A DNA stretch of 64,000 nt from Onthophagus taurus (taxonomy: Eukaryota > Arthropoda > Insecta > Coleoptera > Scarabaeidae). Under the pieces are notes generated by a model. It made no database searches. It saw only the letters and a list, made by a program, of their open reading frames with translations, and was not told the origin of the DNA. The stretch spans positions 1,371,501 through 1,435,500 of the forward strand of contig NC_091971.1 in NCBI RefSeq assembly GCF_036711975.1, read 5' to 3'. Positions 1 through 64,000 of the stretch are shown one piece after another (position 1 is the stretch's first letter; every line of letters begins with the position of its first letter). The position numbers and the translations under genes are program-made.

Positions 1-194
1 CTCTTACCCATTCTGGATATAGTTATTACTCCCCTAACTCATATTTTCAACTGTTCTTTTGAATAATCTATATTTCCGTCAATTTGATGAATCGCCCATG
101 TTATTCCTATCCCAAAAATTAAATCTCCGTCCCATGTTGGTGATCCATTTCTATTCTATCTATGTTCTCAAAAGCTATTGAATGTTTAGCTTAT

Positions 195-584
195 TTACAG
201 ATTCAGAAATATCTTGAGCAGTTTAATGTGATTCACAAGTTCTAGTCTGGTTTTCGTGACAACCTGCAGATGATGACTTGCCAGAGTTGTAGATCATTTC
301 GTATGCTTACTATGTTGTACAAAATTGTCCATGCCCACACTTCTGCTTATTTGTCTGATGCCTTTCACTTTTTAGCATCACATGACTTGCCCACTCGATC
401 AATGTCGGACTCTACACTTATGTTTTCAGTCCATAGTACTGAAATCTACCACAGGTTTTTTACAGTGCAGTCGATTGCGTTGTGGAACGATTTGCCTGCC
501 GTTGTTCGCAATGCAGCTAGTTTAATAAGTTTAAAAAATGCCTTGAGGCGCCATGTGCTATCTCTTCAACTATCTTCTTCTTGA
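195..584 (+). mobile_element. Non-LTR retrotransposon remnant (RT fragment joined to ORF2 C-terminus)
   Basis: The stretch at about 195-265 reads as a broken reverse-transcriptase piece ending in an SGFR-like motif, with a stop before it. It is followed at once by a 104-codon open stretch (270-584). That stretch has the layout of the extreme C-terminus of CR1/RTE-type ORF2 proteins: an 'LTMLYKIVHAHTSAYL' block, then 'FFTVQSIALWNDLP' and a short basic tail. The middle of the protein is missing, so the copy carries an internal deletion and is dead. No tail or target-site duplication was identified. Confidence 0.6.
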
Positions 585-770
585 CCTATACGTGTTTGTT
601 TTCTTCTCTAGTCTACCTTTCATCTATTTTTTGCTGCACTCTTTTGTGTCTATTTCCTTCCTTGTAATAACTGACTGTCGATCCGTTACATAATTCAAAT
701 ATGCTCATTCGCTCAGTTTTATTAGTATATCATTTAGTATTACTTTTTTGGTAGCCATAATTATTTGTTA

Positions 771-966
771 GTGCGTCTTCAGACGCACGGCTAAACCCGA
801 ATGTTTCTAGTTCTAGGTCTAGTGTTAGTTTTACACTTGCACTGTCACTACAACTAACCCTAGATCTAGAATCAATTGGGTTTAGCCGCACGTCTCTAAA
901 GACGGCTAAACCCGATTAATTCTAGTTTTAGTAGGTATAGTGTTCGTTCTAGTTTTAGTTCTATAA
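771..966. repeat. Dispersed fold-back palindrome copy
   Basis: Two diverged units of the palindromic repeat that forms the arrays at 10.2-12.7 kb and 61.4-64 kb. Each has a core of the form GGGTTTAGCC...GGCTAAACCC bordered by the CTAGTTCTAG / CTAGAACTAG motifs. The second core (about 886-918) is in the GCCGCACGTCTC orientation, flipped relative to most units of the large arrays. Confidence 0.8.
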
Positions 967-980
967 AAATATGCAACATA

Positions 981-1400
981 TAAGGAATGTTACGTAAGGT
1001 TAGTTCTGTTTACAAACATTAATTATAGCGTGAAGTTTTCTTTAGTAATTAGTAATGCCAATTATAGCGTGAAGTTTTCTTTTGAAATGCCAATTACACC
1101 GTGAAGGAATGTTAAGTAAGGTTAGTTCTGTTTACAAACATCAATTATAGCGTGAAGTTTTCTTTAGTAATTAGTAATGCCAATCATAGCGTGAAGTTTT
1201 CTTTTGTAATGTCAATTATAGCGTGAAGGAATGTTAGGTAAGGTTAGTTCTGTTTACAAACATTAATTATAGCGTGAAGTTTTCTTTAGTAATTAGTAAT
1301 GCCAATTATAGCGTGAAGTTTTCTTTTGAAATGCCAATTAAACCGTGAAGGAATGTTAGGTAAGGTTAGTTCTGTTTACAAACATTAATTAATGTTTGTA
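981..1400. repeat. 122-bp tandem repeat, about 3.4 copies
   Basis: Copies begin near 981, 1102, 1227 and 1347 with GGAATGTTA(A/G/C)GTAAGG. Each contains a shorter internal repeat with the core AATTATAGCGTGAAG followed by TTTTCTTT. Copies differ by a few bases only. No coding potential was seen. Confidence 0.85.
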
Positions 1401-1790
1401 CATACGTTCACAGGTGCTGAAGATATTCCAGACATGTTTCAGACACATTTGTAGCGAAATGTTTCAAATGAAATGTTTCTGCTACATATTTTAATGATAT
1501 TTCATAAATATTTCTACTGAAATGTATTTGATACATATCTTTAGATACGTTTCGTAAAAATCGTATCTGTCACGTATATGAAACGTAGTTCTAAGATGTT
1601 TCATTTAATTCACTGTACGTTAAAATTGAAATGTTTCACAGAGGTTTCTTGTTTACTGGGTAGTGATATTTTATGCTAACTAGCGCTACCTACCAGCCGT
1701 CTTAAGAGAGGTACGACTAAATGGAATGTTTCTAGTTGCAGTGTTAGTCTAGTTTTATTTGTTGACACTACATTTCCCGTATTGATCCGT
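1401..1790. repeat. Low-complexity AAATGTTTC-rich stretch and palindrome remnant
   Basis: From 1401 to about 1650 the sequence is built of loosely repeated ATGTTTCA / GAAATGTTT words with no open frame. From about 1673 it carries a decayed end of the fold-back family (CTAACTAGCGCTACCTACC, then GCCGTCTTAAGAGAGG, then TTTCTAGTTG). The same CTAGCGCTA flank borders the large array at 10.35 and 12.68 kb. Confidence 0.5.
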
Positions 1791-1978
1791 TACATAGAGG
1801 TTACATACTGTAATGTCAAATTATATTGCACTTCATATCAAACAGAGTAAGTAGGTACGCCCTAATTTTTATGGAAACATATTTTTGTATATTGCGTCTC
1901 AACTGAAAATCACTGTAGAATGAGGTAAATTAAATTTTAATTGTGGGATAATTGTGAAGAGAGGAGATATTAGTGTCC

Positions 1979-1984
1979 ATTTAT
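1979..1984 (-). terminator. Probable COG5 poly(A) signal
   Basis: AATAAA on the minus strand, about 60 bases downstream of the COG5 stop codon. This is the expected spacing for an insect 3' end. No transcript evidence is available. Confidence 0.45.
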
Positions 1985-2041
1985 TGCAATTAAAATGAAA
2001 TAGCTGCGTTTGGAATCGTATTATTTTGGTTATAACTTTAT

Positions 2042-5000
2042 TTAATTACAACTTTTAATAGCTTTTTCTATAAATTCTGACATAATTGGATAAATAGGAT
2101 CAAAATTAATCGAGTTTTTCTGCCTAATTAACGTAACGTATCTTTGTAAAGCCCCAGCGATTAAATCTAAACGTTCATATTCCGAAACGTGCTCATCCAA
2201 CCACGTCGATAATTTCTGTATCGTCCACCCTGTATTTTGATGTGGGCTCGCCAATTCACTCCCAGCATAAGAAAACAACAAAAACAATACTGTACTATGA
2301 GGAATTGAACTTCCTGAATCTTGACTTGCTACTATATCAGTTGGTGATTGTATTATAAGTGTTGCCATTGATTTTAATAATCGATATGGATGCCCCAAAT
2401 CGAATAAATGGGGACATATCACTTTTAAAGCTTGTTCTAAATGATTAAAATCTGCTTGAAGTCGTAATCGTCCCCCTTGGGAAATAGGTCGTAAAATCGA
2501 CGTGTGTCTAACGAGTAAATCTATGCATCTCATTGCAATCGAATGGCATTTTTGAGTTAAACACTCCTTGTTACTAAAAGGGCTTAAATAAGTTTGATAC
2601 GATCGTGTTATAAATTGAACAAGTTCGCGCATGTATGGGCTACAAGATTGAGTTGATTTAGTTGGTGGAATTTGAAGTTTTGTCCAATCTGTTTCAATGT
2701 GGATTGTTATTATTATTGTTTCAACTGTTAGTTTAACTGAATCTAAAAAAAAATAATATGATTAAAAATTATTAATAATTTAATAAATCCTACCAATTAA
2801 CGGATCTAAAATTGATCCAGTTAAATTATCTAAGCTTGATAATGTTTCGTTTATAGACACAACACTTTCAATGGGTAAACTATCTTTCATGTTTGATAAA
2901 ATTCTTTGTATTTGTACTTGAAAATAATACATCGAGTTTGCTAATTGGATATTGTGTTGTTGTCCTGAATTGACAGCCCCGCCAACAACTTGGGCTGCTT
3001 CAGGACCAGTTACAATTTGTTGCTCAGTTTTAACTCCATACAATTTGATGCATTTCGAAATGTTTTTAGCGATTTTTTCATTTAAATTGTGTTCAACTAA
3101 CGTTACACTTAATTCGCTAAAACGAAAAGAAATTAATTCAAGCTTTATTAAAATTTAAAAAAAGGAAATTACGTCGTGATTAATCGTATCAATGAATCAA
3201 TTTGATCATGACTTGGAGTGTTTAATTCATTATTAAACATATTCTGCGTTGGTTCTAAGATCCTATTTAATGAACTTGATAAATAGGAGTTTTCGCATTT
3301 TTCAAAAATACTCCGACTAAAAAATAAACAATAATTTTCAATCGATTAATCTTCAAAAAAAATCTTACTCAAATTTAAAATTATTATAATTTAATTTCAA
3401 GGTCATTTCGTAATAACATTTTAATAATTTCGGATAATCATCTTCTAGCATTTGTTGAACGGCGGAATTGGAATTCTCAATCTCCTCTTTTATACATTTA
3501 CTTAATTGGTTCCAAAAATCCGGTGAAATCTCATTTTGCTCAACAATAACGTTCATGTTATTCAATGTCGTTTCTAAAAATTTTATTTGTCGACATTGTT
3601 TGTAAATCTCTTCTGAAAACGCTTTCTCTAAATCGACCCAAATACGACTTCGAAACCCTTGAGATGATGACAGATTCGCTTTTCCCGGTCCAACTTTATT
3701 CTTATTCAAATTTCCTGTTATATTCACATTTAAATCAAACGAAGCTTTTAAACTTTCTCGACATTCCGATAACGAAATATCGATTGCATTTTGTATTGCT
3801 GTTTTTATTATTCCCATATTAATAAATATCTAAAATAAAATTTTTAGAACAATTTTTTAATAAAATTCACTAAGGCTAAGTGTAATTAACCTGAGTGAAT
3901 AATAGCTCATTACATGTGAGTAGAATACTATACTTTGTCCACGACTACTATTGAAATTGATTTCACAAATTTATTTTCTTAAATAAATTTTTGAATAAAG
4001 TTTAAACGTCAATGTGACAGAAGAGTCATCATGTCGCTTAAAAATCGACGGAAAATCACTCAAGTAAGCTGTTACAAAAAAAAAAGTGCGGAAACGTTAA
4101 AAACTTAAAGTTTCGCCGTGACGTCACTTTTTGTGACGTCATCGACCATACTAACCATATATTTTCGCAACATATTTGGTTAAAACGCGTATTTTCGGGT
4201 GAAATACGGTTGTTCTTAGGTTTTCGACAGACGACGACTAAAATGTAGTTGTTTATCATCTATAAACTAAAAATATCTGATGCCCGGTTCCTGAATGCTA
4301 GATACTGTTGGCAAAAGACTAATTATTGCTAACAGAAGATTAAATACTGCTAGTACTATTTCAAAAAGTTACCTACTGCTTCTAAAATGCTATATACTGC
4401 AGAAAAAGACCACAACTTACTTGGAAAAGACTAGATGCTGTTTTGAAAATACTACCTATTGCTTCCAAAATGCTAAACACTGCTGTTAAAGGTTTTGACG
4501 TACTTGGATAGGCGGAATACTGCTTCCAAGATCACTTATTGCTTTCAAAGACTTTAATAATTGTTTGGAAAAGAGATATGCTTTCGAAAAAGCTACCTAC
4601 CGTTTCCAGAATGTTAGATACTGCTGGAAAAGACTAATAACTACGTGGAAAGAAGAGATATGCTTCCCAAAAAGCTACCTAATGCTGTCAAAATGCTAAA
4701 TACTACTGGAAAAGACTAATAACTACTTGGAAAGAAGAAATATTCTCTCCAAAAAAGGTCTGCTTCCAAAATGCTAAATACTGGTGGAAAAGATTACAAT
4801 CTGCTTGGAGAAGACTAGATAGTGCTAACAAACAACTACAAACTAATTGGAAAGATGAGATACCGCTTCCATAAGACTACTTACTGCTTTCAGAGCGCTA
4901 TATACTACTAGAAAAGACTACAACCTGCTTGGAGAAAACTAAATACTGCTGGGAGAAACTATTATCTGCCTAGAAAGAAAGATACTGTTTTCAATGACTA

Positions 5001-6849
5001 TTTAATGCTTTCAGAAGACTATATACTACTGCCAAAACACTACTAGGTGCATGGAAATTACAATACTACTCGCTGAAAAGTATTTACTGAAACTATTCTT
5101 CTGTTGAGTGATATCTTTCTGCGTCCCTTCCATTATAGATCTAAAAAGCTGCTACAACACTTGATTCTTTGTCACCTAGATGCGACATATCTTTTTAGAG
5201 GGGGGTAAGGCCCCTTCTTTAAACGTTACATTCGTATCCACCTAATTTATTGATTTATTTCAGAATTTTGTGCAAAAAATCCACTTTGAGTTAGGTTAAT
5301 GAACATTTAAACCGGTGCGAATTTCTCAAATGTCGGGTTTGGCATGGAGCAGAGGGTGGGTTGTAAATTCCAGAGATTACATTAAACCCGATACTTTCTA
5401 GTAGTTCTAGTTAAAACACAGTTTATTGATACAGTCTGTCTAACGACAGGTAGTCAGTCGTTATGCATCAAAAACCTAAGAAAAACAAGGTGTTTCATCC
5501 GAAAATATACGTTGTAATCTCACCTAGTTTAGCGAAAATAACTTTACTTTTAGGTTTATCAGATTGATTTTGTGCGCGGCTATAAAATAAACAATTTGTA
5601 AGATAGGTGTTGACTAGTTTTATAGAAAAATGCATGGTTAACATTGCTTGTGACGTCACATCAAAACGGTAATGTGAGTCTTCGGTGTGTTCTATACTTT
5701 TCCGCACTTTTTTTTATTTTTAACTTGTTTTTTGGGTCATTTTACATTGATTAAAAAAAAATCGTCGATGATTTTTGAATTTTTCCCAAATTCAATGTTA
5801 CCAACTGTAACCAACTTCACAACAATTTGTCAAAATTAAATGTCAATTTTATGAAACGTCGTTTTTTTTGCAAAATTTAATTAATTTATGCTTAAACAGG
5901 AAAAAAGGAACTTGTTAAGGCTTTTTAATGTCAAACCTTTAGAAAGTCCTAAAAAATTAAATTAAATTGACGTTTTTTGAAATTTTGACGTTTCAAATAA
6001 TTATTATTAGTCTGTCAAGTTAATTATAAATAATGATTATTCAGGGCTATTATTCAAATGACTACCATTTTGATTCAGAAAACTCATTTATAAGGTAGTT
6101 GTGGATAAATATCTTTTTTTAAACATACTTGAAGTGCAGTTGTCGTCTGTATCATATTCTCATTAACAACACTTTGATGTAACATAGTATTTGTTGTTTT
6201 TACAATGTTTTGATGTTGTTCTTTAATATTTCTTAACTCCAAAGTGATTGCATCAATGTCTGAAAGTTCCGGATCAGCAGCTAACTGTTCCAATTCTTGC
6301 AAAATTGTCGCTTTTTGTATTGGATCATTCGTGTTAGAAAGACGTTTGCTTAATTGTTGCATTCGATTAACTTGGCGCAAAATATGACTCGCTAAATGTA
6401 ACCTTGATAACATTTTCGTATGTTTTTCTAACGCTGAATATGGACCATGTATCTAATAAGATTAAAACGTTTGATTTGATTTAAAAAGGTTTTTGGAAAT
6501 TTTACTTGTAATTTGAGCCGTTCTGCGTTTGCATATAAGTTTTGAACGTGTAAATTCATCGTATTTAAAATATCTTGTAGTTTGGTGGCATGATTTGCTT
6601 GCCTTAATAAATCATTATGTTTCTCTAAAACTTGCGCGTTCAATTCTTTACTTAAAGCATCGATACCATCCCCTAATTTCTTTACTTGTTCCGTTATCGA
6701 AAGTGTTGTTAAAAGATTTGATCGGACGGAGGTTTGCAAGAACTTTTTGTAAAAATCTACGAATCAATTAAAAATAAATCATTTCATAAATAAAGATATA
6801 CTTAATTACCATCATTTTCAATACTTTCCAATATAGTATTATCTTCCAT
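2042..6849 (-). CDS. COG5: Conserved oligomeric Golgi complex subunit 5
   Basis: Seven exons on the minus strand join to one frame of 747 codons plus stop: 6849-6810, 6756-6506, 6452-6129, 3829-3369, 3316-3173, 3116-2794 and 2742-2042. Every intron has GT..AG borders and phases match at each junction. The ATG at 6849 opens a short acidic N-terminus, followed by the coiled-coil tethering region conserved in COG5. The C-terminal exon has the family signature (FDLGHPYRLLKS, a SPHQ..W motif, WLDEHVSEYERL, then PIYPIM). COG5 is a subunit of lobe B of the COG tether, which retrieves Golgi glycosylation enzymes in retrograde transport. The length is close to that of the fly orthologue (four way stop). 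Intron 3 is 2.3 kb and holds a TIR element. The start lies 279 bp from that of the divergent mTTF gene. Confidence 0.93.
4081..5711. mobile_element. TIR DNA element in COG5 intron 3
   Basis: Both ends carry the same inverted sequence: AAAAAGTGCGGAAA at the left, and its reverse complement at the right near 5699-5711. Further in, both arms share GTGACGTCAC, a CGTATTTTCGG-like block and CTTAGGTTTT, so the inverted arms are roughly 170-240 bp long though diverged. No transposase is encoded, and the interior is mostly a minisatellite. It is a non-autonomous element. The superfamily and target duplication could not be fixed by eye. Confidence 0.6.
4290..5090. repeat. Degenerate minisatellite of TACTGCT..GGAAAAGACTA units
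   Basis: About 800 bp of imperfect 17-20 bp units (variants of ATACTGCTGGAAAAGACTA and TGCTTCCAAAATGCTA). They alternate to give longer irregular periods of about 100-130 bp. It lies inside the TIR element in COG5 intron 3. No conserved frame is present; the 64-codon open stretch within it is incidental. Confidence 0.7.
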
Positions 6850-7128
6850 TATTTAATTATTAATATTTTTTAATAATTTATAACCTCAAAAACGAACTCC
6901 ACGTATAACTGTCATTAGTTCGTTTTGACATTTGGGATACGTTCATGAATTAAGTGAAAAAAATTATTTTAAAAAATCAAATCTAATTAGATTTTTTAAT
7001 TATAAATAAAAAAGTATTATTTAAATAAATATAAGAAAGATTTTTTTTTTAATTTTAAAAATTCACCCGAATTAATAATGAAGTGACATAACCTAAAAAC
7101 GTCATTTTTTAAAGGTTATGTTTACAAA
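6850..7128. promoter_or_regulatory. Shared upstream region of COG5 and mTTF
   Basis: The 279 bases between the two divergent start codons must contain both transcription starts unless there are hidden upstream exons. It is very AT-rich, with no clear TATA or initiator. An AACCT/AGGTT-type inverted pair (CATAACCT ... AGGTTATG) lies at about 7087-7120. Use as a bidirectional promoter is inferred from the arrangement. Confidence 0.5.
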
Positions 7129-8277
7129 ATGAATAAATTAAAACTTCTTCATGAATTAATTCGATTAAATACCTATAAAAAACCTGCAATAAACTACACT
7201 TTAATAAGATGTGTAAAAACGGATATACAAAAAAAAGAAGAGAAAGATATAATTGGTATCGCGAAAGAAGTGGAAGATTTCAAAATTTCAAGATCGGCAA
7301 CGATTAGAAGACTTGTTTACCTTTTTGGAGTTGATCAAAACGAAGCTTTAGACATGGTCTCAAAGCATAAACAATTATGCTACGTAACGGGTCACTTATT
7401 GAATGAAAACTATAAATTATGTGTAAATGCGGGAATGAGAAACCCGACAATTTTAAAATGTGTTGATGTGCTGGTGTTCGATGATCTTCCTTTACGACTT
7501 AGTATTTTATCGAAAATTGGGCCTATCAATAATATGGCACCTTTATTAACACTACCTCCTCCTACTTTATTAAAACTTCAAAGTGAGTTTGCAATCAAAG
7601 GAAATGTTATTTATAAATTAGCCGAGTTGTTAGAGGTTAGTAGTTTTGAAATTAGCAAACAATTTGTTAAAAAAACGTTCTTATTGAGACTTAATTTTGA
7701 AAAGGTTTCTCAAATTATTGAATTGTTTAAACAAAATAATATCACAGGACAAATGGTAGCAAATGATTTAACTGCATTAAGGTATTCTTTACCTACAATT
7801 AAAAACAGAATAGAATTTGCTAAAACTTGTGGTGTTCTCGAACTAAAAACGTGGATGATTAGAGTTGATCCTCAAATTTTTCAACAATACATTAAAATAA
7901 GATTGGAAAATAAAGAAATTATAGGAAATAAATCAGTAGCGGAGTATTTATCAGAACGATTAGATTGTTCGTTAGCAACTGCTAACTATTTAGTTTATAA
8001 GTTACCAGCCCTAAACAATAAAAGTGTGAAGAAAATGTCGGAATTAATCGATTTTTTGTATGCTCAAGGATACACTCCTGGTCACATTTGCAGAGTCCCG
8101 AAAATTTTACTCCATAGTATTGAAACGACAAAGAAACGTTTGAAAATACTCAACGAAATTGGAGTTCAAGTTAACACAATGTACGTTCTCATTAAAAGTC
8201 AAAAATCATTTCAAGAGTATTACGACAATTTAGTTAAGAATTTAATGAAAAGAAATAAAATTCAAAAGAAACCTTAA
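7129..8277 (+). CDS. mTTF: Mitochondrial transcription termination factor (MTERF family)
   Basis: Intact single-exon frame of 382 residues. The N-terminus is basic and lacks acidic residues up to about residue 30, as expected of a mitochondrial targeting peptide. The rest is a succession of leucine-rich helical repeats of about 30-35 residues with the MTERF pattern (for example 'NPTILKCVDVLVFDDLPLRL', 'LPTIKNRIEF', 'GYTPGHICRVPKILL'). MTERF proteins wind around mitochondrial DNA. The fly member mTTF (about 410 aa) blocks mitochondrial RNA polymerase at two sites, and similarity in size and repeat layout favours that orthologue over MTERF3 to 5. The gene is head-to-head with COG5 and was originally tail-to-tail with ATPAF2. 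Its last few codons are duplicated at about 12.75 kb. The start is the first ATG in frame. Confidence 0.85.
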   Translation: MNKLKLLHELIRLNTYKKPAINYTLIRCVKTDIQKKEEKDIIGIAKEVEDFKISRSATIRRLVYLFGVDQNEALDMVSKHKQLCYVTGHLLNENYKLCVNAGMRNPTILKCVDVLVFDDLPLRLSILSKIGPINNMAPLLTLPPPTLLKLQSEFAIKGNVIYKLAELLEVSSFEISKQFVKKTFLLRLNFEKVSQIIELFKQNNITGQMVANDLTALRYSLPTIKNRIEFAKTCGVLELKTWMIRVDPQIFQQYIKIRLENKEIIGNKSVAEYLSERLDCSLATANYLVYKLPALNNKSVKKMSELIDFLYAQGYTPGHICRVPKILLHSIETTKKRLKILNEIGVQVNTMYVLIKSQKSFQEYYDNLVKNLMKRNKIQKKP

Positions 8278-8421
8278 AATGTTTTTTATTTATATTTCTG
8301 ATTCGCCTTTCACCTTCGTTAAATATACAGTTCAATTACAATTAATACAGTCGCTGCTAGATGTGTTTGAAGATCTTGACTTAAATCATGTGTCCATTCA
8401 ACTCGACCCCAATGTCAAAAC

Positions 8422-9937
8422 TCTAAAAATACCGACATTACCATCCTCATATATACTTACAAATAACTTAAAACACTTAAAATTTGCATACAGGTTTACT
8501 CCAGCTAAAATATTTCCAGTTTTCGCCAACTTACAGTTATACAGGAAATAGACCCCAACTTCGTTATTTTAAATGGAATGTACCAATTTTTATAGAATTT
8601 TCGAGATCCCCGCCAAATTTTAATATAATTTGATATAAGTCATCATATTATGTGTAGAGTGCACCATTTTTGAGTTATTTCAGTTTTTTCGAAAATTTTG
8701 GCAGATGCAACTCTTCACAATAAGAATAATTTTTCGAAATGACTGTAGAGTACGGCCAAATATTCTCAGAGTTTGCACAGAGAGAACCAAAGGCTTACAT
8801 AACCCTTAAAAAGTTTTTCAAAAAATTATATAGGATGGTCAGAAATTTGCGCCGAAAATCGAAAACTTCATTTTTTTAAATGACAACCCCCATTTTTCCT
8901 TCACCAGCGTATTGTACGCTGGAAAATAAGGGAACTATATGGTTTTCGTAGAAATTTGAAAAAAAAATGAAATTTTCTTGGTTATTAGTAAATTTAAAAT
9001 TATCAGTTGGCTTTGATTTGAAGCAACCAAACCGAAGAAACAAAAACTATCGTATTAAGACAAATAATTTGATGTTTACGTAGAAAAAAGGCCAATGGCC
9101 AGTTTGTTGCAAAGCACAAAAGAGTTAAACCAATCGTAGATAACGAAGAAAATGAAATTACAGTTTTGGGGTACTTTAGAGCGTATCCTGAAAATTCGTT
9201 ATTAGATGCTAAAAGAAATTTGGGAATATCTGAAAAAAACAATCACAGGATTTCAAAAACATAACTTTCATCCTTATTCTTACTCATTGGCACAAAGTTT
9301 AAGGCCAGGTGACGATCATAAGAGAATTGTTTTTTTTTGAATTGATGTTGATTAAAACTCAAGAAGATGACGATTTTTTGGAAAAAATACTGATGAGGCA
9401 AAATTTCAGCCGCTAAATCTGAACTGGAATCAGCTGTGGTACATTTTTTGACATTTAAAGCTGTCAACGGCGTTATTTCCGTGCCTACTTTGATTATAAA
9501 TTACTTATTTCATATTTTCAAACAACGCATTTTTCTCGATTTTTTTCTTATACAACCATATGATTTGATATGTTCATCGTAGAGAGGGACTTATCCTCTA
9601 TCAAAGTATGCAAAAAAAACATATGCATCCCATTTAAAATAACAATATTGGTTGCCATAGCAACGAAACAAAAAACAATGTAAACGAGCAAATATCACCA
9701 AAAAATGCGCCACAATTAATAAATAACTTTTATTAAAAACATTTTTCTTTAAAACCACAAATGACAAAGTTATTGGCTATACTCCAGACATTTGACACAC
9801 CTGTATAATGAATTATCACCCCATTTTAAAACATTGAATATGAAGAGTTTTAAAAGACAGGTCTAGAATATGCTCTTGGAAAAGAAATTCTACTGTACAT
9901 TTTGATGCATATTCAATAAACTTATTCTTATTATTAT
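8422..9937 (+). mobile_element. 5'-truncated CR1/jockey-like non-LTR element, split by a second insertion
   Basis: The segments 8422-8461 and about 9828-9937 match the 3' region of the minus-strand element at 58.2-59.5 kb. Shared words include AACTCTAAAAATACC, CATATATACTTAC and ACATTGAATATGAAGAG, and both end in a TTATTATTATT tail. The insertion lies in the duplicated ATPAF2 exon and is flanked by AATG on both sides, a likely short target-site duplication. Only 3' non-coding or extreme C-terminal sequence remains. Confidence 0.75.
8462..9811 (+). mobile_element. Nested Tc1/mariner-type DNA transposon remnant
   Basis: This block interrupts the retroelement. Its ends carry TACAGGT in inverted orientation, and an inner inverted block (GTTATTTTAAATGG) is found at 8562 and, reversed, near 9630. 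On the plus strand at about 9140-9470, broken frames give a helix-turn-helix block with 'PENSLLDAKRNLGIS', then 'HPYSYSLAQSLRPGDD'. This layout is shared with the transposase at 18.9-19.8 kb. Stops and frameshifts are frequent. Minus-strand open frames across the same stretch are shadows. Confidence 0.65.
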
Positions 9938-10185
9938 TAATGATCCAACTGAAAACAACAATACATTTATTTGTAGGTTATAAATATAACTTAAGAAGAA
10001 AATTAAATTTCTACCTGAAATTCTTCTTCAAGTCTCAATTTATAAGGCCGTATTTATATTATGGGATGTATTGGGGGATATAAATGTATTATAAACAGGT
10101 TTTGAGTCATACATGAAGGTTTCGGCACGTTTGTACGTTTTTGAAAAATACAGGTCCGTAATGACAATTTTGTCGGAATCGAAAC

Positions 10186-12745
10186 TATCAGTAGAACTAA
10201 CACAAGACCTAGAACTAGAATCATTCGGATTTAGCCGCACGTCTCCAAGACGGCTAAACCCGAATGATTCTAGTTCTAGGTCTTGTGTTAGTTCTACTGA
10301 TAGTTCTAGTTTTAGTTCAATTAGAATATGTAACATAGCGATATCTTATGTTGACTAGCGCTAGCTACTACTGTCACCGAAAAGATTAAAATATTAAAAT
10401 GACGAGAGAACTAGAATCATTCGGGTTTAGCCGTCTTGGAGACGTGCGGCTAAATCCGAATGATTCTAGTTCTAGGTCTAGTGTTAGTTCTAGTTTTGCA
10501 CTAGCACTAGAACTAACACAAGACCTAGAACTAGAACCATTCGGGTTTAGTCGTCTTGAGAGACGCACGGCTAAACCCGAATGTTTCTAGCTCTAGGGTT
10601 GGTTTTAGTTTTACACTAGCACTATCACTAGAGCTAACACAAGACCTAGAACTAGAACCATTCGGGTTTAGCCGTCTTGAGAGACGTGCGGCTAAATCTG
10701 AATGATTCTAGTTCTAGGTCTAGTGTTAGTTCTAGTTTTGCACTAGCACTAGAACTAACACAAGACCTAGAACTAGAACCATTCGGGTTTAGTCGTCTTG
10801 AGAGACGCACGACTAAACCCGAATGTTTCTAGCTCTAGGGTTGGTTTTAGTTTTACACTAGCACTATCACTAGAACTAACACAAGACCTAGAACTAGAAC
10901 CATTCGGGTTTAGCCGTCTTGAGAGACGTGGGGCTAAATCCGAATGTCTCTAGTTCTAGGACTAGTGTTAGTTCTAGTTTTGCACTAGCATTAGAACTAA
11001 CACAAGACATAGATCTAGAACCATTCGGGTTTAGTCGTCTTGAGAGACGCACGGCTAAACCCGAATGTTTCTAGCTCTAGGGTTGGTTTTAGTTTTACAC
11101 TAGCACTATCACTAGAACTAACACAAGACCTAGAACTAGAACCATTCGGGTTTAGCCGTCTTGAGAGACGTGCGGCTAAATCTGAATGATTCTAGTTCTA
11201 GGTCTAGTGTTAGTTCTAGTTTTGCACTAGCACTAGAACTAACACAAGACCTAGAACTAGAACCATTCGGGTTTAGTCGTCTTGAGAGACGCACGACTAA
11301 ACCCGAATGTTTCTAGCTCTAGGGTTGGTTTTAGTTTTACACTAGCACTATCACTAGAACTAACACAAGACCTAGAACTAGAACCATTCGGGTTTAGCCG
11401 TCTTGAGAGACGTGGGGCTAAATCCGAATGTCTCTAGTTCTAGGACTAGTGTTAGTTCTAGTTTTGCACTAGCATTAGAACTAACACAAGACATAGATCT
11501 AGAACCATTCGGGTTTAGTCGTCTTGAGAGACGCACGGCTAAACCCGAATGTTTCTAGCTCTAGGGTTGGTTTTAGTTTTACACTAGCACTATCACTAGA
11601 ACTAACACAAGACCTAGAACTAGAACCATTCGGGTTTAGCCGTCTTGAGAGACGTGCGGCTAAATCTGAATGATTCTAGTTCTAGGTCTAGTGTTAGTTC
11701 TAGTTTTGCACTAGCACTAGAATTAACACAAGACCTAGAACTAGAACCATTCGGGTTTAGTCGTCTTGAGAGACGCACGACTAAACCCGAATGTTTCTAG
11801 CTCTAGGGTTGGTTTTAGTTTTACACTAGCACTATCACTAGAACTAACACAAGACCTAGAACCATTCGGGTTTAGCCGTCTTGAGAGACGTGGGGCTAAA
11901 TCCGAATGTCTCTAGTTCTAGGACTAGTGTTAGTTCTAGTTTTGCACTAGCATTAGAACTAACACAAGATATAGATCTAGAACCATTCGGGTTTAGTCGT
12001 CTTGAGAGACGCACGGCTAAACCCGAATGTTTCTAGCTCTAGGGTTGGTTTTAGTTTTACACTAGCACTATCACTAGAACTAACACAAGACCTAGAACTA
12101 GAACCATTCGGGTTTAGCCGTCTTGAGAGACGTGCGGCTAAATCTGAATGATTCTAGTTCTAGGTCTAGTGTTAGTTCTAGTTTTGCACTAGCACTAGAA
12201 CTAACACAAGACCTAGAACCATTCGGGTTTAGCCGTCTTGATAGACGTGCGGCTAAATCCGAATGATTCTAGTTCTAGGTCTAGTGTTAGTTCTAGTTTT
12301 GCACTATCACTAGAACTAACACAAGACCTAGAACTAGAACCATTCGGGTTTAGCTGTCTTGAGAGACGTGGGGCTAAATCCGAATGTCTCTAGTTCTAGG
12401 ACTAGTGTTAGTTCTAGTTTTGCACTAGCATTAGAACTAACACAAGACCTAGATCTAGAACCATTCGGGTTTAGTCGTCTTGAGAGACGCACGGCTAAAC
12501 CCGAATGTTTCTAGCTCTAGGGTTGGTTTTAGTTTTACACTAGCACTATCACTAGAACTAACACAAGACTTAGAACTAGAACCATTCGGGTTTAGCCGTC
12601 TTGAGAGACGTGCGACTAAATCCGAATGATTCTAGTTCTAGGTCTAATGTTAGTTCTAGTGACAGTGGTAGATAGCGCTAGTTAACATAGTGATATCTTA
12701 TTATAGAATTAGAATCTAATTGAACTAAAACTAACACTAGACAAT
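10186..12745. repeat. Fold-back palindrome array, about 121-bp units with 4-unit higher-order repeat
   Basis: About 19 units, each a near-perfect palindrome of the form CTAGAACTAACACAAGACC ... CATTCGGGTTTAGCCGTC / GACGTGCGGCTAAA ... CTAGTTCTAGG. Four unit variants, told apart by GTGCGGC, GCACGGC/GCACGAC and GTGGGGC cores and by GCTCTAGGGTTGG flanks, recur in the same order every 480-486 bp (10.69, 11.17, 11.65, 12.13 kb). Outer flanks are themselves inverted: GACTAGCGCTAGCTACTACTG at 10352 and its counterpart ACTAGCGCTATCTACCACTG, reversed, near 12.67 kb. Together the flanks and array look like one giant composite fold-back element between the two copies of the mTTF/ATPAF2 tail. Confidence 0.88.
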
Positions 12746-12784
12746 TTAAGGAAAAGAAATAAACTTCAAAAAAATCCTTAAAAT
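12744..12784 (+). pseudogene. Duplicated last codons of mTTF
   Basis: About 40 bases repeat the end of the mTTF coding region (8239-8281), including the TAA, with small changes. They sit just beyond the palindrome array and abut the 3' end of intact ATPAF2. This shows that mTTF and ATPAF2 were once adjacent, tail-to-tail, with stop codons only some 15 bases apart. Confidence 0.75.
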
Positions 12785-12794
12785 GTTTTTTTAT

Positions 12795-14283
12795 TTATAT
12801 TTCCGATTTGCCTTTCACCTTTGTTAAGTGTAAAGTTGAATTACAATAAATAAATAGTACTGTTGCTGCTAAACGTGCTTGAAGGTCATGTTGACTTAAA
12901 TCATGTGCCCATTCAACTCGACCCCAATGACCTAACTGAAAACAACAATAAATTTTATAATAAAAATGGAAAAAATTAAAACTTTGTGAGAAATAACAAA
13001 ATACTTAATTTATTTCAATAAATAGACATGTTTCGAAAAAAAAACACTAAAAAATAACTAGAAAAATTATATTTATATTATTTCTAGAAATGAACTTATA
13101 GATAAGTTAATTCCCAAGAAATTTAAGGATTTACTTTGATTTTGTAAAAAGTTTTCTAGAAGTATTTTGTTCAGACCTATTCCTAACATATTTTAAAAAA
13201 ATTTTTCTGAAGATGTATGTATTGAAATAAATTAAGTATTTTGTTATTTCTCACAAAAAGTTTTTACATTTTCCATTTTTATTATTTAATTCTTGAGAAA
13301 TATGGAGAATTTCATCCCTTTTAACAATAAATTTATTTGTAGGTTATAAATATAACATAGGAAGAAAATTAAATTTATACCTGAAATTCTTCTTCAAGTC
13401 TTGATAATAAAACAGCTTTTTCAGGTGTTAAAAACCGTTCAATACAAGCTAAAGTTAAAATAATAGATTTAATTGTGTCTACTCCATAAACGAAGCCTTA
13501 AAAAAAATATTATTTTTATAAAATCATCTTTATAGGTTTATGTTTCGTACCAAAAATAGCATCTTGACTATAAGAAAGTAAATATTTACTAATTTTCTGT
13601 TTAGTTTCATCACTAATTTTGGGACCTTCTATAACAACAGATTTTTGTAAATCAACTTTAAATTTATTACAAAACCATTGTATAACAGGATCCCATTCTT
13701 TTTCTTGTAATTCGTATAAACGTTCTTGTTCTTTTGCTTGAAATAATATCGTATCTGTATCTAAATAATTAACTAAATATTGAACCATATCGAATTTGAT
13801 TAAATTATTAGGATTATCGATGGCCGTGTTGCATAAAGTTGTCTAAACGAAAACATAAAAAAAAATTACTTATATTATTGATTATTTTGAGTCATTTATA
13901 CCAAATGCATTGATGTTTGAATGATTTTTTCTTTTTGAGCGTCCCATTCTGATGCAACAGCTAAAGCTAACGGCTCAGAATTAAGAATGAATAAATTTCC
14001 TTTAGGCGTTTTTAATTTCTTTTGGTCTAAAGTAATTTCATATTTTCCACCGCTTGTTAATATTCCTGTCGTTTTATAAAAACGTTTTTTAGCTTGAGCT
14101 AAAAAAGAAAATAATTTTATTTGAGGTTATGTATCACAACATGTCAGATAAACGTCAAAAAGTTGGGTTATAATTTAAAAATTTACCGTAATTTCTTAAA
14201 TTAATCACTCCTTTAACATTAAAATAACTCCGATTGTGATGAAAACTCGTTAGTAATCGACTAACGGTTAAATTGATGGACAT
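12795..14283 (-). CDS. ATPAF2: ATP synthase mitochondrial F1 complex assembly factor 2 (ATP12)
   Basis: Five minus-strand exons give a 280-residue protein: 14283-14187, 14098-13902, 13842-13551, 13496-13381 and 12935-12795. GT..AG borders and phases agree at every junction. A basic, hydroxylated N-terminus suits mitochondrial import. The ATP12 hallmarks follow: KKRFYKTTG, LDQKKLKTPKGNLF, AVASEWDAQ, YLDTDTILFQA, KEWDPVIQWF, LSRLEEEFQ and WGRVEWAHD near the end. ATP12 is the matrix chaperone that binds the F1 alpha subunit before alpha3-beta3 assembly. Length matches the family (human 289). The last intron carries a MITE. A poly(A)-like AATAAA overlaps the region just after the stop. The 3' end is duplicated at 8.2-10.0 kb. 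The gene is head-to-head with the BTB gene. Confidence 0.93.
12957..13285. mobile_element. MITE with about 65-bp terminal inverted repeats in ATPAF2 intron 4
   Basis: The left arm begins ATAATAAAAATGGAAAA and continues through TGTGAGAAATAACAAAATAC to ATTTATTTCAATA. The right arm is its near-exact reverse complement ending CCATTTTTATTAT. About 330 bp in total, with no coding capacity. The duplicated ATPAF2 tail at 9.94-10.04 kb lacks it, so it inserted after (or only in one product of) the duplication. No clear target duplication was seen. Confidence 0.85.
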
Positions 14284-14422
14284 TATCTTCGAAATCGATT
14301 ATAAATTAATTACGTAACCCCAAAGAAACCGGGTGTAAACTTTGTGTGGGATTGGTTTATTTGAAATTGAACCGGTTCAAATCGACCACTAAGAAACGTT
14401 AATTTTGACGTTGGCCTTGTGA
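14284..14422. promoter_or_regulatory. Shared upstream region of ATPAF2 and the BTB gene
   Basis: This is the interval between the ATPAF2 start codon (minus) and the likely first exon of the BTB gene (plus). It contains near-inverted AACCGG / CCGGTT words (CCGGGTGTAAAC, GAACCGGTTCAAAT). Bidirectional promoter function is inferred from the divergent arrangement. Confidence 0.4.
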
Positions 14423-14610
14423 ATGATCCAGCGCACTGAGTTCAAGGATATTTTGGATGAACGAGAGCGAGTAATAGCACAGTAAGTAAACAATAATTTT
14501 AAGATTCTAAAAGCTAGTCAAACAGAAACGTTTCGACTTGATTCACGTGAAAGGTATTCGCGATTGATACATTAAACGTTTTAGTTAAATTGAGTGTGTT
14601 TTTTAGATGA
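14423..14610 (+). other. Possible 5' exon with uORF overlapping the BTB start codon
   Basis: A likely first exon ends at 14481 with a good donor (ACA then GTAAGT), and an acceptor TTTTTTAG sits directly before the ATG at 14607. After splicing, an upstream ATG at 14423 would open a 20-codon reading frame. Its TGA (14608-14610) overlaps the main ATG as ATGA. Without splicing the same frame stops at TAA at the donor. Splicing and translation are inferred only. Confidence 0.35.
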
Positions 14611-15875
14611 GTTCCCTCATGATGTTACCTTCAAAAAGTGATAAAATCCAATTAATATCGAAAGAAAGAAAAGATTGTGCCTTTATTTGTGGAGAGGATA
14701 GAATAGGAGCACACAAATTGGTTTTATCGTACGCCAGCCCAGTTTTTGAGAAGATGTTTTTTGGAGAAATGAAAGCATCGGAAATTGTATTGTTGGATAT
14801 TAATTTTAGTGATTTAAAACAAGTAATCGATTATATTTATACTGAGATTATTAAGATAAGTAGCATACAGAACGCTTGGGCTTTAATTTATGTTAGCCAG
14901 AAATATTTTTTAAAAGATTTACTCGATATATGCATTTGTTATGTTATTGATAATTTATCTGTGGACAATTTGTTATTGTGTTATGAGTACTCGCAATTGT
15001 ATAATATAAAAATGTTAATGGAAAGTTGTTGGAAAAATATTCAAAAGTATTTTAAAGGTTTAATCCATGTTAATTATCATATGCAATTAAATACTTTGCA
15101 TTCGATTTTATTAGACTCAAAACTTTTAGGAACTGATTCTGATTTAATTATTTTAATGTTTAAGTGGGCTATTGATGAATGTGAATTAAATGAAATTGAG
15201 CCGATTGAAGAAAATTTATTATTAACATTAAAAGAGAATAAATTAATTAAAGATTTTTCAAGTTTTGATAAATTTGATTATAAATTATCAGAGACATTAA
15301 AACAGATTGATTCATATTCAAATTTAAACGATATAATTAATATTATTGTTAATTTAAACAATCAAATTGAGTCTCGATTTATTAAATATAATCGAAAAAT
15401 TTTCCCTCAAACCTACCAATTTCGCTTACTTTACAAAATATCTCGCGGTCATTTCTTTTCAAACGCTATCCAAATTGCGAGCGATGTAACAACATCTCGA
15501 ACAATTTATTTATTTGGTTTAGCAATTTCCTCGCTTCATCAACCGGCGGGGGTTGATAATTTAAGTTATGATAGTACTATTGATGTTCGTATCACCCATA
15601 ATATGTTAACGTATTATAATTGCCGATTTAAACAGAATAATATTATTTATAACGACGTTCAAAGATTGGTTTTTCCCGTTGCTATTAAATTGGAGTCAAA
15701 AAAATCGTACACGATTATTGTAACATATTATAATGAGAATATTAACGCTAAAGGACAAGTTGTTTTAAATTATTGTTCAGATGCATTGGTTAATAAGCGA
15801 AATTCGACTGTGATAACGTTTAGTAATGAATTAGATGGTTCTATTTTACAAGGATTATCTTATTTAATCGCTTAG
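14607..15875 (+). CDS. BTB/POZ-BACK-PHR domain protein, BTBD6-like
   Basis: Intact 422-residue frame. Residues about 20-90 form a BTB/POZ fold: DCAFICG, then IGAHKLVLSYASPVFEKMF, then an IYTE-like segment. It is followed by a helical BACK-type region (about 95-220) and a C-terminal beta-rich stretch (about 270-422) that fits a divergent PHR domain. Proteins of this layout (BTBD1/2/3/6) act as substrate adaptors for cullin-3 ubiquitin ligases. Sequence is diverged from the conserved BTBD3/6 orthologues, so this is probably a lineage-specific paralogue with unknown substrate. The acceptor-like TTTTTTAG immediately upstream of the ATG suggests an untranslated first exon. An AATAAA lies at 15966. 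The gene is divergent with ATPAF2. Confidence 0.8.
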   Translation: MSSLMMLPSKSDKIQLISKERKDCAFICGEDRIGAHKLVLSYASPVFEKMFFGEMKASEIVLLDINFSDLKQVIDYIYTEIIKISSIQNAWALIYVSQKYFLKDLLDICICYVIDNLSVDNLLLCYEYSQLYNIKMLMESCWKNIQKYFKGLIHVNYHMQLNTLHSILLDSKLLGTDSDLIILMFKWAIDECELNEIEPIEENLLLTLKENKLIKDFSSFDKFDYKLSETLKQIDSYSNLNDIINIIVNLNNQIESRFIKYNRKIFPQTYQFRLLYKISRGHFFSNAIQIASDVTTSRTIYLFGLAISSLHQPAGVDNLSYDSTIDVRITHNMLTYYNCRFKQNNIIYNDVQRLVFPVAIKLESKKSYTIIVTYYNENINAKGQVVLNYCSDALVNKRNSTVITFSNELDGSILQGLSYLIA

Positions 15876-15965
15876 GATTAATTTGTATTGACAGTTCTCA
15901 ATTTTAGTAGTAAATTCGAATTGAATCGGGGGAAAAATTTTTTTTTAATCTATTTGATTAAAGTG

Positions 15966-15971
15966 AATAAA
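15966..15971 (+). terminator. Probable poly(A) signal of the BTB gene
   Basis: AATAAA 91 bases after the stop codon, followed by AT-rich sequence. Confidence 0.45.
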
Positions 15972-15975
15972 GCAA

Positions 15976-16579
15976 AATTGATAAAATTGATGTAACAGAT
16001 TGTACTTATAAATTAGATAGTTAGGGATTAACGCAATTTTTAGTTAATTTAAATGCAACACTCATAGTATTTTATTTTTTTTAAATTTTTGAAATAATTT
16101 ATTATCTTACTATGATTTACAATGCTTTGTAAACTGCCATTGTGATACAAAATGGAATAAAAAATGTGATGGTCATTGGATTTGTATTTGTGATTATCTG
16201 CATGTAAACTCCAAGTCCCCAAAAGTCATCATACACCAAAGTTTTTTGCAAAAAATACCAAAATAAATTAATAATTCTTCAAAATTGTTCCATTGCAACC
16301 TCACAAAAGTAACAATAATAACACAGAGAAACAGTGATTCTGCGGCATGAGATATCTTAGTCAATTTTGGTTCATTTTGGTCCACTGAATATAAAAATAG
16401 TAATTTATTTGTTGAATTGACCCTAGTTTTTGAGATAAAGTATTAATTTATACAGAAAATTAAATTTTGAGAAAAGAGAATATTGTTGAAATCTATATTT
16501 TAAAATTATTTATCCATTCGACTTAAAACAAAAAATAAAACAAAATTAACTATAATAAACAAAAACATATCGATAACTT
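15976..16579. other. AT-rich spacer downstream of the 561-aa gene
   Basis: No convincing gene. A 63-codon minus-strand open stretch (16194-16385) lies just downstream of the 561-aa protein and could belong to the same repeat unit, but nothing in it is recognisable. No inverted repeats matching the 18.3-18.5 kb flank were found by eye. Confidence 0.4.
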
Positions 16580-18265
16580 TTAAGAAAATCGTTTTCTGTG
16601 TGATTTTCTATTGTGTTTTTGATTAAGGCAATCTCTCTGTAAATTCCAGCAATAATCCGCCATCATATGGTGGTCCCACCGCCCTTTATATCTCTCTTCC
16701 ATAATCTTGATATCTTGGTGAAACCGCTCCCCTTGTTCTTCGCTGTAGTCACCCAAATTATCTGGAAATTTGTCTAAATGGCTGTGCAAGTAATGCAGTT
16801 TCACGCTCATGTTAACGCCCAGTTTTTGGAATTTTTTAAGCATGTCTACCAATTCATGTGTTTCAGCTTTGTGGTTTCCTAAAAAATTTTCGACAACCAA
16901 TACGAAGCTTGACCATGCTTCCGATTCAACTTGATTCATATGGTTTTTAAAATCTTGGTTTTTAATAAGGGAGCGAATTTTGGGACCGTCAAAAATACCT
17001 GCTTTTAACATCTCGATACTGAGACCAGGAAATAATTCACAAATATATTTGAAGCAGTCGCCGTTCTTATCTAAAGCTTTCACGAATTGTTTCATAAGTC
17101 CAAGTTTTATATGGAGGGGAGACAGGATAACTTTTTCGCGACTTATTAATGGTTCTTCGATGATGTTTGCTTTTCCTACATCCATGTTAAGTCTCGATGG
17201 CCAGACTTTCCTGGTCCAGTGTTCATTTTTCGCTCGACTATCCCACAGACATAGAAAGCAAGGATATTTTGTGTATCCACTCTGCTGCCCCAATAAAAAG
17301 TTTACCATTTTTAAATCTACACACACTTGCCATTGATGTTGATCGTATGAAATTTTTTCTAAAACAAGCTTGATGTTTTTATATTCTTCCTTAAGTATAG
17401 TGGAATGACCTATTGGGATTGATGCTAACACGTTTCTGTTATGCAGTAACACACATTTCAAACTTCTTTTAGAACTATCTATGAATAGTCGCCAGTCTTG
17501 TGGTTGATATTCTGGAGGGCCCATTAAATTTAAAAGCCCAGAAATGTCATTACAATATACGATATCATTCAAATTTGTGAAATAAGGAAGAATATCGCGC
17601 TCTCTAGTTCGATAACTTGTTATTGACACGCCAGGATGAAGGCAATGTTTTTCTTTCAGTCTTGACGCAAGAAGCTCAGCTGATTTCTTCGATAAATTTA
17701 AATCTCGAATCAAGTCGTTTAGCTCACTCTGAGAAAACCCTTTTCGTGTAGGACTACTTTCTTCGAATTCACTTTCACTGCTGTGTTCACTGCTACTGTT
17801 AACGTCTAACATTTCAATATCATCATAACAATCGCCGGGTAAAGAAGTAAATTCCTGTGTTGGTAAATCTTTACTATGCAACGTTGGTGGCTTAGCTGAT
17901 TGTTGTACATCTGGGTAAATCCATGAACGCTTTTTATACCGATTCATACCCTTTACATTTACAGCGCAAAAATAGCAGTCATCAAAGTGGTTTCTTGGCT
18001 CTCTCCAAGTCATCGGTATTCCAAATGGCAGCCCTTTTCGACCTCCTTGTGTCCAGTATCTGAGTGACTCCACACAAGTTTTACAAACTTTATGCGGAAC
18101 CCAACATTTATCTTGCTGTCCAAGGTGTTTTCCAAAATATGCCTGATAGGCTTGTTTCACGAAATCGTTTATATTCCTTCGTTGCTTTTCCTGACAGTAT
18201 TTACCACATATATAGCAGAAATGGTCGGGATTATTAACACAGGACTTGCGTGATGATCCACTCAT
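16580..18265 (-). CDS. Unnamed cysteine-rich protein of a probable multi-copy, transposon-like family
   Basis: Intact intronless frame of 561 residues, much longer than chance in this AT-rich DNA. The N-terminus has clustered cysteines (CYICGKYC, then VCKTC about 45 residues later, then DDCYFC), suggesting zinc binding. An acidic serine-rich linker lies near residues 155-175. The C-terminal half has a conserved-looking core with KYPCFLCLWDSRAKNEHW and LHYLHSHLDKFP...YSEEQGERFHQDI. From memory, proteins with this C-terminal block occur in many copies in arthropod and cnidarian genomes and are usually called uncharacterised. I cannot assign a transposase class or function. It is more GC-rich than its flanks and sits among mobile elements, which suggests a mobile origin and recent arrival. 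The start is the first ATG. Confidence 0.7.
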   Translation of the reverse strand: MSGSSRKSCVNNPDHFCYICGKYCQEKQRRNINDFVKQAYQAYFGKHLGQQDKCWVPHKVCKTCVESLRYWTQGGRKGLPFGIPMTWREPRNHFDDCYFCAVNVKGMNRYKKRSWIYPDVQQSAKPPTLHSKDLPTQEFTSLPGDCYDDIEMLDVNSSSEHSSESEFEESSPTRKGFSQSELNDLIRDLNLSKKSAELLASRLKEKHCLHPGVSITSYRTRERDILPYFTNLNDIVYCNDISGLLNLMGPPEYQPQDWRLFIDSSKRSLKCVLLHNRNVLASIPIGHSTILKEEYKNIKLVLEKISYDQHQWQVCVDLKMVNFLLGQQSGYTKYPCFLCLWDSRAKNEHWTRKVWPSRLNMDVGKANIIEEPLISREKVILSPLHIKLGLMKQFVKALDKNGDCFKYICELFPGLSIEMLKAGIFDGPKIRSLIKNQDFKNHMNQVESEAWSSFVLVVENFLGNHKAETHELVDMLKKFQKLGVNMSVKLHYLHSHLDKFPDNLGDYSEEQGERFHQDIKIMEERYKGRWDHHMMADYCWNLQRDCLNQKHNRKSHRKRFS

Positions 18266-18489
18266 ACTTTTTTATTTTCAACAACTACGTCAAGATGACA
18301 ATAAAAATGACACAAGAATGAGTAAACTACACCGAATAGTGATCAAAAAAAACAATGTTAAAATTTTAAGGCTATTTGATATTTCGAGGGTTTTGTTATT
18401 TTAATAAAAATACCAGTTCCACAATTTATACAATGAAAACAAGTTCACGAGGAAAAGAGCAATAAATAAAAAACGCGTATGCGATCAAT
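18266..18489. other. Upstream region of the 561-aa gene
   Basis: AT-rich, with no coding potential. The 5' region of the minus-strand 561-aa frame must lie here. No TATA or terminal inverted repeat could be recognised. The mariner-like sequence begins near its right edge. Confidence 0.3.
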
Positions 18490-20074
18490 TTGAATCAATC
18501 GACCATTCAACCAATTTGAATATTTTTGGTCTCGTTTGAAAGAGCATTTTATGCTCTTTTAAAAGATATTTTCAGTAAGACCGTTTGGTTTACAACAAAT
18601 AAGTTAGAGGGCGTTATCTGGAGCGATGACTTATTTTTGTGATTTTTGAAAAAAAGTTAAATGGAACGGTACTATTTACTTCACAGATCCTTAGTCACCA
18701 TAAAATTTGCTAAATATTAGTGAAAACCGCATCTCGATATCGCCATCCGTTCTCGAATTATAGAAGAAAATGTTAAAAATTCGGGTTTCTTTAATCAGAT
18801 CTAATCACCTTATAGAGAATAACAAAGCACATAGCCATGGTAACTATGGTAACTAGTTGAAAACATTGCGCTTTGACAACTGTCAAAACTTAATTCAAAT
18901 AGTAATTGTCTGTTACATTTATTTTGTTTTACAATCATGTCTTTTACTAACGTAGCAGCGTATGATATGTTACGTATTTATTTTCAATGTTTGGAAAATG
19001 CTGTAATTGCATCGCGCGAATATGCAATGCAGTTTCCACAAAGAAGACATTTTTCTCGAGACGTGTTTTCAAGATTGGCTAGGCGATTACGGGAAACTGG
19101 TAATGTGCAACCTATTCAGACACCTATAAGAACTCGCAAAACATGCATCGACGAAAATATTATTAATGTTTTGGCCTACGTACAATTCCGACGACCTGGG
19201 AATCCCGAAAACAACTGTGCATAAGATTCTTCAAGAGAATAATATGCATCCCTACCATATTATTTTACATCAGGCCTTAAGAGAAGCCGATTATGATAAC
19301 AGACTTAATTATTGTCATTGGCTGTTAAGTATGATTGAATTTTTTAACAGAAATACTATGGACGGATCTTTCAATAGCGCAGGTGGTGTAAATTTGCATA
19401 ACATGCATTATTGGTCGGAGCAAAATCCACATTGGATGCGACAGATAGAGCATCAAAATCGCTAGAGTTTGAATGTATGGTGCGGAATTGTGGAAGGAAA
19501 ACTTATACGCAAAACTTAACGTAGAACGATTTTTGGAATTTTTGAACGTTTTCCTTCCACCCCTTTTAGAAAACGTCTCCTTGGAAACAAGAAGGAACAT
19601 GTGGTTTCAGCTTGATGGTTGTCCGGCGCACTATGACCGAAACGTACGTCAGCATTTAGATGAACTGTATCCGAATCGTGTTATTGGAAGGGGCAGTCTA
19701 TCTCCTTGGCCGGCGCGTTCCCTGGATCTAACTTGTTTGGATTTTTATCTATGGGGTAGATTAAAAGACCTAGTTTTTCAAGAAGAACCAACAACCAAGG
19801 AAAATATGATTGAAGCTAGATAGAAACTTGTCCAGGGCTGAAATACAAGCAGCAGTTTTTTCCACCGAAACTAAAGCAAATAAATGCATCGAGAATGATG
19901 GAAAACATTTTTGAGCAGAATTCAAAGTGTTTTGGTTTATTTTGTTTTATTGTTATAGTTGATGTTTCGTTGGTCCGTTGACCTTTAAACATGCTTCAAA
20001 AATGGTCTTGAACCAGTCCTAAGCCTGGATAAAGTGTGAAGGAAGGCTCTACGTAATACAGGGGACACCCTGTA
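18490..20074 (+). mobile_element. Tc1/mariner-type transposon, left-truncated, inactivated transposase
   Basis: This is homologous to the complete element at 23.6-25.7 kb from its inner left arm onward. The transposase (18937 to about 19823) starts MSFTNVAAYDMLRIYFQC, continues into a helix-turn-helix region, then HPYHIILHQALREAD, HNMHYWSEQNPHWMR, WFQLDGCPAHYDRNVR and PWPARSLDLTCLDFYLWG. The DGCPAH and LDFYLWG blocks contain the expected second and third catalytic acidic positions of the DDD/DDE superfamily. A frameshift near 19190, a stop at 19463 and another frameshift after it kill the gene. The right end reads GACACCCTGTA and abuts Penelope-like sequence. The left TIR is missing. Confidence 0.85.
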
Positions 20075-21560
20075 TATGATTTATTACAATTCGTGCAATC
20101 GATTCTGTATACCGTCTTTATTTTATCTTTCCTATTGGTGAGCAAGTTTTCCAGTTTATTGTGGTTGTAAGGAGCGAATGTCAATTCTGTACTTTATTGG
20201 TTATACCAGGTATGTGCATGATTTTGTTGAAGTTGATTTTGTTAGGTGTGCTTCTATTATTAATTATTAGTTATTATTGAGTTTTCATTATTACTATGTT
20301 TATTGATATAACTGGTCAACAAGGATTGTGTTATTATTATTATTAGGATTGTTTTATTTATGGCATACGAAAATATGATAAGATATCTCATAAGTTAGTT
20401 GACGCTGGATGGTTGTCGATGGGGAACAGAAGAGTGCTTCAGACATTGGTGGTTTATCATAAACTAATGTTGAGTAAGACTCCAAGTTATTTATATAGGA
20501 AGATTAATTTTAGAAGTAACGTTCATAATCGATTGACTAGGTTTATTTCCTTTATTTCTCCACCTGTCCATCGCACGGGTTTGTTTGAGAGATCTTTCTC
20601 ATACCATGTTTACAAATCCTATAATCTTATTTCGATGGCTGATTGGAGGTTAAGTGTATCGACGTTCAGGTCTCGGTTATTTGAAAGATTATTCAGATGT
20701 CAGTGTGCTTCTCTGTTGCAAGGGGTCCCGATATCGAGTTGCGTTGCGCATGTCACGGAATCGAGTTTAGTTAATTAGTTTATTATTTACAACTAATTTA
20801 AATTTTTTTTTTTGTGTTTTGTGTTTGTTACGTCTTCAATTATTAATGTTTAATACCTCTTTTTGTTATCGAGGTGAATTGCTTGCCGCACTATGCTATA
20901 ATAGCTCTCTCTTGTTTAGATAGTTTTATTTTGTATCTTTTTTTTTCTTTCGAATCATTTATTGTTTTTATTTTTGGTTATATTATCTTGCTATATTATA
21001 TTGTTTTATTTCTGTAATTGCTGTGTGGTTTGGCAATAAAGTCTATTATTATTATTATTATTATATCTCTGGTTCAGAGGTGGTGATTTTGCCTTTGTTA
21101 TGGTGTTACTTGTATTTACAGAATGATCAACATTCTGAATACAAAATTTTGTATTTATACTGTATCACATTTTATTGATTAAGATTCTGGGATAAGCATT
21201 TTCCAAAAGAATTTCATATGTCACTGTTTTTATTTCTTTTCTGAATGGTTTATCAGTCAATGCAATAGCTCTATGTATTAAATTATTCATTGTGTTTAGG
21301 ATCTAAGTCTTAGGGTGGTTACTGTAGTAATGTAAGGTTCTATTGCTAGAAGAGGTCTTCTTATACCAGGTTGTGTAAACTTTGTTATTGTTATGGTCTA
21401 GTATTATTTTCAAATCTAAATACGGTATTTGTTCTTCTTTTGTCAATTCTACTGTAAATTTTTTGTTTTTTCTTCGTGATGATCAGCAAATCGTCTATAT
21501 ATTTAGCTAATAGAACTGGTTTTTTGTTTGTTTTTCCAAGCTGAGTGGTTAGTACTCTTA
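20075..21560 (-). mobile_element. Penelope-like retroelement fragment, interrupted
   Basis: On the minus strand, 21560-21064 encodes the end of a reverse transcriptase with a YIDD catalytic box (LLAKYIDDLLI). It continues with the Penelope-type IPYLDLKI and TWYKKTSSSNRTLHYYS blocks. The 3' continuation at about 20200-20075 encodes NKLENLLTNRKDKI and VYRIDCTNCNKSY, the linker and start of the GIY-YIG endonuclease region typical of Penelope elements. A plus-strand non-LTR element separates the two parts, and a mariner end cuts the endonuclease. Stops are present. Confidence 0.75.
20205..21064 (+). mobile_element. 5'-truncated non-LTR retrotransposon 3' end
   Basis: The last about 125 codons of an ORF2 are open (20413-20778) and preceded by in-frame residues YDKISHKLVDAGWL. 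Blocks such as RRVLQTLVVYHKLM and FSYHVYKSYNLISM fit the C-terminal tail of CR1-type ORF2 proteins. A 3' UTR with AATAAAG and a TTATTATTATTATTA tail ends at about 21064. It inserted into the minus-strand Penelope-like element. Confidence 0.75.
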
Positions 21561-22341
21561 AATTCAACAAATTAAATTCAACGTATTGAACAAATACGTT
21601 TAAATAAAATAATTATAACTATGATAAATAAATTAACTCTTATATTCGATTCTATTTTAGAAATTTTGGAAAAACCGTTAGTGTACGATGACTTTTGGGA
21701 CTGTCTGTATATTGTGACATATTTCAAATAAAGAATGTGATTAGAAAATCTTCAATAGATAAAAAGGAAATATCCATGAAGCAAGATTATATCGTTCCCA
21801 AAGAAAGATTTTTCTTTTAATTACAAGAATTAACACACTTCGCGCATTAACCATTGCGTCATATTCTTGTTTACTTGTGAAATACGTTTTATTTTCTTGG
21901 TAATTATTATGCATCTTAAAAGATTTACTGCGCGTGGAATAAGTAATTTATAAGTTTGTTCACGGTTACTTTTTGTAACAATAAAACTTAAGATTAAAAT
22001 TAAATGCGATAAAATTTCATAAAAATAATATATTTAAATACATACAAATTAAATTACACCTTATTAAGTACAAATTACAAGTTCACGATCATTGTTAATC
22101 CTAAACTAATATGTGGAGGATGATTTAAAATTAAAAAAAGCGAAATATTCACATGCTTGAAAAAAAGAAAAAATTAAAAAAAGGAATGTGCAAATGTGAT
22201 TTGGGTGCTTTTAATTTTGATTTTTAAACGATCGTTGAATTTGATGGGTAATTCGCAAAAAAAAAATTAATTTCAATCACGAATTAATCATTAAATTTTG
22301 ATCTAAAAGGTACTTCTTTTCCATCTTCTGTTTCTGTTAAT
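21561..22341. other. Lectin gene 3' flank
   Basis: AT-rich, non-coding. The part nearest 22341 should be the 3' UTR of the minus-strand lectin. No clear AATAAA close to the stop could be picked out. Nothing else was recognised. Confidence 0.35.
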
Positions 22342-23524
22342 TTAAAGACGGATTCCCGGATTACGGGAGGCAACGAAGTTCAATAACTCTTCGCTATCTT
22401 CGCATACGAAAGGTTTTACATGGTGACAAGCGACATCATGCCATTTAACACCATCGTTGTAGAAATTATTAAGAATTGATAAACAGGATTCATCGTTACC
22501 CTATAACAAATTCAATTTAATAAAAGTTAATTCAAAAAAGAAATTTTAATAATTACTTGGGCAGCTTCTCTATTATCTGGTTGAGCTTGTCCAAATCCTC
22601 CGGTATGACTCCAATCGCCAGTATTTCTTTGAGTTGTTGGTCCGATTTTTGCACCAGATCCAGACCAGAACCAACCGTTAATATTTGGTGGTTGTAAATC
22701 GGGTCTGTCACAACCGGCAAAGTTACATTTCCTTCCAGATGTCCAAATATAACGGACGTTTCCTCTGGCTAAGCGCTGTTTAACAAATTCGTTTTCTTGA
22801 GGCGTTTCTAACGAAACAGCGTCCATGCAATGTCTTCTGCAAATATTTCTTGCATCTAACCAATCAACTTCTAAATTTCTTGTTGGCGAGTGTTCCCAAC
22901 TGAAGAAATACGAATGGGTCACTCCTCTCGCGTCTCTGTAGGTTGCATGACGTACCCCTTAAAAAATTTTGAAAAAAATTTGTGTATAATAAGAGATTAA
23001 CCTCAATCTTCAATAAAAAAAGGTGAAAAAACCTTGCAAAAGCTTTAAAAACAATGCGTTTTGCTAACAGTTATTGCAACAGGATTCCCGTTATGGCGGT
23101 ATTTCGCAAGAAGAAGAGATAAAGTCGGATGGATGCGTTTGCCATTGTCCACACTTGCGAGTTAAAAATGAAAGTAGCCTAAGGAGTCGATTGCCACGAC
23201 CACAGCCGACCCATTAGTTACCACTTCTTGCAACCAGGCGCACATTTAATGTTTCTTCTTCGACTTCTTCTCGAGCGGTCGACGAACTCTCGAGAAGTTT
23301 TTATGAGATGGTTTTCCACAAATGGAGTTATTAACACCTTTTTATACTTATTTAATGTGTAAATAGATCTTTTGTTGTAGAAAAAAATTAAAAAAACCCA
23401 GCGCTTCCACCAATTTTTTTTTTTACTTACTGTTTGCACAACTTCTTGGATCTGGTAAGGCTAATCTTCTTTGGGCTAAAACCATAGCAGCTCCTATTAC
23501 AAGGAGCAAAATTTGACGAATCAT
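22342..23524 (-). CDS. Secreted C-type lectin with galactose-type QPD motif
   Basis: Three coding exons (23524-23431, 22957-22557, 22500-22342) join to 217 residues with correct GT..AG borders and phases. Residues 1-17 are a hydrophobic signal peptide. A single C-type lectin domain covers about residues 48-200. It has WLDARNICRRHC at its start, extra CNFAGC cysteines (109, 114), NGWFW, then QPDN (157-160), WHD (185-187) and final cysteines at 190 and 198. QPD in the long loop usually goes with galactose-type sugars, and WHD replaces the usual WND calcium motif. An acceptor lies two bases before the ATG, so the transcript begins in an upstream untranslated exon (candidates near 26.1-26.2 and 30.48 kb). 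The ligand is unknown. High GC in exon 2 suggests strong conservation. Confidence 0.9.
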
Positions 23525-23592
23525 CTCTGTAACAAAAATAAGAAAAGTTTTACAAAAATATTCATTTTATGTACACTAAAATATATAATATA

Positions 23593-25690
23593 TACAGGTG
23601 TCCCGTTAAGCGTACGGAGCGGCTGTATCTCTAGAACGGTAAGGCCAAGAGGTTTGGGAAAAAAATCCTTATAAGCAAAGTGACCAAGAGAAATAGCTGG
23701 AAATTATTTTGAAGTTCGTAATTCGACCGCTAGGGGGCGTAACTGCCATTGAGAAACATAAAGTTGCCGCTATCTCAGAAACTTAGACGATGAGCTATAA
23801 CTTTGACACCATCATTTAATAGCTTGGATAATACCGCATCGCTTTTGTTTTGCGATATTTCTCATATCTGTCATAATAAGGGAGGGGGAGGCCAATACGT
23901 TTTCATATGTTTACATTTTAATATCTTCTAGACCATTCAACCGATTTGAATGTTTTCGGTGTTGTTTGAAAGAGCATTTTATGCTCTTTTTAAAGATATT
24001 TTCAGTAAGACCGTCTGCTTTAAAACAAATGAGCTAGAGGACGTTATCTGCAGCGATTACATATTTTTGTGATTTTTGAAGAAAAGTTAAATGGAGCGAT
24101 ACTATTTACTTCACAGACCCTTAGTCACCTTCAAATTTGCTAAATTTTAGTGAAAACCGCATCTCGATGTCGCCACCCGTTCTCGAGTTATAGAAGAAAA
24201 TGTTAAAAACTCGAGTGCCATCAATCGGATCCAGTTACCTCATCGAGAAAAACAAATCACATAACCATGGTAACTGTAAACATGTCATTTACTAACGCAG
24301 AAGCGTATGATAGAGCGTATGATGATTTATTTTCAATGTTTCGAATACGATGCAACTGCATGGCAAAAATGTGCAATGCAATTACGACAAAGAAAGACAT
24401 TTTTCTCTAGAAGTGTTTTTAAGATTGACTTAGCGATTACGGAAAACTGGCAACGTGTAGCTCATTCAGACGTCTCTATGAATTCGTAAATCATATTGGT
24501 GCGCAATGTGATCCCACATAATCTGGGAACTCCGAAAACAATTGTCCACAAGAGTTCTCAAGAGAATAATATCTCCACCACGTTGTTTTACATCAGGCCT
24601 TAACAGATACCGATTATGATAACAGACTGAACTATTACCATTGACTTTTAAATATGATTTGGGCAAATCCAAACCTTTTATCACAAATGCTATGGATGCA
24701 TGAAGCATCTGTCCACAAGCTGATGTAAACCTGCATAATATGCATTCTTGGTTCGAGCAAAACCCACATTGCTTTCACCCCTTTATCTATTGGGCAGACT
24801 AAACGACCTGACTTTTCAAGAAAAACCAATAACCAGGGAAAATATGACAAAACACTAAATACCAGTAAAAACGTGTCCAGGGAAGTGACTTAAGCAGCGC
24901 TTTTTTGTCGTCGAAACTAGATTAAATAAATGCATTGAGGTTTATGTAAGACATTTCGAACATTAGTGAGTTATTTTTGTCAAAAATTTAAGTTATTCTA
25001 AGTGTTTCGGTTTATTTTGTTTTATTATCATTGTTGATGTTTCATTGATCCGTTGGCTTTTCAACACGCCTCAAAAGTAGTTTTGAAGCAGTTCTAAGCT
25101 TGGATAAAGTGTGAAGGAAGGTTCTAGATAATAAAATTTTTGTTATCTCTTATTTGTTTCCTAAGGTAACTTGATCCGATTAAGATATACGAATTTTTAA
25201 CATTTTCTTTTATAATTCGAGAATGGATGGAGATATCGAGATGCGGTTTTCACTAATATTTAGCAAATTTTATGGTGAATAACGGTCTGTGAAGTAAATA
25301 GCACCGTTCCATTTAACTTTTTTTCAAAAATCACAAAAGTATGTAACCGCTGCAGATAACGCCCTCTAGCTTATTTGTTTTAAACCAAGTGGTCTTACTG
25401 AAAATATCTTTTAAAAGAGCATGAAATGCTCTTTCAAACAAGACCAAAAATATTCAAATCGGTTGAATGGTCCAGGAGATATTAAAATGTAAACATTTGA
25501 AAACGCATTGGCCTCCCCCTCCCTTATTATGACAGATATGAAAAATATTGCAAAACAAAAGCGATGCGGTATTATCCAAGCTACTAAATGGTGTTGTCAA
25601 AGTTATAGCTCATCGTCTAAATTTCTGAGATAGTGGGAATTTTATGTTTCTCTATGGCAGTTACGCCCCCGCTTAACGGAACACCCTGTA
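23593..25690 (+). mobile_element. Complete but decayed mariner-like element with about 0.6-kb terminal inverted repeats
   Basis: The left end TACAGGTGTCCCGTTAAGCG and the right end GCTTAACGGAACACCCTGTA are inverted copies, flanked by TA. The homology between arms runs about 500-640 bp (23593-24240 against 25690-25180), with blocks such as AGAGCATTTTATGCTCTTT in both. The central 24283-24960 is a badly eroded transposase related to the one at 18.9 kb, with many stops. The element lies in the presumed 5' intron of the lectin gene. Confidence 0.88.
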
Positions 25691-25692
25691 TA

Positions 25693-28600
25693 TATAATTT
25701 TTTTAATTCTTCTCTGAAATTACACTGATTTTAAAAGAATTAAATTATATCATAAGAACTAAGCATTTTAAAGCAAATTTAATTAAGATATAGCATGGAT
25801 ATAGTATGTCTTTATTCCTATAAATTGTTCATGATTTTTTTTGTTTATTAACTAACTTGTAAAAACTTTCAAAAAATTTAAACAAAAAAAATCTTGGTGG
25901 GTTTCTCTATTTTACGAACTGTTAAACTATAAATAAGTTAAAAGAGAAACTTTTTAAGTAAACATTTTTCTCTAAAAACAATCCGTCTCTTTCTTAGATT
26001 TTCTAGGTAATTTATTTTAACAAGTTTAGAATTTTTTCGAGGTCACCGACACCATTAAAACACAAAAAAAAAGCACTGAAACCAATTTGTTGAATCATCT
26101 CATTTCTTTAAAATGAATCGGAACACACCTCGAAGGACGTCATCGTTCCGCCCATTCAGTTTCGAGGTCGAGAACCCCGAAGAGACGAAGACTTGGAGAA
26201 GCCGATGTAGAAGAAGAAGTGGTAGGTTGAACAAGATATAATCACCGTTAACCGCTTTTTGAAGTCGAACGAAGAGTGGACCTTACAATGACCGCTCTTA
26301 AGATACGTTATAATTCGTTTATGATCATTTTTTTGGTCAACTCAAAAAAAACAGTTTATTTTAATAAGGATATTGACATTGACTTTGGTTTAATTTAGTC
26401 CTTGGTGAAAGTATCTCAAAAACGAATTGAGATTTTGTAATTCTATAATGGGTATTTTAATGCAAATTTAATCTAGTTTTAGCGTGCCGTAAATAATTTC
26501 TTAGATTTCATAAATCTAGTTATTATTGATAATGAAGTAAGTTATTAAAATCTGTGATTTCTTTTTGAGTCAAATTATTTCTTAGAATTTAACCCAAATT
26601 TTTTCTTGTTGAAGATAATTTTTGGTTCACGATCTCTGATCTATCTGCATTGGCACGTGATCGACTTCGTCATCGGCACGTCTGTCCTGGATGGACGACG
26701 ATGTTTCCTGGGTCCGGCCGGACTTGGAATCCGGGTCACAGACCGACCTGACCTGGCTTTCTTCGCCCGAACAAACCGGAGGTGTCCGCAATCGGACTTC
26801 TTATTCGAAAGACGCAGGTGCTAAACATCATTCGATTTACGTCAATATCACGTTTGAATTTACCACCATTTGCTTCAGAATTAAATAATTTGATTATCTT
26901 TAAAACAATAAGCGTTGAGAGTAAAAGAAAACGAAAACGGGGAAATTAAATTTCCCACAAAGAATAAATTAGTTATTCTTTATGCGATCTGATGAGTTTC
27001 ACTTTCCATTTTAAATGGCACGACATTAAAATTACCTGCTATTTGAAGTTAGGTTCAAATAAGAAATTGATGAATACCTAAACATATCGTTAAATTGTGA
27101 AAGGAGACTGGAAAATTTTTCAATTCGATACTCATCCGCACTTTAACAATCACACCAATTACGTTTGAACCGAGTTGAAAATACCGATTCCCACGCGGAT
27201 AATTCCCAGGCATAAAAGACTCCGAGTTTCTGTGTGATGGTGATGTAATCGAATGATGTACCGACGTTGTTTAGGATTTACCATCAGGAAGACGAAGCAA
27301 AACACTTTTAAGTTAATTGTTTTGAGTTGTTACAGCAATCTTGGTATTTTCGAGATAATCTTGAAGAATTCCTATTTTAGTTTTTAAGTACGCTGAGATT
27401 AGGTGAAAGTTGTAATAAAAAATTTTGATTATCACATTTCACAATTATTTTTGATTAAGAACATAATGGGTGTTAAATTAACTCAAAGTTATTAGAAATT
27501 ATTTTTTCACTTTTAGTAAAGTAATCTTTAAAAATAATCTAATCGGCAAATAATTATGGTTTTGTGAAATTGATTGACATTGATAGAGCATTTTCTATTC
27601 AATCTTAACATGACACCAAGCTTTATAAAATCGGGCCAAAGTTTTTTGCAAAATAAATCTTATTTATTACTTATAATTCAGAATCACCCTGTATTTATAT
27701 AGATAACCACTAAACTTTCAAGGTTGTAGTTTCTATGAAAATATTCCAACTTGTTACAACGTGATGGTACCCTCATTGAGACATAAAAAAAAGTTTTATT
27801 AAAAGTTATCCAGTGATTGGAATGTTGGATTCAATATGCAGTTTGCTTTATGACCACAATCAATCCATAAGTCTTCAATCCCTCCAACAAAAAGAGCTTT
27901 TACAATAAAGAGTAAAAGTAAACTAACAACTCCGTCAATCACCCGATGGTGCAATAGAACGTTTTAAATTGAACGTTAACATTCCCATAAGCATTTATAA
28001 AACGAAACGACTCGATTTTCTCCTTTTACCGTCTTCGGATTCGAAACGAAGATATAAATCTTTATAAATCGTCTCTCGTTTCCACTCGTTGTTATAACAA
28101 AAAAAAACGTGTAAGCAACATTCACCGTTTTTGTATTCGCTTTTTCTTTAAAGTAAGCAAAAAAAGAAATTACAGCGTGCAGTGTGAATTATCTTCAGAT
28201 ACATAATTGGATAGCATGTGGGGGAGATATACAAGTTGAATAGAATCGTTTCCCATAACGCAGTGAAACCGCAAGTGCACCTAACCTAACTAGCAACTTT
28301 CTTCGTCTGCGTGTAGAGAGCTGTTTTTCCTTTCAGCACTTGAATGTACATTTGACTTTTGACCGGTTGTGGGGATCGATGCGTTTTTCGAGAGGTCATC
28401 GAGCTTTTGCTTCAGCAACGACAGCGCGCTTTATAGAAAGTTTGCGGGAAATCACGTTTAACAATTTGAAATGCCGTAAATACGTGACTATTTAAATTAA
28501 ATGTTAATATAAGTAAAATTGTAGAAGAATTTAAGTTTTTAATACGAAGAAAGTTGTATTTACAATTATTTATAAAACATTAAGAAAATGTAATTAATGC

Positions 28601-30475
28601 TGAAGACAAGAAGGTTGGCTGATGAAGAAAGCTTTTTTAAAAAAAAATCAATTTATGCTATTTATTATAACAATTAATTATAATTTCGTTGGAGATGTGA
28701 TTATTGCTATGTTATGCTACTGGGGAGTGAGGATATATTCTTTTTAATGTTTCATCTAAACTATTCGACACCATTAATCATTAAAATTCTTGATTTTTGG
28801 TTTTGGATCTTCCTTTTATGCGGCTTCTCTGCTTATATGTGAAACTTATCTTATTCAAATATCGCAGTTCTAAGGAATAACATATGAAATGTTGTTAATA
28901 TGATATAAAATCAAAGTGTGCAAAACCATGTTTATATATTCTATTAAATAAGTAAAGGAAAGCACTTCGTAATCTAGTAGAGCATGATGAAATAGATCAC
29001 GTTTTTGGCAAGAAAATCGATGTGCAGATATATATACTAAAAGCATCTTAAAGTATCAAGAGAAGTCTAAAAGGAAGTGTTTACGACTAAAATTAACGTT
29101 TTAAAGGCAATCTTTTTAAACAGAATGGTTTTAGAAAAAGATGTCTAATTTCAACTTTTATCTGCTATGATACATGTGAAGACAATAATCATTTAATATT
29201 ATTGAACTATTGTTTAAACTTAACCTGATGAGGAGCTAATAGAGGTTGATATAATAATATAGCAAAAATAAGCAGATAGTCATTGACCAAAAATACTTTC
29301 TTTAAGAAATGACTAATATTAAGTTTAGTATGACTTAGTTTTTGACAAAAATAGATTAATTGAAAAAATTAATCATACATTTTTATTAAAAGGTCATACG
29401 TATATGGAGATAGAAAGCGAATAATGATTTGGAAAATTAAGTGTGAATATGGAGGTATACTTTAAATACTGCCACAATGGATTATAATGACATGACATTT
29501 AGTGAAAATAAAAGTTATTCAATACATCTTACGCATAACTCACTGTTAGTTTCTGGAAATGTATTTAGACTAGTGCCTTACATTAAAAAAAATTTATGAT
29601 GATGTTAGTAGACAAGCTTTTGTTGTTTTCTTCTTGGGGTAGCTCAAATTTGTCTCTGTGCCACCCCATACATTGCCAACAGTATACTTCACACTTGTTC
29701 ACTCTCATATTACTTATCAAGATTATTTAATTGGAATTACTTTAGTGTGTTGCAAAAAAAAACAATAAAAACAATGTTTACACATTGCTGATAAAACTTG
29801 GATATTTGATTCTGCAATGTTTATATATTCTAGAATGCATTAAATATATTAAACATTAAGCAATATGGATTTACAAAAGTGAAGTAATTAACCAACCTTC
29901 ATGACTACACCTGAAAACCTAACCAGAAACTGATTATGAAAACAACAATCAATTTTTCAAATTTCAAAAATGGCTTATCTTTACTTAGCTTGCTAATATG
30001 AAAAAGAATCGACATATTTTAGGTAAAGTGCTATTTCTAGTACACGAATTAAGCCTAAAACTTATTATAACTAGCTATGTAAGTATTTTGAGTTTAGCCA
30101 ACCTGAAAAAAATATAATTTTCATCAAAGTTGACACACTGCATTTAGTAGCAAATTAATTTTTGTATTAATCTTAACAATACTAGATTTGAATTGTTCTC
30201 AGCGAAACTATGCAACAATAATTCATCTTAATAGATAATTAATACATTTCTTAAGATTTCACCCCTCAAAAGAATAAAATCTGATAAAATTTATGCATTT
30301 ATTTGCTGCACTTTTTTTAAGAATATAATTCTTTTAAGAGTACTAAGTCTAAAGAATTTTTCTCATTGCATAAAAGTTCTTAAATAATTTTTGTTACTTC
30401 AAATCTAAAATCTAATAAAATATCTTAAATTTTTTGATAATCAAATAAATAATTATTTTTTTTAAATTAACTTAC
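25693..30475. other. Long AT-rich interval upstream of the lectin gene
   Basis: No open frame with recognisable homology. Less AT-rich islands stand out at 26130-26240 (minus-strand sequence ending in a possible donor GAG/GTGTGT), 26640-26830 and 28020-28460. The last has TATA-like words on both strands: TATAAATC near 28063 plus, and CTATAAAGC near 28436 minus. These may be promoters or untranslated exons of the lectin or another gene. The rest shows nothing. Confidence 0.35.
26640..26830. other. GC-rich island of unknown function
   Basis: About 190 bases with many CpG dinucleotides in otherwise AT-rich DNA, open in several frames on both strands. One plus frame from the ATG at 26691 reads MDDDVSWVRPDLESG and onwards. 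No homology is recognised. It could be a short coding exon, an untranslated exon or an enhancer. Confidence 0.3.
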
Positions 30476-30562
30476 CTGTTAGAAAATTTTTATGAAACCA
30501 AGTCGCAAGGAATGTAGTCACAGTTGGAACTACCGCAGTCCGACGCGTCCTCTGTATATAGC
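30476..30562 (-). promoter_or_regulatory. Candidate promoter and untranslated first exon (minus strand)
   Basis: A textbook 5' splice site (CAG then GTAAGTTAA) ends at 30476/30475 on the minus strand. About 75-80 bases upstream is a TATATA box (30560-30555), inside a GC-rich island that extends to about 30700. The first downstream gene on this strand with an orphan acceptor is the C-type lectin at 23.5 kb, which would give a 7-kb first intron. Assignment is inferred. The 68-codon open stretch here is probably incidental. Confidence 0.4.
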
Positions 30563-31351
30563 CGGCCTACATCCCCACATCTTAACCTAGATAGTGGGCC
30601 CCCGAGGAGGGAAGCCCCGCCGCTCTTAAGCCCCCCTGAGTAGGCTGGGGTCATCCCTATCACTTCACAAACTCCTCTCCCAACTAATACTGTCACTATC
30701 GAAACGTTTGCGAATATTAATTACTTTTTTTGAACATTTAGACCACCTAGAAGTAAAAAATTTATCACATATTATAAATTTAAATTCAAATTTTTGTTTA
30801 ACATGATTGATTTTGTTCAGATTTAGTGTTAATTATGCTTTAAAGGGAAAGTGTTAATTAGATTTTAATGAAATTAATCTGGGAAGATGGGAATTTTATT
30901 GTTTAAAGAGAAAAATAAGTTTGCTTTTAAATGATCATCTTCTAAGTTGTACGTTCCGGGGTCATCGTTCTAGTTCTTTAAATTTTATGTTTACATTTTT
31001 TCTTTTTGGAAAGTTATTTGCACCTTTTTCTTCTTCCCTCCAAAACGAAAAAATAAATATTTTCAATACCAAAAACAAAATTTAAACCTTTTTTTAATCG
31101 ATTAATATTCTATGCAAATCACGAACAGAAAGCTATGCTATGTATTTACAAATTTAGGATATGTTCATGAAGAGAAATTTTTTTTTGTTATTTAAATTTC
31201 TAAATCCAAAAATAGTAACAAATTATAATCTTTTGGGTTGCAAAAATCATTTCAATTATATTATTTTATTAAGTAAATAAATAGTAAATTAGATTTGAGT
31301 AGGATTATAACCTTAAAAAGATCTGCCAAAGTGATAGATGATAACTTCAGA

Positions 31352-34300
31352 TTAACCCTTTGTGTCCCAAGAAGTCAAAAATTTTGAAAGTTTGTGAAAA
31401 AAATATTGATATAAAACTTACATTTTCGTATATCCTAAAAGTGTTAAAAAAGATGCTACATTAAAAATTCCTGGAAGCCGTATTTATTGAAATTAAGGAA
31501 TGAGACTTATTCTAAATTAAAGCTCAAAGCTTTCTCTTTAAAATGATGTATAATAATTGTTGGGTTGGATTGGAAAAATATTGAGAAAAAAAATGTTGAA
31601 ATTAAACTTACATTTTGATATAACCTAAAAATGTCAAAAAAGATGCTAATTTAAAAATTCCTGGAAGTCGTATTTATTGAAATTAAGGAATGAGACTTAC
31701 TCTAAATTAAAGCTCAAAGCTTTCTCTTTAAAATGATGTATAATAATTGTTGGGTTGGATTGGAAAAATATTAAGAAAAGAAATGTTGAAATAAAACTTA
31801 CATTTTCGCATAACCTAAAAGTCTCAAAAAATATGCTAATTTAAAAATTCCTGGAAGTCGTATTTATTGCAATTAAGTAATGAGACTTGTTCTAAATTAA
31901 AGCTCAAAGCTTTCTCTTTAAAATGATGTATAATAATTGTTGGGTTGGATTGGAAAAATATTAAGAAAAGAAATGTTGAAATAAAACTTACATTTTCGCA
32001 TAACCTAAAAGTCTCAAAAAATATGCTAATTTAAAAATTCCTGGAAGTCGTATTTATTGCAATTAAGTAATGAGACTTGTTCTAAATTAAAGCTCAAAGC
32101 TTTCTCTTTAAAATGATATATAATAATTGTTGGGTTGGATTGGAAAAATATTGAGAAAAAAAATGTTGAAACAAAACTTACATTTTTGTACAACCTAAAA
32201 GTGTCAAAAAAAATGATAAATTAAAAATTCCTGGAAGCCGTATTTATTGAAATTAAGGAATGAGAGTTGTTCTAAATTAAAGTTCAAAGCTCTCTCTTTA
32301 AAATGATGTATAATACTTGTTGGGTTGGATTGGAAAAATATTGAGAAAAAAAATGTTGAAACAAAACTTACATTTTCGTATAAACTAAAAGTGTCAAAAA
32401 AGATGCTAATTTAAAAATTCCTGGAAGTCGTATTTATTGAAATTAAGGAATGAGACTTGTTCTAAATTAAAGCTCAAAGCTTTCTCTTTAAAATGATGTA
32501 TAATAATTGTTGGGTTGGATTGGAAAAATATTGAGAAAAAAAATGTTGAAACAAAACTTACATTTTCGTATAAACTAAAAGTGTCAAAAAAGATGCTAAT
32601 TTAAAAATTCCTAGAAGCCGTATTTATTGAAATTAAGGAATGACAGTTGTTCTAAATTAAAGTTCAAAGCTCTCTCTTTAAAATGATGTATAATACTTGT
32701 TGGGTTGGATTGGAAAAATATTGAGAAAAAAAATGTTGAAACAAAACTTACATTTTCGTATAAACTAAAAGTGTCAAAAAAGATGCTAATTTAAAAATTC
32801 CTGGAAGTCGTATTTATTGAAATTAAGTAATGAGACTTGTTCTAAATTAAAGCTCAAAGCTTTCTCTTTAAAATGATATATAATAATTGTTGGGTTGGAT
32901 TGGAAAAATATTGAGAAAAAAAATGTTGAAACAAAACTTACATTTTTGTACAACCTAAAAGTGTCAAAAAAAATGATAAATTAAAAATTCCTGGAAGCCG
33001 TATTTATTGAAATTAAGGAATGAGACTTACTCTAAATTAAAGCTCAAAGCTTTCTCTTTAAAATGATGTATAATAATTGTTGGGTTGGATTGGAAAAATA
33101 TTGAGAAAAAAAATGTTGAAACAAAACTTACATTTTCGTATAAACTAAAAGTGTCAAAAAAGATGCTAATTTAAAAATTCCTGGAAGTCGTATTTATTGC
33201 AATTAAGTAATGAGACTTGTTCTAAATTAAAGCTCAAAGCTTTCTCTTTAAAATGATATATAATAATTGTTGGGTTGGATTGGAAAAATATTGAGAAAAA
33301 AAATGTTGAAACAAAACTTACATTTTCGTATAAACTAAAAGTGTCAAAAAAGATGCTAATTTAAAAATTCCTGGAAGCCGTATTTATTGAAATTAAGGAA
33401 TGAGAGTTGTTCTAAATTAAAGCTCAAAGCTCTCTCTTTAAAATGATGTATAATACTTGTTGGGTTGGATTGGAAAAATATTGAGAAAAAAAATGTTGAA
33501 ACAAAACTTACATTTTCGTATAAACTAAAAGTGTCAAAAAAGATGCTAATTTAAAAATTCCTGGAAGCCGTATTTATTGAAATTAAGGAATGAGATTTGT
33601 TCTAAATTAAAGCTCAAAGCTTTCTCTTTAAAATGATGTATAATAATTGTTGGGTTGGATTGGAAAAATATTGAGAAAAAAAATGTTGAAACAAAACTTA
33701 CATTTTCGTATAAACTAAAAGTGTCAAAAAAGATGCTAATTTAAAAATTCCTGGAAGTCGTATTTATTGAAATTAAGGAATGAGACTTACTCTAAATTAA
33801 AGCTCAAAGCTTTCTCTTTAAAATGATGTATAATAATTGTTGGGTTGGATTGGAAAAATATTGAGAAAAAAAATGTTGAAACAAAACTTACGTTTTCGTA
33901 TAAACTAAAAGTGTCAAAAAAGATGCTAATTTAAAAATTCCTGGAAGCCGTATTTATTAAAATTAAGGAATGAGAGTTGTTCTAAATTAAAGTTCAAAGC
34001 TCTCTCTTTAAAATGATGTATAATACTTGTTGGGTTGGATTGGAAAAATATTGAGAAAAAAAATGTTGAAACAAAACTTACATTTTCGTATAAACTAAAA
34101 GTGTCAAAAAAGATGCTAATTTAAAAATTCCTGGAAGTCGTATTTATTGAAATTAAGGAATGAGACTTGTTCTAAATTAAAGCTCAAAGCTTTCTCTTTA
34201 AAATGATGTATAATAATTGTTGGGTTGGATTGGAAAAATATTGAGAAAAAAAATGTTGAAACAAAACTTACATTTTCGTATAAACTAAAAGTGTCAAAAA

Positions 34301-35345
34301 AGATGCTAATTTAAAAATTCCTGGAAGCCGTATTTATTGAAATTAAGGAATGAGAGTTGTTCTAAATTAAAGTTCAAAGCTTTCTCTTTAAAATGATGTA
34401 TAATAATTGTTGGGTTGGATTGGAAAAATATTGAGAAAAAAAATGTTGAAACAAAACTTACATTTTCGTATAAACTAAAAGTGTCAAAAAAGATGCTAAT
34501 TTAAAAATTCCTGGAAGCCGTATTTATTGAAATTAAGGAATGAGAGTTGTTCTAAATTAAAGTTCAAAGCTCTCTCTTTAAAATGATGTATAATACTTGT
34601 TGGGTTGGATTGGAAAAATATTGAGAAAAAAAATGTTGAAACAAAACTTACATTTTCGTATAAACTAAAAGTGTCAAAAAAGATGCTAATTTAAAAATTC
34701 CTGGAAGTCGTATTTATTGAAATTAAGGAATGAGACTTGTTCTAAATTAAAGCTCAAAGCTTTCTCTTTAAAATGATGTATAATAATTATTGGGTTCGAT
34801 TGGAAAAATATTGAGAAAAAAAAGGTTGAAACAAAACTTACATTTTCGTATAAACTAAAAGTGTCAAAAAAGATGCTAATTTAAAAATTCCTGGAAGTCG
34901 TATTTATTGAAATTAAGGAATGAGACTTGTTCTAAATTAAAGCTCAAAGCTTTCTCTTTAAAATGATGTATAATAATTGTTGGGTTGGATTGGAAAAATA
35001 TTGAGAAAAAAAATGTTGAAACAAAACTTACATTTTCGTATAAACTAAAAGTGTCAAAAAAGATGCTAATTTAAAAATTCCTGGAAGCCGTATTTATTGA
35101 AATTAAGGAATGAGAGTTGTTCTAAATTAAAGTTCAAAGCTCTCTCTTTAAAATGATGTATAATACTTGTTGGGTTGGATTGGAAAAATATTGAGAAAAA
35201 AAATGTTGAAACAAAACTTACATTTTCGTATAAACTTAGTAGAAAGTACCGATAGTTCTAAATGCGCCGAATAGATGACTACAGTTTAAAATGAGTGTTT
35301 AAAACTACCGGTACTTTAAAGTACCGCCGGGATATAAAGGGTTAA
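31352..35345 (+). mobile_element. Non-autonomous piggyBac-like element filled with 190-bp satellite
   Basis: The ends are TTAA CCCTTTGTGTCCC and GGGATATAAAGGG TTAA. They are inverted termini beginning CCC/GGG next to TTAA target duplications, as in piggyBac transposons. The subterminal regions differ: left AAGAAGTCAAAAATTTTG; right AGTAGAAAGTACCG ... GTACTTTAAAGTACCG. No transposase is encoded. Almost all of the interior is a tandem array. Two more members of the family lie at 51.2-54.1 and 56.5-58.2 kb. Confidence 0.88.
31430..35235 (+). repeat. 190-bp satellite array inside the piggyBac-like element, about 20 copies
   Basis: TTGGGTTGGATTGG recurs every 190 bases. Each monomer also carries AAAATTCCTGGAAG(C/T)CG and AAAGCT(T/C)TCTCTTTAAAATG. 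From about 32.2 kb two monomer types (GTCG + GAGACTTGT + GCTTT, and GCCG + GAGAGTTGT + GCTCT) mostly alternate, a 380-bp higher-order repeat. Copies are highly similar, so expansion or homogenisation is recent. Confidence 0.93.
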
Positions 35346-36390
35346 ACACGATTTTTATTTTTAAATAATTAATTTTATATATTATATTTTAGATAAATCT
35401 TTTTCATTCCACACCATTAAATATCATCAATTTGATTTAAAATTTAAATTATCAAAATAAAACAAACTTCACTTTGCTTTGTAAATAAAATCAATTTTTA
35501 TTTTGACGTTTAAAACGTCAAAGTGAATTTAACGTATGAAGAGGTTATTAATTTATTTAAATTAATTTCAACTTGAATACAAGATCTCATCTACTATTCT
35601 CAATTATGATTTAAACTGTGCCACATCTGGATATAAGCTAAAACTTTCACATTTCGCGATATTAACCATTCTCATTATGAATTACTAACTATTTAGAAAT
35701 CAGGGTGGAAACTCCCAAGTTATAATTTATAAAAATAAACGATGATCTTATTCGGAAAATTATTAAATAAAAAGAGGTAGTAATAAAAAATAGTTGAGAT
35801 GCATTTTAAATTATGTAATTTAAAAGTTGTTTTAGAATGAAAAAAACCTTGATCATCCCGACCTGGCATTGACACTAAAGTCTTAAAACGACTTAAGAGG
35901 TACACGGTGATGAAAAAAAAAATCACGTGTATTCATACAATCGAAGTGATGAAGTAACTGGTTTAGGTCACGTTCTTTTTTTTAACCATCATTCGATTGC
36001 TTCAGTTATTATTACAAGATTGATGAGCTGAAATGTAACACTCTTATTTTTTTTCTCTTTGTGGTTCAAAAGAAATGAAGAGTAAAGTGGTGAAATACCA
36101 ATTTAGATTAAGATCTAATATATGAAACAACTAGTGAATGCATTTAGAATGTTAATTAAGATTTCTAAAGGAATTTATGATTTGAAGATGAGTTTATGAA
36201 ACCTCAACAACACTATCATTGTCTTAGAAGTACTTAACTTAATAAAAAACATTATATAATTAAATTTCGTCTAACAATTAACAACAATAAAATTTTGAAG
36301 GTTAAATTGACAGATGTTAACCTTCAAACTTCAGATTGATTTATTTATTTTTATAAATGTTAATTTTATGTTAATGTTGATTGTTTTTAA
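35346..36390. other. AT-rich spacer
   Basis: No gene recognised. A short perfect palindrome GACGTTTAAAACGTC occurs near 35504, and related words recur in the tandem duplication that follows. Open frames here (for example 35720-35926) look incidental. Confidence 0.35.
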
Positions 36391-37108
36391 GGTATTGTAC
36401 AACTTTTTGTTTAATTGACTTAATTTTATTTTGTTTTAAATGAAATAAATTTAATTCGTTAAAATGATATGAGTTAACTTCACTTCATTTCTGAGTTCAT
36501 GTTGGTTACATTGAATTAAAATTTTAAATTAAATTATTATATAAAATGTATTTAATTTTTGTAAACCTTTAATTTCGTTTTATTTCATATAATTTTAACC
36601 AAATTTGTATCATTTTAAAATATTAAACATCCAAAGATAACTTTATATTAAACAAGTTATTTTGACGTTTAAAATGTCACCACAGTGAAAGACGATTTTC
36701 TTCAAATTATTAATTTTGATTATTCTAGTTTTAATACGTTATTTATAATTGGGATTGTACAAGTTTTTGTTTAATTGACTTTATTTTATTTCTTTATTTT
36801 GTTTTAAATGAAATAAATTTAATTCGTTAAAATGATTTGAGTTAACTTCACTTCATTTCTGAGTTCATGTTGGTTAAATTGAATTAAAATTTTAAATTAA
36901 ATTATTATATAAAATGTATTTAATTTTTGTAAACCTTTAATTTCGTTTTATTTCATATAATTTTAACCAAATTTGTATCATTTTAAACTATTAAACATAC
37001 AAAGATAACTTTATATTAAACAAGTTACTTTGACGTTTAAAATGTCACAGTGACAGAATTATTAATTTTGATTATTCTAGTTCTATTACGTTATAATTGG
37101 GATACGAC
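36391..37108. repeat. Two-copy 360-bp tandem duplication
   Basis: The copy starting at 36391 (GGTATTGTACAACTTTTTG) is repeated from 36751 (GGGATTGTACAAGTTTTTG) with few differences apart from small indels. Both contain GACGTTTAAAATGTCAC. Non-coding. Confidence 0.88.
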
Positions 37109-38325
37109 TAAAAACTTAAAGTGCAAGGTAAGTTAAGAAGAAAATTATTTCATTGTTAATCCCCCTTCAAAGGTAGACTTTAGAAAAAATTCCTAACGAA
37201 TCAAACATCTAATGATTTACTGTGAACTCGGTTTAACCAAAAAGTGTTTAATGTCCTTGCATTCTTTTCGCGATGTTCATCATCGTCCGGACGTCCGATT
37301 CAAAAAATAAACCTTTTTTATTCCATTCGAAGAGTACTTGGACAATGACATTAATTGAACAAAAAGGACGAACCATTTAACTTTGTCACAATGGTTTTTT
37401 TTAGACAATTTAATTCGAATCGATTAACTCCACTCCTTACCATCTGATTTGATGTGGACTTTATGTGTATGTAAAAAAAATTAATACTCTGTAGAAAGAA
37501 GAAAGTTGTAGGTGTCTTCGAAAGTTGCATTGTTTAGGAGGAAATTTCCTGATGATGTCTCAGAATTACAATGAAGAAAGGTGTAAAAATCTTTCCACAT
37601 TTTATTTTTTCTATTGTATTAGAAAAAGATCAACAAATAAAGATTAATCGTTTATTTATTAGTTTATTGTAAAAACTAATAAATTGCATTTCATATCTAA
37701 AGATTACTTAACAAATAATTATTGATTCACACATAATACGACGTCCTGTACTTTCTCTCGTTCACCTAAAGGCGCCTTGCAACATACACACACAGAAAAT
37801 TATTAATTGTTTGTTTCGTAATCTCTACCAGAAGAAGAACCATTTACAAATCTTTCAACATTCCTCGGGGGTACTTTAAAGGATTTATTGGGCCTCTAAC
37901 ACCAAATATATATAAAACAGTTTTAGTAAAATTCCTCTCTAAGGTAATCTTAAGATAATTTCTATGCTAATAAGAAATAATTATAGTCCTTTTTTGAGAA
38001 TGAGTGGGTTGTAGTTAAGTTTCCTTCAAGAAGGCTAAAACATAATTTTTGAAGTATTGTTTTAAAATGTACTTGACCTAAATAATTAATAATTTATTAT
38101 ACCTATTTTGCGATTTAGATTAAGCCTAAATAAGTTTCTATATTTCCATTTGATTTAATATTTTTGTATTAACCCGATAAAAGATAATTAACATAATCGT
38201 CTCCTCTTAACGACTTTTTACGACATTTGCGTAGTTCGTGCACGACGATAGCCTTTTACAAACGTAAAGAACATAATCACGTGTGTACCAAGTTATTTCA
38301 TCGGAGCCGAAATTACAACATCAAC
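37109..38325. other. AT-rich spacer
   Basis: No gene, RNA or element recognised. Slightly GC-richer patches at 37250-37310 and 38200-38290 may be regulatory, but nothing in them is diagnostic. Confidence 0.3.
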
Positions 38326-38327
38326 CG

Positions 38328-38695
38328 CAAGTTATAAAAATTTGAAAATTATTAGAAAACCACAAAACCAGTCTTCTTCAATATCCCTAACTTTGTCGCC
38401 TTCTCCTTCTTCGTTTTCAACATTATCGTTGCGAAAATACACATTTTGCAATACTTTATACGCGAAGAAACGCATTTTGTCATTAGTAATTAAAAAAAAA
38501 AGATAAGAAAAAAATAGTGAAAGTAAAAAATGGGAAAATAATCTTATTTTTTTTTGTGTTGTGTGAAGTTAAAGTTTATGTAATTTCTGGTTTCTTTCGA
38601 TCGAACAAAGAGAGATTAGTTTAAAATGTTGTCGATGGTGGGAAGATTTACGATGCTCTCATTTCCAAAAATGAAAGGAGATGAGCGAGAGCAAG
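38328..38695 (+). CDS. Candidate first exon of a plus-strand gene (partial)
   Basis: A TATAAAAA box near 38334, an initiator-like ACCAGTC about 35 bases on, a leader, then ATG at 38626 opening 23 codons (MLSMVGRFTMLSFPKMKGDE...). The frame meets a good splice donor, AAG/GTAATG, at 38695/38696. No partner exon is recognisable downstream on this strand in the window, so if real the gene has a very large intron or extends past the end. The peptide matches nothing I know. Only the combination of signals supports it. Confidence 0.3.
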
Positions 38696-38699
38696 GTAA

Positions 38700-39450
38700 T
38701 GTAACATTGAAACGGAGATGACACGAATCCAATCGCCTATTAACAAGAATCGTTTTTTGGATCAAGGTTAAGCCACGTTTTATTTTCAATAAAATTAATT
38801 AATTATAATAAAACATCGTTTATCCTAGAAGATTTTTAGAGTGTTTAAACACAACATTGTTTTCGTTTTAATTGATGAGTTTCCCGCTCTAATTACTTAT
38901 GAAAACTCATCATTTTTTATTTATGGAAAATTCTCAAATAATTTAAAATTTTTTTCTTAGAAAGTTGTTTTTTTTTTCAATCCAACCAAACGAAATTGCA
39001 TAAACTGAACTTTATGCAGCTTCTTTAGGTATTCTTAAGAAGATGCTAAACAACGATTTCAACATGTTATTACGTAAAAGCGGCTAAAACTTGTGCAAAA
39101 GTTTCGCGACACTCACCTAAACAATGAAGATTGTCTTGTTAACACTTTTGCAGTTATATGTAGAAATCTCGTGATAACCATAAAAATGAAGTAAATTGGT
39201 TATGTAATAATAATAATAAAATGTGTTTATTTTTGTTATAAAAATGTTTGTATAAAAAAGATGAAAACAGCTATAAAAATGAATGAAAATTTAGTTTCTC
39301 AAGTTAGAAGATCAATTTAATGTGTTATATTATTACACAAACACAGAGATCCATTTGTATTACTAACTTAACTATCTTTTCCAAGAAGTGGGTGTAGATC
39401 AAGTTGCTTCATTAAAGAATAGGAGATATTTTTTTACACTAATTGATAAA
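38700..39450. other. AT-rich spacer before the retrotransposon
   Basis: No feature recognised beyond a short AATAATAATAATAA run at about 39207. Confidence 0.3.
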
Positions 39451-39454
39451 TATT

Positions 39455-42010
39455 ACATTTCTCGCCGTTCAAAACACCAGAACTAGACGGTATTATACCT
39501 GCCCTTTTACTATGGGTCTTGGAGGATTTAATACCTCACCTAGTGGAAATCTTGCAGGCATGTCTGGCTATATACCCAGTCGATGGCGTGAGGTCACAGT
39601 GAACTTCATACCAAAACTGGGTAAGCTTGATTATTTCATACCGAAATCGTCACTTTAGACCAATCAGTATCATCTCCTCCTTTCTTTTGAAAACCCTGGA
39701 AAGACTGTGTGATCGCTACATTAGAGATTTCTGTCTCCCAACTAAACCAGTAAATCCTAATCAACACGCTTACACTCAGAGCAACTCAAGGTGACCAGCT
39801 TTGTTGATGGAGTCCGCCCTGAGTGTTTTCATAGATATAGAAGGAGCTTTTGATAAAACAACTTTCTCTGGTATTAACGATGCCTTGTTAGAGCATAATG
39901 TTCCACCGACTCTTTGTGGTTGGATTGAGAACACTCTTAAACATAGAGTGAAGCTTAGGGCTGGCGATGTTAGTCTCCATGGAGGAGTTACTCGAGGTTG
40001 TCCACAAGAGGGTATACTATCCTCATTTTTGTGGAATCTCACCTTGGATAGCCTCTTGAAACGCCTCACTGAAGCCAACTTTACTACAGTTGCTTACGCA
40101 GAAAATTTAACCATTCTAGTCAAAGACAAGTACATAAACGTGTTTTTTGATAAGATGCAAGTAGCTCTCAAATTGATAGAGTCTTGGTGTGACAAACAAA
40201 GACTCTCTGTGAATCTTAAGAAGACAGAGTTGAGTCTTTTCACACGAATGAGGAAGTTTGGCAAGCCCAGAATGTCATCCCTTGCTAATACTCCATTGTT
40301 TTGTCAAAAGAAGTCAAATATCTGGGCATCACACTTGACAATAAAATGACATGGGGAACTCACCTAGATACTAGAGTAAAAAAAGCGTACTGTAAGATAT
40401 AGGGTTTGTCACCCAAAAATGCCCTCTGGACTTATACGACTGTAATCCGACCTATGGTGTAGTAGTATGGTGGTCAAAGACCTTACAGTCTACATCCACT
40501 GCTGCACTTAATAAAGTACAGAGCACAGCAGCCATGGAAAACATGTTGAACCTTACACCACTTCATTTGTTCACTCAAGAGGTGACCACGATTCGACTGC
40601 GGATAGCAGGATTTCTAATGGATGAGAGAGATAGTAAAAATCCCATTCTCTGGAAGGAAATGGTGGATTACTCACCAATTCTGGAATGTAAAACGGACTT
40701 GTTAGAGCATAATGTTCCACCGACTCTTTGTGGTTGGATTGAGAACACTCTTAAACATAGAGTGAAGCTTAGGGCTGGCGATGTTAGTCTCCATCTAGGA
40801 GTTACTCGAGGCTGTCCACAAGAGGGTATACTATCCTCATTTTTGTGGAATCTCACCTTGGATAGCCTCTTGAAACGCCTCACTGAAGCCAACTTTACTA
40901 CAGTTGCTTACGCAGAAAATTTAACCATTCTAGTCAAAGACAAGTACATAAACGTGTTTTTTAATAGGATGCAAGTAGCTCTCAAATTGATAGAGTCTTG
41001 GTGTGACGAACAAAGACTCTCTGTGAATCCTAAGAAGACAGAGTTGATTCTTTTCACACGAATGAGGAAGTTTGGCAAGCCCAGTATGCCATCCCTTCCT
41101 AATACTCCATTGTTTTGTCAAAGGAAGTCAAATATCTGGGCATCACACTTGACAATAAAATGACATGGGGAGCTCACCTAGATAATAGAGTAAAAAAGAG
41201 GGCCCTCTGGACTTATACGGCTATAATCCGACCTATGCTTACTTATGGTGCAGTAGTATGGTGGTCAAAGACCTTGCAGTCTACATCCACTGCTGCACTT
41301 AATAAAGTATAGAGCACTGCAGCCATGGAAAACATGTTGAACCTTACGCCACTTCATTTGTTCATTCAAGAGGTGGCACTGGTGACCATGATTCGACTGC
41401 GGGCAGAGGGATTTCTAATGGGTGGGAGAGATAGTAAAAATGCCATTATCTGGAAGGAAATAGTGTATTACTCACCAATTCTGGAATGTAAAACGGACTT
41501 CACACCCCTACAACACATTTTTACGAAGAAATATCTCACCCACCCAAGTTCCACAGAAGTAGAGGTAAAAAACAGCTTTAAAATCTACACTGATGGTTCA
41601 AGTAGACGGAAAAGAGCTGAAGCCGGAGTCTTTTCGTACGATCTTCGACTCCACGTATCTGAACTCTAGGTAAAAGTACTACCGTCCTACAGGCGGAGTT
41701 AATCGCCATACAACTTGACGTTATTGTCAGGTCCAACTTGAAAGGTAAGACTTTCACAATTTACACTGACAGTAGACAAGCTATTTTAGCCCTGAGTATG
41801 AATAACAATTACCTCAGGACTTGTTATGGGTTGTCATCTGACATTGGAAAAGGTCGCAGTGCATAACTGTGTTATACTTCAATGGACAAAAGGACACTCG
41901 ACTTGTTCAGCCTGAACCGATAATCGTTCCGTCTTTATCAACTCAGATTGAGATAATTAAAGATTTTACCCACACAAAGTTTATGAACTGGTGGGACAGG
42001 GTAAGGGCTT
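39455..42010 (+). mobile_element. Defective RNase H-bearing non-LTR retrotransposon, left part
   Basis: Broken frames encode a reverse transcriptase: PELDGIIPALL, RPISIISSFLLKTLERL, VFIDIEGAFDK (motif A), and TRGCPQEGILSSFLWNL. Then comes an RNase H domain with IYTDGSS, and later TIYTDSRQAI. This order is typical of I/R1/LOA-type elements. The motif that should be an F/Y-A-D-D box reads YAEN in both RT copies, so the catalytic aspartates are lost. Stops and frameshifts abound, the RT middle is duplicated, and the ORF is broken near 42010 by a satellite array. Its 3' end resumes at about 47441. Confidence 0.85.
39884..41507 (+). repeat. 814-bp internal direct duplication within the retrotransposon
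   Basis: CTTGTTAGAGCATAATG at 39884 recurs at 40698. Downstream, the two copies run in parallel through the RT palm, thumb and a connection segment, ending near ACCAATTCTGGAATG (40676 and 41477). Copies differ by substitutions and a few indels. Both have the YAEN change, so it arose before the duplication. Confidence 0.88.
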
Positions 42011-45000
42011 TTTAACTTTTATCTCAATATTTTTATAACCAAAAATGATTAAGTTTATATGCGGTCTTGAAGAGGAAGGTTTCAGCTTCAATTTGAAGTA
42101 TAAATCGTTTCATAACTCCTAAAAATAAGGAGAATACGATTTTTTGAAAATCCTGAATTTTTATTCGTATTAGAATAAGTTAAAAATTGTGGCTTCACCT
42201 TTTAACTTTTATCTCAAGATTTTTATAATCAAAAGTATTTAAGTTTATACACAGTCTTATAAAGGAAGGCTTCGGCTTCATTTTAATGTATAAATCGTTT
42301 CATAATTCCTAAAAATAAGGTCAAGACGATTTTTTGAAAATCCTGAATTTTCATTCCTTTTAGGTTTAGTTAAAAATTGTTACTTCACTTATTAATTTTT
42401 ATCTCGACATTTTTATAATTAAAAGCAATTAAGTTTGACCACGGTCTTGAAGAGAAAGATTTCAGCTTCAATTTGAAATATAAATCGTTCTATAACTCCT
42501 AAAAATAAGGACGATACGATTTTTTGAAAATCGTGAATTTTTATTCGTTTTAGGTTAAGTTATAAATTGTTACTGCACATTTTAACTTTTATCTCAAGAT
42601 TTTCATAACCAAAAACTATTAAGTTTATATACGGTATTGAAGAGGAAGGTTTCAGCTTCAATTTGAAGTATAAATCGTTTCATAACTCCTAAAAATAAGG
42701 AGAATACGATTTTTTGAAAATCCTGAATTTTTATTCGTTTTAGGATAAGTTAAAAATTGTGACTTCACCTTTTAACTTTTGTCTCAAGATTTTTATAATC
42801 AAAGGTATTTAAGTTTATACACAGTCTTATAAAAGAAGGCTTCGGCTTCATTTTAATGTATAAATCGTTTCATAATTCCTAAAAATAAGGTCAAGACGAT
42901 TTTTTGAAAATCCTGAATTTTCATTCCTTTTAGGTTTAGTTAAAAATTGTTACTTCACTTATTAATTTTTATCTCAACATTTTTATAATTAAAAACAATT
43001 AAGTTTGACCACGGTCTTGAAGAGAAAGATTTCAGCTTCAATTTGAAATATAAATCGTTGTATAACTCCTAAAAATAAGGACGATACGATTTTTTGAAAA
43101 TCGTGAACTTTTATTCGTTTTAGGTTAAGTTATAAATTGTTACTGCACATTTTAACTTTTATCTCAAGATTTTCATAACCAAAAACTATTAAGTTTATAT
43201 ACGGTCTTGAAGAGGAAGGTTTCAGCTTCAATTTTAAGTATAAATTATTTCATAACTCCTAAAAATAAGGAGAATACGATTTTTTGAAAATCCTGAATTT
43301 TTATTCGTTTTAGAATAAGTTAAAAATTGTGACTTCACCTTTTAACTTTTATCTCAAGATTTTTATAATCAAAAGTATTTAAGTTTATACACAGTCTTAT
43401 AAAGGAAGGCTTCGGCTTCAATTTGAAGTATAAATCGTTTCATAACTCCTAAAAATAAGGAGAATACGATTTTTTGAAAATCCTGAATTTTTATTCGTTT
43501 TAGGATAAGTTAAAAATTGTGACTTCACCTTTTAACTTTTATCTCAAGATTTTTATAATCAAAAGTATTTAAGTTTATACACAGTCTTATAAAGGAAGGC
43601 TTCGGCTTCATTTTAATGTATAAATCGTTTCATAATTCCTAAAAATAAGGTCAAGACGATTTTTTGAAAATCCTGAATTTTCATTCCTTTTAGGTTTAGT
43701 TAAAAATTGTTACTTCACTTATTAATTTTTATCTCAACATTTTTATAATTAAAAGCAATTAAGTTTGACCACGGTCTTGAAGAGAAAGATTTCAGCTTCA
43801 ATTTGAAATATAAATCGTTCTATAACTCCTAAAAATAAGGACGATACGATTTTTTGAAAATCGTGAATTTTTATTCGTTTTAGGTTAAGTTATAAATTGT
43901 TACTGCACATTTTAACTTTTATCTCAAGATTTTCATAACCAAAAACTATTAAGTTTATATACGGTCTTGAAGAGGATGGTTTCAGCTTCAATTTGAAGTA
44001 TAAATCGTTTCATAACTCCTAAAAATAAGGAGAATACGATTTTTTGAAAATCCTGAATTTTTATTCGTTTTAGGATAAGTTAAAAATTGTGACTTCACCT
44101 TTTAACTTTTATCTCAAGATTTTTATAATCAAAAGTATTTAAGTTTATACACTGTCTTATAAAGGAAGCCTTCAGCTTCATTTTAATGTATATATCGTTT
44201 CATAATTCCTAAAAATAAGATCAAGACGATTTTTTGAAAATCCTGAATTTTCATTCCTTTTAGGTTTAGTTAAAAATTGTTACTTCACTTATGAATTTTT
44301 ATCTCAACATTTTTATAATTAAAAGCAATTAAGTTTGACCACGGTCTTGAAGAGAAAGATTTCAGCTTCAATTTAAAATATAAATCGTTCTATAACTCCT
44401 AAAAATAAGGACGATACGATTTTTTGAAAATCGTGAATTTTTATTCGTTTTAGGTTAAGTTATAAATTGTTACCGCACATTTTAACTTTTATCTCAAGAT
44501 TTTCATAACCAAAAACTATTAAGTTTATATACGGTCTTGAAGAGGAAGGTTTTAGCTTCAATTTGAAGTATAAATCGTTTCATAACTCCTAAAAATAAGG
44601 AGAATACGATTTTTTGAAAATCCTGAATTTTTATTCGTTTTAGGATAAGTTAAAAATTGTGACTTCACCTTTTAACTGTTATCTCAAGATTTTTATAATC
44701 AAAAGTATTTAAGTTTATACACAGTCTTATAAAGGAAGGCTTCGGCTTCATTTTAATGTATAAATCGTTTCATAATTCCTAAAAATAAGGTCAAGACGAT
44801 TTTTTGAAAATCCTGAATTTTCATTCCTTTTAGGTTTAGTTAAAAATTGTTACTTCACTTATTAATTTTTATCTCAAAATTTTTATAATTAAAAACAATT
44901 AAGTTTGACCACGGTCTTGAAGAGAAAGATTTCAGCTTCAATTTGATATATAAATCGTTCTATAACTCCTAAAAATAAGGACGATACGATTTTTTGAAAA

Positions 45001-47440
45001 TCGTGAATTTTTATTCGTTTTAGGTTAAGTTATAAATTGTTACTGCACATTTTAACTTTTATCTCAAGATTTTCATAACCAAAAACTATTAAGTTTATAT
45101 ACGGTCTTGAAGAGGAAGGTTTCAGCTTCAATTTGAAGTATAAATCGTTTCATAACTCCTAAAAATAAGGAGAATACGATTTTTTGAAAATCCTGAATTT
45201 TTATTCGTATTAGAATAAGTTAAAAATTGTGACTTCACCTTTTAACTTTTATCTCAAGATTTTTATAATCAAAAGTATTTAAGTTTATACAGAGTCTTAT
45301 AAAGGAAGGCTTCGGCTTCATTTTAATGTATAAATCGTTTCATAATTCCTAAAAATAAGGTCAAGACGATTTTTTGAAAATCCTGAATTTTCATTCCTTT
45401 TTTGTTTAGTTAAAAATTGTTACTTCACTTATTAATTTTTATCTCAACATTTTTATAATTAAAAGCAATTAAGTTTGACCACGGTCTTGAAGAGAAAGAT
45501 TTCAGCTTCAATTTGAAATATAAATCGTTCTATAACTCCTAAAAATAAGGACGATACGATTTTTTGAAAATCGTGAATTTTTATTCGTTTTAGGTTAAGT
45601 TATAAATTGTTACTGCACATTTTAACTTTTATCTCAAGATTTTCATAACCAAAAACTATTAAGTTTATATACGGTCTTGAAGAGGAAGGTTTCAGCTTCA
45701 TTTTAATGTATATATCGTTTCATAATTCCTAAAAATAAGATCAAGGCGATTTTTTGAAAATCCTGAATTTTCATTCCTTTTAGGTTTAGTTAAAAATTGT
45801 TACTTCACTTATTAATTTTTATCTCAACATTTTTATAATTAAAAGCAATTAAGTTTGACCACGGTCTTGAAGAGAAAGATTTCAGCTTCAATTTGAAATA
45901 TAAATCGTTCTATAACTCTTAAAAATAAGGACGATACGATTTTTTGAAAATCGTGAATTTTTATTCGTTTTAGGATAAGTTATAAATTGTTACCGCACAT
46001 TTTAACTTTTATCTCAAGATTTTCATAACCAAAAACTATTAAGTTTATATACGGTCTTGAAGAGGAAGGTTTCAGCTTCAATTTGAAGTATAAATCGTTT
46101 CATAACTCCTAAAAATAAGGAGAATACGATTTTTTGAAAATCCTGAATTTTTATTCGTATTAGAATAAGTTAAAAATTGTGACTTCACCTTTTAACTTTT
46201 ATCTCAAGATTTTTATAATCAAAAGTATTTAAGTTTATACACAGTCTTATAAAGGAAGGCTTCGGCTTCATTTTAATGTATAAATCGTTTCATAATTCCT
46301 AAAAATAAGGTCAAGACGATTTTTTGAAAATCCTGAATTTTCATTCCTTTTAGGTTTAGTTAAAAATTGTTACTTCACTTATTAATTTTTATCTCAACAT
46401 TTTTATAATTAAAAGCAATTAAGTTTGACCACGGTCTTGAAGAGAAAGATTTCAGCTTCAATTTGAAATATAAATCGTTCTATAACTCTTAAAAATAAGG
46501 ACGATACGATTTTTTGAAAATCGTGAATTTTTATTCGTTTTAGGATAAGTTATAAATTGTTACCGCACATTTTAACTTTTATCTCAAGATTTTCATAACC
46601 AAAAACTATTAAGTTTATATACGGTCTTGAAGAGGAAGGTTTCAGCTTCAATTTGAAGTATAAATCGTTTCATAACTCCTAAAAATAAGGAGAATACGAT
46701 TTTTTGAAAATCCTGAATTTTTATTCGTATTAGAATAAGTTAAAAATTGTGACTTCACCTTTTAACTTTTATCTCAAGATTTTTATAATCAAAAGTATTT
46801 AAGTTTATACACAGTCTTATAAAGGAAGGCTTCGGCTTCATTTTAATGTATAAATCGTTTCATAATTCCTAAAAATAAGGTCAAGACGATTTTTTGAAAA
46901 TCCTGAATTTTCATTCCTTTTAGGTTTAGTTAAAAATTGTTACTTCACTTATTAATTTTTATCTCAACATTTTTATAATTAAAAGCAATTAAGTTTGACC
47001 ACGGTCTTGAAGAGAAAGATTTCAGCTTCAATTTGAAATATAAATCGTTCTATAACTCCTAAAAATAAGGACGATACGATTTTTTGAAAATCGTGAATTT
47101 TTATTCGTTTTAGGTTAAGTTATAAATTGTTACTGCACATTTTAACTTTTATCTCAAGATTTTCATAACCAAAAACTATTAAGTTTATATACGGTCTTGA
47201 AGAGGAAGGTTTCAGCTTCAATTTGAAGTATAAATCGTTTCATAACTCCTAAAAATAAGGAGAATACGATTTTTTGAAAATCCTGAATTTTTATTCGTTT
47301 TAGAATAAGTTAAAAATTGTGACTTCACTTTTTAACTATTATCTCAAGATTTTTATAATGAAAAGTATTAAAGTTTATACACGGTCATGAAGAGCAAGAT
47401 TTCAGCTTCAATTTGAAGTATAAATCGTTTCATAACTCCT
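42005..47440 (+). repeat. 190-bp satellite with 570-bp higher-order repeat, about 28 monomers
   Basis: CGATTTTTTGAAAATC recurs every 190 bases. Three monomer types rotate: AGAATACGAT, TCAAGACGAT and ACGATACGAT before that word, giving a 570-bp unit. The order is disturbed at a few points (for example about 43.4 and 45.7 kb), as if by unequal exchange. The array interrupts a retrotransposon. It shares period and several aligned blocks with the satellite inside the piggyBac-like elements when read on the opposite strand. Confidence 0.93.
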
Positions 47441-47804
47441 AAAAATATCTGCCTAAAGAAGTATTACGTTTTCCCTCAGCAGAGGCAGCCTTGTCTTTCG
47501 TAAGGCTTGATAGAAACACTCTACGAACTGTAACGGGACTCTGTGGCTTTTATGAAGAGACCGAGGAGACGGTTCCACACATCTTGTGTGACTGCCCTAC
47601 TCTGCAAGACCTCAGAATAAGAGACTTCGGAGAGGAATGGCCATCAGGAACACACCTCTGAGCTGTATCCTAGCCTTCGGAAATTCCTTAGGCTGGTAAT
47701 GTAGCAGGAGAGAGTGCAGGAGGATGTACAAGGGGCCCGTTGGGGCTTAGGTGCTGTATGCTGAAGCATACCCTCCCCTTTCCTACATACATACATACAT
47801 ACAA
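47441..47804 (+). mobile_element. Retrotransposon 3' end with TACA tail
   Basis: After the satellite, the frame resumes with LDRNTLRTVTGLCGFYEET and a CCHC-like ETVPHILCDCPTLQDLR block. This is the C-terminus usual for RNase H-bearing non-LTR elements. It is followed by a short 3' UTR and a TACATACATACATACATACA tail. It belongs with the left part at 39.5-42.0 kb. The minus-strand open stretch at 47644 is a shadow. Confidence 0.85.
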
Positions 47805-48684
47805 ATGTTACATTTTGATGCACCATCTAAAAGTTTTGCTTACATAAATACAGTATTTGTCTAAATATTTGCTCTGTTTGTAACCCAACTGCATGTAATC
47901 TGAAAATTGTGGCTATATCTGTAAGATGGAAGAAATTGAACGAGAATACGAGAATTTTGCAACAAAAAATAAGATATGACTCAGTACCTCAGTAAAAAAT
48001 CTCCGAAAATTCTGAGCGGAAAGAATTTTGACAATAAAAGGTTGAAGCAGGGTTAGATTAATCCTTAAAACAACAACTTTAAGATTACTAACTATTATTG
48101 TTTTCTGATACAGTGTAAGTACTTAGATTCATTGCATTTCGTGTACTATTATTAATAATTTCATTTTCTGATAGAATTAAATTTACCAGATCTATCTTAT
48201 TAATTAAAAAGCCAATTTATATACTCTACTTCTGACAATTTCTGTTTCATTAAATTTCAGTAGGTCTCAAAATCTTAAGCCTAAAAATGGCTGTAAGTGT
48301 AAAACGATATAAACGAGTAAGGGGATAAGTTTTTGGAATCATTTATTCAATAAAGAATACATAATAAGTTTTTCTATTTTGTAGCTACACACGTTTATTC
48401 GTATTCTGTATTTTATAATAAGGAAGATCAAATACATGTATATACACATTTATTTTCTTAAAAAATCTTAAACCTCCAGTAGAATTAATTAAAAATTAAG
48501 ACAAAAAAAAACACTTAGATCATAAATGATAAAAAGGACCTTATCCTCATAATCAACATTCAGATTCTTCCAAAATAACCTAAACAATGAAAGTCTAATA
48601 TAACTTTCCTTTCCGCCATTCATTTTCATTCATTGATTGATAGATTGAATTGTTGATGATTCTTATTCATCATTGATTTTTAAA
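47805..48684. other. FAM13 3' flank
   Basis: AT-rich and without genes. Minus-strand AATAAA words near 48452, 48395 and 48348 are candidate poly(A) signals for FAM13, giving a 3' UTR of roughly 230-340 bases. Confidence 0.4.
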
Positions 48685-50695
48685 TTACAACGCTTGCTTT
48701 CCTAAAAGTGCATCTAACAATCTCAACTTGGCCTTCGTTTTCTTGTACTGACTGTAAATGTGCTCCATCGGAGTTTTATCTTCTTTTTGTAGTTTTTTTC
48801 CAGTCCTTGTTTGGAAATCTTCTTCGAATTGTTTTAACGATCGCCGTAAATTTTTCTTTTCTTCCGTTGCGAGTCGATGTTCGTTTGTTAATTCTTCATA
48901 ACTTAGGGAATGTAAATTTTCCCCAACGGAAGTGTCTGTATCACTATCAGTACTCGTTCCAGTTGTGTTCTGTTTATCAGCTTCTGTATCGGGGGTTTGT
49001 GTCGGTGCTGAAACGAAATCCATCGTTTCGTGTTCAAGAATTGTTGCCAATTCGTTTATATTGTTGCAGGGCTAAAACAAAAATAATAAATGAATGGATT
49101 AATTAATTAATATTTAATTTATTTACCGTTGTTAATCGAACCATCCGTTTTAGTTGACGGTATCGATCATAAATTGGCCGAACTAAATCTCTATCTTCTT
49201 TGTTTGTTGGTCGACCATGCATCGATTCAAGATGTAAAAGAGCCTTTTGTACTGCGATTTTCTCTTCGACGAGTTGTTCATTACTCATTTGTTCTATAGT
49301 TTCGCTACGTTCACCAACAACTCTTTTAGCATTTAATCTCTAAAAAAAAAAGATGAATTAATGATTAATTTTAAAATCAAAGAAGAATCTTACATTTTCA
49401 ATCTCCATCAAAGTGTCTTGCAAACTCGCTTCTTTTTTAATTTTAGTTCCTTTTTCATTTTCATCGCCGTCCATGAAATATTCATCGTTTTCTTTTAATT
49501 GTTTTTGTTCTTTTTTCAATTTGCTTAATTCGGCGCACAATTTCTTCATTGTTTTATCATTAAGTTTATCGGCATGCGATGGTCTATATCCGAATTTCGT
49601 TTCAAATTCTTCATCGTATTTTTTTAACTTTTTCTTGATGCTGTTGATTTGTTTGGCGATTTGTTTCAGTTTTTCCTCTTTTGGGTTTCTTTCTTCGGTA
49701 CCTCTCGTCGTGTTATTTTGCGGCACTTCAGAACTTAAATAAATACGTTGAGTAATGATAACGGAATTTCTTGGAGATAATAATAAACGATTCGATGCTA
49801 CCGATAAACTCGGCATAGTCTCCGTATTTTCGCATATTAATCGATTGGAACTGGAAGGTATTGGTTCTGAACAGTCTATTTGCTCATGTAATGTACTTAA
49901 ATCTAAAGGAGGCGAAATCGGAGTGTTTACGGGACTTGGTGATCGTTCTTTTTCTTCGCTATTACGAAGTTGAAGGAAATTACATGAAATTTCTTCATCG
50001 GTAATATTATTTTTTTTTAAATCGTTACATTTCAAATCGTTACTTTTTATGTCAATCTTTTTCAAATCATTTTCTTGAGTTCGTTTTGGACTAACTCTTC
50101 TTACAACATGTTGGGCATCTAATTTATCTTTCTTATGGAAATGTTTTACCCTTGGTTTGCGTCCGTGCATAGAATACTTAGGCCTTTGTCCCATCATGGG
50201 TTTTGAAAACCTCTCGTGCGACCTTCTTCTTTCAAATTCGCTCTCATCGTGGTAAATAAAAACATCAATGCTGACGTCTCGACATGGAGAAACTTTTTTT
50301 GTTTGATCTTCAACAACCACTTTTAAACCAACGTCATTTTCAACCGATTTCGGCGGTGTTTTTTGAAAATCTTCGTGACTTGAAACCCTTCTTATATCTT
50401 TTTCATCTTTATTAATTGGTCGTTCTTCGGAATTTGATCGGATCACTTTACGTTCTTGTACAATCGAACTGACGCTTTCTTGTCGTTCTTTGCGTTTCCT
50501 TGCTTTGCAGCTTGCTTTTGCTTCGTCGTAAGTCGTTGCTTGTTGGTTTTGACGATTTTGTTGTTGTTGTTGTTGACCAGATAACAGACGTTTAACTCGC
50601 GCAAATTTACTTTCTTTAACGATTGGGTCTTTTTCGGTTTGAACGCGAGATTCTTCTATTGGTGTTGGACCTTTCATTGCGTCTTGGTCCACCAT
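48685..50695 (-). CDS. FAM13A: FAM13-family coiled-coil protein (no RhoGAP domain seen)
   Basis: Three coding exons (50695-49394, 49339-49127, 49071-48685) give 633 residues, all in phase with GT..AG borders. The N-terminal half is low complexity with a QQQQQNRQNQQ run and many charged serine-rich stretches. The three conserved C-terminal FAM13 segments follow: KKKLKKYDEEFETKFGYRPS, VQKALLHLESMHGRP with PIYDRYRQLK, and LRRSLKQFEEDF with KEDKTPMEHIYSQYKKTKAK. Vertebrate FAM13A/B add an N-terminal RhoGAP domain. Here the acceptor is nine bases before the ATG and the likely upstream exon (59.76 kb) is noncoding, so this corresponds to the short form. The symbol marks the family, not a one-to-one orthologue. 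The molecular role in insects is unclear. Confidence 0.85.
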
Positions 50696-50704
50696 ACGAC
50701 CACA

Positions 50705-51202
50705 CTAGAAAAAAAAATAAAGATATATTAAAAAAATGTTAGACCTAGGTTTGAATTTTGCATTTGATTTTTTCCAGATTTATGAATTTTTTGAATTTAA
50801 CTTTGCATAGATAAATTTCCCAAGCTGTATAATGAGTTCATTGTTGACTTCAATTTTGGTTGTATCCAGTTTTATCTCGTAGTAAAATTGTAATTCACGC
50901 TGTGTAAATATTTAAAATGAGCTTGGTTTATTAATGAATTTCATTTAACTGAAAATTAGAGTAAAATAAAAAAGTTTTGAAATAAATAATTAATAATACA
51001 GCAATAAAATTTCAAATAAATATTATTTACAATCATAAATTTTAACCAATATAAACCTCAAGTTGTAAAATTCTGTAATAAATACCTAGATAGCAAAAAT
51101 CTAAATTAGTAAACAGTCAATAACTCATTTTTGATACTCCAATTTGATTTTTTTAATTAATTCTAATTATATCTCAAGATTAAACTAACCAAACACTACT
51201 AA
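50705..51202. other. Start of FAM13 first intron
   Basis: AT-rich intron sequence with a pyrimidine tract and TAG acceptor directly before exon 2 (50706-50705). No other feature. Confidence 0.45.
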
Positions 51203-54076
51203 TTAACCCTTTGTGTCCCAAGAAGTCAAACATTTTGAAACTTTGTGACAGAATCAGACAGAATTAAAACGCTATCAAAATACACTCAGTAAAGGCCTTT
51301 GGAATAAAATTTTAGCAAAATATGCAATCCCCTAAAAAGATGCTAATTCAAAAATTCCTGGAAACCGTGTTTATTGAATTTAAGAAATAAAACTTATTTT
51401 AAATTGAAGCTTGAAGCTTTCTGTTTAAATCGATGTCTAACAATCGATGGGTTGAATTAAAAAAATATTGAGAAAAAGAGTATTGAGTTAAAACTAACAT
51501 TTTCGTATAACCTAAAAGTGTCAAAAAAGATGCTAATTTAAAAATTCCTGGAAGCCGTATTTATTGAAATTAAGGAATGAGAGTTGTTCTAAATTAAAGT
51601 TCAAAGCTCTCTCTTTAAAATGATGTATAATAATTGTTGGGTTGGATTGGAAAAATATTGAGAAAAAAAATGTTGAAACAAAACTTACATTTTTGTACAA
51701 CCTAAAAGTGTCAAAAAAAATGATAAATTAAAAATTCCTGGAAGCCGTATTTATTGAAATTAAGGAATGAGACTTACTCTAAATTAAAGCTCAAAGCTTT
51801 CTCTTTAAAATGATGTAAAATAATTGTTGGGTTGGATTGGAAAAATATTGAGAAAAAAAATGTTGAAACAAAACTTACATTTTCGTATAAACTAAAAGTG
51901 TCAAAAAAGATGCTAATTTAAAAATTCCTGGAAGCCGTATTTATTGAAATTAAGGAATGAGAGTTGTTCTAAATTAAAGTTCAAAGCTCTCTCTTTAAAA
52001 TGATATATAATAATTGTTGGGTTGGATTGGAAAAATATTGAGAAAAAAAATGTTGAAACAAAACTTACATTTTTGTACAACCTAAAAGTGTCAAAAAAAA
52101 TGATAAATTAAAAATTCCTGGAAGCCGTATTTATTGAAATTAAGGAATGAGACTTACTCTAAATTAAAGCTCAAAGCTTTCTCTTTAAAATGATGTAAAA
52201 TAATTGTTGGGTTGGATTGGAAAAATATTGAGAAAAAAAATGTTGAAACAAAACTTACATTTTCGTATAAACTAAAAGTGTCAAAAAAGATGCTAATTTA
52301 AAAATTCCTGGAAGCCGTATTTATTGAAATTAAGGAATGAGAGTTGTTCTAAATTAAAGTTCAAAACTCTCTCTTTAAAATGATATATAATAATTGTTGG
52401 GTTGGATTGGAAAAATATTGAGAAAAAAAATGTTGAAACAAAACTTACATTTTTGTACAACCTAAAAGTGTCAAAAAAAATGATAAATTAAAAATTCCTG
52501 GAAGCCGTATTTATTGAAATTAAGGAATGAGACTTACTCTAAATTAAAGCTCAAAGCTTTCTCTTTAAAATGATGTATAATAATTGTTGGGTTGGATTGG
52601 AAAAATATTGACAAAAAACATGTTGAAACAAAACTTACATTTTCGTATAACCTAAGAGTGCCAAAAAAGATGCTAATTTAAAAACTCCTGGAAGCCGTAT
52701 TTATTGAAATTAAGGAATGAAACTTATTTTAAATTAACGCTCAAAGCTTTCTCTTTAAAATGATGTATAATAATTGTTGGGTTGGATTGGAAAAATATAG
52801 AGAAAAAAAAAGTTGAAATAAAACTTACATTTTCGAATAACCTAAAAATGTAAAAAATATGCTAATTTAAAAATTCCTGTAAGCCGTATTTATTGAAATT
52901 AAGGAATGAAACTTATTTTAAATTAACGCTCAAAGCTTTCTCTTTAAAATGATGTATAATAATTGTTGGGTTGGATTGGAAAAATATTGACAAAAAACAT
53001 GTTGAAACAAAACTTACATTTTCGTATAACCTAAGAGTGCCAAAAAAGATGCTAATTTAAAAACTCCTGGAAGCCGTATTTATTGAAATTAAGGAATGAA
53101 ACTTATTTTAAATTAAAGCTCAAAGCTTTCTCTTTAAAATGATGTATAATAATTGTTGGGTTGGATTGGAAAAATATTGAGAAAAAAAAAGTTGAAATAA
53201 AACTTACATTTTCGAATAACCTAAAAATGTAAAAAATATGCTAATTTAAAAATTCCTGTAAGCCGTATTTATTGAAATTAAGGAATGAAACTTATTTTAA
53301 ATTAAAGCTCAAAGCTTTCTCTTTAAAATGATGTATAATAATTGTTGGGTTGGATTGGAAAAATATAGAGAAAAAAAAAGTTGAAAGAAAACTTACATTT
53401 TCGTATAACCTAAGAGTGTCAAAAAAGATGCTAATTTAAAAATTCTTGGAAGCCGTATTTATTGAAATTAAAGAATAAGACTTATTCTAAATTAAAGCTC
53501 AAAGCTTTCTTTTTAAAATGATGTATAATAATTGTTGGGTTGGATTGGAAAAATATTGACAAAAAACATGTTGAAACAAAACTTACATTTTTGTATAACC
53601 TAAGAGTGCCAAAAAAGATGCTAATTTAAAAACTCCTGGAAGCCGTATTTATTGAAATTAAGGAATGAAACTTATTTTAAATTAAAGCTCAAAGCTTTCT
53701 CTTTAAAATGATGTATAATAATTGTTGGGTTGGATTGGAAAAATATAGAGAAAAAAAAAGTTGAAATAAAACTTACATTTTCGAATAACCTAAAAATGTA
53801 AAAAATATGCTAATTTAAAAATTCCTGTAAGCCGTATTTATTGAAATTAAGGAATGAAACTTATTTTAAATTAAAGCTCAAAGCTTTCTCTTTAAAATGA
53901 TGTATAATAATTGTTGGGTTGGATTTGAAAAATATTAAGAAAAAAAATGTTGAAACAACTACTTGTATAGTAGAAAGTACCGACAGCTCTAAATGCGCCG
54001 AATAGATAACTACAATTTAAAATGAGTGTTTAAAATTACCGGTACTTTAAAGTACCGTCGGGACACAAAGGGTTAA
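51203..54076 (+). mobile_element. Second satellite-filled piggyBac-like element
   Basis: TTAA + CCCTTTGTGTCCC on the left, and GGGACACAAAGGG + TTAA on the right. Subterminal sequences are those of the 31-kb element. The interior is about 14 copies of the same 190-bp monomer. The first copies are diverged (51.25-51.5 kb) and the central ones nearly uniform, with short deletions in variants that lack the GTC of AGTGTC. It lies in the FAM13 first intron. Confidence 0.9.
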
Positions 54077-55640
54077 AAATATAAAACTTAAAAAATCTTT
54101 TAATCCCATTAAACTTAAATACCTCATCATTTTTGTCTTTATCCAAAACAATCTTCAATAACTTCAACTTCATCTCAAGAAAATTCTGTTTACACCGCAC
54201 ACTTTAAACTCCAAGCAACTTCTAACAACTTTACGAGTATTTAAGCACCTTAATATACCTTTAAAGTCCAGACGTAATTCGTTATCTCAAATCATATTCA
54301 CAACGATATTAAACGCTCCAATAAATTATTTTACAGCGTTTTATTATAAATAAGAATTTTTGGGCTCAAACCAAAATAAAAACTTTATTTATAACTCAGT
54401 TTACTACCACAAAACTTCTTTTATATAAAGAAAATGTTAAAAATAAAAACACCGGGTGGATTTAATTTAATGGAGGTTTTGAAAATAACAAATTACCGAA
54501 GTTAACTGGTTAAATCCAGTGAGATAACCGCATTGAAATCGCGGAACAATGAGTTCACCTTTGAGATGCGTTTTTCTGACAATGTCTAACGACTTTTATA
54601 GTATTTTTTTGTCTCGAAGAAACCTTTAAACAACACTTCCTAATTTAAAAACGTTTATTGCGGGTTCTTTCGCCAAATTAGTTTTCTTTTTTTTTATTGG
54701 CCTCTTTTTATTAACGTTAATTACTTACTGATTAGAGTCTGTTAGATAAAGTCTCATAATTCATTACTTTCGTGTTTAATGGTTATTGAATTATGCGATT
54801 AAAAAGATTTAATGAGGCGTAAAATTGTCTATATTTAGGATCTTATTAAAAAAAATAATTGAAAAGATAACACTTACATTATTTCTCTATATTTTTTCCT
54901 TTAATTAATTGAAAAAGTCAAAATAACGCGTACTTCTTTAATTTTACAACAACATTGTGTTTTTGTGGTTATGATACGATTACAAGAACCGCAAGTTCAT
55001 GAATATTGTAAATACGGCACGATCGTTTAGAACTCTAAAAATAACTCGGGCAACGAGGAAATTGTTGATGGAGCATTCCTTTTCAAATCGAAAACTTTAA
55101 TTTATTATTGTTCTGCACGTAAAATTGAAAAACATTTTGTTCACCTTCACAAACTTTAAAAATTTTAATCACAAGTGTTTTTCGTTTAAATAAGAATGAA
55201 ATTATACATTAAATTTTGTAATGCGACGAAAAATAAGCCAATTTATTACCAATCTGTGTTTGTTTGCTTAGCGATATTATTTATCAATGTTTAAATAGTC
55301 GGTTTATGTTTCGATGAGTTCTTGCGTAAACATAAATAATCTGACGCGAAGGAAAAAAAATTATAAAAGTTAAATTAATTAATTTGAGTCAAGTTTTGAT
55401 TGATATAAAATATTATGTACTTTGTACTTTGTATTATTGTTAATTAATCAATATAATTATTATTGTAAAAACTAAATTTACTGATTTAGATTTAGATGCT
55501 ATTCATAAATTTAGTTGTTACCATTTATTATCCCATTTGCAGTATTCAAAAGAAATGATAAGATGGCTCATAACATCCATTTCTTTTATTATACAGTGAA
55601 TTTGACTTAAAATGTAATATACAAAAATATATACCTTATA
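54077..55640. other. FAM13 intron, unique AT-rich sequence
   Basis: No gene or repeat recognised in this stretch between two inverted piggyBac-like elements. Confidence 0.4.
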
Positions 55641-55649
55641 TGTTCCACA

Positions 55650-55915
55650 TAAAATGTTTGAATGTTTCTAGTTCTAATATTAATTCTAATAACAGTGGTA
55701 GTTAGCATAGGATAACACTATGTTGAATATTTTTATTGCACTAAAACTAGAAGTGTCACTGGAATGATTCTGGTTTAGCCGTCTTGAGAGTTGAATGTTA
55801 GTTTTAGTTTTAATTGTTATTAAACGTTAGATTGTGGTATATTTTTATTGAACGAAAAGTAGAACTAACACTAGACCTAGAACAAGAAACATTCGGGTTT
55901 AGCCGAAAACTCAGG
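55650..55915. repeat. Degenerate fold-back palindrome copy
   Basis: It contains AACAGTGGTAGTTAGCATAG, GGTTTAGCCGTCTTGAGAG and, at its right, AACTAACACTAGACCTAGAAC leading into ATTCGGGTTTAGCC, where it is cut by the following element. The flank words match those bordering the 10-12.7 kb array. Confidence 0.65.
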
Positions 55916-55929
55916 ACATAATAAGGACG

Positions 55930-56445
55930 TCACTTTTCTTCAAGCAAAACTTTTCTTTTGCATAATGAGCCTAATGAGCGATCTACAAGAAAATCAAGAA
56001 GTTAAAATCTACAGATATTCTAGCAGAAAAACAGAGACGTTTGTTTGTACAGATCCCAGTACCACCAAGAAGTTATGGATTACCTAAAATCCATAAACCA
56101 GATATTGTCAGTGGCTTAAATTCTCCAACGTACCAGTTTGCGAAGCTCCTGGACAAGGTTCTCTCTCCTTTTACTACTTCTAAAAGGTCTTATTAAAACA
56201 AAGTCTTATGCCAGAGATTTTTACGCATTTTGTGGAAACAATCAAAAGTATAGTATAAGTTAGATCTCATTCCACATGGTTTATTGAAGGAGTTTTGGAG
56301 CACTGTTTATCATCGACATATTTTAACTGGAAGAGAGAATTCAACAAGCAATACGATGAGGCAGCCATGAGATCATCTTTGTCTGACTCATGATTTTCGT
56401 TACGTGAATGCATCTTTGCGATCTAGCAACATTTCCAGAAGATGA
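55930..56445 (+). mobile_element. Penelope-like reverse transcriptase fragment
   Basis: Broken plus-strand frames read PPRSYGLPKIHKPDIV and LNSPTYQFAKLLDKVLSPF. These are the conserved YGLPKIHK and SPTY.LAK blocks in the fingers of Penelope-type reverse transcriptases. The rest has stops and frameshifts. It may be a remnant of the family found at 20-21.5 kb, which preserves a different part of the protein. Confidence 0.7.
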
Positions 56446-56462
56446 TATCCTGATTATACTGA

Positions 56463-58180
56463 TTAACCCTTTGTGTCCCGACAGTACTTTAAACACTCAT
56501 TTTAAACTGTAGTTATCTATTCGGCGCATTTAGAGCTGTCGGTACTTTCTACTATACAAGTAGTTGTTTCAACATTTTTTTTCTTAATATTTTTCAAATC
56601 CAACCCAACAATTATTATACATCATTTTAAAGAGAAAGCTTTGAGCTTTAATTTAAAATAAGTTTCATTCCTTAATTTTAATAAATACGGCTTACAGGAA
56701 TTTTTAAATTAGCATATTTTTAACATTTTTAGGTTATTCGAAAATGTAAGTTTTATTTCAACTTTTTTTTTCTCTATATTTTTCCAATCCAACCCAACAA
56801 TTATTATACATCATTTTAAAGAGAAAGCTTTGAGCTTTAATTTAAAATAAGTTTCATTCCTTAATTTCAATAAATACGGCTTCCAGGAGTTTTTAAATTA
56901 GCATCTTTTTTGGCACTCTTAGGTTATACGAAAATGTAAGTTTTGTTTCAACATGTTTTTTGTCAATATTTTTCCAATCCAACCCAACAATTATTATACA
57001 TCATTTTAAAAAGAAAGCTTTGAGCTTTAATTTAGAATAAGTCTTATTCTTTAATTTCAATAAATACGGCTTCCAGGAATTTTTAAATTAGCATATTTTT
57101 AACATTTTTAGGTTATTCGAAAATGTAAGTTTTATTTCAACTTTTTTTTTCTCTATATTTTTCCAATCCAACCCAACAATTATTATACATCATTTTAAAG
57201 AGAAAGCTTTGAGCTTTAATTTAAAATAAGTTTCATTCCTTAATTTCAATAAATACGGCTTCCAGGAGTTTTTAAATTAGCATCTTTTTTGGCACTCTTA
57301 GGTTATACGAAAATGTAAGTTTTGTTTCAACATGTTTTTTGTCAATATTTTTCCAATCCAACCCAACAATTATTATACATCATTTTAAAAAGAAAGCTTT
57401 GAGCTTTAATTTAGAATAAGTCTTATTCTTTAATTTCAATAAATACGGCTTCCAGGAATTTTTAAATTAGCATCTTTTTTGGCACTCTTAGGTTATACGA
57501 AAATGTAAGTTTTGTTTCAACATGTTTTTTGTCAATATTTTTCCAATCCAACCCAACAATTATTATACATCATTTTAAAGAGAAAGCTTTGAGCGTTAAT
57601 TTAAAATAAGTTTCATTCCTTAATTTCAATAAATACGGCTTCCAGGAGTTTTTAAATTAGCATCTTTTTTGGCACTCTTAGGTTATACGAAAATGTAAGT
57701 TTTGTTTCAACATGTTTTTTGTCAATATTTTTCCAATCCAACCCAACAATTATTATACATCATTTTAAAAAGAAAGCTTTGAGCTTTAATTTAGAATAAG
57801 TCTTATTCTTTAATTTCAATAAATACGGCTTCCAGGAATTTTTAAATTAACATCTTTTTTGACACTTTTAGGTTATACGAAAATGTTAGTTTTAACTCAA
57901 TACTCTTTTTCTCAATATTTTTTTAATTCAACCCATCGATTGTTATACATCGATTTAAACAGAAAGCTTCAAGCTTCAATTTAAAATAAGTTTTATTTCT
58001 TAATTTCAATAAACACGGTTTCCAGGAATTTTTGAATTAGCATCTTTTTAGGGGATTGCATATTTTGCTAAAATTTTATTCCAAAGGCCTTTACTGAGTG
58101 TATTTTGATACCGTTTTAATTCTGTCTGATTCTGTCACAAAGTTTCAAAATGTTTGACTTCTTGGGACACAAAGGGTTAA
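56463..58180 (-). mobile_element. Third satellite-filled piggyBac-like element, inverted
   Basis: TTAA + CCCTTTGTGTCCCG on the left and GGGACACAAAGGG + TTAA on the right. The asymmetric subterminal regions show it runs opposite to the other two. It holds about 8 copies of the 190-bp monomer. The junction of the last monomer with the GTACTTTCTACTATACAAG terminus is the same as in the 51-54 kb copy, so these two are closest relatives. Confidence 0.9.
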
Positions 58181-58206
58181 TTAGTAGAAAAAAACTTATT
58201 CATTAG

Positions 58207-59520
58207 AGTATTAATAATAATAATAATAAGTTTATTGAATATCCATCAAAATGTACAATATTCTCGTCAAATAAAAGTCGTAATAATTGATTAGTTTATC
58301 TTCATTGCTGCAAAGTATTCGTCTATGGAGTAGAATTCCTTTTCTAAGAGCATATTCTTGACCTGTCTCTTCATATTCAATGTTTTATATGATATATAGT
58401 TGAATTTTTTTTGTGATTTTGTTGTTCTGTGATATGGAAGTTTGATGTCATCTCCTTGCCTAGTGCAGCAGGGGTGAGACTCTGTAATTATGGTTAGCGA
58501 ATCCTTGTTTTTCTGTATATAGTCTAGGCACGTAAGTATATATGAGGATGGTATTTTTAGAGTTTTAAAATGACCTCTACAACTCTGATTTTATTTTAGA
58601 CCTACTAGCGTTCTTATCGCTTTCTTTTGTAGTTTGAAAACTTCTTTTATGTCACTAGAAGTACCCCATATTGCTATGCCATACACCGCCATGCTGTTGA
58701 AGTATGCGAAATACACATTTCCTGATTCAGCCGATGGTAAATTTTTTACCATTACTTTCAAACAACATATTGAAGTTGCTAGTTTCTTTCTAAGCTGAGA
58801 TATGTGACCAACTCAAGGTTTCCGTAAACACCACGCCAAGGAATTTGGTCTTTTGATTTGTAACATGATCATTGGTTTTCGTATTAAACGTGAGTAACTT
58901 GGTTTTAGTTTTATTTAATAGTAATTTGTTGGAGTTGAACCACTTTTCTGCCTCAACCATTGTCGTACTAATCTTTTTCTGAAGTTTTTCAATATAATAA
59001 AGATTAAAGACAGAGTGAATCCGATGCTACAAAATCCGACAGATCATTTATGTAGATCAAAAAAAGAATCGGTCCAAGAACCGAACCTTGCAGAACTCCT
59101 GTTTCGACTCTCTTCCACTCCAATATTTCACCTTTCCAGTGAGACAGATATGAAACTAGCAGGTTAAGGATCTTATCTCTTATTCCGTATTTATTCAATT
59201 TCTTAGTAAGAATGTCATGATTTACAAGATCGAAAGCCTTGCTAAGGTCACAAAAGGCGATTTGACTATATTTTTGTTCATCAAAACCTCTTATCATCAC
59301 TTGTAATACATTAAGTGCTGTGTTTGTGGATTTGCCTGGTTGATAACCGTGTTGGTCAGTCGTTAATAAGTTTTCATGAGTAAGATAATTCAGTAAGCTC
59401 TTCTTTATGACAATTTCCAAAATGTTGGACATTGTACGTAGGACAGAGATGCGACGGTAATTATTCAGGTCATTGGCATCTACTGATCTATCTATTGATT
59501 GAATGATGTTATTTTTCCAG
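58207..59520 (-). mobile_element. 5'-truncated CR1/jockey-like non-LTR retrotransposon
   Basis: The minus strand encodes RT blocks LNNYRRISVL, DQHGYQPGKSTNTAL, FCDLSKAFDLVNHDIL and GVLQGSVLGPILFLIYINDL. After frameshifts come pieces of the thumb (FLGVVFTE-like and YGIAIWGTS-like). An internal ORF of 142 codons survives, but the YADD box is disrupted. The 3' UTR ends with TTATTATTATTATTAAT. The element at 8.4 and 9.8 kb is a shorter copy of the same family. Confidence 0.85.
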
Positions 59521-59754
59521 GTATAATCAATAAAACATCAATTGTAACCAATAGTTGTACAAGTCGAAAATGTCGACAAAGCGTCAGTTCTCTAAAGGAG
59601 ATAAGTTGTAGAGAAACATGTTAAGAATACATCTAATGATGACAACAAGAATATGAACCTAATTAAAATTTAAACTGAGGGGTTTTGAAGAGGAGGGAAA
59701 AAAAGAACTTGAGTTATTGATTTTTTTTTTGTATGAAAGATTAAAAACACTTAC

Positions 59755-59890
59755 AGTGCACTGCCTGAGCAGGTTGCAAATTCTCGCCAGCCTCTGGGAT
59801 GATCGAAAATGTCGATCCGGATCGATGAATGAGCGATGTCCGTCGCCACACACACGAAAATGTCGCACTCAACCGATTCAACACACGACG
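59755..59890 (-). promoter_or_regulatory. Probable noncoding first exon and promoter of FAM13
   Basis: On the minus strand, a CpG-containing, GC-richer stretch ends at a strong donor (GCACT then GTAAGTG, 59755/59754). The next acceptor on this strand in front of an ATG is FAM13 exon 2 at 50704. Spliced together, the frame is open across the junction but has no ATG before FAM13 Met1. The transcription start probably lies between 59850 and 60060, where CG-rich sequence (including GCGCGCGCG) continues. This is inferred from signals only. Confidence 0.5.
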
Positions 59891-61370
59891 AACGTTAAAA
59901 CAAAAAATACCGGAACAATGTAAAATAAAAATTTTGTTAAGATATAGAGAGTTGGAGGTGTTTTGGGTCAAAAAGAGACGGTCTAAAAAACTATCGGGAT
60001 AAACACTCGGCAGGGTTCGGGGTTTTTCACGTTTAAAACTTGGCGCGCGCGCGTTTCGGGCTCTTCCCCACGAACAAATATTATTATTTTTTTTTTAATT
60101 TGTATTTTTTTTTTGGTTGAGGGTGAAAAATAACAAAATGGGGTTATCTTCGTGTTAAATTCAAATGGCACGGGGGTTCATATCCCGGTCTCGGCACATT
60201 TCAAGTTCTTATGGTTGCTTTAAGAAGTGCGTCGACACCAATCTCAGCTTCAGCATGAGCCTTTTTGATTGGCGCACGGTATCTTGATCCGCTGCCGTTC
60301 ACGGACCTCTAATGATCTAAAACATACAGAAGAAAACAACAAAATTAATTCAAATTGTTATAAACACAAATTAAAAGCTTAACATTAAACGGTAAAAGAT
60401 AAATAAATAATTCTAAATCTATCATTTTGTAAACATCCGGAACTTAATAATAACTAAAACCCATCAACATCTTTCAAAACTGTAAATTGTTTCCGATCGA
60501 TTGCATACGGACACAATGACGTGAATTTGGCGGAAATTATATTTGCTTACATTGGCTTGTGCCAAAATCGTTGCCAAAAGCTGGTCCAAATTTTTTTTTA
60601 GAGTGGAGACCAAACCGGAGAAAGGAAAGTTGGGGTTACAACAAAAATAAGTGTTGGTATAATAAAAACGTTTTTCGCTGTTGGATCTAGACCAACACAT
60701 ACATATTATATTTAAGCGTTGTTGGGATTATTTTTCTTTTACGGAAAATATAAATACGAATATGTAAATATACTTGACATTTTTTAAAAATAAATCTCTT
60801 AAATTTATAAGTGTTGAGATGAAAATTGGGATTGAAAAGATACGTGGAAAGTTAATTAAGGTTTGTACGTTATTGAAGTTCTTATTACTTGGTTTTATTA
60901 GGAAGATAAAAAAAATAGTTAATTTATGGGTTATGTTATAAATTTTATTTCAAAGAAAACATCATGTATATAAAGGTACTTTTATCGTAATATAAAATTT
61001 GGCACATTAGTTTATTGCTTCGTTGAAATTTGTTTTGCATTTAATATTTCAAGTTGCAAATGATTTTGGTTAAATTGTAAAGAGTTTTAGACAACTAAAA
61101 ATTATTCTAAAATAACAGTATATTTGCATATTAAGAGTTTTGCTGTTAATATAATTTAGGTTAAATTGGGAATTTATTCCAAACCACTCATGTGTTTTAG
61201 ACAGCCGAAAATTTCCATAATTTAATATTGATGTTTACATATTAATTTCCAAAATATTATTCCGTAATTATTAACATAATTTGGAAAATATTGATTTTTA
61301 AAATTGGCTAGTATTCAAAAACCATCAAATAATTTAGGTTAAACTTAGAATTAATTCTACAGTGAATTCT
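59891..61370. other. Region upstream of FAM13; possible exon at 60.2-60.3 kb
   Basis: Mostly AT-rich. On the minus strand at about 60311-60210 an acceptor-like CATTAG is followed by an open stretch ending ...AHAEAEIGVDALLKATIRT and a stop. A donor-like AAT/GTAAGC lies upstream at about 60550 after LDQLLATILAQ. This could be the last exons of another minus-strand gene or alternative leaders of FAM13; I recognise neither. Around 61070-61370 there are loosely repeated AATTTAGGTTAAA words. Confidence 0.3.
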
Positions 61371-61399
61371 AGAGAAGCTTTCTAGTTCTAGATCTAGTG

Positions 61400-64000
61400 T
61401 TAGTTGTTATGCAGTTCTAAATGATTGTATCTTTTTATTGAACTACAAGTAGAACTAACACTATATCTAGAACTAGAATCATTCGGGCTTAGCCGTCTTT
61501 AGAGACGTGCGGCTAAACCCAAATGATTCTAGTTCTAGGTATAGTGTTAGTTCTACATAGTAACAGTGCTAGTGTAATACTAGAACTAACACTATATCTA
61601 GAACCAGAATCATTTGGGTTTAGCCGTCTTTAGAGACGTGCGGCTAAACCCAAATGATTCTAGTTCTAGGTATAGTGTTAGTTCTACATAGTAACAGTGC
61701 TAGTGTAATACTAGAACTAACACTATATCTAGAACCAGAATCATTTGGATTTAGCCGTCTTTAGAGAAGTGCGGCTAAACCCAAATGATATAGTGTTAGT
61801 TCTACATAGTAACAGTGCTAGTGTAATACTAGAACTAACACTATATCTAGAACTAGAATCATTTGGGTTTAGCCGTCTTTAGAGACGTGCGGCTAAACCC
61901 AAATGATTATAGTTCTAGGTATAGTGTTAGTTTTACATAGTAACAGTGCTAGTGTAATACTAGAACTAACGCTATATCTAGAACCAGAATCATTTGGGTT
62001 TAGCCGTCTTTAGAGACGTGCGGCTAAACCCAAATGATTCTAGTTTTAGGTATAGTGTTAGTTCTACATAGTAACAGTGCTAGTGTAATACTAGAACTAA
62101 CACTATATCTAGAACCAGAATCATTTGGGTTTAGCCGTCTTTAGAGACGTGCGGCTAAACCCAAATGATTCTAGTTCTAGGTATAGTGTTAGTTCTACAT
62201 AGTAACAGTGCTAGTGTAATACTAGAACTAACACTATATCTAGAACCAGAATCATTTGGATTTAGCCGTCTTTAGAGAAGTGCGGCTAAACCCAAATGAT
62301 ATAGTGTTAGTTCTACATAGTAACAGTGCTAGTGTAATACTAGAACTAACACTATATCTAGAAATAGAATCATTTGGGTTTAGCCGTCTTTAGAGACGTG
62401 CGGCTAAACCCAAATGATTATAGTTCTAGGTATAGTGTTAGTTTTACATAGTAACAGTGCTAGTGTAATACTAGAACTAACACTATATCTAGAACCAGAA
62501 TCATTTGGGTTTAGCCGTCTTTAGAGACGTGCGGCTAAACCCAAATAATTCTAGTTTTAGGTATAGTGTTAGTTCTACATAGTAACAGTGCTAGTGTAAT
62601 ACTAGAACTAACACTATACCTAAAACTAGAATCATTTGGGTTTAGCCGCACGTCTCTAAAGACGGCACGCACGTCTCTACCGCACGTCTCTAAAGACGGC
62701 TAAACCCAAATGATTCTAGTTCTAGATATAGTGTTAGTTCTACATAGTAACAGTGCTAGTGTAATACTAGAACTAACACTATATCTAGAACCAGAATCAT
62801 TTGGGTTTAGCCGTCTTTAGAGACGTGCGGCTAAACCCAAATGATTATAGTTCTAGGTATAGTGCTACTTTTACATAGTAACAGTGCTAGTGTAATACTA
62901 GAACTAACACTATATCTAGAACCAGAATCATTCGGGCTTAGCCGTCTTTAGAGACGTGCGGCTAAACCCAAATGATTCTAGTTTTAGGTATAGTGTTAGT
63001 TCTACATAGTAACAGTGCTAGTGTAATACCAGAATTAACACTACATCTAGAACTAGAATCATTTGGGTTTAGCCGTCTTTAGAGAAGTGCGGCTAAACCC
63101 AAATGATTATAGTTCTAGGTATAGTGCTAGTTTTACATAGTAACAGTGCTAGTGTAATACTAGAATTAACACTATATCTAGAACCAGAATCATTCGGGCT
63201 TAGCCGTCTTTAGAGACGTGCGGCTAAACCCAAATGATTCTAGTTTTAGGTATAGTGTTAGTTCTACATAGTAACAGTGCTAGTGTAATACTAGAATTAA
63301 CACTACATCTAGAACTAGAATCATTTGGGTTTAGCCGTCTTTAGAGACGTGCGGCTAAACCCAAATGATTATAGTTCTAGGTATAGTGCTAGTTTTACAT
63401 AGTAACAGTGCTAGTGTAATACTAGAACTAACACTATATCTAGAACCAGAATCATTCGGGCTTAGCCGTCTTTAGAGACGTGCGGCTAAACCCAAATGAT
63501 TCTAGTTTTAGGTATAGTGTTAGTTCTACATAGTAACAGTGCTAGTGTAATACTAGAATTAACACTACATCTAGAACTAGAATCATTTGGGTTTAGCCGT
63601 CTTTAGAGACGTGCGGCTAAACCCAAATGATTCTAGTTTTAGGTATAGTGTTAGTTCTACATAGTAACAGTGCTAATATAATACTGGAACTAACACTATA
63701 TCTAGAACTAGAATCATTTGGGTTTAGCCGTCTTTAGAGACGTGCGGCTAAACCCAAATGATTCTAGTTTTAGGTATAGTGTTAGTTCTACATAGTAACA
63801 GTGCTAGTGTAATACTAGAACTAACACTATATCTAGAACCAGAATCATTTGGGTTTAGCCGTCTTTAGAGACGTGCGGCTAAACCCAAATGATTCTAGTT
63901 TTAGGTATAGTGTTAGTTCTACATAGTAACAGTGCTAATATAATACTGGAACTAACACTATATCTAGAACTAGAATCATTTGGGTTTAGCCGTCTTTAGA
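61400..64000. repeat. Second fold-back palindrome array, about 130-bp units, runs off the window
   Basis: About 20 units spaced mostly 130-131 bp, some 119 bp. Each is a palindrome: CTAGAACTAACACTATATC, core ATTTGGGTTTAGCCGTC ... GACGTGCGGCTAAACCC, then TTCTAGGTATAGTGTTAG. A constant linker ACATAGTAACAGTGCTAGTG separates units. They differ from the 10-12.7 kb array in the core (TTTAGAGAC instead of TTGAGAGAC) and linker. One unit near 62640-62700 has its core inverted and partly multiplied. The window ends inside a core. Confidence 0.92.

Follow-up and report, generated by a model that had tools for sequence, protein, structure and literature searches.

Three TTAA-bounded elements and a free-standing array

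The window, a stretch of 64,000 nucleotides from Onthophagus taurus (NC_091971.1), contains three elements bounded by TTAA and built around one common 190-bp monomer, which Tandem Repeats Finder counted in about 20, 14 and 8 copies, as the first-pass annotation had described. The window also holds a fourth array of 190-bp period, which had been overlooked. The features are as follows.

31352..35345, plus strand: element 1 with TTAA flanks, 3994 bp, about 20 monomers
31397..35236, plus strand: array of element 1, 190-bp period, 20.2 copies (Tandem Repeats Finder)
42008..47447, minus strand: free-standing 190-bp array, 28.6 copies, a distant homologue (Tandem Repeats Finder; homology on the minus strand)
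51203..54076, plus strand: element 2 with TTAA flanks, 2874 bp, about 14 monomers
51334..53958, plus strand: array of element 2, 190-bp period, 13.8 copies (Tandem Repeats Finder)
56463..58180, minus strand: element 3 with TTAA flanks, inverted relative to elements 1 and 2, 1718 bp, about 8 monomers
56564..58049, minus strand: array of element 3, 190-bp period, 7.8 copies (Tandem Repeats Finder)

Each element consists of TTAA and a left end, the 190-bp array, and a right end followed by TTAA, and TTAA adjoins all six ends. The terminal repeats had been called identical, which was a slight overstatement: five of the six ends are exact copies of CCCTTTGTGTCCC, at 31356 (+), 51207 (+), 54060 (-), 56467 (+) and 58164 (-), but the right end of element 1 (35329) reads CCCTTTATATCCC, with two mismatches. 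Between elements 3 and 2 the ends show three differences in 235 aligned bases. Members of the piggyBac superfamily are recognised by short terminal inverted repeats starting with CCC and by asymmetric subterminal regions. Both were found here, with CCCTTTGTGTCCC at both ends and with left and right subterminal regions that are consistently different, the asymmetry that had been noticed before.

A genome-wide family and its transposase-bearing relatives

The search for the terminal repeats proposed in the annotation showed that the family is genome-wide. In the 290.8-Mb genome the 13-bp end occurred in 539 exact copies, against one for the reversed control, and TTAA adjoined 516 of them; an 18-bp word of the monomer occurred 3430 times, against none for its control. 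Chance likeness of the ends was ruled out by control counts of 0-1. The matches listed covered 100 of the 539 ends and 100 of the 3430 monomer-word places. From these ends 56 loci were merged on contig C1 and 40 were analysed; the other 16 (40.79-44.17 Mb) lay outside this sample, and one of them, L050, was added later. Sampling of other contigs comprised the window and loci L049, L051-L054, L056 and L057 only.

Both ends were present within 3 mismatches at 32 of the 40 C1 loci. Together with the window elements these make 35 two-ended elements, 34 of which had TTAA on both sides, a count obtained with a search pattern for the ends that itself contained TTAA. The monomer was present at 34 of the 40 loci, and the array-bearing two-ended C1 elements (n=29) were 1092 to 3950 bp long. 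MITEs in the strict sense are non-coding, of high copy number and a few hundred bp in length; at their length the array-bearing copies do not fit this description and are better called non-autonomous piggyBac elements. Satellite DNA in the usual sense forms head-to-tail arrays of one monomer that are long. The in-element arrays examined held about 2 to about 25 monomers of a regular 190 bp, and long blocks of the element monomer were not seen in the loci sampled. The description of the target sites as euchromatic is not supported: the insertions were concentrated toward the ends of C1.

At six of the 40 C1 loci the array was absent, and copies with the same ends but no array had been named beforehand as evidence that would weaken the proposal. 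Five of the six (L023, L031, L034, L040 and L041) match piggyBac transposase, and because of these remnants we read the array-less copies as the ancestral form and not as a contradiction. Pieces of L023 match Pfam PF13843 (DDE_Tnp_1_7) at 8e-10 and 5e-25, and L031, L034, L040, L041 and L050 were matched by protein search; L031 and L034 have one recognised end each. The transposase is degraded in all six of these loci. Relatives encoding transposase between the same ends, which the annotation had suggested looking for, were thus found in decayed form, but an intact copy of the same family was not seen among the matches listed (153 matches; best 150 of 968 candidates scored). Among these best 150 of 968, the listed transposases of at least 70% amino acid identity either contained stops or had no open frame longer than 296 aa. 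The closest intact transposase among the matches listed was at 56%, with ends similar to those of the family. The intact sister L049 has matches to PF13843 (3e-93) and to piggyBat (6e-41).

Two loci, L010 and L059, carry transposase and array together. In both, the repeat sits within the transposase gene and the right junction between array and transposase is identical, which indicates that the array entered a transposase-bearing ancestor. The left side has no transposase stretch in 19 of the 29 array-bearing two-ended C1 elements; these 19 do not point to a single array entry, and more than one entry into the family may have occurred. Among the 32 two-ended C1 copies, all those without transposase coding carry monomers except L016. 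On this ground the array could be regarded as more than a passenger, its nucleosome-length 190-bp repeats improving mobility as spacer DNA or through chromatin or transposase access, with in-place expansion tuning the effect. Descent from one founder, however, gives the identical pattern, and we consider such a helper role very unlikely.

Probable transposition of the unit and change of array length

Window element 1 belongs to a subfamily with L051, L052 and L053, whose arrays hold 20, 17, 14 and 13 monomers, respectively. In all six pairs the ends showed 0-6 differences in 243-252 bases, and no flank similarity was found between the copies (C2, C6 and C8). Gaps in their alignments are large and lie near multiples of 190. 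Naive alignment of whole arrays gave 4-6% difference; such an alignment pairs monomers that do not correspond, and no dating was based on this value.

When flanks were joined, 7 of 39 junctions had a spanning match, and the only clean paralogous case was that of L053:

8502..8773, no strand assigned: paralogous empty site in the window for L053 (C2), 89.7% identical over 272 bp spanning the junction, with a single TTAA at 8620-8623

The spanning matches of L013, L014, L035, L040 and L045 were weaker and lay within repeats, and that of L043 was its own flank and was excluded from the count. The empty sites that the annotation had looked to are thus represented by this one paralogue. For elements 1 and 3 the genome-wide search returned only their own halves and a dispersed repeat (right flank of element 3), and for element 2 no empty site was found among the loci in hand. 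Cut and paste of the whole unit is supported by the anatomy, the flanks and the clean paralogous empty site. The earlier claim that the array travels with the element into TTAA therefore held up, as far as sequence comparison can tell, with unrelated flanks, near-identical ends on different contigs and an empty paralogue of a sister copy all consistent with it.

Segmental duplication had been named as the alternative, to which ectopic recombination of a block containing the satellite can be added, with the TTAA ends incidental. Duplication does hold for one pair: L037 and L038 lie 44 kb apart on C1 and have 99.8% identical flanks. As a general route this kind of spread was rejected on flank comparisons and is extremely unlikely, since all other pairs among the 35 elements share only dispersed-repeat matches of at most 194 bp in 600-bp flanks, the element-1 subfamily has unrelated flanks, TTAA stands beside nearly all exact ends genome-wide, and a single-TTAA empty paralogue exists for L053.

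Over 2439 aligned bases the duplicates L037 and L038 show 3 substitutions, and their alignment has one gap of 380 bp and another of 1 bp, so that their arrays came to differ by two monomers after the duplication and without transposition. This result indicated that array length can change in place. The annotation was right that length varies between insertions, with 20, 14 and 8 monomers in the window, but this variation need not stem from transposition. Near-identical element-1 copies at different sites do differ in array length, which would also fit a change occurring mainly during transposition, for example by donor-site gap repair, and not while the element is resident. By the accepted account, a piggyBac element leaves a TTAA that is closed again with no DNA synthesis, which would leave little gap repair, and with the two-monomer difference between L037 and L038 also against it, we think this explanation has little chance of being correct.

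Monomers were then compared by type, steps outside 170-205 bp being excluded. In six short arrays, which were hand-picked from a larger set (L014, L030, L032, L035, L039, L045 and L048, likewise short, were left out), 54 of 120 nearest neighbours occupied the same position, against a mean of 27.6 and a maximum of 49 in 500 permutations. Several long arrays keep private monomer types. For window element 1, L053, L054 (whose complete left end is absent from the stretch analysed) and L037/L038, the nearest monomer usually belongs to a different element; types are also common to L018, L044, element 2 and element 3. The array of element 2 is a mixture of element-1-like and element-3-like monomers. 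This mixture, together with the types common to several arrays, might suggest that gene conversion exchanges arrays between elements and that their similarity reflects conversion and not recent transposition. We regard this as improbable, because the ends, outside the array, give the same close relationships (the element-1 subfamily; elements 2 and 3) and several long arrays have retained their private types. Part of the near-identity of the element-1 ends could nevertheless come from gene conversion.

Origin of the array, proposed mechanism and related systems

The free-standing array and the element monomer are identical in 126 of 196 aligned columns (~64%); their alignment scored 161, and none of 40 shuffles exceeded 105. 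No family ends were found within 2 mismatches at the free array of the window, which by eye breaks into retroelement-like sequence, or within 4 mismatches at three further free arrays (L055-L057). Inverted repeats around L055, L056 and the window array gave nothing diagnostic. The ~64% identity suggests, from sequence likeness, that a 190-bp satellite may have been captured by the element.

In the opposite direction, the transposon itself would have supplied the monomer by tandem duplication, and the free satellite would have escaped from the element. The two monomers are related and share a length of 190 bp, and escape of a satellite after loss of the transposon ends is a published model, as presented in PMC12628747. 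Nevertheless, the monomer has no match beyond 17 bp in five transposase-bearing relatives, by which its derivation from transposase sequence was ruled out. All 21 element-type arrays examined on C1 between 0.19 and 10.14 Mb are attached to element sequence: 17 adjoin exact ends, and 4 adjoin transposase or ends that are decayed or truncated. The seeding of satellite DNA proposed earlier is therefore not supported as far as free satellite is concerned. As the free array compared is only ~64% identical, any escape would be old, and we judge escape somewhat unlikely.

We consider it very likely that the family consists of non-autonomous piggyBac-superfamily transposons with a captured array, which are mobilised in trans into TTAA, change their arrays in place and jump again. 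A transposase-encoding ancestor would have gained a short 190-bp satellite array within the 3' part of its transposase gene, a position to which the junctions common to L010, L059 and other copies point. Internal deletions would then have reduced the gene to a small remnant or removed it entirely, so that the unit consisted of the array between its two ends. A transposase made elsewhere, whose existence we infer, would excise this unit at its ends and insert it into TTAA with the array whole. After landing, whole monomers would be gained or lost in place, presumably by unequal exchange or replication slippage, which would give rise to the private higher-order repeats of several long arrays. 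Some expanded copies, those of the element-1 subfamily on C2, C6 and C8, appear to have jumped again, as expanded monomer types are shared at unrelated sites.

How short satellite arrays scatter along chromosomes is a long-standing question. Here the likely stages coexist in one genome: array-less transposase relatives, transposase-plus-array intermediates, deletion derivatives sharing the monomer order of short arrays, privately expanded arrays, near-identical expanded copies at unrelated sites, and a duplicate pair differing by two monomers. Given population data, the 539 exact ends would make it possible to measure how fast arrays change with transposition and without it.

That a transposon can carry a satellite is a published principle (miDNA4, Helentrons, Tetris, and the piggyBac element Pokey with few repeats). 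Helentrons are rolling-circle-type elements and, unlike the present family, are not known to have terminal inverted repeats or TTAA. The Cg_HINE Helentrons of Crassostrea gigas resemble it in having dispersed satellite-like arrays in the centre of a non-autonomous element, and some of these arrays are described as related to classical satellites (PMC7492417). Tetris, a foldback element of Drosophila virilis, likewise has internal tandem repeats of ~220 bp in a DNA transposon, which also form longer satellite-like arrays, but they form part of the inverted repeats in a foldback-like element, and its description states no relation to TTAA or piggyBac (PMC4079207). In Acropora, the piggyBac-related CMITEs are also associated with tandem arrays; there, as reported, the MITE itself is tandemly arrayed, whereas the array of the present family is internal (PMC2872659). 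Another beetle, Tribolium castaneum, has TCAST satellite in dispersed elements with terminal inverted repeats, some with target-site duplications; these have mariner-like similarity and, as described, carry a near-complete and a partial inverted monomer in inverted repeats of ~269 bp and no long internal array (PMC3411249).

Closer in structure is miDNA4, a Tc1/mariner MITE of Xenopus tropicalis (Scalvenzi and Pollet 2014), which we know through reviews (PMC12628747, PMC9659126). It is also a non-autonomous cut-and-paste element, with a satellite present as one monomer or as a variable array, for which capture of a pre-existing repeat and subsequent expansion were proposed. It belongs to another superfamily, and the descriptions of it cited here mention neither intermediates with transposase and array nor a duplicate pair with in-place change. 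Pokey, of the piggyBac superfamily in Daphnia, is also a TTAA element with repeats of ~200 bp whose copy number varies between elements; according to PMC3849761, its repeats derive from non-transposon genomic sequence, the rDNA spacer, 2-5 of them lie upstream of the transposase, and its deletion-derived MITEs, mPok, are without repeats. In the present family, by contrast, the non-autonomous copies are those that hold the repeats, with both ends complete and up to ~20 monomers enclosed by them, and L010 and L059 have the repeat inside the transposase gene.

Elements of the family in the window and on C1

The first-pass annotation had placed three piggyBac-like elements in the window. All three were confirmed there, each with flanking TTAA, asymmetric subterminal sequences and an array of a 190-bp monomer:

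31352-35345, element 1, 190-bp array of 20.2 copies
51203-54076, element 2, 190-bp array of 13.8 copies
56463-58180, element 3, inverted orientation, 190-bp array of 7.8 copies

The termini, described as the same in all three, were indeed of the CCCTTTGTGTCCC type, but the right end of element 1 has two mismatches. What looks by eye like a piece of a Penelope-like reverse transcriptase lies just upstream of element 3, at about 56040-56170.

Across the 290.8-Mb genome, the 13-bp end occurred 260 + 279 times (0 + 1 for the reversed control) and the TTAA-flanked 17-mer 270 + 246 times (0 + 0 in the control). An 18-bp monomer word occurred 3430 times (control 0) and was found without mismatch in 182 of the 308 counted monomers, which by rough extrapolation gives about 5800 monomers, or 1.1 Mb, in the genome.

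For a census of contig C1, the C1 places among the first 100 of 539 end places were merged into 56 loci and 40 of these were fetched. Both ends were found within three mismatches of TTAA + end in 32 of the 40, and TTAA was present on both sides in 34 of 35 elements (these 32 and the three of the window), the exception being L016. The monomer was present in 34 of the 40 loci and absent from L016, L023, L031, L034, L040 and L041. A protein search found piggyBac transposase matches in the last five; L023 additionally matches Pfam PF13843, and L031 and L034 have one recognised end each. The array-less copy L016 contains a nested Tc1/mariner-like transposase gene at 1967-2826 (PF13358) and only fragments of the family's own transposase region. 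Array-bearing two-ended elements (n=29) were 1092 to 3950 bp long, with 2 to 18 countable monomers (median 7).

The insertion sites had been called euchromatic, a description left unsupported by the concentration of C1 loci toward both contig ends: 34 of 56 fell in the terminal 5 Mb on either side (0-5 Mb and 39.2-44.2 Mb) vs 12.7 expected (binomial p ~1e-9).

Among the matches listed, arrays of the element-1 type were clustered within about 350 kb at C6:1081000-1435500, which includes the window, near 1.08, 1.13, 1.15, 1.16, 1.40 and 1.42 Mb; local hopping is possibly behind this cluster.

Transposition and change of array length

Among 35 elements, only the pair L037/L038 had related 600-bp flanks; the others shared no more than dispersed-repeat matches, the longest 194 bp. 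Near-identical to element 1 are L051 on C8, L052 on C6 and L053 on C2. The non-array ends of these four differ by 0-6 per 243-252 bases in all six pairs, and nothing is common to their flanks; in the same order, they carry 20, 17, 14 and 13 monomers in lengths of 3994, 3423, 3031 and 2655 bp.

Empty sites were sought by comparing 39 joined junctions with the fetched loci and the window, and genome-wide for elements 1 and 3 only. A spanning match was obtained for seven of the 39. Those of L013, L014, L035, L040 and L045 lie in repeats, and that of L043 is its own flank. The joined flanks of L053 aligned over 272 bp to window 8502-8773 (89.7% identity), which holds a single TTAA at the junction, 8620-8623; this is a clean paralogous empty site. 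The expectation of TTAA empty sites was thus borne out for this sister copy, but no site was found for elements 1 and 3 in the genome-wide search.

Tandem arrays at window 10407-12660 and 61450-64000, with units of about 121/242 and 131/393 bp, are both built from a TAGTTCTAG...GCCGTC repeat that is palindromic in part. Elsewhere, related copies of this repeat have insertions of this transposon family near the palindrome centre (L035, L040).

L037 and L038 share flanks of 99.8% identity over 600 + 600 bp and are a segmental duplication. They differ by three substitutions per 2439 aligned bases, one 1-bp gap and one 380-bp gap, so that one array must have grown or shrunk in place by two monomers.

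Monomers diverged by 5.5% within elements vs 8.2% between them (284 monomers, 36 arrays). In six short arrays picked by us, nearest neighbours occupied the same position in 54 of 120 cases vs a permuted mean of 27.6 and maximum of 49 (500 permutations); such a partly common order is as expected from a founder array. In several long arrays the nearest monomer lay in the same element (L011 16/16, L021 6/6, L022 8/8, L043 7/8, L009 14/17, L024 9/11), private types that would be expected from in-place expansion. This was rare in window element 1 (2/19), L053 (1/12), L054 (0/12) and L026 (0/7), and types were common to L018, L044 and elements 2 and 3, so that privacy is not universal. Re-transposition, or conversion between copies, would give the expanded types found at unrelated sites in the element-1 subfamily.

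Origin of the array

A related array without the ends of the family is also present in the window:

42008-47447, free 190-bp array of 28.6 copies, splitting what by eye is a retroelement-like RNase H region

Its consensus was identical to the element monomer in 126 of 196 columns, with a score of 161 (40 shuffles: mean 92, maximum 105). Among the best candidates, close relatives of the free array lie on C3, at 29.88 Mb and, in two opposite orientations, at 5.99-6.04 Mb; C1, C6, C7, C11 and C15 hold more distant ones. No family ends were found within 4 mismatches at three of the free arrays, L055 (C1), L056 (C3) and L057 (C15). Homologous arrays lacking these ends favour capture of the element array from an older satellite family, and the reverse course, escape of the satellite from the element, is possible. 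Escape was surveyed at the first 100 of the 3430 monomer-word places, covering C1 0.19-10.14 Mb. Of 21 arrays in this stretch, 17 lay beside an exact end and the remaining four (L058-L061) were joined to decayed ends or transposase. With none of the 21 free of element sequence, the proposed seeding of independent satellite by the element monomer was not borne out there.

As to how an array entered the element, the monomer had no real match among five relatives that bear transposase, the best being 17 bp. L010 retains about 900 bp of transposase sequence with about 2-3 monomers, and in L059 about 25 monomers are fused to transposase sequence with a right junction as in L010. Ten two-ended C1 elements keep a transposase-gene stretch left of the array, the 3' part of the gene by eye. 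The breakpoint sequence is identical in eight (L010, L020, L022, L024, L026, L030, L035 and L036), a variant of it in L043, and different in L021. In the simplest history, an array would have entered a transposase-bearing ancestor once, with internal deletions afterwards. The other 19 array-bearing two-ended elements lack the left stretch, so a single entry cannot be shown for those. An array-carrying piggyBac family is, with high confidence, the best overall explanation; that confidence is slightly reduced because single entry is directly supported only where the junction is kept.

Satellite arrays carried by transposons are already described for miDNA4 (reviewed in PMC12628747 and PMC9659126), Helentrons (PMC7492417), Tetris (PMC4079207) and TCAST transposon-like elements (PMC3411249). 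The closest in superfamily is the piggyBac element Pokey, with 2-5 copies of ~200-bp rDNA-derived repeats (PMC3849761). Among titles and abstract openings, mostly outside subscription journals, none described a non-autonomous piggyBac element that holds a long satellite array internally. The principle is known, and the piggyBac form here is a variant on it.

A candidate mobiliser

The piggyBac transposase domain had at least 116 strong matches in the genome, many with intact frames. Among the best 150 of 968 candidates, the listed transposases close to the family (at least 70% amino acid identity) either had open frames no longer than 296 aa or carried stops. The nearest intact transposase among the matches listed, on C11 (L049), has 577 aa and aligns with 184 of the 190 query residues at 56% identity. 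Matches to this protein include PF13843 (3e-93), the solved piggyBat transposase (6e-41) and, at 4e-21, entry 6x67 (titled 'Transposase'), which we take to be a piggyBac transposase. The C11 element is bounded by TTAACCCTTTGTATACC and TTAACCCTTTGTCTACC and carries a GGTACTTTAAAGTAC motif like that of the family's right end. There the gene points toward the end that bears the motif; the L023 gene starts near that end, and L023 has an imperfect second motif copy on its other side (by eye). We place the C11 element in a sister lineage, as no more than a candidate mobiliser.

Other piggyBac families gave eight matches of identical score with 576-aa open frames and four of identical score with 602-aa open frames, on several contigs; these families may have been recently active. 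Examples are:

C1:32568962, C2:16783941 and C7:15239626, members of other piggyBac families
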